Origin: Rhabditophanes sp. KR3021
Taxonomy: Eukaryota; Nematoda; Chromadorea; Rhabditida; Alloionematidae
Direction of reading: 5' to 3'
Length of the DNA stretch: 64,000 bases
Assembly (NCBI GenBank): GCA_963281155.1
Contig: CAUJLY010000003.1
Location: 1,302,001 to 1,366,000, forward strand
This document shows positions 1-64,000 of this stretch, one piece after another (the stretch's first letter is position 1; every line of letters begins with the position of its first letter). The notes under the pieces are model-generated. The model made no database searches. It was not told where the DNA came from and was given only the letters and a program-made list of their open reading frames with translations. Position numbers and translations under genes: made by a program.

Positions 1-129
1 ACTTGATTTACTTAAAAGCACGTCCACGCACCAACAAACAACTCAATAAACGACAACAAATAATACGAAATAACAACAATTTTATTAAAGAAAAATATTA
101 CATTATTAAAGACCATTAAGTTAATAAAG

Positions 130-2056
130 TCATGAATGGGGCCTTCTTTTATCAGGAGTATCTACAGTCATATTAATTAATTCCTCAAAGCCGTTCATTC
201 GGTTAAAAAAGTCTATAGAATTGTCGTTTTTAAGCTGCTCTAATGTTGATTTGAAATCGAGAGGTAACGTTTGTTGGGAAACATTCCGGTCGGGAGTTAG
301 GAGGTGGTTTGTTGACAGGAATTGGCTGCTGGTTGCTTCGAAGTTGGAGTTGGAAAAGTTGGTGAAGGATTTTGCGGGGGATGTCGTTGAGTACGGGATA
401 TTTGAGGTAGGTTCAGGTTGTTTTTGGGAGTTCGAGTTAGATGGGAATTGAAAGGTCGTTTCGGATGTCTGAAAATAGAGATTAAATTATGGATGTAGTT
501 GTTTGTTTTTAAGATACTTTTACAATTCCGGAATTCTTTCCATATGGCATAGATTTGAAAGGAACGTATGATTGGGGTTGGACAATCTTGGAAGTTGAAG
601 GTTGGTCGCTATTTTTGTAATCTCTTTCAGTATTCCTGCGCTTCTTTTCAAACTTATCAGATCTTTGCGAGCTTTCGTCGCTTTCACTACCACTTTCTTC
701 GTCCTCGACTGCTGTCGCATGTTCTTTCATTCCACCACAAATCATACCACCATACTTTCTCTTCATAAAAGTAGCAAATGTATGCCAAAGATCATTAACT
801 GTATCAGGTAAATTCAAAGCATAATAAAACTCAATATGTTCTTGCCGTCCACAAAGAAAGTAAAGTTCGGACACCTTTGCATTCGCATCACAATCAACAT
901 TCGATATACCCTCTTCTAAACTTTTCTTGTCGTAAAAGAAAATATCCTTAGTTCCAATGGTTGATTCATTAGCTGGTTCAATATCTCTAATGGGATTTCC
1001 GTTCAAGCCAACACTCACATCGTTATTAGCTCTAAAAGGCTTGATTCCCTTTCTAGACAAAATTTTATTCAACGAAATTTTCTTAAGGGACCCATCTGAG
1101 AAGAAGGAAATCGAATAATCCTTCAAAACCATCTTCTCCGTCGGAGCAATCCTGAACTCAATATTCTTATGATTAATCTTCCACTTAGGCGACAACAAAT
1201 CAAAAATCCTCTGTATCTTCTCTTCCATATGAAACTTAATAACAACCCTCGGATTCTGTCCACAACTTTGCTTTACATAATTATAATCCACCGACCTTCT
1301 AGGAAACAAATGAATAAAAAGATGTTCATGGACATTGCCAGGGCATTCATGTTCAGGCAGTAATTTAAGCAAGGCAGGACAGACAGGTGTCTTGATACAC
1401 GTAGTACAAGTCTTTTTCCTAACATGAACGTACCCAGTACCAATTAACTTCCTAAATTTCTCTGCATTATTCTTTGACAAATCTCCAACCTTCTTTTTCC
1501 ATTCAATTCCATTGATAATAATAAAAAGCTCACGAACTTCTCTCGGAATATGTTGGATTTCTTGGTCGGTGATGCGAGCGTGACTTTTGTAGATTCGGTA
1601 GAGATTATGCCATTGCGAACGGACTTGAACCACATCCTTTGCTACTTTCTTTTTGTGCATATATTTGGTTATTAGATCGAAGTCTTTGCCATTTGCTTTG
1701 ATGGCATCATAGAATGTGTTGTGGTCTGCTGGGGACCAGGTATTCTTTTTGATCTTTTCGACGCCATCTACTGATTCTAGTGGGAGTGGACAGGAAATAC
1801 TCAAGCCATTAGATCCCTCCTCGAAGCCTAAATCCATTGGAAGGTCTTTTTCAGCGTAGTTGGGTCTTCTGTCTTCAATGGTAGTATGGCTCGAATTGGA
1901 CGCTTGGTCAGACGCAGCCAACATTGCCGCCTTTTCATTTTGTTTTATTTCTTTTTGCTTAACTTTATTCATCATAATGTTGTTGCCTTTGACTGGTGAA
2001 GTATTTTTGAAGACTTTCCGCCTTCTTGACACACTTTCTGTAGTAGATTCATTCAT
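130..2056 (-). CDS. Cramped/CRAMP1-like SANT-domain protein
   Basis: I assign two exons, 2056-518 and 468-130, joined by a 49-nt intron (donor GTATCT at 517, acceptor TATTTTCAG at 469) in phase 0. This gives about 625 aa. Residues 105-160 form a SANT/Myb-type domain (KKNTWSPADHNTFYDAI, then a run ending VRSQWHNLYRIYK), followed by a conserved region with FRKLIGTGYVHVRK. This order matches the chromatin protein Cramped of flies and CRAMP1 of mammals, linked to Polycomb-type silencing and linker-histone expression. The C-terminal exon is Ser/Asn/Thr-rich and ends DTPDKRRPHS. Without the second exon the protein would stop 7 residues into the intron. An AATAAA lies near position 80 on this strand. 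The start at 2056 is chosen over an in-frame ATG at 2089 because the extra residues are hydrophobic and unlike a nuclear protein start. Family call is fairly sure; function is by homology. Confidence 0.72.
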
Positions 2057-2421
2057 AATAAAGAGATAGAATAAAATGTAAGTGTTCAATAGTAAAGGAA
2101 TGCTTTTTTAAACGTGATTGTATAACATTGGAATGTCGTAACATACAAAATCTATTCAAAACAACGTAAACAAAACTCATAAAATAATTAAGTTTATTAC
2201 CTAAACAAACGCAACAACAAAGAATCCCTCATCATCGCATCATATTAAATATTATACATACAAAAAAATAAATAGCGTTGACTGTTAATAAAAAATAATA
2301 AAAATAATATTGAAAGAATTTATAATAAGGTTCTATTTACAAATTAGTTATACCCATGTGTAGTACTAATATAATCATTTCCATTTTGTGTTAAAAGCTA
2401 CATATATTCTATTGGGCCGGT
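2057..2421. other. intergenic, head of CRAMP1-like / tail of Sel1 gene
   Basis: About 365 nt of AT-rich sequence between two genes on the minus strand. It should hold the 3'UTR of the Sel1-repeat gene and the promoter of the CRAMP1-like gene. I see no other gene or RNA in it. Confidence 0.5.
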
Positions 2422-3410
2422 CTAGTTAATTTTGAATCTACTTTGGAGCATTTGGAAGCTTAGATTGAAGTGGTTTTCTTCGGTCTTGAGAACTTTTTCA
2501 ATGATGGCCCTGGCTTGAGCGGGGAAGTCTTTGTATTGGAGGAATTTTTCGAACTTTCTTTGGTAGGATGAGTCGAGCTGGACGAGTGTTTCGACTTGCT
2601 TTTGGCAGAGTTGCCTGTCAAAGTCCGAGGAGCGAATGTTGTGGACGGTCATGTAGTAGACAGCGTCGGCATACTCTTGATCGGCAGACTTTTTCATCAA
2701 CTCGAATCCCTGAACTGTGTCTTTGTCTAAGCCGAGACCACGGATCATACAAGCTGCTAAATGGTATTGTGATGGAGCATGTCCAGATCCACTCAAAACA
2801 CTCCAAATGCTGATGGCCTAAATATTAATTAATTTAAAGAAATGAATTAATCCATTACCTTCTCTTTATCCTCAGTAATTCCCCTTCCCTCAAACATGGA
2901 AGTAGCGAAATTAAAAAACACCATTTTCTCTTCCTCGGTACACTCAGCTAAATGAAGATTAGAAGCAACTGAGGCATCTTCTTCCTCAATCATCTCTACT
3001 ACTACTTCTTCGCATTGAGTGCTGGCATCAACTTTGAGAGTACTATGTTCGATGGAAAGTTTTCCAAGACCTTCAATAACTAGGGGTTCTCCAGTGGCAG
3101 GTGAGTTGAATAAATTGAGTGGCTTTCTTCTAAATATTTGGCCATCTTCGTTGAGATTTAAATAAAGTCTGGAGGAATAGTCATTTAAAGACTTGTAGGG
3201 AGAGATGTTTCCATTCAAACAAAGTGATAAAATAGAAGAAGCTTGACCTGGTTTGAGACTCAATAAGTGTGTTTGAAGGCTAAAGAGAATAATACTTAAT
3301 CTAACACAACCAACTTACTCTTTTTCTTCTTGCCCTTGTTCTCCTGCAGGTATAATAAATCTTGATCCATGACGAAAGACATTTGTCAAGGCAACTCGAT
3401 GTGTAGACAT
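2422..3410 (-). CDS. Sel1-repeat protein, DELE1-like
   Basis: Three exons, 3410-3319, 3279-2859 and 2817-2422, join in frame (92+421+396 nt) to a 302-aa protein. Both introns are about 40 nt with GTAAGT and GTAATG donors. The C-terminal half has Sel1/TPR-type repeats: MFEGRGITEDKEKAISIW, then AACMIRGLGLDKDTVQGFEL, then an incomplete third with ADAVYYM. The N-terminus (MSTHRVALTNVFRHGSRF) is basic, lacks acids and could be a mitochondrial targeting signal. DELE1 is a mitochondrial Sel1-repeat protein that relays mitochondrial stress to the integrated stress response, and the layout fits. It could equally be another Sel1-repeat family, since these repeats are degenerate. An acidic stretch (EEVVVEMIEEEDAS) lies before the repeats. 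Confidence 0.6.
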
Positions 3411-3921
3411 GAATATAATCGTTGATGGCAAAAAGCTGTTGTGTGTAATCAAAAGGCTTCTTGATTACAATCTATTCAAAACCAACTTAATAATATCAAA
3501 TTAAAGTTGTTTAAAACATAAGAGATTAGCACTTCTAATTGACACTAACTACACGTCAATCACTCGTCAGGAAGAAAATTCTTATTTGGGCAGGACAGCA
3601 GTCGGCTAAAATTAAAAGATGATATAATAAGCGATATTTTTAATTGGGATGTGCTTATTATGTCACATTTCGGTTAATAATTGAACCTAAATTTTGACAT
3701 TAGATTGTCGATATATATAAAAGTATTTGATAAGGTAAGATCGTGTGATGTTTGTTTTTGATCGCGACCATGTGATGATGAAACAAAGATAAGAGAATTC
3801 ATCTAGAATGGGTGACGACTGGCTGGGTGTATGTCTCGACAGGAAAGTCTATGGAACAAAGTTGGTTTGGGTGGTTTCTAGGGTCATATTCACTAACAAA
3901 CATTTCAACACTAAATTACAG
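3411..3921. promoter_or_regulatory. shared upstream region of divergent genes
   Basis: Sequence between the start of the Sel1-repeat gene (-) and the start of the lipid-anchor-type gene (+). The two genes point away from each other, so promoters of both should lie here. A strong splice acceptor (TTACAG) directly precedes the ATG at 3922. A possible alternative short coding exon at 3808-3828 ends in a GTATGT donor. Confidence 0.4.
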
Positions 3922-4663
3922 ATGGGAAACTGTATCAAAAAGCCCATTGACGGAGCCAACTTTAAAGAAGAATGTAACTTTATTTGTTCATTAAACCTTT
4001 TCTAATTTTAATTTATAGATGGATATACAAAGGGAACCAGATCAAAAAACAAGTCGAAAAAACGAGATGATACGTCATCCTTAGCAACGGTTAGTTTGGG
4101 TGGTAATTTATTGATGACGATGTTTTTGTTTTCAGGGTGAGGACAATGTACTTGTTTCGATGTTTATGCCTCAAATGAAGCTGGTCAATGGGGATCTTAA
4201 AGTTTCGGATACAGTTACTGAGATCATTTGTGTGGAAAAATCAAAAAGGGAAGCTTTGTGCGAAGATATTAATGTTAGTGGTAACCTTCAAACAACAACT
4301 TCAAAAAAAGAGTTGGATAACTGCAAGGAAACAAAGGAGATAATTGCGCATGAACCAATTATTCACTCGTTCAAAAGTGTTCCTTTGCCTGCATTTTTGA
4401 GCAGTCCTATTCCTCCGCCAGAAAAAACTGAAGAAATACCGATTCAAGATGGGAAAGCTCGGAATATATGCCCAATGCCCGCGTTCATCTTAGAAGAAAA
4501 GTTCACTCCTGGGAGAAACATCGAAAACTTTTTCGATAAAAAAGGAAGATTTCGTAAGGATGAACCTGTAAATACATACCTGGCTCGAAAGCAAATTGAA
4601 GAAGGAACAAGGAAAAAGGACTCCGCAATAGAAACCCCAACAGATACCCCTACTGGTTTATAA
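3922..4663 (+). CDS. unknown protein with MGNC lipidation-type N-terminus
   Basis: Three exons, 3922-3973, 4019-4089 and 4136-4663, splice in frame to 216 aa. The N-terminus MGNCIKKP is the pattern of N-myristoylation on Gly2 followed by palmitoylation on Cys3, with a basic stretch (KGTRSKNKSKKR) that would help membrane binding. The rest is hydrophilic, with a proline-rich part (PLPAFLSSPIPPPEKTEE) and PMPAFILEEKF, which repeats the PLPAFL theme. I do not recognise the family. The ATG sits directly after a splice acceptor. An alternative first exon at 3808-3828 (MGDDWLG, donor GTATGT) would join in phase, placing MGNC internally and removing the lipid signal from the very end. Intron boundaries are clear; function is unknown. 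Confidence 0.6.
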
Positions 4664-5966
4664 GATTTAATATATTATATTTTGTCACTTTATTTATTAA
4701 TTATTAACACAAACTGCATTCTTAATAAAATTTTTTTTTTAAATTAAAACTGTATTTTTTAATGTCATCATTTATAATTACACAATTTATTGCAACTTTT
4801 CCTTTTCATAAAAAATGCCCTGACCATCATTTAATGAGTAGGCGTCAAATCAACTATTATGTTTTTATATGTTCGAAAGGCACTTTTAAATAGTTTGTTA
4901 TGTGTTTCTTCTTCCAGGAACCATAAAGTGTGTAGGAAAGATGGGCTAGATTGATCGTGATAATAGATTAATGTATAAACATAGAGCAATTGTTTAATAC
5001 GGCACAGCCCAGATTCTCACTTAAGTTTTGAGGCAGAGGTATGTTAACGTAAAATTAAAAACATATTTTAGCGAGGGCGGAAAAAGAGGTTAGTAGGAGA
5101 GATAAACATTCTTGATACTGTGAATTAGGGAAAATATTTGTTTGTCGCCAGAGATTATCATCTACATACACACATCAAAACAGATTGATATTGTTTGTTG
5201 GTAAGAGGACAGCTGTGTGTAGTCTAAGTTAACTGATCAAAGTGCCACAAATTACAGAGGCGATACAAATCAAGACAACGATTGTAGAGTAAGTTTATCT
5301 TTACTAACTCTTGCCTACAAATATCTTATGGCATCCCATCTCGAAAGAATTTGTTGTGAGTCTGGTTGAAGAAGAAGATGTCGCCGCACACATCCCATCA
5401 ACAATTTAAGAAGGGCTAAGCGAATATATGTATGTAGGTGATGGTACCTTTTTAAAAACAAAGATAAACAGCACCATTTGATATGTTGTAGTATATTCTC
5501 TCCATTAAAATCGTATATATAATGTGGCACTCAATTGATAAAGCTCATCAAGTTGCAACGAACAAGGCTATATCACTGATAGTTAGTTATTATTTTTGAT
5601 TTCTTCCTACTCTCGCCAATATCATATCTGAGAGGGTTGGCGTTTCTTTACAAATACACACATCTAAAAAGTTGTCTTCATAGAATTGGCATGGCTTTAG
5701 ATTGGTGCCCCTGCTCCTACGCTAATAAAAAGATGTTAACTTTTAATAGTTAAATAGTGATTCGATTTTTCTTAGTTTTATTTTTCTTGTCTTCTGTTGT
5801 TCTTGTTTATTTTTATTTTATATAAGTTCATAAAACCTCATATCCTTATCATTTGGATTCAATTCGTTCGTTTCAATTCACTTCTTCCCGTTTTAACCCA
5901 AATCTGTTTTTCATTATTTAACTTCATTTGTTTCAGAACCTTTTTTACCTTTAAAATCTTATTATC
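4664..5966. promoter_or_regulatory. upstream region of long tropomyosin isoforms
   Basis: About 1.3 kb between the stop of the upstream gene and the first tropomyosin exon. It is AT-rich with no credible coding frame. AATAAA at about 4725 probably ends the upstream transcript. The rest should carry the distal tropomyosin promoter and 5'UTR; this is inferred from position only. Confidence 0.4.
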
Positions 5967-8900
5967 ATGGATGCCATCAAGAAAAAGATGCAAGCGATGA
6001 AAATCGAGAAGGTAACTTTAATGCACTAATTTTAATTCAATTCAATCAACTTCCTAAATTCAATCTAACCTACAAACCGCTTTTTGTACAACAACAAATA
6101 GTGATTCATTTTCCCTACATTAATTACCATCTATTAAATAGTTTCATAAATTATCACTAAGAATCATCTTTAAGTAACTCTTCAACTGTTACTCTTTTCA
6201 TCTCGTCTCAGAAGCCTGATCTATCATCTATAATTGTATCAATATATACATATTTAATGATATAAGGATATATAGACAAAGAGATAAAGTCAACGTAAAA
6301 AAAGCTAGTTGACTTGAGTTAAGAGAACGGGAGATAAGAGAAAGAAAGATACACTCACATTTGATGATTACTAAGAATTAAGTTGTTGCTAAGAGAGATG
6401 TGTGTAGGAGTGTGTGTAGGAGAGATATTGACGAATAAATATTAGAGATCATCTAACAATAATTTACCACTTCTTTTTGATGATAAATAACTTCTTGACG
6501 GTTAGGTGATAAAGAAATGGGATTGATTGGATTGTTTGATTATCACATTTTTCAATTTATAAAAATGGATTTGTTATAGGATAATGCCCTCGATCGTGCT
6601 GACGCCGCTGAAGAAAAAGTCAGACAAACTGCTGAGAAGTTGGAAAGATCCGAAGAAGAATTAAAAGACACCCAAAAGAAGATGATGGCTGTTGAGAACG
6701 ATCTTGACAAATATATGGAAGACTTGAACACCGCTAACGGCCAACTTGAAGAAAAGGAAAAGAAGGTCCAAGAAGTATGTTTTGCTCATAAAACTTCATA
6801 ATCCTCGTCAATTCTTATTTGACGGGAAGATTTTCAGCGATCCTCAATAGTACGTTCAATTTCTTGCAAGCTTCCAACCAATTATTAACAAACAAATAAT
6901 GGAGAATATTTCCTTACAATGATGACTATTTTTGAGAGTTGAAAAACTAGTTTCTTCCACAATGCATTAAATGCGATTTTTAGTTAAGGTACAAATTGAT
7001 CAAACATTTCCCCTTTTTCTGAAACATTAAAAAGAATTTTTTGTTGACATCAAAAGCATATGTTCTTTGATTAAAAAATCAAAAAATATAGATAATGGTA
7101 AATGATAAAGAACAATAACTGTTGAAAAAATTTATAGTAAAAAAGACTAAGCCATGACATGCTTTTTATTAAGCCTTTGACAAAACCACATTCATGACAT
7201 TTTTTGGATTGGAGCTTTTAACGTATGTATTTACTTAAATGATAAAGGTGTGAAAAGATCGACATGGAGATTAACTGTTGTTGATTCGTGTGTGTTAATA
7301 ACTTGAATAATAATGTCAATCATAAAGTATGAATCATTGACATCATTTTTCCTTTTCCAGTCATTAATTGTTTTATCAGACTTTTATAATTAGCATTAGT
7401 AATAATCTCACTATTATTATTTAGTCATTTGAATATTACAACAATACACAACTGGTAGATTAGTATAAAGCCTTATTTACGTTCCTTATTCTATTATCGC
7501 CTTTCCCTTCAACTATCTCTAAAACACATTTTCACTAAAAGAGCCATAATCAGCCTATTAAAGCTCTGTAATCTATTTAGATTCAAGTTCAACATTGACT
7601 ACTATCTTTTGTTGTTTAACAATACTCCAACTTGTCTAGTTATTTTTTAGAAAAAGAAAACATCATGAGTAAGTGACCATTAAACAAACATATTCCCTTT
7701 TTTGTAAAAAACGATTCATTGACAATACCATTCTTTCATTTACTTACCAAAATAGCTAAAAAATAGATACAGATAAATATACATTTTTATGAATGTAAAA
7801 ATAACTTGATGACAGTTGGTGCTTTATTTCAACAGCCCCAAAAAAGGAAAAATTTCTTTGATCACTTCTTTAAATCTTGCTCTCCCATTCATCATCATTA
7901 CTTTTTAATTCACACGCACAATAGATCCCCTATTAACAACGAAAAAAGCAATACTTAGTCAATTAAAAATATGTGTTGACCATCATCAGGCAAAGTGTGA
8001 CTGAAATTAATGTATTCTGAATATGTTTTGCCCTTTCGGTCATCATCCAACTTCTCAATTATATTTTTATTATAAAATATATGTACATCAATTTTTATTT
8101 TACATACACATATATAGTAAGTATTTTAAATAGTATGTTTACAATCACACCCCACACCAAAACCTTTTCCGAAAACTTTTACCCTATTCCTACAAATTAT
8201 TTTTCGTCACCATCCATAGGCAATAATAATATTAAGTATATATTTAAATTTATATAAATTTTCTTTGTCACCATCCCAAATACATGTGTATCTATTATTT
8301 AGTATATTTTTTTGGGTGTTGATAAAATGTAATTTAATAAAAGAGAACGGTAATAGGATCGACAATATATTATATAGTAATTCAATTTGACAAAACATAT
8401 TTTATACTACCTACCTATTATTATCTTTCTATCCTTCTTCGTTTGTCAACGAAAAACTTTTACCTTCATGACATGATGTTCGTTACATTTATTCATTTAC
8501 ATACTTTATAAATGGATAAATGAATAATAGGATATACTTTTACTTTTAAAAACTTTTTCATATACTCAATTCATTTTTTGATTTTAATTGAGCTTGCAAA
8601 ATATTCATTTGAGTGGATTTCTATGTATATAAAAGTAATTATAACAATAGTTGTGTACAAACAAAAATATGCATATTATTTATAGGTACTATTATTAAAA
8701 TCATTAACACACAAAAGTACCCTCATTACTTTATCCTTTTTGAGTGAAGAGACTTTTGTAGGGTTTTGTCTTTGATTTTAGGTAAAGAATGTGCCTTTAT
8801 TCACTCTCCTAAAGTACAAAAGCATACACACACATTTTATTTTATTTACTATTAATGGATATTAAATTAAACAATGTGTATAAACAAAAGAGGCCTCCAT

Positions 8901-11900
8901 GTCCTTATCGCTCTCTTTCAAACACAATCCCCCTATACAATCACTCAAATTAATGTTTGATATAGGTTTTAGTAGATTTGTGATAAACTTGACGCGACCA
9001 ATCTTTTTCTGTATCCAATTGAGTCTATTTTAAACGTCGTAGCTTAGAAGCCGGAAAGCTCCTATATATTATACTTACTCAATATCATCTCTCCCACTCT
9101 TTACCGTAAACTTTTTCTAAATAGCAAAATTGTCTAAATTACTCCACCAAAATATTTTCAATTATTTGATTTAAATAAACACTGACAACACAATTTGAGC
9201 TCGTCCCATACCCACATAACAAGACAATAAAGCTCCTACCTACAGATTCTTTTTTGTGGTCGCCTTTTCTCTGTACAAAAATTACCCCAAACTCGCTTCT
9301 TCTCCTCGCCTCTCTCTTCTTAAAAAGAAGACTCTCCCCGAACATTTACCTCAAAATCACCAAGTTCCTGTCTTGTTTGCGCAACTTTAAGTTACCGGTC
9401 CAGGCGTGGTTCTTCTTATTTTCTTCAACACACACATAAATCTTTAAATTTACTCAACAATTTTCGATATACACAACCTCACTACCAACCATTTATTATA
9501 AGTTTCGAGAGTGAATATAACAATTATCATCTTTAAGCTACGAGTAGTAGTGTTGTAGATAGAAGAAGAAGACACCTATTATTATACTATTTTTGTTAAC
9601 TCAAATTATTTAGACTTTCGACATAATATCTACGTTACTAGCTTTTAGATTTTGCTATTTTGAGCTTTATTATACTCAATTTAAGCTTCATTGTACTCAA
9701 TTTAAGCTTATCTTTTTTGTCTAATAGCTTGTGGATTGGGTTTTATTATTCGAGCTTGATTTAGTTTCAACAACCAAATTACATTATAATTTTATAGTTC
9801 CTTAACCTAATAATCCATCATGTCTAAAGTTGAGCGCGGAGGTGCCCAACAAACATCCCTTCTCGATGTCCTTAAGAAGAAGATGCGTCAGGCTCGTGAA
9901 GAAGCCGAAACGGCTAAGGATGAGGCTGATGAGGTAAAGAGACATCTTGAGGAGGAAAGAAAGAAGCGTGAAGATGTGAGTTACATTTACTTAGTTTCCT
10001 TTTCTTACCTACCTTCATTATTAGGCTGAAGCCGAAGTTGCTGCCCTCAACAGAAGAATCGTATTGGTTGAAGAAGATCTTGAACGTACTGAGGATCGTC
10101 TCAAGACAGCTACTGTCAAGCTCGAAGAAGCTTCCAAAACTGCTGATGAAGCTGAACGGTACGCATATCCTAATTCCCTCCCCTCCCTTTATAGGCTGAA
10201 GCTGAAGTGGCTGCTCTTAACCGTCGTATGACTCTTCTCGAAGAAGAACTTGAACGTGCCGAAGATCGTTTGAAGATTGCCACCGAAAAGATGGAAGAAG
10301 CCTCCGTCAATTGTGATGAATCTGAACGGTAATTTTGATAACTCATTTAGATATCCAGCAGCCAGTCATTCGATCGTTATTCAAGAAAGAGCATCAATAT
10401 TTGTTAAATCAAGTCCACATTCAGCTTCAATTAAAATGTTAACTAAATTTAGCTTGCTTGCTATAGTCCTCTTCTTTTCACACCACTATTATAACTTTAT
10501 GTCAATTGTCTTTATTCGTTCAGTGCCCGTAAGACGATGGAAACTCGCTCTCAACAAGACGAAGAAAGAGCCAACATCCTTGAAGTTCAAGTCGATGAAG
10601 CTAAAGTCATTGCTGAAGATGCTGACAGAAAATACGAAGAGGTAGGGGATTGAGTCGATTTTTCGGTACCCCTCTTCAGTTATTAACTGTCGTTTATTTA
10701 CTTACACCCTACTAAATACTTTTCTTATTGCACTCTCTCAAGTTCACTTTCCGCTTACGCTTGCTCCAAATTAAAAAACTTAATATCCTATCCCCAAATA
10801 ACCTTTCCATCCTTTACCTTTTTAATTTAGTGCACGAAAAGTTCTGGAAACTCGTAGAGACGTTGATGATAATCGTTGCGAGGAACTTGAAGGAAAACTG
10901 AAAGTTAGTCAGAATGTGTTGCATGATACTGAATTTAAGTGCGAAGAGGTGTGTGTTGCATGTATTACCTTCTTTACTTCCTTAAATTAACGTTTGGTGA
11001 TGACTTTAAAAGTATCTGTTTGTCTATTTTGAAAGTGAAGTCTGTGTCTGGAATGTTTGTTTTTAATTGAAGCAGAAGAAGAACGATCAAATGACAAGGA
11101 TAAGACATTAGATAACTTGTTCTAAACAATTCAATTTAGTGTCCGTAAGGTCATGGAAAACCGTTCATTCGTTGACGAAGAAAGAGCCAACACCATCGAA
11201 GGACAACTCAAGGAAGCCCAACTTTTGGCTGAAGAAGCTGACAGAAAATACGATGAGGTTCGAATTGATAGACTAAATAGATAAACAGAATCTTTTAAAG
11301 CATGCCCCTACTAATACATTTTACTTTTCATTTTAATTTGAATCTCCAAATTACATTTACCTTTTAGGTCGCCCGTAAATTGGCTATGGTTGAAGCTGAT
11401 TTAGAAAGAGCTGAGGAACGTGCCGAAGCTGGAGAAAAGTAAGTTGTAACCCCAAAATTTGAATGACTTGAGTTAACTTTGCGAAATAATAAGATTTTAA
11501 ATTAATTAAACGATCTTAGTAAAATCGTCGAACTCGAAGAAGAGTTGAGAGTAGTCGGTAACAACTTGAAGTCATTGGAATTGTCTGAAGAAAAAGCCCT
11601 TGAAAAGGAGGAAGCTTTTGACACACAAATCCGCGCTCTTGACGCCAGACTTAAAGAGGTTTAGTATCTTTTTGTTCTTTCACAACCATTACACCTTTGT
11701 CGTTGTGTAGTAAATATGTTTATCAGTAATTAGGAACTGCATCACATCATTGCCTGCGAATGATACCTTTAAATATCTATTTTTACCTGAATGAAACCAA
11801 TAATTATCCTTCCACCCTTTGTTTAGCAAAATCGTCGAGTTAGAAGAAGAACTCCGTGTCGTTGGTAACAACTTGAAGTCCCTTGAAGTTTCTGAAGAAA

Positions 11901-13939
11901 AAGCCTTGCAACGTGAAGACTCTTATGAAGAGCAAATCCGCAACCTTTCATCCAGGCTAAAGGAGGTAGGGGAAACGATGAATAACCTATATAATTATAT
12001 TTCATTTTAGGTAATACATGGGAACAATTAAAATGAACAAGTTTATTTGAAAAGTGGTAAAATATAGCAAATAGTAATTAAGTGATATGCTTCTTAGACA
12101 ACCGTATTTTTTCAAGGATAATCTTTGAAATTCTTTTGACAGTTGTAGGATGTTTCTTATACATCATTTGGCTGGATTATCCAGATGCCTCGATATTTGT
12201 TAGGGTATCTTGGAGGTCCAGGATGACAGAATATTCATAGGTTAGAGCTTCGTTACTTGTTAAGTCGTCAAGATACATAGCCACCTTTATTAATAGACGG
12301 ATCACTGCTGTTTGGAGATGCAGTCATGATCATTGGATACACATCATGTTCTTCCAAAAGATAACTACATAAATACTTTCCCGATTTGAGTAGTGTTTCT
12401 GGATAGAGTAACAGAATAAACTTCATTGTTTGATTAGTAGCACAACTGGTGAACCACGGATAGCTGAAATTAATGATATGTTCTATTTCGAAGCTGGCGG
12501 CATTCTCTAACTTGTGTTTTATAACTATCAAATTGAGTTGAGATAATTTATAAATGAACAAGCTAATTTACTAAGAAAACACTTTTACAATGTCATGTTA
12601 AACACGCCATCCGTTTTGTATTGATAATATATCCGTATGCAAATCATTTAAATTGAACCTTTGTTGGTCATGAATCCTAGTCATTGTTCTCACCTGGACT
12701 TATCATTAATATTTCTCTTTTCAGGCTGAGACCCGTGCTGAATTCGCCGAAAGATCAGTCCAAAAATTGCAAAAGGAAGTCGACAGATTGGAAGGTTAGT
12801 TTATTATTTTAAACTTCTTTGTACCGTCAAAAACCTTGTCTTGACATAACTCATCATACATCCATCCACGCCTAACAAAGTCCCTCTAATGCTTATAAGT
12901 CCATCGTCTCACCATCGCTTTTGCCTCCTATTGCAGATGAACTATTGCTTGAAAAAGAACGTGTCCGTAATCTTACAGCTGAAATTGAACAAACTGTTCA
13001 AGAAATTCAAGGATCATAAATGTTTCGTCAAGTGATGGGTTTTCTTTTTATGATTGTTCATTATTTTGTCAAGATCATTAATTAATGAACAATTTTTAGA
13101 AAGTCTATACACCTGTTATGATTTGCTTTGTCTTTGGCTTTTGTATATCGTTTTCATGCTTCTTTTACATGTACTCTCTCTTTTAAAAATAAGATTAAAA
13201 CAAATAATTTTTTTGTTTGTCCAAATAAATTACAAAATTTATATAGTTTGATGAGGAGCTATTATGTGTCCACTTGCTTTTAGTTCCTTTTTTATCGCTT
13301 ACGAAGGTAAAAATATATATTCCCATTGGCTTATTAAATAAATGCTTTTATCAATATTAAATGTACCAATTTCTTGCATGTAACCATTTCCTTTATAGAC
13401 AAGAGCGACAAAGTCTTTGTTGAAAATAAACAATTAAAAGAAGAGTTAGATAAATTGATGAATGAACTTAATTCTGCATGAATATGAATTAACTACTATC
13501 CTTTTTATCTTACCAAATATGTCTAAGAATGTATGTAACTGTGTCACCTTATGGCCGCCCAAGTCAATTAATTTTTTTACTAATATACTATTTAATTATT
13601 TTAATACTTTACTCAATTCTTTGTCCATTAACTTAACCTTTCTTTTAAAAGAGAACTTCTTTTGGGAATAAGCATTTAATGAGTTAAGATGACAAATTTT
13701 GAGTAGATTGCATGAATTTTTCAGATATGTGTACATTATTTTTTGTATCAATAAAATGTTAAAAGAGAATATGTTTAAATGTTGAATGCAGAAGTCAATT
13801 AGTTGTTCAAATAAATGTCCCTCAAAGACATCCTTAATAAATAAATTTACTTCCAGACGAACTTCTCCACGAAAAGGAAAGATACAAGACCATCTCAGAA
13901 GAACTCGACCAAACTTTCCAAGAACTTTCAGGATATTAA
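5967..13939 (+). CDS. lev-11: tropomyosin, complete gene with alternative exons
   Basis: Tropomyosin is a parallel coiled-coil dimer that winds along actin and gates myosin access in muscle and cytoskeleton. The long form starts [15 protein letters not shown] (5967-6011), then [16 protein letters not shown] (6580-6774). Common exons are 11368-11438 ([20 protein letters not shown]) and 12725-12794 ([20 protein letters not shown]). Between them lie sets of alternative exons listed separately. One exon from each set gives 45+195+134+118+71+139+70+83 = 855 nt, exactly 284 aa plus stop, the canonical muscle length. The short form from 9820 gives 771 nt, or 256 aa, as in C. elegans LEV-11 short isoforms. 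Heptad spacing is unbroken. Intron 2 is about 3 kb and holds the internal promoter; the 12-12.7 kb intron carries an antisense GIY-YIG fragment. Identity is certain; the isoforms actually used are not known. Confidence 0.97.
8950..9819 (+). promoter_or_regulatory. internal tropomyosin promoter and 5'UTR (inferred)
   Basis: The last part of the 3-kb second intron precedes the alternative start exon at 9820. It is less AT-rich around 9180-9440 and then becomes T-rich with repeats of the form TTGAGCTT/TTTAAGCTT. In C. elegans the short isoforms come from an internal promoter at the same place. No core promoter motif is clear, so limits are approximate. Confidence 0.4.
9820..9975 (+). CDS. lev-11: tropomyosin short-isoform first exon
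   Basis: This 52-codon exon encodes [20 protein letters not shown] and ends KKRED before a GTGAGT donor. It replaces the first two long-isoform exons and joins in phase 0 to the next exon. It closely resembles the start of the non-muscle or short LEV-11 isoforms of C. elegans. Its own ATG, deep inside the long-isoform transcript, indicates a second promoter. Confidence 0.93.
10025..10328 (+). CDS. lev-11: tropomyosin alternative exon pair (set 1)
   Basis: Two homologous 134-nt exons lie at 10025-10158 and 10195-10328. Both begin [11 protein letters not shown]; one continues with [15 protein letters not shown] and the other with [15 protein letters not shown]. Each enters in phase 0 and leaves in phase 2, so using both would shift the frame. 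Only 36 nt separate them. They correspond to the exon 4a/4b pair described in C. elegans lev-11. The second has a Cys (VNCDESER) absent from the first. Confidence 0.93.
10524..11257 (+). CDS. lev-11: tropomyosin alternative exon triplet (set 2)
   Basis: Three homologous 118-nt exons lie at 10524-10641 ([17 protein letters not shown]), 10831-10948 ([19 protein letters not shown]) and 11140-11257 ([17 protein letters not shown]). Each enters in phase 2 and leaves in phase 0, so only one can be used per transcript without a frameshift. They match the position of the three exon 5 forms of C. elegans lev-11. The middle copy is the most divergent, has two Cys and ends TEFKCEE where the others end ADRKYEE or ADRKYDE. 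Confidence 0.92.
11520..11965 (+). CDS. lev-11: tropomyosin alternative exon pair (set 3)
   Basis: Two homologous 139-nt exons at 11520-11658 and 11827-11965 both encode [20 protein letters not shown], then differ ([20 protein letters not shown] versus [20 protein letters not shown]). Both use phase 2 entry and phase 0 exit. They correspond to exon 7 of C. elegans lev-11, where four versions are reported; only two are visible here. The first has a weak donor (GTTTAG), which may favour the second. Confidence 0.92.
12040..12525 (-). pseudogene. GIY-YIG nuclease-like gene fragment in tropomyosin intron
   Basis: On the strand opposite to tropomyosin, translation from about 12525 reads [19 protein letters not shown], then [20 protein letters not shown]. 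After a frame change at about 12285 it continues [18 protein letters not shown] and ends [20 protein letters not shown]. These segments match, in order, the longer copy in goa-1 intron 1 (24782-26976), but the roughly 420 nt between them in that copy are missing. A TGA-type stop interrupts the second part. An AATAAA lies at 12047-12042 on this strand. It is a decayed partial copy, not a gene. Confidence 0.82.
12937..13939 (+). CDS. lev-11: tropomyosin alternative last exons (set 4)
   Basis: Three 83-nt terminal exons, each with its own stop, lie at 12937-13019 (ends VQEIQGS), 13399-13481 (ends [10 protein letters not shown]) and 13857-13939 (ends FQELSGY). All accept the same phase-1 donor at 12794. 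The C-terminal 27 residues of tropomyosin form the end-to-end overlap and contact troponin T, so the choice sets polymerisation and partner. The first and third are alike ([20 protein letters not shown]); the middle one is divergent. Each is followed by AATAAA-like sequence within about 200 nt. Confidence 0.92.
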
Positions 13940-14328
13940 AAAATTATGGCACGATGCCCTTATTATATCCTGCATATCTTCACCAGATATCCATTTTTAT
14001 ATTTCAAAAGACATTCTCCATCCAACTTTGTTTTTTAATTGGTTCTAAACACAGTTTATTGCAATAAAATGTACTAAATTAACAATTAAAAAACTCAATC
14101 AAATGCCTTTTTAATAAATTTGACATTTATCAACATGATTTTTTGTAATAAATTTAATAAAAAAGATCGCACAAGAGTATTTACTTCTTCATTTTAAAAT
14201 AACTTCTCACAAATAGGTCCAGAATCAATTATTGTCTTTTTATAAACTAAATAAGTTCAAAATAAATTATATTGTCTTTAGAAATTAAATAAGTTACAAA
14301 TATATTAGATATTCTTTAGAAATAAATT

Positions 14329-15873
14329 CTAATCGTCCATCATCATTCCCAACACAGTTAACAACATCATCTTTAAACTTCCCATTGAATTCGAACAAAC
14401 AACAGCTTCAATTTTCGTGGTGCTGATTTCGTTGAATTCACTACAGATTTGTTCAAGGTCTATTTCTGATCTTGCTAACAACAGACGTAAGACTTCATCC
14501 TCGTGATCTTCGAAATCATCAAACTTTTCTTTTAATAACTTGGCATAGAAGCATGGTTGAGAGGACAGATTTTCAAAGAACATAACCAAGATTTCCCGAA
14601 CCTCTGTAACAAATAACTCTTTCATGATACGTACTATGTCTTTGTTGATAAGTTTTTGAAATTTTGAAATTAAACTAGTCAAGTGAGTGTAACTTCTTTT
14701 GGCCAACAGATCAAGGAAGAACTTTTCATCTTCCATCCCATCAATACCTTCTCCTCCCTTATAAAGTCTAAAAACGTCCTCCTCAACCAACTCCTCATTC
14801 AAAGCACCCTCGTCCCGATCTCCTTTAATCAAACCCAACAAAAACCTTTGATACCCACTGTCACTCTTTTCCTTAATTACTTCCTTCACCGTCTTTCCAT
14901 ACTTTTCCTTATACTGGTCCTTGACTTCATCAATCATAGCTTTACTCTTTCCCCAAAACATCTCAATTACCAGCGCATTATCAATACAGTTCCCTGACAA
15001 AGCTTTGTGCAAATCCTTAACATTCTTTTGGCGTGGGCATTCCATCAGCATCTTAAGCACCTTATAAAGCTTGCCCTTAACCTTCAACTTAAATCTATTA
15101 GCCAAAGTCTGATTGTACAAATTGAAGTATTGAACCCCAATCAAATGCCTTTCCCTTGTCGTTCTTCTCAACATAATCTTTATAACCGTTTCCTTGTCAA
15201 CTTTCGAGGCCGTCGTAGCAACTCGCAACATTCTTGCATCACCTTTTGAATCGAAGCCTTCGCTAGCCCCAAGAGTAGCTTTGTCGAACTTAACTATCTT
15301 ATCCTTCTTCATCAAAGTAGTCATAACAGTCGTAGCTTGACTATAAACAGACGAACCAATATTCGAACAAGCAAAAGCTGCTGAAGTTTGATTCCACGGA
15401 GAAGACATATGAAATGGATTAAAAGTTCCATCTCCACCATTATATGAGGACATTGAATTGAGATGACTACCACCATAAGGACCCATTCCAAAGACAGCTT
15501 GACTAGCAGCTATTGACTGATAAATGGGTGGTGGCATACACAAATTATAAGATTCTTGAGTTGGGGATACGTTTGATTCACCACCAAATATCTTTGCCCA
15601 GTCATTTCCACTCATTGGAGTGATATTCTTGGGTATTGCATAAGGATCTGGGTAGATTTCACTTTTGGGTTTGCTTGAATCGGGAAAATTTAGGTCAACA
15701 TTTATTACTCTGCCCTCGCGTTTACTTTTCTTTGGTGTTAAACGAGAGAAAGAACGTATTTTGTCTCGGACACGACTGGCATTAGATTTTAATTGTGTGG
15801 GAATTTCATCCGTATGTGGATTGAGGACTTCGTGGCTTGACGGAGACTGAAGTGAAAAAATATGCGCGTTCAT
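14329..15873 (-). CDS. annexin, divergent, with long low-complexity N-terminus
   Basis: An intronless 514-aa reading frame. The first 200 residues are rich in Ser, Pro, Gly, Met and Tyr with a basic patch (TPKKSKREGR), as in annexins with long tails such as A7 and A11. The rest has four annexin-type repeats of about 70 residues; the clearest is MIDEVKDQYKEKYGKTVKEV followed by SDSGYQRFLLGLIKGDRDE, the typical annexin repeat end. Annexins bind acidic phospholipids through Ca2+ held by GxGT loops with a later acidic residue. Those loops are degraded here (GNCIDN in repeat 2, GGEGIDG in repeat 3, none clear in repeats 1 and 4), so Ca2+-dependent binding is doubtful. Its start faces the unknown gene at 16236. 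Family call is good; activity is uncertain. Confidence 0.78.
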   Translation of the reverse strand: MNAHIFSLQSPSSHEVLNPHTDEIPTQLKSNASRVRDKIRSFSRLTPKKSKREGRVINVDLNFPDSSKPKSEIYPDPYAIPKNITPMSGNDWAKIFGGESNVSPTQESYNLCMPPPIYQSIAASQAVFGMGPYGGSHLNSMSSYNGGDGTFNPFHMSSPWNQTSAAFACSNIGSSVYSQATTVMTTLMKKDKIVKFDKATLGASEGFDSKGDARMLRVATTASKVDKETVIKIMLRRTTRERHLIGVQYFNLYNQTLANRFKLKVKGKLYKVLKMLMECPRQKNVKDLHKALSGNCIDNALVIEMFWGKSKAMIDEVKDQYKEKYGKTVKEVIKEKSDSGYQRFLLGLIKGDRDEGALNEELVEEDVFRLYKGGEGIDGMEDEKFFLDLLAKRSYTHLTSLISKFQKLINKDIVRIMKELFVTEVREILVMFFENLSSQPCFYAKLLKEKFDDFEDHEDEVLRLLLARSEIDLEQICSEFNEISTTKIEAVVCSNSMGSLKMMLLTVLGMMMDD

Positions 15874-16235
15874 TTTGGAGTAAGTATTTTTAGACGGTTG
15901 CGTCTTTTTATTTGTTCATGTTTTGCTTGTCGAGAAGGCAAATTTTTGGAAATTTGTGTATAAGGAATGTACTTTGTAAGTTCATTTTTATGATACGTGT
16001 ATTGACGTCTTTAATCACAAAGGAGAGAGGCGTGACAGGAATTGACAGGCTGACTCTTACATATATTTTGCCAATTTCAAAATTGGAATGACGAGTATTG
16101 CCTTCAGAGTACTTTTCGCGTACTTTTTTATTTTTTAAATATTTGTTATGAAAAATGACCGTTCGCTCTTTACCCTTATTTCCTTATTCAAATAAATTAA
16201 TATATTTTTCAATTCAGATAGAATTACTTGTTAAG
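15874..16235. promoter_or_regulatory. bidirectional upstream region, annexin / unknown gene
   Basis: About 360 nt between two divergent starts. It contains a splice acceptor (TTCAATTCAG) ending at 16216, 19 nt before the ATG at 16236, which would suit trans-splicing of the plus-strand gene. No other feature is evident. Confidence 0.4.
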
Positions 16236-17092
16236 ATGGCAAATAAGTATATGGATGAGGAAACAATGAGAGATGGGGCTGCTATCGTAGTCAAACTCTG
16301 GAAAATCGAGCAACAGCTCAAGGAGGCTGACGAAGAGTTTGGGAAGATGGAGGCGAACCCCCTTGGAAACGACTACTACTGGAACATCAAGGAGATTAAA
16401 ACTTTTATCAGGAAAGCTATTTCGAAGGTTAGCGTGTCTAGGGAAAAGGTCACGAATATCTACAAGAGTTACGTTTGTTGTTCTAATAAAAGAGGTACAA
16501 ATACATTCTCGTCTACAACTTCGAGAGTTGTAACTAATCCAGGTACGTTTCTAATAATGTATGATAAAATTAATAATTCACTTGCATTCAGAAAGGGAAA
16601 GCATCAATACTCCCAACAATAATGAGTCTGAATTCGGGGACTTTGGGAAAGAAACGAATGACGCAATAGAATTGGAGAAAGTTATGAGTAAACTTGGTAA
16701 TATCATGGATACCATGAGCAATGTCTCGCTTCCAAAGTAATATTTCCGCTCAACACTTCAACTTTTTTAAGAGCACTTCTTCTAAGCCCATGGAACAACT
16801 CGTTAATGCTAACCAGCATGACGGGCCTCTTGGTTCTACTTCCCCATTCAAAACCTCAAAAGGCTTCTTTTCGGGTGGTTGTTGTGAATCAGGAAAAACT
16901 TTGGAAAATAATTTCGCCTCCAAACATAACTTTGAATCTTTGATTGGTACAACGCAATCTACACTTTCAACCACTGAGACAGGCAAAAACTACCTCAAAT
17001 ATGCTAAAAACCATGGCAACCTTTTTCCGAACAAAGCAAAAGAAGCGTTCCTTCCAGCATCCAAAAGAGGATCATTCCTACTTGGTTATTAA
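16236..17092 (+). CDS. unknown helical protein, frame question near 16,720
   Basis: Exon 1 (16236-16542) encodes MANKYMDEETMRDGAAIVVK followed by charged helical sequence with coiled-coil character (LWKIEQQLKEADEEFGKME). It splices through a 49-nt intron (GTACGT donor, TTCAG acceptor) to 16592 and continues in frame to a TAA at 16738-16740. A second frame, MSRFQSNISAQHFNFFKS at 16721 to a TAA ending at 17092, overlaps the first by 20 nt and has coding-like composition. A very small intron (16688-16718, or 16697-16718) would join both frames in phase, giving one longer protein, but it would be shorter than any other intron in the window. A frameshift is the alternative. AATAAA follows at about 17148. 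I do not recognise the family. Confidence 0.55.
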
Positions 17093-17384
17093 CTGTAAAA
17101 TAATATTGTAATCTATAAATGTATGCCTTTTAATTAGACTTTGTTAAATAAAATAATTTATTGCTCCTCATGTTGTCTTTTGTTAAAATCATTATTAAAT
17201 AATATGATTTATTGTTGCATCTGATGTCTTTTGTCGAGACATTATTTAAAACATTTAGTAGTCTTAATTTGGCTTTTAAATAACAAATAATGATAATTTC
17301 GTTTAAACGTGTACCACACAAAAATCGACCAAATATCTAACGCACCACACATAAAAAGTAGTCTGCTGCGTTGGTAAGTTATCC

Positions 17385-17412
17385 ATTTTCCTAACCCAGT
17401 CGTTCTGCAAGC
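17385..17412 (+). promoter_or_regulatory. snRNA proximal-sequence-element-like motif
   Basis: The core CCTAACCCAGTCGTTCTGC lies about 38 nt upstream of the U5 snRNA. A near copy with three or four differences is found at 21990-22017, at a similar distance before a candidate snoRNA. Position and sharing between two small-RNA genes suggest the proximal sequence element used by snRNA promoters in this species. Confidence 0.65.
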
Positions 17413-17449
17413 ACAGTCAACATAAGACCTTCCAAAAATGTAGGATAGA

Positions 17450-17568
17450 CAGGTCTTGAATAACTACAATAAACCGAGCAGCTTTTTCGCCTTTTACTAA
17501 AAAGCTCCGTGTAGTTATTCATTCATGACATTACATGAATTTTTGGGAGCTTCTCTTCGGAGAAGCAA
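17450..17568 (+). ncRNA. U5: U5 spliceosomal snRNA
   Basis: U5 snRNA holds the exon ends in the spliceosome. The invariant loop 1 CGCCTTTTACTAA is at 17488-17500, capping an 8-bp AGCTTTTT/AAAAAGCT stem, followed by CCGTG as in other U5 RNAs. An outer 11-bp stem pairs 17458-17468 (GAATAACTACA) with 17510-17520. Downstream is an Sm-binding site AATTTTTGG (17538-17546), then a terminal hairpin GCTTCTC-TTCG-GAGAAGC (17549-17566). Order, spacing and total length near 118 nt all match U5. The exact 5' end is inferred from pairing of GTC with GAC. Confidence 0.93.
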
Positions 17569-19749
17569 AATGATTCCGATACTTTGTCGTATTAAATACT
17601 TCAAATGTACTGAGTGCCTTGTTGTAATGTCTGTGTTAACAGTAAATGGGTGACGTACGTGGTATTTGTGCGTTTATTTAATTATATATCAAGGATCTAA
17701 ATAAGTTTAAATTGCATATGATATAAGTAAGTTGAATATGTTCTAATAATTTAACGTGATTGCTAAGCTTTTAAACAGATGTTTGAAATTATCATTTACT
17801 GATCTACACCACAGTGTGCTCCTATTATCTTCCTTCGAATGGCAGCTTTTAATAAAAGATATTTCTGTTCTGTTTCAATTTGATAAGATATATTTTAGCA
17901 GCATGATTTTATTCAAAGGTGTTTTTATTCTATTTCAATTGATAAAGCAATAATCATTTTGCATCCTTTTGTTTAAAGATATTCTACGTTATTTTAATTT
18001 GATAAGATACTTATTATTTTAACTGAATAATCTAATCAAAAGCGTATGATAACTAAATAAAAGAAATTTGATCCTCCAAATAATTTAACAACTCATCGAA
18101 ATTACCTAATTGCAATCACCAATTACAATATTAAAAAACAAATAAATTGCAGATTATAATCCCCACCATTAATCTCATCTCTTACTAACAAACAATTGAC
18201 CACATTTTATAGAGCGGCACAATTATCTTTTGCAATAAATGATCTATTGCCTGCACGAATGGCCAAATCTCTTTCCCAATGAAGGCCAATCTAAACATCT
18301 GTCAATCAAAAAGTTTGCTAGGTCCATTCAAAGTTTTTAGCTGTTGGATTTTTAGCAAAGCAAAGTTGTAGGGCAAGTGAACAGGTAAATACCGCTCAAT
18401 TTAAAAGATGTTGATGCTTTTGGGTATGGAAACAGCGGGAACTTGAATGTTCACACTAAATATGGACTAGTAGTAGTGCTAATGGTGTGTCTTGGTATGA
18501 TAGTTTCGAGAAATTAACCTATATTATGGCCAAGAGTGTTTGATGATCTATAAAAAGCGAAATAGCCTAATAATGGCAAAAGTTAATAAATTTGTATTCA
18601 TAAATGATTACAATTTAAGGAATAATTACATACAACTGATTGCCGCGATCTAAATTTTATAAATACTTGGCCATAACTTTTTCTATTGTAATTTAATAGG
18701 TAATAAATTCTTATCTATAATAACAAGAAGTTTATGAATTCTTATATACAAATGATTGCAGTAATCTTAATTTGATAATCACTTTTCCATACCTATTTTG
18801 TAATTTAATAAATACTTTGTCATATTATGTGTTGACTAATTTGATTTAAAGGGCCATATGTGTTTATATTTGTTGTGTTATTAATTGTTTGAACCTAAAA
18901 CAATGTAATATGACGACACCTTTTCTTCCCAAGGTAAGACATTGATGATATTTGTAATAAAAAAAGAAATCGAACCCTCGGTACAATAACTGTCATTTAA
19001 ACAACTTTATACCATGCATTATTGAAGTACACCCAAGAGGTTTTTCATTGATTAAATTTGTCTTAAACTAACTATCATTAAAAGTGTATTCCCAGTTTCA
19101 TTATTTTGTAACATCTTCCGACTGAAGGTATTGTCGACGCTTTAGATGTCATTATATTGTTTGATCCAACAATTTATTTGCTTATATACAGCTTCCATTG
19201 CCATTTATAATTACCATTCGACATTTATCTAATTTTTATTACACCTAACAACTTTGCACAATATATCCCGCGTCGCGTCAAAATTTGTACAGGGCCAAAC
19301 TCTCTATTTAGGTATGTTTTGTTAAGACACAAGATGCCACAATCATTTACCTGTGCCACTTCAATCATCACCCAACAAAGCACGTCTATAAATGTCCATC
19401 ATCCAAAACAAGCAACTCTCTACTTTTACTCTCCAACCTTCGCCATTTATCCAAAAGCATCTACCTTTACTTGGGAATGCCTTTTGTAAGTCCCTAAAAT
19501 AGATAGACTACCCATTTAGATCTAAAAGTAAATGCATATAAGTAACTCCATCTTGCATAATTCTCATTCGACCAAGTTTGTATTGTTGCTTTTATTTTTG
19601 ATTTAATACCCATTGTATCTGATTTACCTTTTTTACTTTCAGATTGAACTCATCCTGATTTGCTTATATTTCCGTGCATTAATCACATACTTGTCTTTAT
19701 TAGACTTCTGACTCGAATATTAAGCTACTTTATCTATAACTTTATTAAA
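17569..19749. other. intergenic, AP-2 upstream region
   Basis: About 2.2 kb without a credible gene. It contains a diverged tandem duplication of roughly 120 nt around 18630-18830 (two copies of ACAAnTGATTGC followed by TGTAATTTAATA) and short repeats with TTGATAAGATA near 17880-18010. The last few hundred bases should be promoter and 5'UTR of the AP-2 gene. Confidence 0.5.
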
Positions 19750-21069
19750 ATGAATGTGAACCAAGAAAACGCCGACATAGCTTCTCAAGCAAGTATCTCC
19801 GTCATTCACAATCTCCTCAAAAATCTCCTCAACAATCAAGATGTCTTTGGTGGAAATATGATGGACTTCCAAGTTCAAAAGGCACCCCCAAGAAGATCTA
19901 TTGGGACTGACAAACGTACTAGTGCCGTTGCCAATAGTGTAGTTCCCATAAGACAAATTACACCAAGAACTGAAGTCCTCTTGCCAACTGAACTGAGATC
20001 AAGAAAACGCAAGAATTGTGGGGTTGACGACTTGTTGGCCAAGAAGCAAATGTTACTCAAAAAGAAGGATGGTAAAACTTCCCTCAGCCCCACAGCTTTC
20101 TCAATCCTTGATCAACTTCAAATGGAATTCATTGAGACTGAAGTTGTGGACCCTCAAACTGAATTGGATCAACTCATAATGAATGCATCTTCTGCTCTTT
20201 CTCCCGGTGATGACTCTCTCAACTACACTACTGGATTATCTGGTCTAGATTACACTGGCTATTCAAATGCCAATGATTCCTGTACTGAAGTAAACGTGTT
20301 AGACAATTTTAACTTCTTGTTTAATAATGAAGGCTCGCCTGGGAGACAATCAAGACCTTTCACACCGAATAGTGGCGGAGTCATTAATGGTGTAGGTGCT
20401 CGTGAAGATAAATCTTTGAATGTGAAACAAGATGATATTTTCACCGTTGTACCTGGTCGTTTGTGTCTGCTTTCTAAATCTGGGAAACTGAATGTGACTA
20501 TCGGTGAATTGTCGAGGCGTATCATGGGTATTGAGTCATTCAATTCATCTTGTCTGGGTGCATTTTTGAGAAGAGCTAAGATGCCCGAAAAGAGTTTGGA
20601 ATTGGTTAGTGAGTTGGCTAAAATCGGGATCAGTATCGACAAAGGCCGCCGTCGTACTCCTTTTGTCACGGCGATGTCTTCATTATTAGAAGCTGAAGCA
20701 GAGATCCTTGTCAAAGACTTCAAAAACGTATCCAATGAACATTTCCCAGCCAGGATCCTTGCAGTAGATGCAGTCCAAACAAAAGTCACTCCCACAACCG
20801 CATGTCTAGAAGAAAGGAAGATGAAGTTAGAAGCTGCCATGAGCATCATGAATGAAATGCTCGATTACATCAACAAAGACTCTTCGCCCATCCTCCACCT
20901 TACCCCAGCCCGTATCCTTCCCGAAGATTTGCAAAATCCTTTATCTACTTACAGTCTCCTAACCCATGGCTTCGGGGGGCCTGCATTAAAAGTAGGCATC
21001 GAAACAGCTTTGGCCTATTCAGCCTCCCAGATTCCGGAAATCAACAGAGTCCTTCAAAATATTCCTTAA
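19750..21069 (+). CDS. AP-2 family transcription factor (TFAP2/APTF)
   Basis: A 439-aa intronless coding region. The C-terminal half, about residues 232-435, is the AP-2 basic helix-span-helix DNA-binding and dimerisation domain: VVPGRLCLLSKSGKLNVTIG, SCLGAFLRRAKMPEKSLELV, KIGISIDKGRRRTPFVTAMS and, near the end, YSLLTHGFGGPALKVGIETA, all in AP-2 order. The N-terminus is Asn/Ser-rich with a basic block (ELRSRKRKNC) and lacks an obvious PY activation motif. AP-2 factors bind GCC-rich sites and control neuronal and epidermal fates; nematodes have several (aptf genes), and I cannot say which this is. The start at 19750 is preferred over an in-frame ATG at 19660 because the added 30 residues are strongly hydrophobic. 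The lack of introns is unusual and could point to a retrocopy origin. Confidence 0.9.
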   Translation: MNVNQENADIASQASISVIHNLLKNLLNNQDVFGGNMMDFQVQKAPPRRSIGTDKRTSAVANSVVPIRQITPRTEVLLPTELRSRKRKNCGVDDLLAKKQMLLKKKDGKTSLSPTAFSILDQLQMEFIETEVVDPQTELDQLIMNASSALSPGDDSLNYTTGLSGLDYTGYSNANDSCTEVNVLDNFNFLFNNEGSPGRQSRPFTPNSGGVINGVGAREDKSLNVKQDDIFTVVPGRLCLLSKSGKLNVTIGELSRRIMGIESFNSSCLGAFLRRAKMPEKSLELVSELAKIGISIDKGRRRTPFVTAMSSLLEAEAEILVKDFKNVSNEHFPARILAVDAVQTKVTPTTACLEERKMKLEAAMSIMNEMLDYINKDSSPILHLTPARILPEDLQNPLSTYSLLTHGFGGPALKVGIETALAYSASQIPEINRVLQNIP

Positions 21070-21404
21070 TTATTGTCATCGCCCAGTGTTTAGTAACTTA
21101 TTAATTATTTAAAATTAATTGTTTACGAATGATCTCTTATAGTAATAAATGTATTTGTTCGGTTTTTACAACTTTGTATTTTTTGACTATTATTGTATTA
21201 CTACCTCGATTAAATTGTCCCCCCATGTTTGTATTCTTTGAGAACACAGGCAAATTTTGCTGCGTTTTTTCCAATTTCTGGCAGCAATAAATTTTTTTCT
21301 AAAAATCAACTGTTAAGCGACAATAAAATTTACTTGTTAATATTGCTAACTATTTCACGTAACTTTGTTAGAATCATAAATGGATTTTTTACAGCTTACT
21401 GAAG

Positions 21405-21898
21405 AACTTCTAAATTTTTAAATGCCATGAAAAAATGGAATTGAATATAAAATCTATTTCGGGCCCTTGAACCATCTTCCACGACTTTAAGATTACTGCG
21501 GAAATTAACTAAAAAATCAAAAATATGAGGCTTGGATAAGCTTCAGCCAGATGAAATTTGTTGCATCGGAACTTTTTATTTGAATTGCTAAACATTGAAC
21601 AGATTTTGAAAAACTGCAACAATATTCTTATACATGTGGCAAATAACGTTTCATTTCAAAACAAAATATGAAATTTTAACTTTTTTAGATTAATCATTGA
21701 CGATAGCTTTGTGTTCAAGTTCGAAATTTGTTCGTCATTAGGAATGTGATAATTATATTTAAGAATACAAACTTTGATAAATTTTAAATTTTCGATTGTT
21801 GAAAGTGTCAATATCTCAAGTCCGTAAAAAGGAATTTTTTTCAATATTAATGACCTTAAAATTATAATTAATTGTGATTGTAGTTTAAAATTCATCAT
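21405..21898 (-). pseudogene. possible decayed coding remnant
   Basis: A minus-strand frame of about 120 codons is broken by a single stop (80 codons, TGA at about 21656, then KNETLFATC-like continuation), and the frame decays further towards 21480. The text has Leu/Ile/Asn-rich stretches (LEILTLSTIENLKFIKVCIL, SSMINLKKLKF) reminiscent of the leucine-rich regions of nematode F-box-type proteins. The assignment is weak; it may be chance in AT-rich DNA. Confidence 0.25.
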
Positions 21899-21989
21899 AA
21901 TTATTAAATTTTATACCAAAATGAAATAAAACCTTCTTCAAAATTGCATCAATTAAAATTTACTCCCAACAATATCATCTCCCAACCCA

Positions 21990-22017
21990 ATTTTCCTAAC
22001 CCAGCCATTCTGCAAAC
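21990..22017 (+). promoter_or_regulatory. second snRNA-type promoter element
   Basis: CCTAACCCAGCCATTCTGC here nearly matches the element before U5 at 17385-17412, including the leading TTTT and trailing AA. It lies about 40 nt before a candidate C/D snoRNA, the same arrangement as at U5. Confidence 0.6.
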
Positions 22018-22057
22018 CCAACAACACTACCTCCAACCATCTCCCAAGTTAAAGTTA

Positions 22058-22150
22058 ACAACGCTAAAGCTCATATGATGACATTCACTCAGCTCTCTCA
22101 TATAACCGTGTTGAATCTTGTTCCTATTAGAATTCTGAGGGCTAGTTGTT
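22058..22150 (+). ncRNA. candidate C/D box snoRNA
   Basis: Box C (ATGATGA, 22075-22081) and box D (CTGA, 22135-22138) are about 54 nt apart. The flanks can pair as a terminal stem (ACAA..CTA..GC on the left with GC..TAG..TTGT on the right). An snRNA-type promoter element lies about 40 nt upstream. The sequence before box D contains GAATCTTGTTCC, a possible rRNA guide, but the target is not established. C/D snoRNAs direct 2'-O-methylation of rRNA or snRNA. Confidence 0.6.
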
Positions 22151-23528
22151 CAAAAAACCATTCCAATGCAAATTGATCATATGCAAATTTAATTTATTTT
22201 TAATTCTAAATAATACAAACAAAATACAATTACATTTATCTTTAAAATAGATTTGACGCATCATTATGTGATCCAATAAAACTAATAAAAAAATAAAAGA
22301 TTTTATGAACTGACAAAATGATTACATACTTAAACAATACAAAAAAACGAATTTAATTCGATTTTACTTTTTTTGAGGCATACAAAAATGTATAATATTC
22401 AAAACATAATAAAATGGTAGGCAGCAAAGTAATAACAAAATAAAACATTTGTCAGACTTTCTAAAAGAAGATAAGTAAATATACATTTGTTGTTTTTCTT
22501 AATTGTTGACTAATTTGAAATTATGTATGAATCAAATTAACTAATATCACTACAATAAAAAAGACATATTATAATATTTAAGTAAAATCGTTTAATTTGA
22601 AATGATGAAAGTATATGTATATAGATTTTTATATAATATTATTAAGAAGAAGTGTCCTTGTTTTATGGAATAAATTTAATAGTTAAATTTATCGTTTAAA
22701 GGGAAGAGGATGTGACAATAATAGCTTAAACAAAACTAATAATCTTTTGTTTGGTGATGTTAAATTAGAAATTTGTGTATTGTAAGTCACAACAAATCAA
22801 AGAAAATTAATATGACCAAGTTAGATTTTATATTAATGGGAACAAATATAAAATGATCACATTTGGATTGAATTTGTAAAAGGTTTGTGCCATCAGCAGG
22901 GATTCTACAATAGGCGTATCAAACACAAAATAATTATAATATTTAATTAAAAAATGAAATCTATTTAATGGTGAAGAGTAATAAATGGTATATGTGTTCA
23001 GGATTCTTTTTTATCCTCATTCTTTATAAATTCAAGACGCAACTCTTTATTCTTTCCAATTTTTTTATTTATTTAAATTGAGGAGCAATAAAAAGAGATA
23101 GAAAGAGATAGATGGTAATAAGATTAGGTTCAAATGTTGCCTCTATCCGAACGCACATTTATCCACAATGAAAATAATATTTAGAACTTATAAGGAGGAT
23201 GATCAAAGAATAAAGGTGTATGTGTTTATATGTTGTGTCTTTGTTGTTGTGTAGTGTATATGGATAATAAGCAAAGCTCATATAATATTAATAAAATAAT
23301 CAGTAAAGATATATTGAAGACAAAAAGAGTAAACAGTTTGTGGAGATAGAGACAGGATTTTTAAACACAATCGCACACACACACACAATTTTTATATAAA
23401 AAGTAGTTTAATCCAATAAAATGATGGCAAAAGTAGCTGCATTTTGATACGGCGCGGGTGGTGATGATGATGATAGGATTGAAATATATATAATAATTCA
23501 GCAGCTTCATTTTTAAACAGCTTTCTTT
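22151..23528. other. intergenic, goa-1 3' side
   Basis: About 1.4 kb of very AT-rich DNA. It should contain the goa-1 3'UTR (minus strand). A short AC run lies at about 23375-23388. I see no other gene. Confidence 0.5.
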
Positions 23529-26500
23529 CTAGTACAGACCACATCTGAAAGGAAATGAGTAAAGAATAAGAGAGATTAGAAGTCCCTGAACGTACCCTCT
23601 AAGGTTATTAGCTACAATAACATCAGTCACTGCATCAAAGACAAATTGAATATTTGTTGTGTCTGTGGCACACGTCATATGGCAGTAAATCTCCTTATTA
23701 GCTGATTTATTTTTTGCCTCAAATTGAGCTTGGATGTAAGCAGATCCTTCGTGATAATCTTGTCTGCCAGAATACTCGGGAAAGCAAATGGTTAGTGGTG
23801 ATTTTTTGATCTTTTCTTCGAATAAATCTTTCTTGTTGAGGAAGAGAATGATACTGGTGTCGGTGAACCACTTGTTGTTGCAGATGGAATCGAATAGCTT
23901 AAGAGATTCATGCATTCTGTTGGTCGTTTCGTCTTCATGTAACACTTGATCGTACTCTGACATTGCCACACAGAAGATGATGGCTGTTACGTCTTCAAAG
24001 CAGTGGATCCACTTTTTCCTTTCTGAACGCTGACCTCCCACATCAAACAGTTTGAAATTTAGGTTCTTGAATGTAAAATGAACCTCAACAATACCAGTAG
24101 TTTTCACACGAGTCCGCAGAATATCTTGTTCCGTTGGTTGGTAGTTACCTTGGCCTAGTCTGTCGAGATCATCGAGGAAACTAAAAATTAATACAAAAAC
24201 AAAAAACATCCTCAACTTACTATTTGGCAGAATCATTGAGCTGATATTCATTAGATCGCGAAAAACACTCCTGCACACCACAATCCGCCCATAGTCGTTT
24301 CATCGCACCAAGTAGTTCTTCCGAAAAAGGGTCCGTGTCTTCCATTCTTGAAACAACATCCATCACTAGCTTCGCATCCACCTCACGCTCCGAATTCCCA
24401 AATGAAACAGACAGATTCCCCATGGCTCTAAGAATGGCTACTAACGATTGCACAGTATTACTATACACGACAGGTTTATATTGTTTATAGTCTTCTGCTG
24501 TGAAACCCGATTCGTGGATGATTTTCATCTGTTTAACGATTGTGGATTTACCTAAAAAGAGTTCATAGTGAGATGTCATTAAAAGGTAATAGACTCAAAT
24601 ATCACCTAAGAGGCAATACACATAACCAGACAAAAGTAATACCTGATCGGGGGGATTAATAATTAATTAATGTTATGGATATAATACATGTTGTGTTTTA
24701 AAGAGATATTGAAAAGTCTTTTTTAGAGCAAATTGCTTCTTCATTTTAAATTATCTCAACTCAATTATTAATTTTAGCGACATGTCAAAACGCAAATTAG
24801 TGGAGGTCAAAAGTTCTGATATACCAGGAAAAAGAGTGTTCCAGCACGAATGATTCAAGCAAGACTTTGCCTCTGAAAGATGTGATGCAAGAAAACCAGC
24901 AGAAGGTAAGTATCAACTATCAATCATAATCAATCAATTTAGTAATAATTGAGGAAGTCAGCCAATCTTTTGCACGAGTATCGACGAATCAACTTGAAAG
25001 GAGAAGAGACGAGGTGCAACTGGATTTGATAATTGAGGATTTCAAAGAATTGTTGGAGAAAACAAAGCTGACAGCACTAAATTTCACAACAATGACTTGT
25101 CATGACTATTTCCAACAAAAGATTAAGACATACGGAGTTGATCTCGCTACATATAGCAATACATTTATGGGCAGATATGTTCTTACCCATTTTCTTCATA
25201 ATAGGCCTCCTGGAGAAAAATCTAAGTGTTTGACTGATGATACTGCTAATATGACATTGAAGTACAAGCATGATGACGACTTTAGATACTTGGTTGATCA
25301 CAAACTAACCGAGTGGGTGAATCTTTTCTTTCTCAACATGGAAGAAGGAGACTACTTGCCAAAGAAGGCTGCTTATGTTATTCTTAAAAGGGTCTTGATG
25401 AGGTCAACACTTCCTGACAAAAAAGATGTACAGGCGAATTGGGACACATTCAAAGACATTTTGAGTGAAAAAGGTTTGACGGTAACTGATTTATCGAGAT
25501 TGATGTTCGGAACTGGAGAGTTTTGGGATTGTTTAAGAAGAATCAAACCACTGAGTATTCTCATGTCCCCTATGAAGATGTTTTGTTCTGCAGTAAAGTG
25601 AAAATCAAGCTGATTTTTGAGATGGCCGTAAATGAAGATTTTGCGGGGCATGTGACAGATGTTTTGAAACAAATCAAGGAAGACAAGAAAAAGGATATCG
25701 TTTACACTCACATCTGCCAATTCTGGGAGGAGGGGTCTTTCAGTAACTGTTACAAGTTACAACGATGCTGCATTCAGATTCGAAAGGAAGCTGCTAAACT
25801 AAATGAGGTGCTTAAGGATGAGTCTCCTGAGTTCAATGCTGCTGTAAGTTTTAACATCCTAACTATTTAAACAATCATATATTTTTAGACTCTGGATGAA
25901 AGTCCAAAAGAGTGCCATGTTTATTTGGGAAGGGCGAAGAAACTGGAGCCAGACTATGTAGGTGTAACTGAAGAGCCTGTTGGAAGATACAATGACCACA
26001 GCCAACAAGTCTCATTGCGTATGATGAATGAAGGTCCGATGTCAAGAAAGCAAAAATGTTTTGCAAAAGGAGAGGCCGTGAAATGCTCACTTCTAAAGAG
26101 AAATTCACCAGAGATGCTGCATATGGGATTGAACATGCTATAAACTATAGCTATCCCAAAATGACAAACTGCGCGACAAACCGGACTATGGAATTTATCT
26201 TGTTGCTGTATCCAGAAACACTTCAAAAGTCGGGCGAATACTTGTGTAACTATCTTTTGAAAGAACACAACGTGCACTTGATGTCTATGAGTGCTTCTCC
26301 AAACAACTATGATCCAACTATTAAGAAAGGTGGTACCTGGAATGTGGAAGTTGTAAAGCTACATTCAACAAGCACAGCAACTTTGCATATCATACCAAAG
26401 GAAGAGCCTGTAGCAAACTGAGAGCCGAAGTCAAGAAGGTATTTGAAGAAGACAAGCAATTGGATCCCGAACAATTGTCGGCAATCTTAAGGAAAGTCTA

Positions 26501-27212
26501 AAGGAAGCTGCATCTAGGAGAACTTTCAAAGAAAGGCAGTCCTTCTATGTCTTGCTAGACCTTCCAAAGGGGATTGACGTTAAATTGTTAACTTTCGAAC
26601 AATCTATGGAAGCCACCTTCTATTGCGGTGTCTCCAATGCTTTGCGAACAACATTTAATATGCACAGAGTAGCAGCTCAATTTCGTTTCTCAAGATTCAT
26701 CCTTTGAATGGAAAGGAAACAAAGACTATGAGTATTTTACATGGTAAAAGACGATTGGTAGCTTCCTATCTTGACGACTTAACAAGTAATGAAGCCTTAG
26801 CCTATGAATATGCTGTAATCCTCGGCCTACAAGATACTCTCGCAGATATCGATGCCTCTGGACAAACCAATCAGGTGATGTCTAAGAAACATCCTACTGC
26901 TGTCGAGAGAATTTCAAAGATGATCCTTGATAAAGTCCACTTATCTCAAAAAACACATCATCTAAATAGTGTCTGACCTAATTTTATCCGTTTTACAATA
27001 AATTTTTGATTGCTTGTTGGTTGCTCCTTTACTTACCTAAAAATAAATATTAATAAATGAAGGCAATAGGGACAAAAACCTGATTCTCCTGCACCAAGCA
27101 GCAAAAGTTTAATATCCTTGGCTGCCTGTAAGCCATCTTCCTTAAGATTTTTTTCAATCATACGTGACCGCTCTAGAGCAGCCCTCTCTTCTTGACTCAT
27201 TGTACAACCCAT
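23529..27212 (-). CDS. goa-1: G protein alpha subunit Go (GOA-1)
   Basis: Four coding exons, 27212-27080, 24551-24221, 24180-23596 and 23544-23529, sum to 1065 nt and 354 aa, the exact length of GOA-1. The protein starts [20 protein letters not shown], with Gly2 for myristoylation and Cys3 for palmitoylation. It has the P-loop GAGESGKST (split by intron 1), switch [11 protein letters not shown], switch [18 protein letters not shown] and TCATDT for guanine binding, and ends CGLY, the receptor-contact tail. It is nearly identical to C. elegans GOA-1, the neuronal Go that restrains acetylcholine release and couples many receptors. The last exon encodes only the final five residues. A splice acceptor lies 2 nt before the ATG, so the 5'UTR is spliced or trans-spliced. 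Intron 1 (2.5 kb) contains an antisense GIY-YIG pseudogene. Confidence 0.98.
24782..26976 (+). pseudogene. GIY-YIG nuclease-like gene, broken, nested in goa-1 intron 1
   Basis: On the strand opposite to goa-1. Translation begins [18 protein letters not shown] after an acceptor-like TTTTAG. It uses an apparent intron 24905-24941 and runs about 280 residues of unknown sequence. After a second intron (25843-25888) comes [20 protein letters not shown] then [11 protein letters not shown], the GIY...YIG...R..H pattern of GIY-YIG nucleases, followed by [18 protein letters not shown] with the expected helix glutamate and TNCATN with a candidate Asn. Next is [20 protein letters not shown] plus RAC, a C2HC-type zinc-finger pattern. 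Then a second weaker unit ([38 protein letters not shown]) and an end at [14 protein letters not shown]. An in-frame TGA near 24848, frameshifts near 25530, 26100, 26340 and 26490, and stops near 26705 break it. AATAAA follows at about 26998. The GIY-YIG helix resembles that of LEM-3/ANKLE1 nucleases. Confidence 0.7.
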
Positions 27213-30200
27213 ATCTATAAAAACAGAATATCGATGAGACTTAATTAAACGTAATCACACGCAAAAAAAGGGCCGAATGCAATGGTCTTTAAAAGTAACT
27301 TATAAAGACACATCAAATGAAAAACCAAAAATAATAGTCAAATCAAACAGATCTGAATATAAAAGTCAATTCGATAAAATACTGCACAACAAATCAGAAT
27401 GTTAAACGTTATCTGACAAGCTTGTTAGTCTTTGTCATCGAAAACCCTGCCACGAAAGTTCGTCCTTAGGTTGGACTTGTGTCAAAGGTAGTGGTTAAGT
27501 ATTTTGATGGTAGATTAGTTTTAATCATAAGTTGATTAATTAATTACATCCTAACAAATGATAGCCTTTTAAAAAGTCCTCAAATAATGGCATGATAATA
27601 ACTCCACAAAATAAATCAAAAAATCCAAATAACAATGCACCATCTTTTTGTAATAATACGAGTACATAAATCTTAACACATAATAATAATAGATATTTAT
27701 GGTTGTATATTTTTGGGTGTGTGTATGGAGAAGCGAGACAAAACACTGTCTTGTGTCGGCTTTTTGAAGTGGCGCGAGCTAGATATATTATTGGACCGCC
27801 ATAAACTCTACCCTCTCTTTCTTTCAAAAAATAAGATGGGAAGAAAGGAAGGTTGGTGTTTGGGAAATAAACTACATCTAATTTGTAGACTTTATTTGTG
27901 TCTTTATTTTTTGTTGCTTTCTCAATTTTTATTTAAATAATCAATCAGAGTAATAAAAGGAGTAGGGATCATCATTCAAATTTGACGTGATCTTTATTTT
28001 TTTAGGTTAATGCCTTTTTTTAAACTGTTGCATGAATCATTCGCAAAACAACCAAAAACAAAGACTTCAAACCTTAGTAGAAAACAAAATTTAGAGGAAA
28101 CTTTCTTTTCTTCTTCAGTTTTGGTGTATATCTCTCGGTGGCGCTAGCTTTCCCTGAAATCAGAATATGGAGCAAGAAAATACACATATCTATACTATAT
28201 ATTACATGGTGTGGGCATTTAGGTGCTTATTGCCTCCTGGCTGTCTCGTTCATGTTTTGTGGGTCGGCGGGAGAGTTATTTAGATAGATATTCTCATTTA
28301 TTTTGTACGTTAGAGAAAGTATATATATATTTTGAATTCAATTTATATGCTACAACTACTATACATATACTCCTTCCCATCTTTTGCCTATAAATTTAAA
28401 TTGACCAGCAGTAGGGTTGGCGCAACAGCCAAGATATAATACGCCAGGTTCTGTCTTGTTGTGGTTGTCGCTCTCTCTGGCCTTGTCCCTCACTTCTGGT
28501 AATAGAAGTTCGCGGGAGTTACGTACTATATAAATGAATATAGTATGAATATATAGATATAAGTATACATATTTTTATATATATCTCTAGTTAGTCTCAA
28601 TCGCTTCCTTTCTCTGGGTGAATTATGGGTGTGTGTATGTAAGTATCAAAACTAAAAAATAGTAGGCCAAAGAGTTGGGAATAAATGATTTTTGGAGACT
28701 GGACACGGCCACAATAAACGGCCAACTTCGGCCAAAAGATGTAAGCTAATTGTGGTGTATGTGTGTGTATATGAGTTAAACGAGGGAGAGAAAAACGGTT
28801 GTATGTGTGTTTGGATGTCGCGACGGATGATGTAAACAAATACTTTCTTCCTAACTACCATCATAGGGACACAATAATTTTCATCCCAAAATCCATCCCA
28901 TTCTCTCAAAGTATATCGAAAAAGGATAAAAAGCAAGTAAAAAAACAATTTAGGCTGTCTCAAAAATAATTCACTATATTTATACAATATTATTTTTGTT
29001 CAGAAAAGAGAAGATACATAGCAAAAAGTGACATATTATTGGTGGTAGCGGTGTTGACTATACATACATATAGGCCCACTCTTGTCTTGGTTGGTTTTGT
29101 TTTGTGGTTGGGATGTTGTATGTGTGGTTGTGGGTTGTGGTGGTGCGATATATATATATTTATATAAATGGCGAAATATTTTTTATTTCATATGTACAAG
29201 TTGACAACAAAACAACAACCCGAGAGACATGTGAAACGAGACGACGTCAAGTATAGGACACACTCATATCCTGATGGACATGCCCGATCTACTTACACAA
29301 TTATATGGTACCCTTTTCAGTTTGGAGCGAAACAGACGTCTTGAGAAAGAGAGTTGATGGTGTATTTTTAAGTTATATGGAAATGGCCACACTCAGATCG
29401 TTCATTTTTTCCATTTTTATTTGTTTTGTTTGTGTTTAAGTAGAAAGTGAAGATATGTCTTATGTAGTATTGTTTGTCTATTTGCAATGATGAAGTTTAT
29501 TTTTTGCTGATGGAACTGAATAAATGGACATATTTAGAGCGAGAAAGGTTTTGCCCCTTAAAGATGTAGTTGGTATGTATGATATGATGTAGTTTTCCTA
29601 AGTAGTAGTGTGATGATTAAAAAAGGACTAATAGTCATGGTTTGATAATATTCAAATAAAATGGCCACAAAACGAAGGAACAACCATACAACAAGACGAC
29701 TCTATTATCATCTTCATTATCAAAGGATGGGGATAAAAATTGATAGTTGTAAATGATATGTATCGCCAAAAGAGGGAAAAGATGGCAGGAGCAAATAGTG
29801 GTGGTTGTTGGACTTTTGTTGTTTCCATATTGAAACTGTAATTTAATGTTTCCCGGAAATAGGAGTTTATATGTATCCAAAATGTAATGTAGTAGTAGTA
29901 TAGACTTGACAATTGTCATTTTATAATGTTTGTTTTACACAATTGAATATAAAATACACACATAGTATATTATATACACTATTATTTTGATGATATTAAA
30001 AAGGAATAAATTATTATGGATTAAAAAGTTTGGTCGTGCGTCTCACTTTCCATTTTGATAATGAAAAAGTAGTTGTACTGGGGAAAGCATTCTTCGTTTA
30101 AGTTAAAATGATGTGTATCGGAGGGGGAACGTTAGGTAGAGCGAGTCTATGCATTCAATTCATTACATTTTTTAAATAATTAGCAATGCCGTTTAGAGAA

Positions 30201-33200
30201 TATGTGTCTATGGTAGTGGTTTTAAATATATTTATTTTTTGCCTGTTACAAACATTTTGTTAGTTGATGGCGCAATTGAGAGAGATATAAGAATTTTGGT
30301 GTGCATAGATTAATATATAGTAGTTATATATAGTTAAATGGCCATCCAAAAAGAAAAAGTTCCTAAAAGACAACAAACAAAATAAATAATGTGAATTAAC
30401 ATATATTCTAAAATAAACAACAATTACATTGTCACAAAAATACTACTAATGCATGCACCTTTGAGTATAAAAAATTCATATTTATAATTGGCATGTTGAT
30501 ATCATTAAAATGTTATACACACACTTTAACATATTACATAAACTCTATAGAAGGCACATACGGACGATCATATGTATATATTTAGTTGACCAAAAGGGGC
30601 TGCTGCTAGTGAAAGGAGGCTAAATTTGGTGGTGTAGTTAAGATGACCTTTTGTGGGGGAGAGTGTATAGATGTATTAGAAATATAGACGTGTACACAGG
30701 ACTGGCAATAGTAGTAGTTTAGTTTAAGAAGAACAAAACCACTGATGGTCATTTTGTTAGTAGACGTTAGTAATGGTTTGTCGTAGTAGCTTTAAGTGAT
30801 ATATTCATTTGGTTGTTGTTTGTGTCTTTTTAAAAAGATCCCTATGTGGGGCGGTTGTGGCTTGAAAAAGTGTGTCTTTTGAAGGGTATGGCACCCGTGC
30901 CATATCAAGTGAATGATAATAAAATGAAATATGTAGATATAATATATGGTACAGCAAAATGGACTTTAAATGGAGAGAGGGTCAAAGTTTGACGTTGTCC
31001 ATTGAACGTGTCTTACATTTATTTCCCTCAACTCGGAGTACATTTAATGGTTAGGGGTAAGTTTGTACCATTAGACACTTTATTCGGTCTTTGTGGCTAT
31101 TCTAATAATTTACCTGCACCAATTAATAACTAGAGGTTGAATGATCATGAATATTGATAATTAATATTAGCCAACGTTAACGATAATACTCAATAGTATT
31201 ACATAATTACTATGGTAAAAGAGACAGGTTAAAAAGTTGAATCAAATGAATGAAAAGGAATTTTAAATTTATGATCATTTAAAAAGGAAGGCAATCAATT
31301 GGGAGTTGGAAATACTACCGCCTCAGAGACAACCTAAAGTCGGAGGGTTGGGTATAACTCAAAAATATATTTATTAACAAAAAATTGATTATTTTTTGTA
31401 GGCAATGACTCAACCAACTATATTTCTCTATTTTTTATGTGAAATTATTAATAAGTGGGAGATGTCACGAATTTTGACACATTAATTATTGGGTTGTGTT
31501 AGTAAGTTGCAAGATATTATTTATCTGACTGTCTTTTTGCAACAAAAGGGAAGGTAGTAATTTTAGCTAGGAGATTGCATGTAATGGATTGATTAGGAAA
31601 AGATAGATATAAATGTGTTGGACAAATTAAATGAAAGCATGCCATAAGATAAAGTGGTGTAAAGAATATAATTTGAGGAAATTAAAATGTGTAGTAGAAA
31701 GATGAGACACACTTAATTTAGGGGGTTAAAATTGGTTACGTCACACCAGATTAGACTCTTTAATGAATATATATGATGTATAATATTTAGGTCCAGACTA
31801 AAAAATAAGGAGTTAAGAAGTGTAGATTAGAAGTACTATGCATAAAAATCTAAATTGCCGAAACGTTTCCTTGAAAGGATTGTCAAAAAGTAGATATAAA
31901 GTAGATATAAAGTAGATATATAACTCTTTTTTGTTGAGGCTCCATTTTACAGGAAGCTTTGCTTTGTTGGTGAGTTTGTTCTCTTTTCCATAATAGCATA
32001 TTTATTCCTTCAAAAATAAGATACTTAGAGAGAGAAGGCATACAAGAGGATGGAATTTGATGTAACATAAAAAGGAGGCAAAATAGTTGTGTGTGTCTTT
32101 TTTGTTTTGTTTGTATCATCATCATCAAGGCCAAACATACTAGGAGTGAATATAAAATAATAAGAAGGCACGGAAAAATGTTATCTTTATCAGAAATGAT
32201 TAAAGTATATGTAGAGTGAGTTAAAAGTGCTAAAGGCGACATCAATGATAATGATGTCAATGTCCATTTAGGGAAACGAGTGTACATTTATAGATATCTG
32301 TTAACAAAAAGTCTCCCCTATTATCTTTTTAAATTGAAGACTTATATTATCTTGACAAATATAAAAAGTATATAGAAAAGATAGATAAATGTGTATTGTT
32401 GTATGTGTAAAAATTTATATCAAATAGAGAACTTAACAATATGTATAATATTATTTATATATACTATATGCGATAATAAAGATATATTTAAGAAATCTTC
32501 AAAAAATACATATTAAAACATATTTACAAGGAATAAAAATACAAAAGTTAAGTGAATGAAGAAGCTCATAACTTCTGCGCGGGTGTAGTAATAAAAAATG
32601 TTATCTTTCTTTATTTTTATTTTGCAATATTATATAGGGAGTACTAAATATATCTCCTCCGATGTAGTATAATTTAAATTGGTAGTTGAATAAATAGAAT
32701 ATGTGATAAAAATGATAGTTGATGTTTATACAAGAATTAAGAATCAAAAAAATATGTTTAAAAATTGAAAGTATATGTTTAAAATGGAAAGTATATGCAT
32801 TTAATGGTCTTTATTACCCTCATTGTAATCTATTTTTTGGAGAAAATTTCGATGTAACAATTGGTGAAATAAGTGTCCTCGGCCTGTGTCTTCTCTCTAG
32901 TAATTTTGGGCAGAAAAGGCAAGGACCAAACCTACTGTCACCCCTTGCAAACCCACAATGAAATGGCGATGTTTTTGATTGTAAGTACAATATAAAACTT
33001 AATTTTATGTAAATACAATTTTAATGTCTTGTTGAAAAGTAAATTTTGTTGGATATATAAATTTGTGTTATATTGAATAGTGATATAAAAAATATAGTAG
33101 AAGAAAGAAGCTATGAGAGTTTGTTTAAATGTGAACGAATGCAGACACGAATTTTCGACAATAAACAAATCTTCGTAATTTTGACCTAACAAAAGGCAGG

Positions 33201-36200
33201 AATTGATGAATTTTAGTTTATGATTTGTAATAACAAAGGCACAAACTACAACCCTAAAGAAGACGTAAGCATTAATTGAAGGTGATTGTGTTACATATTA
33301 AGGAATAGAATATTATTAATAAAACATTTGATAAAAAGTTTGAGGTGTGCGTATGTATGTGGATTTGGTAAACGTTATATGTAACAATTAAATTTTGAAG
33401 TGTGAGCATCTCGCTCTCTTTTATTATAAACAAAATACACAAATAAGAGTGAAAAATTTGCTTCATTTTGTGTAGACTTTTTTTGATACATATATTATAG
33501 TCTTTTCTATACTATCAAAAGTGTACAAGAAGTTTAGATGTGAATTTTTAAAGTTGGGGGGATGAAAGAATAGACGAGAAGATGTTACTTTTGTTTGACA
33601 AAAATATGACTGAATCTTGTCACCTGTTTTGTGATGTCAGCTTATTAAATTTTTATCGTATCATATTAAAAGAGAATGAATATAATATTTTGGTCTATTT
33701 TTTATCAAAATCTTTTTTGTACAGTTGGTGTTATTTAAAGTGATAGAAGGACAATCTGTGAGATGATATTAAACAATATCGAATGTAACGTTTTAACGGT
33801 CTCCTATTAGCTTAAAGGTATTGGGTAACAAAACATACATTAAATTAGCTTAAACCACGTAGATAACAGCATCATAATATGAGGCACATACATATACCCT
33901 TGTTCCTTGTGTATGTATTTTGTTTGTTTAAGCTGATTTAAATCAAAAAAGAGAGAAGGTGTAATAATAATCAATTGGAGTCTTTGGAATGGTACAAAAT
34001 ATTGGTATAGGACATGATAGTAATCTAATCTTGATACCTTTATAATCTGCTCCAGTATGTATATTTATTTACAAGAAACACATTATTTTTGTATAAATTT
34101 TTGAAAGAAACAACAATTATTTGGTTGATGAATATGTTATGTTAGGTATTTATTTATTTTATATTGAAAAATCTCAAATCAAATTTATAAAAGTCAAGAT
34201 ATATTTAAAAATACTTAAAAATGCATTTAGTAAATGGGTAAATAAATATCAATGTTATTAAGTAAAATGAATGATTCGTTAATATAATAACTAAAAATGT
34301 ATCAGTTTGCATGTGTGTTTTTTGTTGATAAATAAAATAATATTAATAGGTACCGATATTTTTAATCACAAGTGTAAAGAATAGCTAAAAGATATGATAA
34401 GCTTTTTTAATTGGAATAAAGTGATGATGCTCGCTACATAATAAAATCGTTAAGATGATTGTAAAAGCTTATGATTTTTGGAGGGTGTGGCGTATTTGAA
34501 TATAAATTTAGCGAACATTTTGCACGGCACCATTACTAACGTCAATATATGTGAAATAAATTTGGCAAATAACCTGTTTTTTAGAGGTGGCAAAATATGG
34601 ATATGTGTCTCCGAGACATAAAGAATAATGCATGGTTGATATGGTGTGTATTAAAAATATATATTTTGGTGTTAATTGGTAATAAACAAAATTTGAAATA
34701 GACGAGACGTCACCCTCAAAACCTTCTTACAAAATAAAAATTTAGGCTCCCGGTTAATTGAGTTACCAAGGCGCCCCATTATCTATCTTGAATGAAGTAA
34801 TTAAGTGGCGAAATAAATGACATCCAAACAAGTGCTAATAAATATGCTAAATTTAGAAGACAATCATTTTTGCTATAAACACAAGTTTCTTGCCATTGAG
34901 GCGGCAATCAGGAGAAAGCATTAAAAGTAATTTGAAAAGTTCAATTATAAATTTATGGTTCAAGAATAAATATTTAATGTGTAAATAATAATAAATAACA
35001 CATTGAAATAACAAATTTATGTACCAATTTTAAATTGCACCTGAAATAAATATACGCATTAAGTTTGAAAGTTCTGTGTTTTTGGAAAGCAAATGTAATT
35101 TAAGGGAAGTAAAAAGATTGAAATGCCATCACTTTTGTCCTCATCATCAATCACTCATCTTTCTGTTGCCCTAAAAAGAAACATCTCTTTAGTCTATTGT
35201 TAGAATTTTAGCCAAATTGAATCAAAAAAAGATGATGCTCTTTATCAATAGAAAATAAACTTCATACATTTTAAACTAACGCTTAGGGAAAAGACAAACT
35301 TGCTTTTTTGAAGATAGTATGCATACAAAATATAAATCTGATTTTTGGGAAGTGCTAAAGAATTAGTAATTCGATGATAGACTTAGATATCCATCAAGCA
35401 ATGAAGCTACATAAAAATCAAAAATGAGTTTCATTTGTGATAGTAATACAAAAAATATTTAAAAAACGGTATGATATAACACATCTTAAATGAAATATTT
35501 AAAATTGCAAAGTTAATGTAGTTACTGGATGTTCAATAAGATCAGTTAGACTCAAATCATGGATCTGTATAAAATATAACCTACTATTGTACTTCACAAG
35601 CCGTAACTCACCACATCACTGTTTTTGTATTGTGTATTATGTATAAAACTAACTGTGTAAGTATTTCACTACTAACAACGCCATTGAAAAAATTAACCAT
35701 ATTATACGCTGCCTAATATTGGCGCCATTTCATCCAGCTATCAAGATTATCTCAAAAGATATTTTTAAACGTGTCAAACATCATGGATAATAGTTCATTG
35801 AAACGCCTTTATTGCCCGAACGATCTAGGTAAATTAAGCATTCGATATACAAAATATTACAACTTTTAGGAGTTTAATATCTTTATCTAAAATGAGCAAA
35901 AAAAATTAATGGATGGCGTTCCCTTATTTTTTTGTACAAACTACACGATTGAATTAAATTATATCCAAAAATATACATAACACCAGACGTGAATTTGACT
36001 CTGATGCAGCAGGTATTATAATGACGCCTTCTGAATTAGCCTTTAATCAAAATATTATCCTAAATTTTGTATTTTTTTAATAACTAGGTACAAAATGCAT
36101 GTTTCCGAACTTCTTTCTGATTTTTGCTGTGAAAATGAATGATTCTTTAAAAATGTGCTAATTAAACGTTTTGCAAATGATCAAGTAAGTTTTATGTATT

Positions 36201-37185
36201 TTGAAATCCAGATGATTTTGATTTATATAAAAAGATATTAGATAAACGAATATCCAAGCTACAAAGAATGATAAATATGTTGATCCGATTGTTGTTTCTA
36301 TTTGCAATTTCATGTAATTTTTATATTTCAAAAATAAATTACAAGTTTTATTACTTCCGTATTCTGATACCATCTTTCTTTTTTGATACAATTTTTAAAA
36401 CCCGGCGACGTTTATCTATGACTATAAAAGAGACGAGAAGCAGGCAATAGAAACAAAAGGCAACTTTTTTTCATTAAAAATGATACACATTTATACATCA
36501 AATAAGGATAGTAAGGTATACAAATATAAGATGCTGTATGCTAATTAGGGCCAAGTATCAAAAAATGCCTGCAATTAATGTGAGAGATTTTGCAATAGTC
36601 CAATTTCGGCCAATAAAATAGTATTTATTTTTGATTGCATTGAATATTCTTCTCTAATAGATTCTTGTTTATAAAGATATCACACATTGATCATAAACAA
36701 AGTTTTGAAAATAAATGCATTTTGAATAAAATAGCTTGAGTTAATAAATATAGTCGAAAATTAACGAAGTATTTTATTTACAGTCCAGATTCAATGACGA
36801 CAAATAAAAGAAATATCTTTGTTTAGGAGCAGATGCCTTCAACAATAATTAAATGAAAGAAGGGCAATTATTTTAATAAAAAACACTTTATTATTTCTTT
36901 ATAAAATACCATCCATTTTTATATATCAATTTTGTTTGCGAAATTATATATTGTAGATGTTCAAATTAAAAAGAACATCAACAACATTTCATTTTACCTG
37001 ACGTCATTTTATTTACATTTATTGTTGTTAAATCAATTATTTACTCAAACTACAATATAATTAAAGTGTTTTTTTCCGGTAGGATCATTTTTAACATAAA
37101 ACAAGAAATAAAGTCCATTTTATTTACTATATAAAGCTCTAAAATGCCGAATATAATATATTCATTTTGAATTTGATTCTTAATA
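27213..37185. other. 10-kb gene-poor region upstream of goa-1
   Basis: I find no credible protein-coding gene, tRNA or rRNA in this stretch. Reading frames are short, low in complexity and overlap on both strands. The portion next to 27213 should hold the goa-1 promoter. A splice-acceptor-like TGATTTCAG on the minus strand at 28154-28162 could mark a non-coding 5' exon of goa-1, but no matching donor is clear. Local features include a block rich in TG and TATA runs (28180-29170) and an 11-bp tandem repeat at 31887-31921. goa-1 is a neuronal gene, so distributed enhancers are a plausible content; this is inference. Confidence 0.45.
31887..31921. repeat. short tandem repeat, 11-bp unit x3
   Basis: Three successive copies of AAAGTAGATAT. 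It is small and has no visible link to a gene. Confidence 0.85.
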
Positions 37186-37350
37186 ATGCAATTCCATATT
37201 GTCTTTGTAGCTGCGGTTTCTATTCTCGCAGTTTCTACTAATGGATGCTTTTTTTGTCAATCTCCTCCAGCTCCTTGCCCACCACCGTAAGTTTTCTAAA
37301 TATAACTTAATCTAAGTTCAATCAATTTTAGGCCATGCGGTGGAAAATAA
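37186..37350 (+). CDS. small secreted Cys/Pro-rich peptide, 39 aa
   Basis: Two exons, 37186-37286 and 37332-37350, with a 45-nt intron (GTAAGT donor, ATTTTAG acceptor), encode 39 residues. The first 21 form a signal peptide (MQFHIVFVAAVSILAVSTNG). The mature part is CFFCQSPPAPCPPPPCGGK: four cysteines in a proline-rich tail ending GGK. A TATA-box-like ACTATATAAAGC lies about 55 nt upstream and AATAAA at 37412. Nematodes encode many very short secreted peptides of this type, often antimicrobial-like, neuropeptide-like or cuticular, but I cannot assign this one. It is too short for usual gene prediction; splice sites, signal peptide, TATA box and poly(A) signal together support it. Confidence 0.75.
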
Positions 37351-37880
37351 TCTAATACATTAATTGCATTACTTACCTTATCTAAGAAGCATCTATTATG
37401 ATTATTCTAACAATAAACTTATTCAATCTCTTCGCGTGTAATTTTAAATACATATGTATTTGTTATAGTAAATCCAAGTAATAAAGAATAAAACGTAACA
37501 TGGGTAATCTAAGAACAATTAACGAATAGGTGACAAGGTACTTTGGATAATGCAATGTTTGCTTTAAGAAATGAAACATTATTTACAACTTATTTTCTTA
37601 GCTAGACTTAATTTGCAATTAGTTATTCTAGATGCAATTTATATGCTGATTATTAATTTGCCTTATTAATTGCACTTTTATCTTCAATTTTTTGCAACTT
37701 AACTTTAAAAACTAACACAATATCGGAACTGTATTAATACATCATTGAAATTAAAGCATGGTTAATTGTAAAGTAAAAAAGGACAAACAAAGCTAACTTA
37801 TACAAATTTATTAACATATAAATTAAATTTCTAATTAAGAGAGGCATATAAAAAACTGGAAAACATAGAAAATTGTATTA
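37351..37880. other. intergenic, convergent 3' ends
   Basis: About 530 nt between the small peptide gene (+) and the PIAS gene (-), which converge. It should hold both 3'UTRs. Nothing else is seen. Confidence 0.5.
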
Positions 37881-39881
37881 TTAAAAGGAACTCTGCAAAT
37901 TCGTACTTGTCATTAAAGTCTTATCGTATTTTTCCGCGCTTGTGGAGCTGAAATTAACACACTCTGTTGCACTTAAAGTAGGCCGAACAATAGGTGTGGG
38001 TGGCGAAAAAAAGTTAATTGCACCACATAAAGGATTCCAAATAACTTTCCCTTGTCCAGGTGCAATTGCCACTCTTTGGTCAATTTCTCCTTCGTAATTT
38101 CCCACATCTTCTATAATTAAAGCCATTGGATAAGGTGCAATAGGTAAGGCTAACTCTAAATCTGGTGTTGTTTTTTTTGAGATTAAGCGTGGTTCAGGAG
38201 TTACATCCATAGTTTCCTCCATCATACCCGTCCGTGTTTGGCTAAGTTCCATTTGATTATTTGCCGTGTCTCGCCTAATCATTACTTGTGGCTCAGTTTC
38301 TGCAGGTGTATATATCTTTGAACCGAGCACATGTGAAGTAGGATATGATGATTTGGAATTCGGTACATCCACAACAGGTATGGATGTCTTCAAAGCTGGC
38401 GCAGTAAGAGAGTATAATTTTGAAGCTTGCTGGTCTAAGGTAGGGTGGAGGGATTTTGAAACTTGATTAGGCACAACAGGTGTGGAAGTCTTTGAAGCTG
38501 GTACAAATGAAGTGGGAGATAATGACTTTGGAGCTTGCTGAATTAAAGTAGGAGAGTGTGACTTTTTAAATTCCTCAGACAAAGTTGAAGAGAAGGAATT
38601 TGAAGCCAGGTTAGGTGAATTAGTAGTCGATGCTTGTTGAGCTTCTTCGTCATCATCCAAAATGATCAGCTCTGGCTCACTTAGCACACGTGAAGTTGAT
38701 TTCGAATTTTCGTTATCTATCTTCGTAACCTGGTAGCGCCCATTTACATGAAGATTAATCTCCAACGCAACCTTCTCTTCACGGAGAATATTCACATAGA
38801 ATTGATCAATCCACATTTCATTCGGATTCATCGACGACTTGCAGAACATGCACTCCCACTTCTCGGTTCTAACATTTGCTTCAAGATAATATTCCAGGTC
38901 ATCAGGATTGAGGTGCTTGCAATGTTTTCCTCTCACCGGAATTCTAATTCTTGTCAGACTTTGGGATGATGTCAAAGCAACCTTAGTAGTCTGCAGTTGA
39001 ATTTCCGGATCCGCGTTCATAAATTCTTTAAGTTCTCGCAGGAATTTAATTGTAGGGCGTAAAGGATAGAAGAGGATATTTGACATTACATCTTGTACAC
39101 TCTTCTTTTGACATAAGAACACTTTCATTGCATATCTTTTGTCCGTTTGACTCTTAAATGCCATCGACAACTGGAAGCTTCCATTGATGAGAGTATCTTT
39201 CGTCAGACCAGCATTTAGAATGGTAGGATATGGCAAAATGATGTCGGGATCGGCTTCGGTGTAACGTACGGCTTTATTGAAAAGGTCCGTTTGTTCCATT
39301 TCGCCAACAAACATGCTTAAATCAGGCGGAAACGTATCCGTTTGGCTTGGTTGATCATCTCCATCGATGATTAAGGCCGAACGAAGGATCACAAGCTGCT
39401 CTGCTCTGATCATTACTTCTCCGTTAACGATCATACTGGCGGGAAGATTGAAGGTCAATTGTGGGATATCTGTAGGTCTCCGAGTGACATTTGGGCGGGC
39501 AGGAGTTATTATCTCAGTCCATTCACACAGCGCTATCTCATTCTTCATGAAAACGGGCATTACCATCGTTGGTTTGATTACAAATTGGCGAAATTTATTT
39601 TGACCGAGATCCTTCTTGCTTATAAGCTTATCTTTCAACCCCATTGACTCAATTAACTGAAAAATTGGTATGCTCATGCCCGAAAGACAGCTTGCAGTCA
39701 AAATTCTGTGAATCATCTCTTGTGAAGTTCCGCCAGCGGGCAGTTGGCGCTTAATTAAGATTTCCCTTAGACTTTCATCCGATAGTTTAGGAAGTACTCC
39801 GTGTTTTAGGAATACTTCAGTAGAGAAGAATGGTGGGAGTGTCGATGTCGACCTTGGCCTTTTTCGTGATATTGTATCCAT
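37881..39881 (-). CDS. PIAS: PIAS-type SUMO E3 ligase
   Basis: An intronless 666-aa frame. Residues 28-65 resemble a SAP DNA-binding motif (SDESLREILIKRQLPAGGTS). A middle region fits the PINIT position. Residues 309-370 are an SP-RING: TRIRIPVRGKHCKHLNPDDL, then KWECMFCKSS and MWIDQFYVNIL. The single-zinc ligands Cys321, His323, Cys344 and Cys347 are present. The usual QCFD after the His is NPDD here. Residues 405-413 (LIILDDDEE) are a SUMO-interacting motif in the expected place. After it come about 110 residues of imperfect Ser/Pro repeats built on SKxxxPTxxxQASK. PIAS proteins bring Ubc9-SUMO to nuclear targets. Nematodes have one main PIAS (gei-17 in C. elegans). It lies head to tail with SGT1 and CCT5. 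The family call is good; the lack of introns is odd. Confidence 0.85.
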   Translation of the reverse strand: MDTISRKRPRSTSTLPPFFSTEVFLKHGVLPKLSDESLREILIKRQLPAGGTSQEMIHRILTASCLSGMSIPIFQLIESMGLKDKLISKKDLGQNKFRQFVIKPTMVMPVFMKNEIALCEWTEIITPARPNVTRRPTDIPQLTFNLPASMIVNGEVMIRAEQLVILRSALIIDGDDQPSQTDTFPPDLSMFVGEMEQTDLFNKAVRYTEADPDIILPYPTILNAGLTKDTLINGSFQLSMAFKSQTDKRYAMKVFLCQKKSVQDVMSNILFYPLRPTIKFLRELKEFMNADPEIQLQTTKVALTSSQSLTRIRIPVRGKHCKHLNPDDLEYYLEANVRTEKWECMFCKSSMNPNEMWIDQFYVNILREEKVALEINLHVNGRYQVTKIDNENSKSTSRVLSEPELIILDDDEEAQQASTTNSPNLASNSFSSTLSEEFKKSHSPTLIQQAPKSLSPTSFVPASKTSTPVVPNQVSKSLHPTLDQQASKLYSLTAPALKTSIPVVDVPNSKSSYPTSHVLGSKIYTPAETEPQVMIRRDTANNQMELSQTRTGMMEETMDVTPEPRLISKKTTPDLELALPIAPYPMALIIEDVGNYEGEIDQRVAIAPGQGKVIWNPLCGAINFFSPPTPIVRPTLSATECVNFSSTSAEKYDKTLMTSTNLQSSF

Positions 39882-40371
39882 AAATAAAGGCTGATAAGTT
39901 CAATAAAACGAGAGTATTGATTTAATATAACGATGATACGCCAGTAAAAGGATTATTAAAATGAAAATGACCTATTTCAAATTTTACATACTATAAAATT
40001 TCTCCAAAAAGTGTTTTAAGGACTTCGTGTTAAAAGGCAGACCAAAACAACTATCTTCATAAATGTTAATTAACGAATGAATCGCGAGAAACTTTGAGTA
40101 TAATTATTTTGTGAAATTTAACTAAAACACTTCAAAAGAGTAGATAATCAAAACATTGTATATCCCACTATTAGAAGAATGTTAAATATTTTACATTTTA
40201 GAAGATGTATATCCAATGATTCGTTTAAGACGAACTGTCTTTACTACACTCTAATTGAGGTAAATCAAAACAATGGAAGCCGTGCCGTAATACATTTTAT
40301 TTAAAATAACCGACAATATATAAATATAAAAACATTCATATACAAGTGCATTATATCGACTTTAAATTAAG
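39882..40371. other. intergenic, PIAS upstream region
   Basis: About 490 nt between the SGT1 stop and the PIAS start, both on the minus strand. AT-rich; no motif or coding frame stands out. Confidence 0.45.
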
Positions 40372-40999
40372 TCAGTATTTTTTGAATTCCATGTTATCTG
40401 GCGGCTGACATTCAATCTTCTTTTTCTTGACATCATTCCAATCAGTTGAGAGGACAGTTCCATTGGATTCGGAGAAGGATTTCATCATGGCTTTTTTCGT
40501 TTCTTCATTTGAATCTCCGTACAATTTTTGAAAAAAATGATTCAGACCTGCCTCGGAACCTTCCATGTCTTTTACCTCTTCTTCATCGGCTTCTTTACCA
40601 ATTTGAAGCCAATTCTTTTTTTCTTTTTGAACGATCTTTTCAGGAGTGACCACAATTGTCTTGGCAATTTCCTTTTTACCATCACTAAATAAGGCAGACC
40701 ATTGTTTATTCTCAACCTTTGGGCATTTAGCCTCGACTTTTCGTTTAGTACAAGTAAGCGTTAGATTACGGTCATCAATACCGTTGCTTAACTTGCCATC
40801 GAAGATAAGTTCGAAGCCAACATAGATTTGCAGAATATTGTGATCACGCCCATACTTGAAGGAAACATCTTTAATATCCGTATCAGCTTTACTAATCGCA
40901 ATAGTGACTTGTTTATCTGTTTGATACCACTCGTACCTGAATTATAAATACATACGCAACCAAGAAATCAACAACCTACCTTGGAAGATCTTTGGCCAT
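40372..40999 (-). CDS. SUGT1: SGT1 (SUGT1) co-chaperone, CS and SGS domains
   Basis: Two exons, 40999-40980 and 40936-40372, give 194 aa. The first supplies MAKDLPR. The second holds a CS (p23-like) domain, YEWYQTDKQVTIAISKADTD through LTLTCTKRKVEAKCPKVENK, and an SGS domain with LNHFFQKLYGDSNEETKKAM, ESNGTVLSTDW and ending PPDNMEFKKY. SGT1 links Hsp90 to kinetochore and ubiquitin-ligase clients. Vertebrate and plant SGT1 have an N-terminal TPR domain; this one lacks it, as does the nematode form I recall. The reading frame extends well upstream of the internal GTG at 40653. It lies 333 nt downstream of CCT5 on the same strand, with an acceptor-like CTTTGCAG near 41035-41042, so SL trans-splicing within an operon is possible. 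Confidence 0.93.
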
Positions 41000-41332
41000 T
41001 ATGGTTGGCAGCAATTAATTATTATTTATGTTTATCTGCAAAGTTATTATTTAATCGTCAACAGAATAAAAGATAATGATAGCTGATATGGAACAGCTTT
41101 GATTAAGTAATAACACATAAAACCACCCTTGAGATGTTTATTAATTAAATAAAGAGCTTTAGGTAAATCGCAGGAACAGCGTGTGTATATTATTAAAAAG
41201 ACTTTTTTATAGAAGCAAAGATAAATATTAGCGTGGATTGGGTAGAATCTTTGCCAAAAATTAACAAAGTTATCAATTAAAGGAGCGCAGCATTTGTCAA
41301 ATTGTGGTTTTTCCCCACCAATCAAGTCAAAG
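41000..41332 (-). other. CCT5-SGT1 intercistronic region
   Basis: 333 nt between two same-strand chaperone genes. A minus-strand CTTTGCAG acceptor about 35 nt before the SGT1 ATG is preceded by mixed pyrimidine sequence. The spacing is somewhat longer than usual for C. elegans operons (about 100 nt). Confidence 0.4.
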
Positions 41333-43007
41333 CTAATATCCGTGATGATTTTCTTCTGGAATTCTGACATCATCAATTTTCAAGATCATTCTGACGACTT
41401 GAGCAGCCAATGAGATTTGTTCTTTCTTAGACAACAAAGTCTCAATAACATTCAACTTCTTCATATCGTTTTCACCATTGTACAAAGCGTCAACTCCAAG
41501 ACGAGGATTATTTTCAGCGATTTGTTGAGCCTTCAATTGGGTAACAACGTCGATTGGGGAAAGTCCAGAATTGGCAGCCAAAGTCATTGGAATGGTTTCA
41601 AGGGCCTCAGCAAAAGCACGGAAAGCGTACTGTTCAAGTCCACTAATTTTGTCGGCTTCTTCTGAAACGGCAATAGCACAAGCCAATTCGGCAGCACCTC
41701 CGCCGTAAACAACGCGGTTGTCCTTGATCAAGTTTCTGATCACACAAATAGAATCATTTAAGGCTCTCTTTGATTCCTCGATCATGATCGTATTTCCTCC
41801 TCTCAGCAAAATAGTACAAGCACGTGAGTTTGGACAGTCTTCGATGAAGAGTAGAGACTCCTTCATCGTCCCATAATTTACTTCACGAACTGTACCAGCA
41901 AAACCGAGTTTTTGAGGTGTCAATTCACTGAATCTAGGGACAATCCTACCGTTGGTGGCAATTGCGACTAATTCGATTTCTGGCCCTCCGACCCATCTCA
42001 CGGAAGGAAGGTCGTTGGCGTAGAGCAGATGAGTGGCTTCGTCATCGAAACCCCACTGACAGATTGCTAAAGTACATCCAGAGTCTTTCACTTCCTTGAT
42101 CATGTTCAAGAAGACATCCACCTCGTATTGTCTTAGTTTTTTAAAGTCTTCAACCGATCCGATGTCGAGCTTGTGCTTGATTTTTGGCTTTGGTGGTTCG
42201 AATGGACAGGTCAGGATGGCGATCTTGACGTCTTTGAGTTCTTTCGGCATCTGTGGATGAGCCATGCCCTTTTCGAGGACGATTCCCTTGACGAGCACAG
42301 ATTCTTCTAATTTGCCTCCAACTTTGCCTTGGATTTTGATTAAATCAAAGTTGACGTCTTTGGTCTTGAGGTCTGCGACAGCCATCACAGCATCGACAGT
42401 CATTTCAGCAAAATGCTTTAGACACTTGTTGACAACCTTTGATCCTAGCGAAGTCATTGCACTCTTGACCAACATTTCACGGTCGGTGATGTCAAAGTCC
42501 TCAGCGATTTCATCTAATCTTTGCATTGCCTTCTTACAAGCTAAATCGAACCCATCGGCAATCTTCAAAGGGTGGATTCCTTTGTCCAAGAGTTGTTCAG
42601 CTTGTTGAAGCATCGATCCGGCCATGACCACGACTCCGGTGGTGCCGTCTCCGATCTCAGAGTCTTGAGCTTTTGAGAGTTCTACCAAAAGCTTGGCAAC
42701 ATGATGTTGTACATCCATCTTGTCCATGATAGTGGCTCCGTCATTCGTGATAGTGACATCCCCATCTGGAGATACGAGCATTTTATCGAACCCTCTTGGT
42801 CCAAGAGATGACTTGACGATACCGGCAACGGCTCTAGCAGCAAGAATGTGTGACTAAAATACATTGATTTGATAACTTAACCATCCTTCAAAAACATACC
42901 TTCAAAGCTTCCATTCCGGTCATTCTTTTTTGTCTTTCTTGTTCACGAAGAAGGATGAAGGGTTGACCGTTTTCATCAAAAATAAGTTGGCCCATAGGTC
43001 CAGCCAT
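41333..43007 (-). CDS. cct-5: T-complex protein 1 subunit epsilon (CCT5)
   Basis: Two exons, 43007-42900 and 42853-41333, joined across a 46-nt intron, encode 542 aa, the same length as C. elegans CCT-5. CCT5 is one of eight subunits of the TRiC/CCT ring that folds actin and tubulin with ATP. Exon 1 reads [20 protein letters not shown] and ends EALK; then [30 protein letters not shown], the catalytic GDGTTGVVV and, further on, [10 protein letters not shown] and [11 protein letters not shown], all class II chaperonin signatures. The helical protrusion and epsilon-type [10 protein letters not shown] are present. The end, ENHHGY, is intact. It is the upstream member of a head-to-tail series with SGT1 and PIAS. 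Confidence 0.97.
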
Positions 43008-43501
43008 GTTGCTTGAATATGTCTAACTAAAATGATTTGGTAAATATATTTTAGTGATACACCACCAACTTTTGGTGGAAACAAAAAGAACCTTCGAGAA
43101 GGATGTGGTAAAAAGGCGATTTGGCTAGAATAAACTATTTAAACAAACAAAAGTATACGAAAGCAATGTTTATTGGGTGAATAGAAGTAAAACCAATGAG
43201 GCTCATTGTGCCTCTTACCCACTGGCAAAGGTTATTTACCAATTCATTAAGTTTCAGTTTATGGGTAAGGCAAAACGAATGCATTTAAAAGTATCTGTAT
43301 ACGTATCTTCCCAAAGCATAAAGCTAAAAGCATAGTAGAAAGGAGTGTTGGGAGATGGAGGGGAAATATAGGTGGTAATCAAAGCAAAAAGAAGTTAGTA
43401 ATACGATTAAAGAAATGATGAATTATTTATTTGTTAAAAGCGTAATCATAATGCACTTTATAATTGTCTTGGCCCCACGCAACATGTTCCATTGCAACAG
43501 T
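43008..43501. other. intergenic
   Basis: About 490 nt between CCT5 and a small gene, both on the minus strand. It holds a small hairpin at about 43196-43214 (GAGGC...GCCTC) and otherwise nothing recognisable. It should include the CCT5 promoter. Confidence 0.4.
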
Positions 43502-43738
43502 TTAAGCAGCTGAGGATGAACTAGCAGAGGGAGAAGAATCTTCTTCTTGCTCTTCGATGTTGGCACCATTTCCAGTGTGGTGCGTCTTGGCCTTCTTGTT
43601 GCTTTGTTGGTCTTTCTTGAGGCATATTGGAATGAAAGAAATATTAGGCGGTGAGACAGTGGTTGCACTTACAATAGCAAGTCCAAAAGTTAGAAGGAAA
43701 GTAACAACATAAATGGAATGCAGACTTGAATTGGCCAT
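43502..43738 (-). CDS. small protein with N-terminal hydrophobic segment
   Basis: The frame from 43738 encodes 78 aa: MANSSLHSIYVVTFLLTFGL, a signal peptide or single membrane anchor, then IVSATTVSPPNISFIPICLK and a charged tail (KDQQSNKKAKTHHTGNGANI) ending in an acidic Glu/Ser-rich stretch. Upstream in-frame codons to 43888 give a 50-residue basic extension that I consider less likely because an AAATTAG acceptor-like site lies just before the chosen ATG. A GTAAGT donor and CCTCAAG acceptor inside the frame could define a 57-nt intron (19 codons); splicing would give a 59-aa form without the SATTVSPP segment. I do not recognise the family. Confidence 0.5.
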   Translation of the reverse strand: MANSSLHSIYVVTFLLTFGLAIVSATTVSPPNISFIPICLKKDQQSNKKAKTHHTGNGANIEEQEEDSSPSASSSSAA

Positions 43739-44318
43739 CTTTACTAATTTGATGAAGAGCGAGTCCCATGTGTGTTTGTTGATGAAACATAACATTAAGG
43801 TCACCAGAAAGAGCATTAGCATACGCTTGATCATCAATCGGTCTTTCTTTAAATGTTGCCTATATATAGTTTCTTGCATTTTGTCCATTTCGGCAGGAGA
43901 TTTTTTTTAATTTGTTCTCAGACATATCCATAGTGTTTCTTAAACCATCAGGACGAGCGGGATGCATCTCAAAACTTGATTTCAAGCAACAAAAGTACCA
44001 AGCGTAGGAGAAGTGAAAAAGGGTTCTGTTCTAAATCATTACAACCTCAAATAATGTATCAAATTTGAATTACTATCCTCCACATCTATAAACAATAACA
44101 AATTTAGTATGAATTCCAAGATTCGAATTTCACAAATGCTAACTGTATAAAACTAAATTAAAACAAAATTCAAAAACAGCTCATTTATTTTTTGCAAAGC
44201 AAATTACATATTCTCAAAATAATAAGCCTTCTTTGGCAAATAGCACGTAATTTATGTGAAGATTAAATTATTTTGAAATATCTCACTCAAATTTATGAAT
44301 AAGTATTTAGACATTTCC
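43739..44318. other. intergenic
   Basis: About 580 nt of AT-rich sequence between two minus-strand genes. Apart from the possible N-terminal extension of the small gene (to 43888), nothing is seen. Confidence 0.4.
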
Positions 44319-45065
44319 TTAATTCTTGTCCAAAAGATTGGCATTCTTTTTGTATTGAAGTTCAATTTCCTTGATAGGAAGCATGTCGAAGCTGTGGTTG
44401 TGGAGGTCGATATGGCCGTAGGTACGGAGACATTCGACTAGTTTGTCGAGGCTAGAGTAGGCTTCGGATCTTAATTCAGTGCCGTAATCGACGTACCATT
44501 GGCCTTGCTTGGCTTTTTTGATGGGGAAGAAATATTTTTTGCCGGCGCTGGATTTGTAGGCGAGGAATAGAGGGAGAGAAGGTTCAAGGGAGATGCCGTC
44601 TTGGGTGCGTTCGTGATACAAGTAGAAGAGTGTCTTCTTGGTGAGTAAGTTTTTGATAGCTGTTCTGGTATGACAGCCGGCGTAGGTGTAGGGCGGGAGA
44701 AGACATTCGTTTGACTTGGTGCAATCTACAGATGCGAAAGAATTAACAGATTCAGATATTGGACTTTGTGGGATCTTTCCACTCTTCTTGGACTGCTTTT
44801 TGATCTCTTTGTCATCTGAGTTCTTTTTGTCACAATTGTCTTTTTTCTTTTCTCTTTTAGCTGCCTTCAAAAAAGCCTTTTCTTCCTTATGCTTTCTCTC
44901 CTTATACTCCTTCAAACAGTGGTATCCGTGAGTTGGGCGATTTGGCCAGCAAACTCCAAGTAAGTCATTAAAAAGATTACCTTCCTTGTCTTCCTCAACA
45001 GTATAAGTCGGCGGAGAGACAACAGAGCCATTAGTTGTGTATTGCGTTGAACATTCTCCAGGCAT
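44319..45065 (-). CDS. SH2-like protein lacking the phosphotyrosine arginine
   Basis: An intronless 248-aa frame. Residues 48-98 are strongly basic and charged (KEYKERKHKEEKAFLKAAKR). Residues 124-220 look like an SH2 fold: PPYTYAGCHTRTAIKNLLTK at the alpha-A helix, TLFYLYHE at the strand that normally reads FLVRES, FLAYKSSAGKKYFFPIKKA, then YSSLDKLVECLRTYG at alpha-B. In a working SH2 domain the strand-B Arg binds phosphotyrosine; here the position reads His. Either the domain binds something else or it is structural. This is pattern reading of a divergent domain, so I hold it at moderate confidence. No kinase or SH3 part is present. Confidence 0.5.
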   Translation of the reverse strand: MPGECSTQYTTNGSVVSPPTYTVEEDKEGNLFNDLLGVCWPNRPTHGYHCLKEYKERKHKEEKAFLKAAKREKKKDNCDKKNSDDKEIKKQSKKSGKIPQSPISESVNSFASVDCTKSNECLLPPYTYAGCHTRTAIKNLLTKKTLFYLYHERTQDGISLEPSLPLFLAYKSSAGKKYFFPIKKAKQGQWYVDYGTELRSEAYSSLDKLVECLRTYGHIDLHNHSFDMLPIKEIELQYKKNANLLDKN

Positions 45066-45402
45066 TGTAAAATCAGTGAGCGAGTTGTCGATTTTTAAAG
45101 ACTAGTATCTGTCAATTAATTGCCTTTATAAATGTTTTTTGACAGTACGTTTAAATTCTAATTTTAACGAATGTACGCTTTTGCATTTAAGAAGTCAAGA
45201 CAATGAGAGATTATTTTCAATAAAATGATTTAATTCGATTAGTTAAGGATAAAATTTTATTATGGCAAAAGAAATACACATATAAATTTAGTTTCCGGAA
45301 CATTATTTATATCTTTGTTTTTACAAATTTCGACAATAACATAAAAAACCCGCAACTACAGATGGAATGATTTTGGTTATATGGCTTTATTAGTTGATTA
45401 GA
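45066..45402. other. intergenic
   Basis: About 340 nt between two minus-strand genes; AT-rich, with an AATAAA-type signal on the minus strand near 45370-45395 possible for the four-TM gene. No other feature seen. Confidence 0.35.
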
Positions 45403-46132
45403 TTAGTGTGGTGAGGTAGTTGAGGGATTGGCTTGAGATGAGATAGTTCTAGGGGATGGATATTCTTGAATTGAAACAGAAGAAAGTTCTTTTGTTTCGC
45501 AGGAAGTATTCATCCCACTTGAATTTGTAATTTCAGAATCTCTTTCTAATAAGATGTTGTTTGCGTGTGCATCTATAATTCTGAATGTACATAATAGTGA
45601 ATATAGATACAGTGAAGCTAGGGCCAAGCATCCTAGAGTAACAACAAATAAAACCGCAAATAATGGCGCCAGCGATCCAACTTTCTTTCCCAAATCAATT
45701 TGATCTGAATCTTCGTGTGAAGGTGGTCCACTCAAACTTTTTTGTCTCAAAGTAATATTAAAGTTGATAGAAGCACCTCCAATCAAAAACAATAACTCAT
45801 AACCCAAGACAAATAGAATCACAATTATCAATGCAATATGAACAATCATATTAGGAATCAAAAGATATTGCAATTTCTTTAAAACTCCAACAATATAAAT
45901 GGCAATACCGATGAAGGCAAATACGTTTGCTACTACTAAAAATACAAATCCCCATTCATCATTTTCTTTTGAATATTCATTTTCAAATCCCCAATAAAAG
46001 AGGGAACATGTGTAGTAGGCACACCAGAGGAATTCAAGTATGGAAATTATCAGGGTGCTAGCGAGGTATGGAATTTTATTGAAGCAAAACCTTTCACTAG
46101 GCATTTCTTTCATATTGCCCATTATGATCTAT
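45403..46132 (-). CDS. four-transmembrane protein
   Basis: The main exon encodes 239 aa from MGNMKEMPSERFCFNKIPYL, with four hydrophobic segments at about residues 18-44, 57-81, 88-117 and 150-179, short loops, one N-glycosylation-type site (NIT) in the loop between segments 3 and 4, and a 60-residue Ser/Thr-rich cytosolic tail. The layout fits LAPTM-like or MARVEL-like tetraspanning proteins, but no diagnostic motif is present, so I leave it unnamed. A strong acceptor TTTTTTATAG ends at 46133. The exon then reads ATC ATA ATG in phase 0, and a candidate upstream exon at 47414-47515 joins it in frame. The short form would start at the ATG after trans-splicing. Confidence 0.6.
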
Positions 46133-47413
46133 AAAAAATATTGTAAAAAGGTACTAAAACAGTATTACAAAAGGCACCAAAAAAGCATTATGCAGACACT
46201 TTTATTTTATTAGGATGGAGGTAAATGAGGTGGGAACGACCTTCAGCTTAATTGGAATCGCAAAAAAGACGACGACATTAAAAATCAATCGAATGATGAA
46301 TAATAATTTGGGAAAAAAGACTTGAACAAAATAAAAGAAGTTAGTTAGCTTTTATTAATAAATGTGTGTAAAGATGATGTACAAATTGGTGGTAAATAAA
46401 TTCGGAGAAAGAAGGACTGAATCAAAAGACCAATTAAATAACCAAAAGAATCAAGAAGGTTACGATTCATGAAGTGTCCTTTAACATCTGCTAATTTGAA
46501 AATATTTAAATACTACCTTGCACAAACCCTAGGAAGCACACATTTTGTGAACATACATGCACACACCATCATCATCTACATATGACAAGTAGAAGACGAT
46601 TACAATCACAAAAGAAAATGATCATTAACATCTTCCATTAATGTTGTAATGCCTCATCAGACGATATACCCATTCTGCTACATGATGTATAGCAATGGAA
46701 AAATGTACATACATATGTATATTTAGTTGTGGATAGAAAAGGTGATTGCAAGAGGACGATGAATAACCGGTTGAGACAATTATGACTAGATGAAACTTCT
46801 TTACTAATAGTTTGGTGTCTCTTTTTGCGATGCTATTAGGATGAACTATTGTGAATGGAAATTAAAAGTTTAAATAAGTAAATTATATTTTTGACATCAT
46901 CTTTTTATCCATTTAAATAACTAGAATGTATTTATATTACTTTAGATAACACTATATGTGGCTGTGGATAGAAAGTTTAATACCTCTATAAGTGGATAGC
47001 TGAAGGAAAACCAAAAGTTCCTACGACCAGTTAATAGGATCACCATTCTTTTTAAAGGGGGTAAAATAGATAGACCGGGCGTCTCTGACAAGACTAATAT
47101 TTGAAAAAGAATAGATGGGGATATTTGATTTGAATGGATAATGCCTTTACATCCTTTTCCTTTCGAAGAAAGGTTCGCTGATTAGAAGATGTGATATGAC
47201 CTCTTTAAAGCGTGTAGATAAAATGTGTATGTAGTATGTATTTGAACAAGTAGTCTCAATAATAATGAACATATATATTTTATTACATTTCATTACGAAT
47301 GGTTCCCGTTAATTTAAAGACAAAACAGCAGTCACCTGTGATTCAATCAAATATGGAATAAAAGTTTGTCATGACATAATAAAAACAAATTGGAATTTAT
47401 TTATTATACGTAC
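46133..47413. other. probable intron or upstream region of four-TM gene
   Basis: About 1.3 kb of non-coding AT-rich sequence. If the exon at 47414-47515 belongs to the four-TM gene this is its first intron; otherwise it is promoter. I see no other gene. Confidence 0.4.
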
Positions 47414-47515
47414 CTTGTTTATGAGTCCCGCTTGCTTCAAGAATGGTTCAGTTTGATTCAGCAAGTCATAGTTGTTGTTGTCGCCAAGCTTTTGTCTTTT
47501 TTTGGTATCCGACAT
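47414..47515 (-). CDS. candidate first coding exon of the four-TM gene
   Basis: Thirty-four codons (MSDTKKRQKLGDNNNYDLLN to AGLINK) lie between a consensus acceptor CTCTTTGCAG and a GTACGT donor, in phase 0. No other minus-strand exon nearby would suit it. Joined to the exon at 46132 it gives a continuous frame (INK-IIMGNMKEM) and adds a cytosolic N-terminal tail. The link is inferred from strand, phase and splice sites. Confidence 0.5.
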
Positions 47516-49406
47516 CACCTGCAAAGAGAATACAAAATTGTAAAACATTAGCATATTGAAATTTATATACACAATGATTCTCACTTTTGAGGATATAAAT
47601 ACATAAAATCAGTGAAGCGATATTTACTGCGAAATCAGTTATATTTTGACGTGCACAAGTGATATAGATAATTATATGTTGGAAGTAAAATTTTTAGCTA
47701 AAAACAGGTCTACAATTTTGCAACTAAACATAATTTCATAAACATTATAATTAAATAGCTAAAAAGGGAAACTCCAATTTAAGTGCTTTAAAAAAAGAGC
47801 TTGTTTACAAAATTCATTAAATAAAACTAGTCACCAAATAAGAACAAAAGAAAGATAAAAAGTTTGTTAGTAACAATGATACTAGTAAATTTATTCAGTT
47901 TGGGATCAGAAAAGTAGAAGATGAAGGTGCTAGATATAATTGTATGTTGATTTGCTCCAAAATAAATTAGATAAATATGAAGTGTCATGTAAAGACGAGA
48001 TTACTAATTTAATTAAAACTAGGAACAGTGATTTTAATATTGTGCATAGTTGGCTTTGAATAATTCGATAACCTTTTACTTTTTTTGTATAGTTAATAAA
48101 AGGAATGCCATCTTTTTTTGTTTAATTTAATCAAAATACAAAACTCTGTGGGGTGTGACAAATTGTAAAACAATTGACATTGATATTATGTGTACCAATA
48201 TGTTGTTTCTGTATCTTATTGGAAATTCATCCTTGATTGAACTAATTTAGACTGCGACTGTTAATTATAAAAAGAATTGTTTTGATCCCACTCTTTGATT
48301 AGATTTATTAATATTGTAGGTGAATGGAAGGGAAGATGAAAGGGTGTTGTTTAAAAAGACATGTAATTTAGGATGAATAAAGTACTCAATGGTTTATTCT
48401 TCTTTATTTATACGTAAGTTATAATAAACAGCTTCTGGAAAACGTTTGGAAAATTGACAGTAACTTCCCGAAGTTGTTAATGAACTTTTAGCAGGAAATT
48501 CCATATCAGATTTACATGTTGATTGTAAATTGTCTTAGCACCATTTTAATTCATGAAGAGACACTTATATTCAAATTTTAATGTTTCATTAAATTACAAT
48601 TCAAGTGACAACGTGGTTTATTTTGGAAAAAATGAATATCAACATAATTTATATGGGAGACACGTTTTAATTTAAGTTTTTAATCAAAATTTACTTCCAT
48701 GGCAAGCCAATTTCTGAATGGTCATTTTTCGTCCTAGAATCCTTCTTGTTGGGTGAAGCGGGAATGACTCGCTCCCACTGCTATCCTTTCCGTTCATCGT
48801 TAATCATAAAGGTTCAACTGTATGATTCTTGTAAGGGAGGAACCAGACAAATAAAATGGAAACACGTGTAAGATAGATACTTTGCTAGATCACCAGATTC
48901 GGAATACACTTTTTTGAAACTTCTTTTTTTATCATTGCCTTGCAAGCGGCCTATCCCTAATCAAATGAGATTTTAACTTTCTACATAAGAGCGTTGATTA
49001 ATGTAAACCTATTTTGACACTTATAAACATAGTACAAACAAATATTCTTTTATCACTTGGGGTCTTCCTTTATTAGTCATCCTAGCAACCGAACCACTTG
49101 ATTTTATATATATGCCAATAAACTCAGTTTTTTCATAACATCAGTTTAAGACTCATTCCCGAAGCAAGTCTGAGAAAAGTCAAGGTTTGTGACCACTTAT
49201 CCCTATGCCCCCGGAGAAATATATTTTATAAAAATTCTGTTAATGCAGTTTGGAAGCCATGGTTTTTATACTTAAATCACTAAACAGATCTTCAAGATCT
49301 CTTTTCTGCTGGGCAAGGGAGGCATTTAAATATCTCACGAAAAAAATATTAAGGACTAATTTACTAATTTACTAATTTACGGAATTTCAGGTTTAATTAT
49401 AAGGAA
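47516..49406. other. intergenic
   Basis: About 1.9 kb without a recognisable gene. The part at 48690-48980 is less AT-rich than its surroundings and contains small inverted repeats, but it matches no RNA family I know. Three copies of CTAATTTA lie at about 49354-49379. Confidence 0.4.
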
Positions 49407-49835
49407 ATGGTATTTAGTCCAGAATTTGTATTTAACTTTTATGCACATTCTCATCTTGATACGGAACGAGGGAAAACAACAAATCAAAGATGTATTAAAT
49501 ATGACGTATCAAAAGAAGATGGGCGAGTTCATCATTTTAGAGGAATGCTAATAAAAGTCAACAATCGAAAACCATTAATATTCCATTCAACATTATATAA
49601 AAACTTTTTAACAAAATTAGATGGTAATTTTGCAAATCACACTAAAAATGTAACACTTAAAAATGAAAGTTAGTATGATTATATTAAAAGAACTGCTCAT
49701 CGTTGCAAACAATGTATAGGAAATATGAAATTTTCAAAATCAACAAATGAAGAACTTGACAACTGTTGCAGTGAGTTTAAATTAGTAGAAAGGACAAATT
49801 TTAATATTTCAAAAAATTCATGGAAAGTACTTTAG
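49407..49835 (+). pseudogene. unknown coding remnant
   Basis: An 88-codon frame (MVFSPEFVFNFYAHSHLDTE to LKNES) runs into a TAG at 49671 and continues for another 50 codons in the same frame, with TAHRCKQCIGNMKFSKS and NNCC-like cysteines, ending at a TAG near 49833. The frame starts after an acceptor-like ATTTCAG. I do not recognise it. The near-continuous frame in very AT-rich DNA suggests a real but broken gene, perhaps secreted and Cys-containing. Confidence 0.35.
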
Positions 49836-50314
49836 TCTTTACTAATTAGTTTTAAATATTTGCAATAAATTTTATTTTGAGGAAGTAATTCACATATATA
49901 GATTGCGTTACTAATTTTTTAATTAAATGATTGCAAATTATTATAAAGTATTATGTCATTCGAATAAACTTAAAATTTATTAACCATTTATTTTGATCAT
50001 ATTTTAAACAGCAACAAAATATTAATTGTTGAAAATATTTATGAAAACAAACACAAGTCCCTGTAATTTCTAATTTAAAATTACATTATTTTTATACATT
50101 AATAATCATTAGTCTTTCACACGAAAAGTTCAATTTTTACCTTAAAATATACAATTCTCAGAACAAAAACTACATTCAAAATTATACTTTGAATTTAAGA
50201 TAACTTGTAAATGACGAACTATTGTGTTCACTTGTTTAAAAACTTATCTAGCTTGAATATTTTTTAATAAAACCAGCAATCTGATTGTTTTTCTGCTAAT
50301 TCCCTAATCCAATC

Positions 50315-51640
50315 ATGGCTAATTTACAAATTCTAATATTAGTATTTTGTGTAATCATTGATATTAGTTTATGTACTAACTTAACTTTTGGTAAGTTTTA
50401 TATTTTATTAATACTAATAAAATTTTGTACATTCAATACATTCTCAAATGAATATTTATAAAAATAAATTTGCATTTGCTCCTAATTTAATAAATCGCAC
50501 TACGCTTTTGAAAATACAGGAATTACTTTGTCAATAACATGTAGCAGTCATTATATAAAATCTTCAACTCAAGAATCCATTGATAATTGGGATAGGCCAA
50601 TTCATCTTGGTATTTTAATTGATGATAAAGCAATTATTGGTAAGCAAACTATATGTACATATTGTATATTAACAAATTTAAAAAGATTTGAACAAAAATT
50701 ATCAGCAACATTTATTTACCGTTTAATAAAAGAATGTAACTACATTCACTCAACTTAGAAAATAGTTATTGAATCTTGGCTGTGAAGATGTTGGTTCATT
50801 AAAAGATGTTTACAGAAAGTCTAGAATGAATAGACATACAAAGTTTATCAAAGCTCTATCTTTTACGAAATTTTGGAAGAAAAATGGTTACAACAGTTAT
50901 TTAATAATGACAGATCTTGACCATCGGTACTCAGAGCATTTTGAGTTTAAAATGACGCAATTGGCAAAACAAAATTTAAAGCCGGGGTATAAAAATGTTC
51001 CTGTTTTTAAATTTTTTGAATTGGACAATCGGTATAAATTTCCTTTACGTAGTAAACAGGACTTGCAATATGCCATGAAAAGAAAATGAGCTATTGTATT
51101 TGATAGTATGAAATTTGCCAAAGGTACACATTTTATCTATAATATTATCAAATTTATTTAGGTCATGCTATTGGCAGATTAAAATTATGGCTTAGAAGTA
51201 AAGAACCAAAAATACCTACTATACAGCTTCAAAAATATTATTATAAATTGATGTGATTATGGGAGTCTCAAATTGTTACAAGAAATGACATCATAGATTG
51301 TGATGAAAACTTTGTTTACCCTTACCGAAATAACGCTGCCCATGTATTTTTGAATCTTTATATTTTTTATAAATTTTTTAGAGACAGGAACTATGCAAAG
51401 TTGAATTCAAATTCTTGTAGTACTGATTGTTTTGCATACCATAAAGATTTTAAAACTGTTGAAGATCAAAAAATATTCAATGATGCTAAAAAGTTTTTGG
51501 CAAGAAAAAACAATCCAAAGTTGATATTGCTTTTAAGAAAAAGCTTAACTGATTATGTAAACACACAAAAGGAAAATGCGGACCCTAACACTTATTTACA
51601 TCTTATTTTTTTAACTCAATTACTTTTAGTAGGTAATTAA
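50315..51640 (+). pseudogene. GT49 (LARGE/B4GAT1-like) glycosyltransferase, broken
   Basis: The 5' exon (50315-50389) encodes a signal anchor, MANLQILILVFCVIIDISLC. Spliced to 50520 it reads GITLSITCSSHYIKSSTQES, then NWDRPIHLGILIDD, the pattern of the Glyco_transf_49 start (W-GPIS-A). After 50760 come SYLIMTDLDHRYSEHFEF, with a DLD motif at the expected metal-binding DxD site, FKFFELDNRYKFP and GHAIGRLKLWLRSKEP. The later part WESQIVTRND and CDENFVYPYRNNAAHVFLNL fits the family end. Breaks are a frame change near 50755 and in-frame TGA codons at about 51087 and 51254. C. elegans has a set of such genes (bgnt), some in clusters. Most likely a young pseudogene. Confidence 0.55.
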
Positions 51641-52141
51641 GACTTGTAAATCATAAAATAGCATTTTACATAATTTGAGGCATATTAAGCACTTACGTAT
51701 GCATATAAATATATACCATATAAAAACATTATCATATCCTTTATGTCTCCTCATTCTATCTACATAGTGTTAACATTAACGCTGTAGGTGTTAAATTTTA
51801 AAAAGATTTTATTTTCAATTATACATTAGTTTAACTTCCTATATGATTAAATATTTTTATTACAAGAGTTGCTATAATTAAATTCAACGTACCCTAATGT
51901 CCAAAACAAATTCCTTCTTAGTCCTATGTAATTAATTTGTAAATAAAAAAGCAAATAAATATTTTGTTTCTATTTCGTTATTTAAGAACCACAAGTCCCG
52001 AAGATATTTTACAAACATTTTAATAAATTGCCGGATACATGATTTTTATAAATTGTGATACTTTAAACTTATCCTAAATTTATTTTGAATTCAATTTTAG
52101 AAAAGTTGCTAACTTTTATATTTTGCTAATTTTCAGATACC
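51641..52141. other. intergenic
   Basis: About 500 nt of AT-rich sequence. An acceptor (TAATTTTCAG) lies 5 nt before the ATG at 52142 and suits trans-splicing of the chemoreceptor. Nothing else is seen. Confidence 0.4.
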
Positions 52142-53119
52142 ATGATAAGCTACTGTATTATATCAATTGATATTTTAGCAATTATTATTGCTGTTTTATA
52201 TATTCCTATTTTCATAAGTTCAATAAATCTACTAAAAAATCAAAAGACGTGGCACGTGCACTTTAAATATAGCATCTTTTTTATATTTACATCCTTATTG
52301 ATGAGAGAATTGGTTCATATTGCTCGTAGTGGCATGAATATTGTTTATTTCGCGGAAAATTCACTTGAAAGTTCAAATGTAACTGGCATTGATACTAGAA
52401 TCGAAGACTTCCGCGGGCTTTCAAATAACCTGCTAAGATTTGGAATGGAAATGATAATTATAGAAAGACTAGATGCCACAAGACGTAAATCAACGTATGA
52501 AACTATTGACAAGTTATATTTTTTCCTTATAATAACCATTTTACTGCTATTTCCTCTTAGTATAGGAATAAGAATGCTACGATACATAACATTTGTATCT
52601 TCATACGTTTTTTCAATAATATTAGCATGTCTAGACCTGCCACTACCAATTCTTTTCTATAAAATTAAACAAGTAAATAAAAAATATTCAACAATGGCTG
52701 AAGCTAAATTAAAACAGTTAACAGAAAAATTTACTTTAAAAAACAACGTTGACCTAATGCATAGGATATCCCCATTTTTACTTCCTCTAATTTATGTTCA
52801 AATAACGACGAATTTTTGTTTATTAATTCCTAATAATATAACAAGTATCCTGTTACAGAAGTTATTTTACACCATTATATTTTTTATTCGAGATTGCAAT
52901 TCAATCTATCAAACTCTATATTTTATTTTAAATGGATCGCCATTGACGTATGCAATAAAAGGATTTAAATCACACTCACTAGTATTCTTGCCACATAAAT
53001 TATTTCCTACCATTATGAAAAAGCATCAGTCAAACAAAAGTCAGAATACGTCAGATGTACTTACACATAATAATGAAGCTGCTGATAAATATTTTGAGCA
53101 ATTAAAAGAAAAATGGTGA
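52142..53119 (+). CDS. SRE-type seven-TM chemoreceptor
   Basis: A single-exon frame of 325 aa with seven hydrophobic segments. Nematode SRE marks are present: FGMEMIIIERLDATRRKSTY corresponds to the conserved ER...A...YE after TM3, and LTEKFTLKNNVDLMHRISPF corresponds to the RYQLxENIR region after TM5. The C-terminal tail is polar and short. SRE receptors belong to the large nematode chemoreceptor superfamily, usually expressed in ciliated sensory neurons. The frame is intact despite very AT-rich codon use like the surrounding DNA. It sits between a glycosyltransferase pseudogene and another receptor, in a rapidly changing block. Confidence 0.75.
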   Translation: MISYCIISIDILAIIIAVLYIPIFISSINLLKNQKTWHVHFKYSIFFIFTSLLMRELVHIARSGMNIVYFAENSLESSNVTGIDTRIEDFRGLSNNLLRFGMEMIIIERLDATRRKSTYETIDKLYFFLIITILLLFPLSIGIRMLRYITFVSSYVFSIILACLDLPLPILFYKIKQVNKKYSTMAEAKLKQLTEKFTLKNNVDLMHRISPFLLPLIYVQITTNFCLLIPNNITSILLQKLFYTIIFFIRDCNSIYQTLYFILNGSPLTYAIKGFKSHSLVFLPHKLFPTIMKKHQSNKSQNTSDVLTHNNEAADKYFEQLKEKW

Positions 53120-54016
53120 TATATGATAATGTTAATGCTAATTAATTACGATTATTTACTAATAAAAATTAATTTGAATCATTCTGCGTGAAGTTCATTG
53201 CATTTGTTTTGTCAAAAGTTTCAGACTGAATCACGAATACTTTTAAAGGCATTTGTTTAAAAAATCATTGAATTGTAAATACTTTAAAGAGTATATGTTT
53301 AAAAATCATTGAATCTTGAATACTTTTAAGGGTATCTGTTTAAAAAATTCATTGAATCATTAATTAATGTAATATCATTGCAAATATTTATTTTCAGTTT
53401 TTCAATGTGTTCTTTATCATTTTTGTAATCGAATATTGTTACAACAACTTAAGGATACAAACTTTATAACAAAAATGCTGATAAATAATAACAAATTGTG
53501 TAATTTGTATTTACTTAGTGATTGTTCTATTGCCAAATACCTAGCTGAAAAAGACATATAATAGTACATTATCATAAATTACCATCGATGTGTGCCTTCT
53601 TATGATAAAAATAAGCATTTATTACATACAATTGCTTAATAAATTATCTTTTATTAAATGCAGTTATTTTTATCTAGCAGAACTTTTGATTGAACTAAAA
53701 ACAATCATTATTATAGTAATTAACTTCTTTTTAAACTGAACTTTCTTAATTAACAATTACTATGCATTTTGTTTATTTTTAAATTTCCTATCTTGTTCAA
53801 TCATACTCAAATAATGATTATTATACTTTAGCTTATATTATATGGACTTCAAATTTGGCCAAAGAGAACTTAAATAGGCAACTCTTGCAAATGACAATCT
53901 AATAAATAGTTCTGTTGATTTGTGTAGAAATGCAAGCATTTATTATATTTTTAGCGTTTAAATATTTTCGCATACATTTCGAATAAAGATTTATACCCAA
54001 AGTTTCTGCTAATGTT
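53120..54016. other. intergenic with tandem repeat
   Basis: About 900 nt between two chemoreceptor genes; it contains the tandem repeat listed below. The first TM-encoding exon of the next receptor should lie near its end but is not recognisable. Confidence 0.4.
53227..53360. repeat. tandem repeat, about 52-bp unit, three copies
   Basis: Three imperfect copies contain CATTGAATC followed by GAATACTTTTAA and TGTTTAAAAAATC. Mild divergence between copies suggests some age. Confidence 0.75.
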
Positions 54017-54949
54017 TTGGCTTTGTCACTGATCAAACATTTCAAAGACAGTAATGGCTACAGTGGATACATTTGTCTCTTATTCTTCTCAATAGCGTTC
54101 GACTTATTTTTCAGTTTAGTAAGTATTATATTTCGAGTTGAACTTATAATCAGTAATGGATATTTACTTTATCACATTGTATACGATCAATCCATAAATA
54201 TACCAAAAACTTGGTATCGCTTCATTGTTTCATTTTTTATAATGGTTGTATATACAAATCTGAGTTTTGTAACAACTAACATAGTGGCTCGTTACATAAC
54301 AATTAGTAATCTTGTCAAAATTAAAACTTTCCATTTCTTTGTGGCTATTTTTTTGACTGGAATTATCCCTGCCCTTCTTTCAACTTATTTTTATCTCATT
54401 ATTGACATGGACATTCCTATAAATTATTTATATCCAGACAATTTTGAAATAGGAGTTTATAATTCTTATATTGGCTCATCATCAAAAGCTATCGGTTTTT
54501 TATATGTAAGTTTTGCTTCCAATATATTTAATTAACTTTTTTAGCTAGATTGGAAGTCATTTTTGATGGTTCTATTATTTGTGTTATACATAATAGCAAA
54601 CACCATCATTATTTTTATAACATACAGAAAGTATACTTTGTTTGAAACAGAGATGGGATTAGGATTATCTGCAGAAACAAAAAAATTAAATCAAGAGTTT
54701 AAATTTATGTTTTTAGCTCAGGGAATGAGTCCTTTAGTGTGTTCTGGAATTCCTTTATTATTTATTTGTGTTTCATTGATGCTTAATTTAAAATTAATAG
54801 GTGTTGGGTATGTCTTATTGTCAACTTCTCTTGTACCTCCAATCAACGTGTTTGTGTTCCTGTTTGCTTTATCAAAAAACCGAAGGAATTTAAAAAAACG
54901 ATTAAGAATATTTGGATTTGGAAAAACTGAACCAACTCCTGTTCTATAA
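54017..54949 (+). pseudogene. SR-type chemoreceptor (Srd/Str-like), 5' end missing
   Basis: Two exons, to 54505 and 54545-54949, join across a 39-nt intron. The readable part starts ANVLALSLIKHFKDSNGYSG, which fits the end of TM1 and the first loop, then SIAFDLFFSLVSIIFRVELI at TM2 and the rest through TM7, with LNQEFKFMFLAQGMSPLVCS at TM6 and LVPPINVFVFLFALSKNRR after TM7. No ATG precedes the first segment in frame (a TAA lies at 53984), and no acceptor with an upstream TM1 exon is obvious. Either a short 5' exon lies further upstream or the gene is truncated. The subfamily is uncertain. Confidence 0.5.
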
Positions 54950-55026
54950 AAAATGTCGTGAGAAGTACTTAAGAACAGTATTTTTTTCAAATGTATATTA
55001 AATACTTCCTTAATCATAAATACATA

Positions 55027-56040
55027 CAGTGCCTCTGAAAATATGTATGTACTTTAATAAAACGACCTATTTTTTTTTATAATTTTATTGTTCCTTATTT
55101 GACATTTTTATTGTGGATAATGTCTAGAAAAGCGCCCAAGCATGAGTATCGACAAACTTCAAATATTCCTGCATCGCAACAAGGGAATGAATCTATATCT
55201 ACCTATGAAAGAGAAATTACTCAACCACAATTAGATCTATAATCAGTAAGTGTTAATCAATTAGATATTGAAAGTATTGAAAAGAGTGTTACCAAAAGTC
55301 ATCATTTTACACCAAAAGAGTTTGTCTTCATATTAAGAAAGAAAATGATGATTCATTTTATAAATGTCTAAAATGTGAAAGTGAATTCAAAATTAAGTCA
55401 AGAAAAAGTAATTATGAAACATCAGATTTAATACGACATTTTGAAAGTGTACGTTCGATTTTTTTGAAATAAACAAAGCATAAGGTAATCAAGCTATGCT
55501 CAATTTCATACCAAATAATAAGAAAATAGAAAAACGTAAAACAGCATTAATTCTATTTGCCTTAGCGTGTAACAGTTTTTTTATTGTTGATAATCCTTGT
55601 TTATTGGGTGAACTGAAAGCTTTAAATTCTAGTTTTATTCCGTACACACCAGACACCTTAAAAATCAAAATGAAAGCAGCTCAACAACAACTAAAACAAT
55701 TTATCTATCAAAAATTAGAAAAGAAACCTTTCTTTTTAGTTCATAATCATTGGACTGATATAACATTAAGTCTTGATGCTGTTGTTGATGTACGTGGAGA
55801 AGAAAGTTATTTAATTATGACTATAGTTACACCGTCACAAAAGGCAGACAATATTGAAAAGTGTTGTCAAATTTTTTACTTGAATTATAATTATCTAATT
55901 TAAAGCCTTCGGGATTTGTTAGTGACTCTGCGCCAAATTCTATTCTTGCAAATAAGTTATTATGTAGAAAACACGGTGTTGGTTCTTTTGACTTTGTGTT
56001 ATTGCTTTTAGTGGAGTTAAAATTCCCAGTCATGAGTTAA
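55027..56040 (+). mobile_element. hAT-family DNA transposon remnant
   Basis: A sequence CAGTGCCTCTGAAAATATGT at 55027 resembles a hAT terminal inverted repeat (CAGTG/CAGGG start). Downstream, in broken frames, are MSRKAPKHEYRQTS (55121), a BED-type zinc-finger piece (KCESEFKIKSRKSNYETSDL with IRHFES) and, at 55496-55903, ALACNSFFIVDNPCLLGELK, KALNSSFIPYTPDTLKIKMK and HWTDITLSLDAV, the order of hAT transposase before its catalytic core. A further piece (SDSAPNSILANKLLC) follows in another frame. No right-hand repeat or catalytic C-terminal part is visible, so the element is 3'-truncated and inactive. Confidence 0.65.
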
Positions 56041-56242
56041 TATACTTGAAATTAAAAATATATCTATTATTTGTCATTTTAAATAGACGAATCTTTATTA
56101 TTCGATGGTAATGTTTGAATGATTTACACTATTGCACCAATGAATTATTTATTTACTAAAAACATCATGAATATTTATAAGTTAGTAATACACACTTGCA
56201 ATGATCATAAAATTAGTGTCTCACCCTTTAGTATACTCACAT

Positions 56243-57921
56243 TCAACCACATTTACACTTTTTCTTGTCTGTTGGTGACTTTGTATTTTTATCCAATCTA
56301 AGCCCAGACTTGGTATCTTTTTCTGGAGAAGTAGACTTTAGCTTGGCATCGAGGACAAGTTTAGTGATGCAGGAGAACATGTCATCTACACAAATATTTT
56401 CCTTGGCAGAAGTTTCAAAAAAGTGGATATTCATTGAGGCAGCAAATTTCTCGGCATCTGCTTTGAGAACTACCCTCCTTTCTGGGTCATCTGCTTTGTT
56501 TCCAACGAGGATCTTTTCTACTGAATCGCAATTATTGTCGATTTCGAGGAGCCATCTCTTGACATTGCTGAATGATTCTCCGCTCGAAACGTCGTACACC
56601 ACGACGACGCCATGTGTTCCACGGTAATATGTTGAGGTAATGGTGCGAAATCTTTCTTGACCTAGTGAGCATGTAATATTATATTCCAATAATTAATTCA
56701 CATACCTGCTGTGTCCCAAATTTGAAGCTTTATCTTTTGCCCATTTACCACAATTGTGCGGATCTTGAAATCTACACCGATTGTTGTGATGTAGTTTGCT
56801 ACAAATTAACATTAAATAAATTCAATTGTTTTTAACTTACGTGAAAAAGTATTATCCGCAAATCTCAATAAAAGAGAACTTTTTCCAACCTAAAGAGTAG
56901 GAATTATTAACAGTGGCAGTAGCTAATTATTTTTTAATAGGAGCTCCCCGTTTCCCTCTTTTGAAATCCAATAACCTAGCGAACAAAAGTTAAAATTTAC
57001 TTTCATTTTCATGTACTTTCCCATTTTCAAAACATGCCAGAATGGGCGATGCGGCTGAAAATGAGGAAATTCTACCCTGATTACTAATAATCAATGAATA
57101 TTAAAAAAACTGTAATTTGAAAAGATAGTTATTATATTTTTGTTTCATGAACATTCTTTTGATATAAAAGTTCAATAATAAAGAACGTAAATGAAGGTTC
57201 AACTCAGAATGGACGTCGCTAAAAGAAAATGCCAACATGACTGTGATACCGGTCTTTGGGGGAAACACTCTGGCCCAGGTGGAAGAAACTTTAAAAAAAT
57301 AGACGCCAGAATCCACTCTAAATAAGTTTGGAGATATCTTTTTTGGGATGGTCAAAAAACTGTTTAGTAAGTGTTACGCATCGGAGGCGGAATTAAGAAC
57401 TATGTCCACGCAAATTAGGGGATCTTTCCGGATCAAACCCTTCGTACTGATGTATACTTTTATAGTCATCTAATTCATCCTGATCAAAAAACGTACACGT
57501 TCATCGCATTGTTTGCATGACAATCCAAATGATTTTCCTTGTTTTGATAAGGTTAAAACAAACAACGATGCAAGTAAGTTAAGATGGGACCCCTCAAGAA
57601 ATGTTGAAAGTCGGGACTTAAAAAAGTCTGCCAATTTGATTTATGGGCGTTTTAGTCAAAATATATAGTTAAACAAAAAATGTTACGAAAATTCAATTGG
57701 GAGCATGTCGTCGAGGAAAGTGGCGAGGAAGCTGATGCCAGGATATAAAAAGAATATCTTAAATCATCCCGTTAAATGATTTTTTTAATACTTTTATTTG
57801 TTCAGTGCGTTTTTTCAATTTTTTAATAAAGATTTCCGCCCTCCTTTTAACTTACTCCTGAATCACCAATAATAAGTAGCTTAAATAAATGATCATAATC
57901 TCTAGGTCCTGCGAGAGCCAT
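56243..57921 (-). CDS. rab-35: RAB-35 small GTPase
   Basis: Four exons, 57921-57856, 56889-56841, 56798-56706 and 56661-56243, sum to 627 nt and 208 aa. The protein starts [20 protein letters not shown] and has the P-loop [43 protein letters not shown] and ETSAKE. Effector regions match Rab35, which controls endocytic recycling, yolk receptor traffic and cytokinesis. The tail is unusual: it ends KKKCKCG, with a CXC pair followed by Gly, where Rabs usually end in CC or CXC for double geranylgeranylation. Intron 1 is about 970 nt and contains an antisense coding remnant; the other introns are about 42-45 nt. It diverges from mxl-2. Confidence 0.93.
57180..57780 (+). pseudogene. unknown coding remnant, antisense in rab-35 intron 1
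   Basis: One plus-strand frame runs about 195 codons with only four interior stops (near 57192, 57300, 57471 and 57667). It includes [59 protein letters not shown] and [20 protein letters not shown] before a TGA. Codon use is less AT-rich than the rest of the intron. I do not recognise the family. It points against rab-35, like the GIY-YIG copies in their hosts, but shows no visible sequence match to them. Confidence 0.4.
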
Positions 57922-58725
57922 CTTTTAATCTACCTCGAATATTTATGTACTAAAAGTGGTCAATATAATAGAGTGTTAAACCTGAAACAATGTTACAATT
58001 ATTGAAATATCTAGTAATACGATTTAATATAAATTGAGATGGTCCAGAAATTAACTATAAAAGTTAACACCACAGAAATGATTCATCTTTTTTGTATTTG
58101 AATGTTTATGTCGTTACCAATTTGTTGCGTCATATGTATAACAAAAAGGAAGCAATAATAAATAGTAGAGTATGAGTAAGGGTTGAAATATATTACATTT
58201 TTTTGACACAAATAGCTTTAAATAAGAAGGAAGATAAAAGAGAAAGAGTTAGGGTAAAAGTAATTAATTCACGATGGACAATTCTTTAACTGTGATAAAA
58301 GCATGGTGATAGTAATACCTTGATCAAATCAAACAAAAGGTTTAATAAATAATTAGATATTATTAATAGAGACAATATAAAGTCGTTATCTACACATCTA
58401 TTTTTCCGAGTAGGTATACAACGAACCCAGCGACGTTGTCCCACAATATATCTCTTTGCGAAACACGCTTCCTTAACTAAACACAAATTATTATTGCATA
58501 CCCACACCCAACTACCGCAATCACGACCTTTTATTTGACGCTACATAACAACAGTTGTGTACTGCTCAATACACAAGAAAATTTATTTAAACATAATCTA
58601 TATTTCCTTTTGTTTAGAGTATTATTATTACACTACGGAATAAAAAAGTATAAAGTACACATACTAGTTAATAAAATTGATTTGAACATTCCAATACTTT
58701 AAAATAAACCTAAAAAGCAATAGCC
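57922..58725. promoter_or_regulatory. divergent upstream region, rab-35 / mxl-2
   Basis: About 800 nt between two genes pointing away from each other. The sequence is AT-rich with a moderately GC-richer patch at 58400-58560. Promoters of both should lie here; no motif is clear. Confidence 0.4.
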
Positions 58726-59404
58726 ATGAGCACACATCAAGCCAGCAGTGGACAGTCTTTGAGTAAAAAGAAAGAAACTCACCTGAGATGTGAACGACAG
58801 AGACGTGAAGCGATTAATGTAAGTGATTTTTTTGTTTATAAAACTTTACCGCAAAACAATAATATTATTATTGTCCGTTTGACAGCAGCTGTGTCTATTG
58901 TCAAAACTTTTAAATTTTATATACTTTCTAAACAATTATCCAACATTTCAGAATGGATATGGCGAGTTGAAAGAATTACTTCCCAAGTCACTGTCATCGC
59001 AAGGTTGCAAGACAACTAATGCTTCGATCTTATTCAGATCTTTTGACTATATTGGTCAATTGCAGGAAAAGATAAGTTCTCAAGATGAAGAATTAGATAA
59101 ATTAAAAGCTAATTATGCAGCCCTTGAAATGATTTCAAACCAGTATGAAAATTTAAGCAAAGAATCTTCAGCTCATGTTGTAGAGTCACGTGATCAGAAA
59201 ATGTTAGTCAAGTTGCTGGAGATGTCTTTTGATTCTTTTAAAAAAGATGTTGATACTGAGGATTACACTAAATTGACACAAACTTTGATTACTTGGGTTG
59301 AGAAGATGGATTATAAGGTTGGTTTGAGTGTCGGTTAGATGTATGTCTCTCTCTTTTAGGGTATATCGTTAGAAATGTTATCACTTTTATACAGCAACCC
59401 ATAA
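58726..59404 (+). CDS. mxl-2: Mlx / MXL-2 bHLH leucine-zipper factor
   Basis: Three exons, 58726-58818, 58952-59317 and 59360-59404, give 167 aa. The basic region reads HLRCERQRREAIN, with the His-Glu-Arg residues that contact E-boxes, followed by NGYGELKELLPKSL, loop, and NASILFRSFDYIGQLQEKIS, then a leucine zipper (EELDKLKANYAALEMISNQY). The C-terminal part (FDSFKKDVDTEDYTKLTQTL, ITWVEKMDYK) matches the Mlx dimerisation and cytoplasmic-localisation domain. Mlx pairs with Mondo-type factors (MML-1 in C. elegans) in nutrient response and lifespan. The last exon (GISLEMLSLLYSNP) is chosen from a strong CTCTCTTTTAG acceptor and its fit to Mlx; its donor GTTGGT is weak, and without it the protein would end VGLSVG. 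Confidence 0.85.
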
Positions 59405-59747
59405 AAAGGAAATTTATTTACATATGGAGAAAAGTTAATTTTTTAATCACACACCACTCAACACACACATACACTCATATGCTCAATTATTGATAAGATT
59501 TTTTCGTTAAATAATTATACAAAACGATCAATTTGTGTTTAATATAGATTTTTAAAAGTTAGAGATTTTACGAATAATAAATTGTTTACCATCCATAATA
59601 TTGTTTTTTGTTGATTGACCCTCACATCTCCTACAAAGAATAACTTGGTGTAGGCATTTTGATAAACAAACACCTAAAAAGACGGCATCCATTTAATAAA
59701 AAACCTAGTAACTCTTTTTATTTCTGCTACTGAAAGATCAAACTACC
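59405..59747. promoter_or_regulatory. mxl-2 3' end and Rogdi upstream region
   Basis: About 340 nt between two plus-strand genes. AATAAA occurs at about 59576 and 59695. No further feature is seen. Confidence 0.4.
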
Positions 59748-60996
59748 ATGACATCAACAATAGTCAAGCCATCATTTGAACCAGGTAATTACCAAAATTA
59801 AAACTAAAATTGGTCTTTACAAAAATAAATTAATCATATACAGGGAGTTCATTTAATTAAAATATGATCTGTGTTGTCTCTCCCTTCGACATCTTTGTCA
59901 TTATATACATACAATAAATAGTTGTATATCTTTTTACACTATATAACTAACTTGAATTCACATATTACACACTAACACACCATTTCACATAAGCAAATTT
60001 AGTTAAAATAAATCAATTTTGTGACACACTAACATTATACATGATGATGTCTAATAATAATAATTACCAAATAATTCATTTAGAGCCTATTTTTGAGCCT
60101 CCTAATACGGAGGCTTTGTTAAAGGAATGTGCATGGCTGCAGGAGAGTAAAGTTCCGCATGTCTTTAAAGAGGTAACTTACATTTTATTTAGTTTTAATA
60201 ACATCGATTCAAGCTTGAATTTGTTATCAGAGAGATATGTAAAAAGCTAAATATTTCGTCTAAGTTGAATACCAAATTTTTGAATAGTATTACTGAAGAG
60301 AAGGTTGCAAAGTCCTGTTTCGGGATAAATCAAAGTGAAAAACATATGCTGGTTTCCAAGAGTGGAGCAGATCAACTTAAGGCAACTGTGTTTTTGTTGG
60401 GAGAGAATGTGTGTCAAGTTGAAATTTCCTTTAAGCACTCAAAGTATCCGAGTGGAGTCTTTAGGTCAACTGCCATGCCAAATGTCCAATGGAAGCTCCA
60501 ACAATTACAAGATACCGGAAACTATTGCGTAAAGATACATCAAACTTTAGTCAAAGCTCTGGAAAGCATCACCAAACTGGAACAAGATAAGTCCTGGGAC
60601 TTGGCTTCCGCAGACTTTGTCATGTCCGCCATCACCCAACTAACAGACCTTTTCAAACGCGCCAAAAACGCCATGATTCTGCCCCGTAAAAAAACCCTGG
60701 CCGAATTAGAAAACTTCCAACCTACAAAATTCTTTAACCCACCTCTTCCACCAGACTACCTTATCTCCGTCTACATCAGTGCGAGCAAAGTCATCTGTGC
60801 CACTTATCAAACCCAATCAAAAGTATCCATCCCACCACTTCCAATCCAAAACAGTCTAAACATATCACAAGCTGAATGTATAGTCCCACAATTCATGGAT
60901 GTCCTTTACGTCCTAAATGTCGCCAGTGGCCAATTGAATCACCTAGAAATGTCAATGAAGACCGTTGTTTGTCAATTGAATAAATATGTTAAATAA
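59748..60996 (+). CDS. ROGDI: Rogdi homologue (V-ATPase/DMX-associated)
   Basis: The main exon reads SITEEKVAKSCFGINQSEKH, ATVFLLGENVCQVEISFKH, NVQWKLQQLQDTGNYCVKIH, FNPPLPPDYLISVYISASKV and ECIVPQFMDVLYVL, in the order of Rogdi. Mammalian Rogdi is a small all-alpha/beta protein of about 287 aa, mutated in Kohlschutter-Tonz syndrome and tied to DMXL-WDR7, the RAVE-like V-ATPase assembly complex. My model is 59748-59784 (MTSTIVKPSFEP), 60083-60172 and 60235-60996, in frame throughout. A second possible start at 60041 (MMSNNNNYQIIHLEPIFEPP) reads through the 60083 acceptor into the same frame. The last acceptor must be the CAGAGAG at 60228-60234 with exon start at 60235; the better-looking CAG would hit a stop. 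Confidence 0.82.
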
Positions 60997-61258
60997 AATG
61001 TATAAAAATTATTTTTTATTTCGATTAAATGGCACATATTAAAAGATGAAAAATAAATTGTATTAGTTTGTTAGTTTTTGGAAGGGGAATCCTGTATACG
61101 AGAATGAAATAGAGTATATTGTAACACCAAATGCGTATTTGTTGTTATGGAACAATTTTTACACCTGAAGGATGGTGAGGCGAGATAGTGAAACACCAAA
61201 TTTCCTACTATAAAATTTATTCAAAAAGGGACCCATATTAATTACATCTACATTTAAA

Positions 61259-62020
61259 TTAAGCAAAGATTCCTTTTTCTTTAAGTTTAGCGACAAGTTC
61301 ATCAACATCAGCGACGAATTCGCCACCTTTCCTGGTCGGTGGTTCATTGACTTCCAAGGTTTCAGTCTGACTGACTAAGTCGAGAGAGATGTCGGCTGGC
61401 TTGATAGTTTCCAAGGGCTTTTTCTTTGCTTTCATGATGTTGGGAAGGGTAGCGTACTTTGGAGTGTTGAGACGAAGGTCGGCGGTGATCACAGCTGGGC
61501 TCTTGACTTGGATAGTTTCAAGGCCTCCATCAATTTCTCTGACTACGGTGAAACCGCCGTCTTTGGCGTCGATTTTGTTAGCGAAAGTAGCTTGAGGCCA
61601 GTTCAGCATACCGGCTAGCAATTGGCCTACTTGGTTGCAGTCGTCGTCGATGGCTTGTTTGCCGAGAAATACCCCATCGTATTTGTCTCTTTTGACAATA
61701 GCAGCAAGGGCACGGGCCACATGAAGTGGCTCCAATTTGGCGGCTCCGGCTTCGTCTACTTCCACGTGGATCGCTTTGTCGGCTCCCTTGGCTAAGGCGG
61801 TTCTGAGAGCGGTCTGGGAAGATTTTGGGCCGACGGTCAAGACGGTGATTTCCTTGATTGTCTTGGAAGCTTTCAAATCAACACAGCTTTGAAGGGCATT
61901 GTCGCAGAAAGGATTGATAATGTGTGGAACGCCATCCTTGACGACTGCTGTTTTAGAAGGATTAACGCGAATCTTGACGGCGTAATCAATTACGTTCTTG
62001 ACTCCAACTAGTATTCTCAT
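61259..62020 (-). CDS. ETFB: electron transfer flavoprotein beta subunit
   Basis: A single-exon frame of 253 aa, the usual size. It starts MRILVGVKNVIDYAVKIRVN and has the AMP-site region TVGPKSSQTALRTALAKGAD, FLGKQAIDDDCNQVGQLLAG and the ETF-beta signature VREIDGGLETIQVKSPAVIT. ETFB pairs with ETFA in the mitochondrial matrix to carry electrons from acyl-CoA dehydrogenases to ETF-QO. The region ATLPNIMKAKKKPLE corresponds to the recognition loop that docks on dehydrogenases. No cleavable presequence is needed in this family and none is seen. An acceptor-like ATTTATAG lies 4 nt before the ATG. It converges on Rogdi 262 nt away. Codon use is more GC-rich than its neighbours, as for a highly expressed gene. 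Confidence 0.97.
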   Translation of the reverse strand: MRILVGVKNVIDYAVKIRVNPSKTAVVKDGVPHIINPFCDNALQSCVDLKASKTIKEITVLTVGPKSSQTALRTALAKGADKAIHVEVDEAGAAKLEPLHVARALAAIVKRDKYDGVFLGKQAIDDDCNQVGQLLAGMLNWPQATFANKIDAKDGGFTVVREIDGGLETIQVKSPAVITADLRLNTPKYATLPNIMKAKKKPLETIKPADISLDLVSQTETLEVNEPPTRKGGEFVADVDELVAKLKEKGIFA

Positions 62021-62717
62021 GATTCTATAAATGTAAATGAGTTAGTTGATATATAGGAAAAGGTATGTATTGACAATCGATGAACATGGTTATCAAAAAT
62101 AACGACAACAAGATAAGATTAGTCTCTTCGAATTTGCATTCGTATCATGGTCACCTTACCCCAAGTCGATCGTTTCAAGAATAATGTTGACTTTGTAGCC
62201 GTAGTTTGATGTTTTTGCTACAAAATAGAATGAAAAAATAATAAGGTTGTGAAAGTAAGATAACGTTTTAGTTAATTTCAAACTATTGCTTTAATGTATG
62301 AAATAATGAGTCGATTTATAAACGAATGATTTAACTTATAAACATAGTGTGAATGAAGTTGGCTTCAATTAGTTATTTTACTTAATTTATTAGTTATTAT
62401 TACAAGTTTCAAACTTATTGCAAACGGATGACTACCAATTTTCTTTTGAATATACGTACATTGAGCAAACGCTAATTATTTAATTTCAAAACAAAAATTA
62501 AATGTCTTATTCTTAAAATGCATAACTTGATTGTTTAAATGTTAGCATGAAAAATAACAAAATTACACAGATACATTAAATGCAAAATTTTATTATAAAA
62601 CATCTTTAATATTTATTTATTAATTACAAATCAACTTTTTACAGTTAAAAATATAAAGTATCTTTTTATTTTGGCTTTTTAAATATATTCATTATGTACA
62701 AGTATTAGGAACAATTT
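62021..62717. other. intergenic, ETFB upstream / unc-16 3' end
   Basis: About 700 nt between two minus-strand genes. It should contain the unc-16 3'UTR and the ETFB promoter. It is AT-rich with no coding frame of note. Confidence 0.45.
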
Positions 62718-64000
62718 TTAATTCTCCCCATGAAGCCCATCGCCTCCTGCATTCGGCGATGTACAGTTCATTTCCCAGACAATGATGTGACTCATGTCTC
62801 TCGGACGCACAATATGAGCCGTTCCTGATTCCAGATTTCCATTCAAATCATCTTCTTCGCCAAGTCTAAAGTCAATGTAACCATCTCCTCCAGATACTAC
62901 CTGTAAGAAACCGTTCATTAGTATAACGTAATAACTTTTTAATGGTATTATAAAATCATTTTGAATACCGTTTTTGCTCGATGTTTAAATTAGCTTGTTC
63001 ATTTAGAAATACACATTTATACCTTGCCAATTTGATAAGCAAAATGAAACGTCCAAATAAAAATCGAAACGACGATGAAGTCCCAAGGCAAATAGATAAC
63101 TCAGATGGCAATGCTCGATTAGAAAGAAGTGCTCCAATCAGACAAGAAGTCACCATCTCGATCAAATAACTGGTAATGAAGCCCTTGCTTTTGAATGCGC
63201 AGTTAATATAAATTTACAAAATGCCTAGGCAAACATCGACGTATCGAGTCAATCTAACGATATTGTAAGCCGAATCTCAGATATTACTCTCAACAAAAAG
63301 GATAAATATGTTATTTAATAGTATTTGTCTAATTCTACTTTTTTGTCCCTCTAAATAAATTTTCCATATCCTCGATTGTTTTTTAAATTACCTAAAATAA
63401 AGATACAATTAGTTTAAGTGACTTAGGAAACATTTACCAGTAATTTGCGAACATCTGTATCAAGAACTCTCTTGGGTTTGGCGGAACCGGCAGGAATCGG
63501 CAAGAAGAAGCGAATAGAATCCTTGTGGCCATGGAAAGACAATTGCGCCAACTCCATATCACAATAAGGAATGAATGAAGAAACAGCCACTCTCTCCGTA
63601 TTTGGATCAGCATAAATTTCTGGATTCTTGTTGTTTGGATCTTCGTTTAGTGGGACAGACAAAATAACTCCTGTGCCCGTCCCAATCCAAAGCCGTCTGT
63701 TTGTTATCACGAGTGAAGTAATACGTAAATGCAAAAAGTCTAATTTGTTGGTTCCTAACATTTTGGTGATGTAAGGTTCAATGTCAACATCTTGGAGGTG
63801 TTGGTGAGTATGGGCATGGAAAAGTCTGATGGTTGAATCCAATCTGATTGAAATCCAAACACCATCTCCGAGCCATTGCATTGCACGGACTTGAGAGTCG
63901 CGGCGGGGATGGGCTACGAATACTTTTTCGACCGTCAAGTCTTTTGGGTCTATTATAACGACACAGTTTCTATAGGCTGCCCAAACTCTCCCAGTTACGA
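62718..64000 (-). CDS. unc-16: UNC-16/JIP3-4 scaffold, C-terminal part
   Basis: The gene enters from the right edge. An exon from 64000 (or beyond) to 63438 and a last exon 62900-62718 are joined in phase 0 through a 537-nt intron. The protein reads [80 protein letters not shown] and then [11 protein letters not shown], closely following the C-terminal WD40-like propeller of JIP3/JIP4. UNC-16/JIP3 is a kinesin-1, dynein and JNK-pathway scaffold that regulates axonal organelle traffic. The end, [20 protein letters not shown] plus HGEN, corresponds to SHIIVWQV in mammals. The N-terminal coiled coils lie outside the window. The intron carries an antisense GIY-YIG fragment. Confidence 0.94.
63044..63359 (+). 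pseudogene. GIY-YIG nuclease-like gene fragment in unc-16 intron
   Basis: On the strand opposite to unc-16. It starts [20 protein letters not shown], loosely like the start of the goa-1 copy (both have M, KR, then a D-x-P segment). After a frame change at about 63153 it reads [20 protein letters not shown] and ends [17 protein letters not shown], matching the 3' end of the goa-1 copy ([20 protein letters not shown] ... [11 protein letters not shown]). One TAG interrupts it. The roughly 1.9 kb of middle sequence present in the goa-1 copy is absent. AATAAA lies at 63354-63359. Confidence 0.72.

Follow-up and report, generated by a model that had tools for sequence, protein, structure and literature searches.

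The window, the whole stretch of 64,000 nucleotides analysed here (Rhabditophanes sp. KR3021, contig CAUJLY010000003.1, positions 1,302,001 to 1,366,000), includes introns of tropomyosin, goa-1 and unc-16 that each house a copy of one element. A preliminary description, made from the letters alone, had placed each copy inside an intron and against its host gene, and the intron coordinates and strands bear this out. The features are as follows, in positions of the window.

11966..12724, host on + strand: tropomyosin intron, 759 nt, phase 0, housing a deleted copy
11985..12640, - strand: tropomyosin copy, with an internal deletion and two ends present
24552..27079, - strand: goa-1 intron of 2528 nt, in phase 1, between P-loop residues S44 and G45
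24651..27075, + strand: goa-1 copy, the longest in the window, delimited by recurrent alignment ends in other copies
24906..24942, + strand: putative small intron of the element gene in the goa-1 copy (GTAAGT...TTTAG), from sequence
24930..25505, + strand: N-terminal region of the element protein in the goa-1 copy, 50% identity to the L031 ORF (E 2e-60)
25844..25888, + strand: putative second small intron of the element gene in the goa-1 copy, from sequence
25889..26352, + strand: middle region in the goa-1 copy, a putative domain at most, in which HVYLG...YVGV...R...H resembles GIY-YIG, from aligned pieces
26447..26976, + strand: C-terminal LEM-3-like GIY-YIG region in the goa-1 copy, in two overlapping frames, from the alignment to L012
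26998..27003, + strand: AATAAA 3' of the element ORF in the goa-1 copy, from sequence
62901..63437, host on - strand: unc-16 intron, 537 nt, phase 0, housing a strongly deleted copy
62940..63410, + strand: unc-16 copy, with an uncertain 5' limit

The window copies belong to one dispersed family

The three window copies are confirmed as members of one dispersed family found throughout the genome. By blastn within the window, the tropomyosin and goa-1 copies are 83% identical over 168 nt, 76% over 145 nt and 85% over 65 nt, and the unc-16 and tropomyosin copies have a common 5' end (96% over 25 nt). The unc-16 copy also has a protein match to a family ORF at 63154-63315 on the + strand, with 46% identity and an E-value of 7e-9. 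The relatedness that had been noticed by eye is borne out, and so is the proposal of a dispersed, once-mobile family: a genome search gives 393 candidate places, of which 150 were scored with the family C-terminal domain. When the element introns are removed, the joined tropomyosin and goa-1 hosts match their Pfam families (Tropomyosin, 97 bits; G-alpha, 131 bits); the unc-16 join has open frames and a WD40_2 match of 19.7 bits, below the cut-off of 22.5.

The copies that we read are old and mostly broken, and the whole gene is open in none of them. L050 and L051 are 97.6% identical over 1409 nt. We rejected a recent transposition for this pair, as the ends are older and unlike, and take the likeness for gene conversion between the two, which are inverted relative to each other at a distance of about 32 kb.

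Element ends at predicted host splice sites

For the majority of copies, element and intron are one and the same, the element ends coinciding with the predicted donor and acceptor sites of the host. Eight copies could be aligned over both element ends; with the element removed in silico, their introns shrink to 3-28 nt, which is too short for an intron and counts against landing in existing introns. A host junction is readable at 40 of the 45 copies examined (10 of them donor-only, and L063, L065 and L067 read by eye and less certain), and all 40 hosts are antisense to the element gene. The joined host sequences align with known proteins through the junction, as in dynein-2, BCS1, RtcB, transketolase, GLDC, spectrin, G-alpha, tropomyosin and Amino_oxidase; at L017 the join is out of the frame asked for by its transporter-like sequence. 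Similar introns are found in unrelated genes (dynein, BCS1, RtcB, transketolase, spectrin, glycosyltransferase), and the similarity ends at the intron edges. With hosts this unrelated, we find no preference for a single target gene or site of the kind seen in homing.

The goa-1 and tropomyosin introns keep more sequence beside the element, 103 nt and 117 nt. The 3' end of the goa-1 copy lies at the host donor site, and its 5' end leaves the 103 nt (both sides summed) unfilled. For these two copies, insertion beside the donor site of an intron that was already there is possible.

Junction repeats, extra codons and intron phase

Direct repeats across both junctions are above chance. Over 24 copies, flush repeats sum to 99 nt where 77.7 are expected (0 of 20,000 permutations), in a set that lacks L004, L005, L019, L044 and the tropomyosin and unc-16 copies and that includes 8 copies added after the first run, the repeat of L045 having been seen before its inclusion. 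Repeats of at least 7 nt occur in 6 of the 24 copies, compared to 0.74 expected, and the other 18 are shorter than 7 nt. The earlier test with 16 copies was weaker (p 0.0015 for the left run, 0.16 for the right run and 0.006 at any offset). Target-site duplications and terminal repeats had both been named beforehand as marks to look for at copy edges. Target-site duplication is supported statistically, with repeats that are eroded. The goa-1 copy, to which that search was confined, has no terminal inverted repeats such as those of TIR DNA transposons, only two internal pairs, neither of which links the ends.

One extra residue is present exactly at the junction in RtcB and transketolase, and none in 4 of the 6 hosts. 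Of 27 introns, 22 are in phase 1, compared to a share of 47% for CAGG sites within ORFs of the same sequence (p 0.00025), in a count from which L017 was dropped beforehand and donor-only copies were excluded; among the donor-only copies, 2 of 5 are in phase 1. A dynein-2 paralogue and G-alpha paralogues read through the intron position with no intron. For goa-1, the genome has 9 further G-alpha matches; 6 of them cover the intron position, and 3 of these do so without an internal stop. A longer exon consensus around the sites was sketched and left aside as too weak.

The element gene and its protein

The N-terminal region of the element protein has no Pfam domain, either in the window piece or in L031. 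The middle region was considered as a second GIY-YIG domain and rejected: it has no significant Pfam match, and hhalign aligns it with the C-terminal domain over no more than a 29-column cysteine-rich stretch. For the window copies by themselves, the GIY-YIG label of the preliminary description falls short of significance (PF01541, 13.5 bits against a cut-off of 22.6), and neither the window pieces nor L059 reach the PF22945 or PF01541 cut-offs. The label holds for L012 (PF22945, 28.2 bits, cut-off 27) and L004 (PF01541, 28.7 bits, cut-off 22.6), both within introns. PF22945 identifies 38 places in the genome, 16 of them above cut-off, and 6 of these 16 coincide with scored family places. The family protein carries a LEM-3-type GIY-YIG domain (PF22945), with predicted nuclease activity, besides zinc-finger-like stretches.

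Of 20 copies, 16 have the AATAAA reported near the 3' end within the final 120 nt of the element strand, compared to 18% of random 120-nt stretches; the excess stands, as something other than a clean count of poly(A) sites, since in some copies the last AATAAA sits within the terminal TTACCTAAAAATAAA. The 677-aa read-through of the goa-1 copy gave 6942 word-sharing candidates and none at E 0.01 among approximately 5.8 billion proteins, a set limited by length and whose eukaryote coverage is not known. No relative turned up in IMG/VR with a C-terminal domain profile, NCBIfam yielded nothing of use, and the PDB had no match for the L012 ORF.

Discussion

The family is probably an introner that carries a GIY-YIG gene antisense to its host. 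Introners are mobile DNA elements that give rise to a spliceosomal intron when they insert into an exon. From the sequence features, one strand of the element holds its own gene, with putative small introns and an AATAAA, the encoded protein having a LEM-3-type GIY-YIG domain besides zinc-finger-like stretches. The opposite strand would open with a GT donor and close on a branch-point-like TTATTAAC followed by a C-rich stretch and a YAG acceptor. The target would be an (N)AG|G-like site, and insertion would duplicate a short target stretch, so that the duplicate copies straddle both splice sites. The only insertions tolerated would be those whose splice strand matches the host transcript; because working splice sites would be found only on the strand opposite the element gene, that gene would always end up antisense to the host. 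This offers a simple reason for the strict antisense rule. It keeps the orientation-dependent tolerance that had been suggested earlier, but for another reason, splicing out of an exon rather than survival within an old intron.

We infer that these introns originated by insertion into exons; the repeats, extra codons and phase bias are the marks that separate exon insertions from insertions into old introns. For the cutting step alone, the odds that the element's own nuclease cuts the target appear about even. The complete reading is of a self-moving animal introner, in which an antisense-encoded GIY-YIG nuclease opens new AG|G-type exon sites, and a homing-like enzyme together with the host spliceosome takes the place of self-splicing RNA in group I introns. 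We propose it tentatively, with somewhat less than even confidence.

The introner could be real and its GIY-YIG gene a passenger or a relic, perhaps a captured LEM-3-like gene, with another enzyme moving the element. Many copies are internally deleted and yet dispersed, three strong LEM-3-like loci in the genome (C2:2186518, C1:2498294, C6:4280) are a possible source, and we know of no established nuclease activity for the element protein. We consider a passenger gene somewhat unlikely, as the gene occupies the greater part of the long copies and has hundreds of related places, and the pieces scanned with Pfam (two sets of 7) include no other enzyme domain. Differences between copies are also uneven across codon positions (0.313, 0.251 and 0.443; 5349 codons), which is the pattern for a gene kept coding while spreading, in a count from protein-guided matches, with several pieces per copy, that leans to amino-acid conservation.

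The preliminary description favoured landing in existing introns, with survival where antisense since sense copies harm the transcript. The antisense bias is indeed complete among the copies read, and the goa-1, tropomyosin and unc-16 introns exceed their element in length, but the 3-28 nt leftovers, the one-codon additions at two junctions, the junction repeats and the phase-1 excess all speak for exons as targets. With ends at the host donor and acceptor in most copies, an intron-dweller is not supported as stated, and we regard it as improbable. An RNA route, in which the excised host intron is reverse-spliced or otherwise copied to new sites, would also yield precise introns and antisense genes that retain their own introns; it has a slighter probability still, as junction repeats misfit a faithful intron copy and end sequences are unequal between copies. 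Old nested genes spread via segmental duplication of their hosts would describe two pairs of host paralogues with elements at matching places (L045/L053 and L047/L027), but this is refuted as a general explanation, most hosts being unrelated and similarity stopping at the intron edges, and we give it almost no weight.

Comparison with known systems

LEM-3/ANKLE1 nucleases, encoded by single-copy repair genes and bearing LEM and ankyrin parts as well, have a GIY-YIG domain of the same Pfam family (PF22945); in contrast to the family described here, they are not known to be multicopy or flanked by splice sites. GIY-YIG nucleases are also used by mobile elements, among them Penelope-like elements and certain group I introns. 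The same two sets of 7 pieces include no reverse transcriptase domain, a Penelope-like trait, and a search for group I or II catalytic RNA found no Rfam match in the window except U5, and none in 8 loci with 47,060 bases.

The origin of new introns is a long-standing question, and introners usually come without a gene that reveals how they move. Intron-making elements are already known; carrying such a nuclease gene is the unusual feature here, where the element brings along a candidate enzyme and belongs to an animal lineage in which introners are reportedly rare. The 2022 survey (Gozashti et al. 2022, PMC9860276) describes introners, or introner-like elements, as mostly similar to DNA transposons, derives them from non-autonomous elements, and sought transposase-encoding movers. 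Across animals and land plants, it lists no more than two groups that have introners, and its main text has no word beginning with "nematod". The introners described there (PMC9860276) are alike in having many similar introns in unrelated genes, splice sites at the edges, target duplications and occasional added codons; unlike them, our larger copies hold a LEM-3-type GIY-YIG gene on the antisense strand.

The spliceosomal homing introns of mirusviruses ("shintrons") are described as harbouring genes for GIY-YIG and other endonucleases, with no group I or II signatures; these introns belong to viruses, show a preference for particular virion genes and are interpreted as homing (PMC12768974). 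Here too a predicted spliceosomal intron has a gene for a homing-type endonuclease, with activity predicted from sequence. Unlike shintrons, whose equivalents in eukaryote genomes their authors describe as apparently lacking (PMC12768974), the present copies are in a cellular genome, dispersed at different sites in unrelated genes. If true, a self-moving introner would be the cellular, dispersing counterpart of the viral shintrons.

Copies of one family across the genome

The preliminary description proposed that a single GIY-YIG nuclease-like family sits antisense in introns of three window genes. This was borne out: the three places are copies of one family, and each of the three lies inside a host intron, antisense to the host. 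The relevant window features are:

11966-12724, tropomyosin intron holding a copy
17450-17567, + strand, U5 snRNA gene (81.5 bits)
24552-27079, goa-1 intron holding the longest window copy (24651-27075, + strand)
62901-63437, unc-16 intron holding a copy

The genome has 44.8 Mb in six contigs (C1-C6), with the window at C3:1302001-1366000. With the goa-1 copy as blastn query and 40 of 63 candidates scored, at least 70 pieces turn up, spread over all six contigs and often ending at the same outer edges. The C-terminal 105 residues find at least 150 places (150 scored of 393 candidates) at 34-76% identity, self excluded, and the N-terminal part finds 77. The largest contig, C6 (11.2 of 44.8 Mb, a quarter of the genome), holds 2 of the 150 scored C-terminal places.

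The C-terminal part exceeds the Pfam cut-off as PF22945 (LEM-3-like GIY-YIG) at locus L012 and as PF01541 at L004; L059, L041, L052, L031 and the window pieces are below the cut-off for GIY-YIG. By eye the middle region resembles a second GIY-YIG domain, a resemblance that neither Pfam nor hhalign supports. Codon positions vary unevenly between copies, in protein-guided matches that lean towards amino-acid conservation. A genome search with PF22945 places 16 of 38 places over the cut-off; six are family places. Three strong LEM-3-like loci are possibly host genes:

C2:2186518, 167 bits
C1:2498294, 140 bits
C6:4280, 125 bits

L007 and L008 form a separate GIY-YIG gene group of the YYxGMT type.

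Element edges and host splice sites

The outer edges of the element coincide with host splice sites. Read in host sense, it starts as exon|GT, about 6-10 variable bases and the conserved TTTCTATTGTCTTCATCTAATAATATTTATTTTTAGGTAAG, and it ends as AACACAACAT...CATAACATTAATTAATTATTAAC followed by a C-rich run and YAG|exon. We examined junctions in 45 copies. Three are those of the window, 20 were retrieved by their coordinates, 11 are search loci and 8 are short stretches drawn from the low-identity matches; L059, L004 and L005 complete the set. The two junctions could be read in 30 copies (28 by script, L004 and L005 by eye) and the donor alone in 10, five of them by eye, with L063, L065 and L067 less certain. 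The antisense orientation anticipated from the window holds in all 40 copies with a junction read. Outside the count are L057, L037, where the acceptor is flush with the element edge and the donor is not, and L062, L064 and L066, where reading stopped short of the 3' end. The donor of L024 is GC.

Subtracting the element from the intron leaves 3, 15, 17, 17, 22, 23, 24 and 28 nt in the eight copies that reach both ends (query start ≤27, query end ≥2428), so judged by length an older intron does not fit in most of the complete copies. Looser-ended copies leave 38 (L036), 48 (L017), 52 (L056) and 88 nt (L019); tropomyosin leaves 117 nt, and goa-1, itself the alignment query, 103 nt. In these two window genes the element may have hit the edge of an older intron, or the intron may have been enlarged later. 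The goa-1 intron closes with roughly 100 nt beyond the element (24552-24650), which read CAG|GTATTAC...TTTTTAG|G and resemble a tandem second intron.

Joined host exons give Pfam matches to dynein, AAA/BCS1, galactosyltransferase, RtcB, transketolase, spectrin, amino oxidase, G-alpha and tropomyosin. Alignment to solved structures shows no gap at the junction for BCS1, dynein-2, spectrin or GLDC, the last of which has a 5-residue insertion about 8 residues downstream; RtcB (V) and transketolase (A) have one added residue exactly there. A dynein paralogue (C3:5142448) has a 793-residue open frame uninterrupted across the junction position, and six of nine other G-alpha matches span the goa-1 position, three of them without an internal stop.

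Junction repeats and intron phase

Flush direct repeats in 24 copies total 99 nt versus 77.7 expected from random pairing of donors and acceptors across copies (0 of 20,000 permutations). Repeats of at least 7 nt occur in six copies versus 0.74 expected (goa-1 7, L012 10, L046 7, L047 7, L045 8 and L058 7 nt); the other 18 are shorter. In an earlier test on 16 copies the right-side signal was weaker. We take the repeats as an eroded target duplication straddling the splice sites.

Phase 1 accounts for 23 of 28 introns (22 of 27 without L017), and for 9 of the 10 chosen with Pfam or PDB support (goa-1, tropomyosin, L012, L014, L015, L050, L051, L024, L048, L039). In 102 ORFs taken from the same sequence, CAGG sites divide 39/47/15% among phases 0/1/2, so site choice alone would give phase 1 about half the time. 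Donor-only copies break the pattern (2 of 5). GGN is the junction codon at 19 of 28 sites, three within P-loops.

Age of the family and a possible mechanism

The closest compared pair, excluding overlapping loci and one gene-converted pair, is 88.7% identical, and by that divergence the family is old. None of 17 copies read (16 and L059) keeps the whole element gene in a single open frame. The excluded pair, L050 (3151-4673) and L051 (3278-4735), lies inverted about 32 kb apart in RtcB and transketolase; it is 97.6% identical over 1409 nt yet unlike at the ends, a similarity that we read as gene conversion. In L045/L053 and L047/L027 the hosts are paralogous and their elements occupy matching positions; some insertions thus seem to predate host gene duplications. 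Partial second copies lie near the first in L057 (2746-3011) and L052 (162-389).

We propose that the element gene yields a GIY-YIG protein that would cut exon DNA open at AG|G-like sites, into which the element would be copied or pasted, leaving a short duplication of the target. Donor, branch point and acceptor would come from the strand opposite the element gene, so that splicing would mend the host transcript. Non-autonomous spread or later decay could account for the deleted copies in which both ends remain (tropomyosin, unc-16, L014).

Comparison with known systems

Introners are an established kind of element (PMC9860276). A nematode intron survey cites them as known elsewhere and, in the portion of its text available, reports no nematode introner family (PMC9169325). 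In the open-licence literature we found no animal introner with a GIY-YIG or homing endonuclease gene. The mirusvirus shintrons, whose authors describe equivalents as apparently lacking in eukaryote genomes, are spliceosomal introns containing GIY-YIG genes (PMC12768974).
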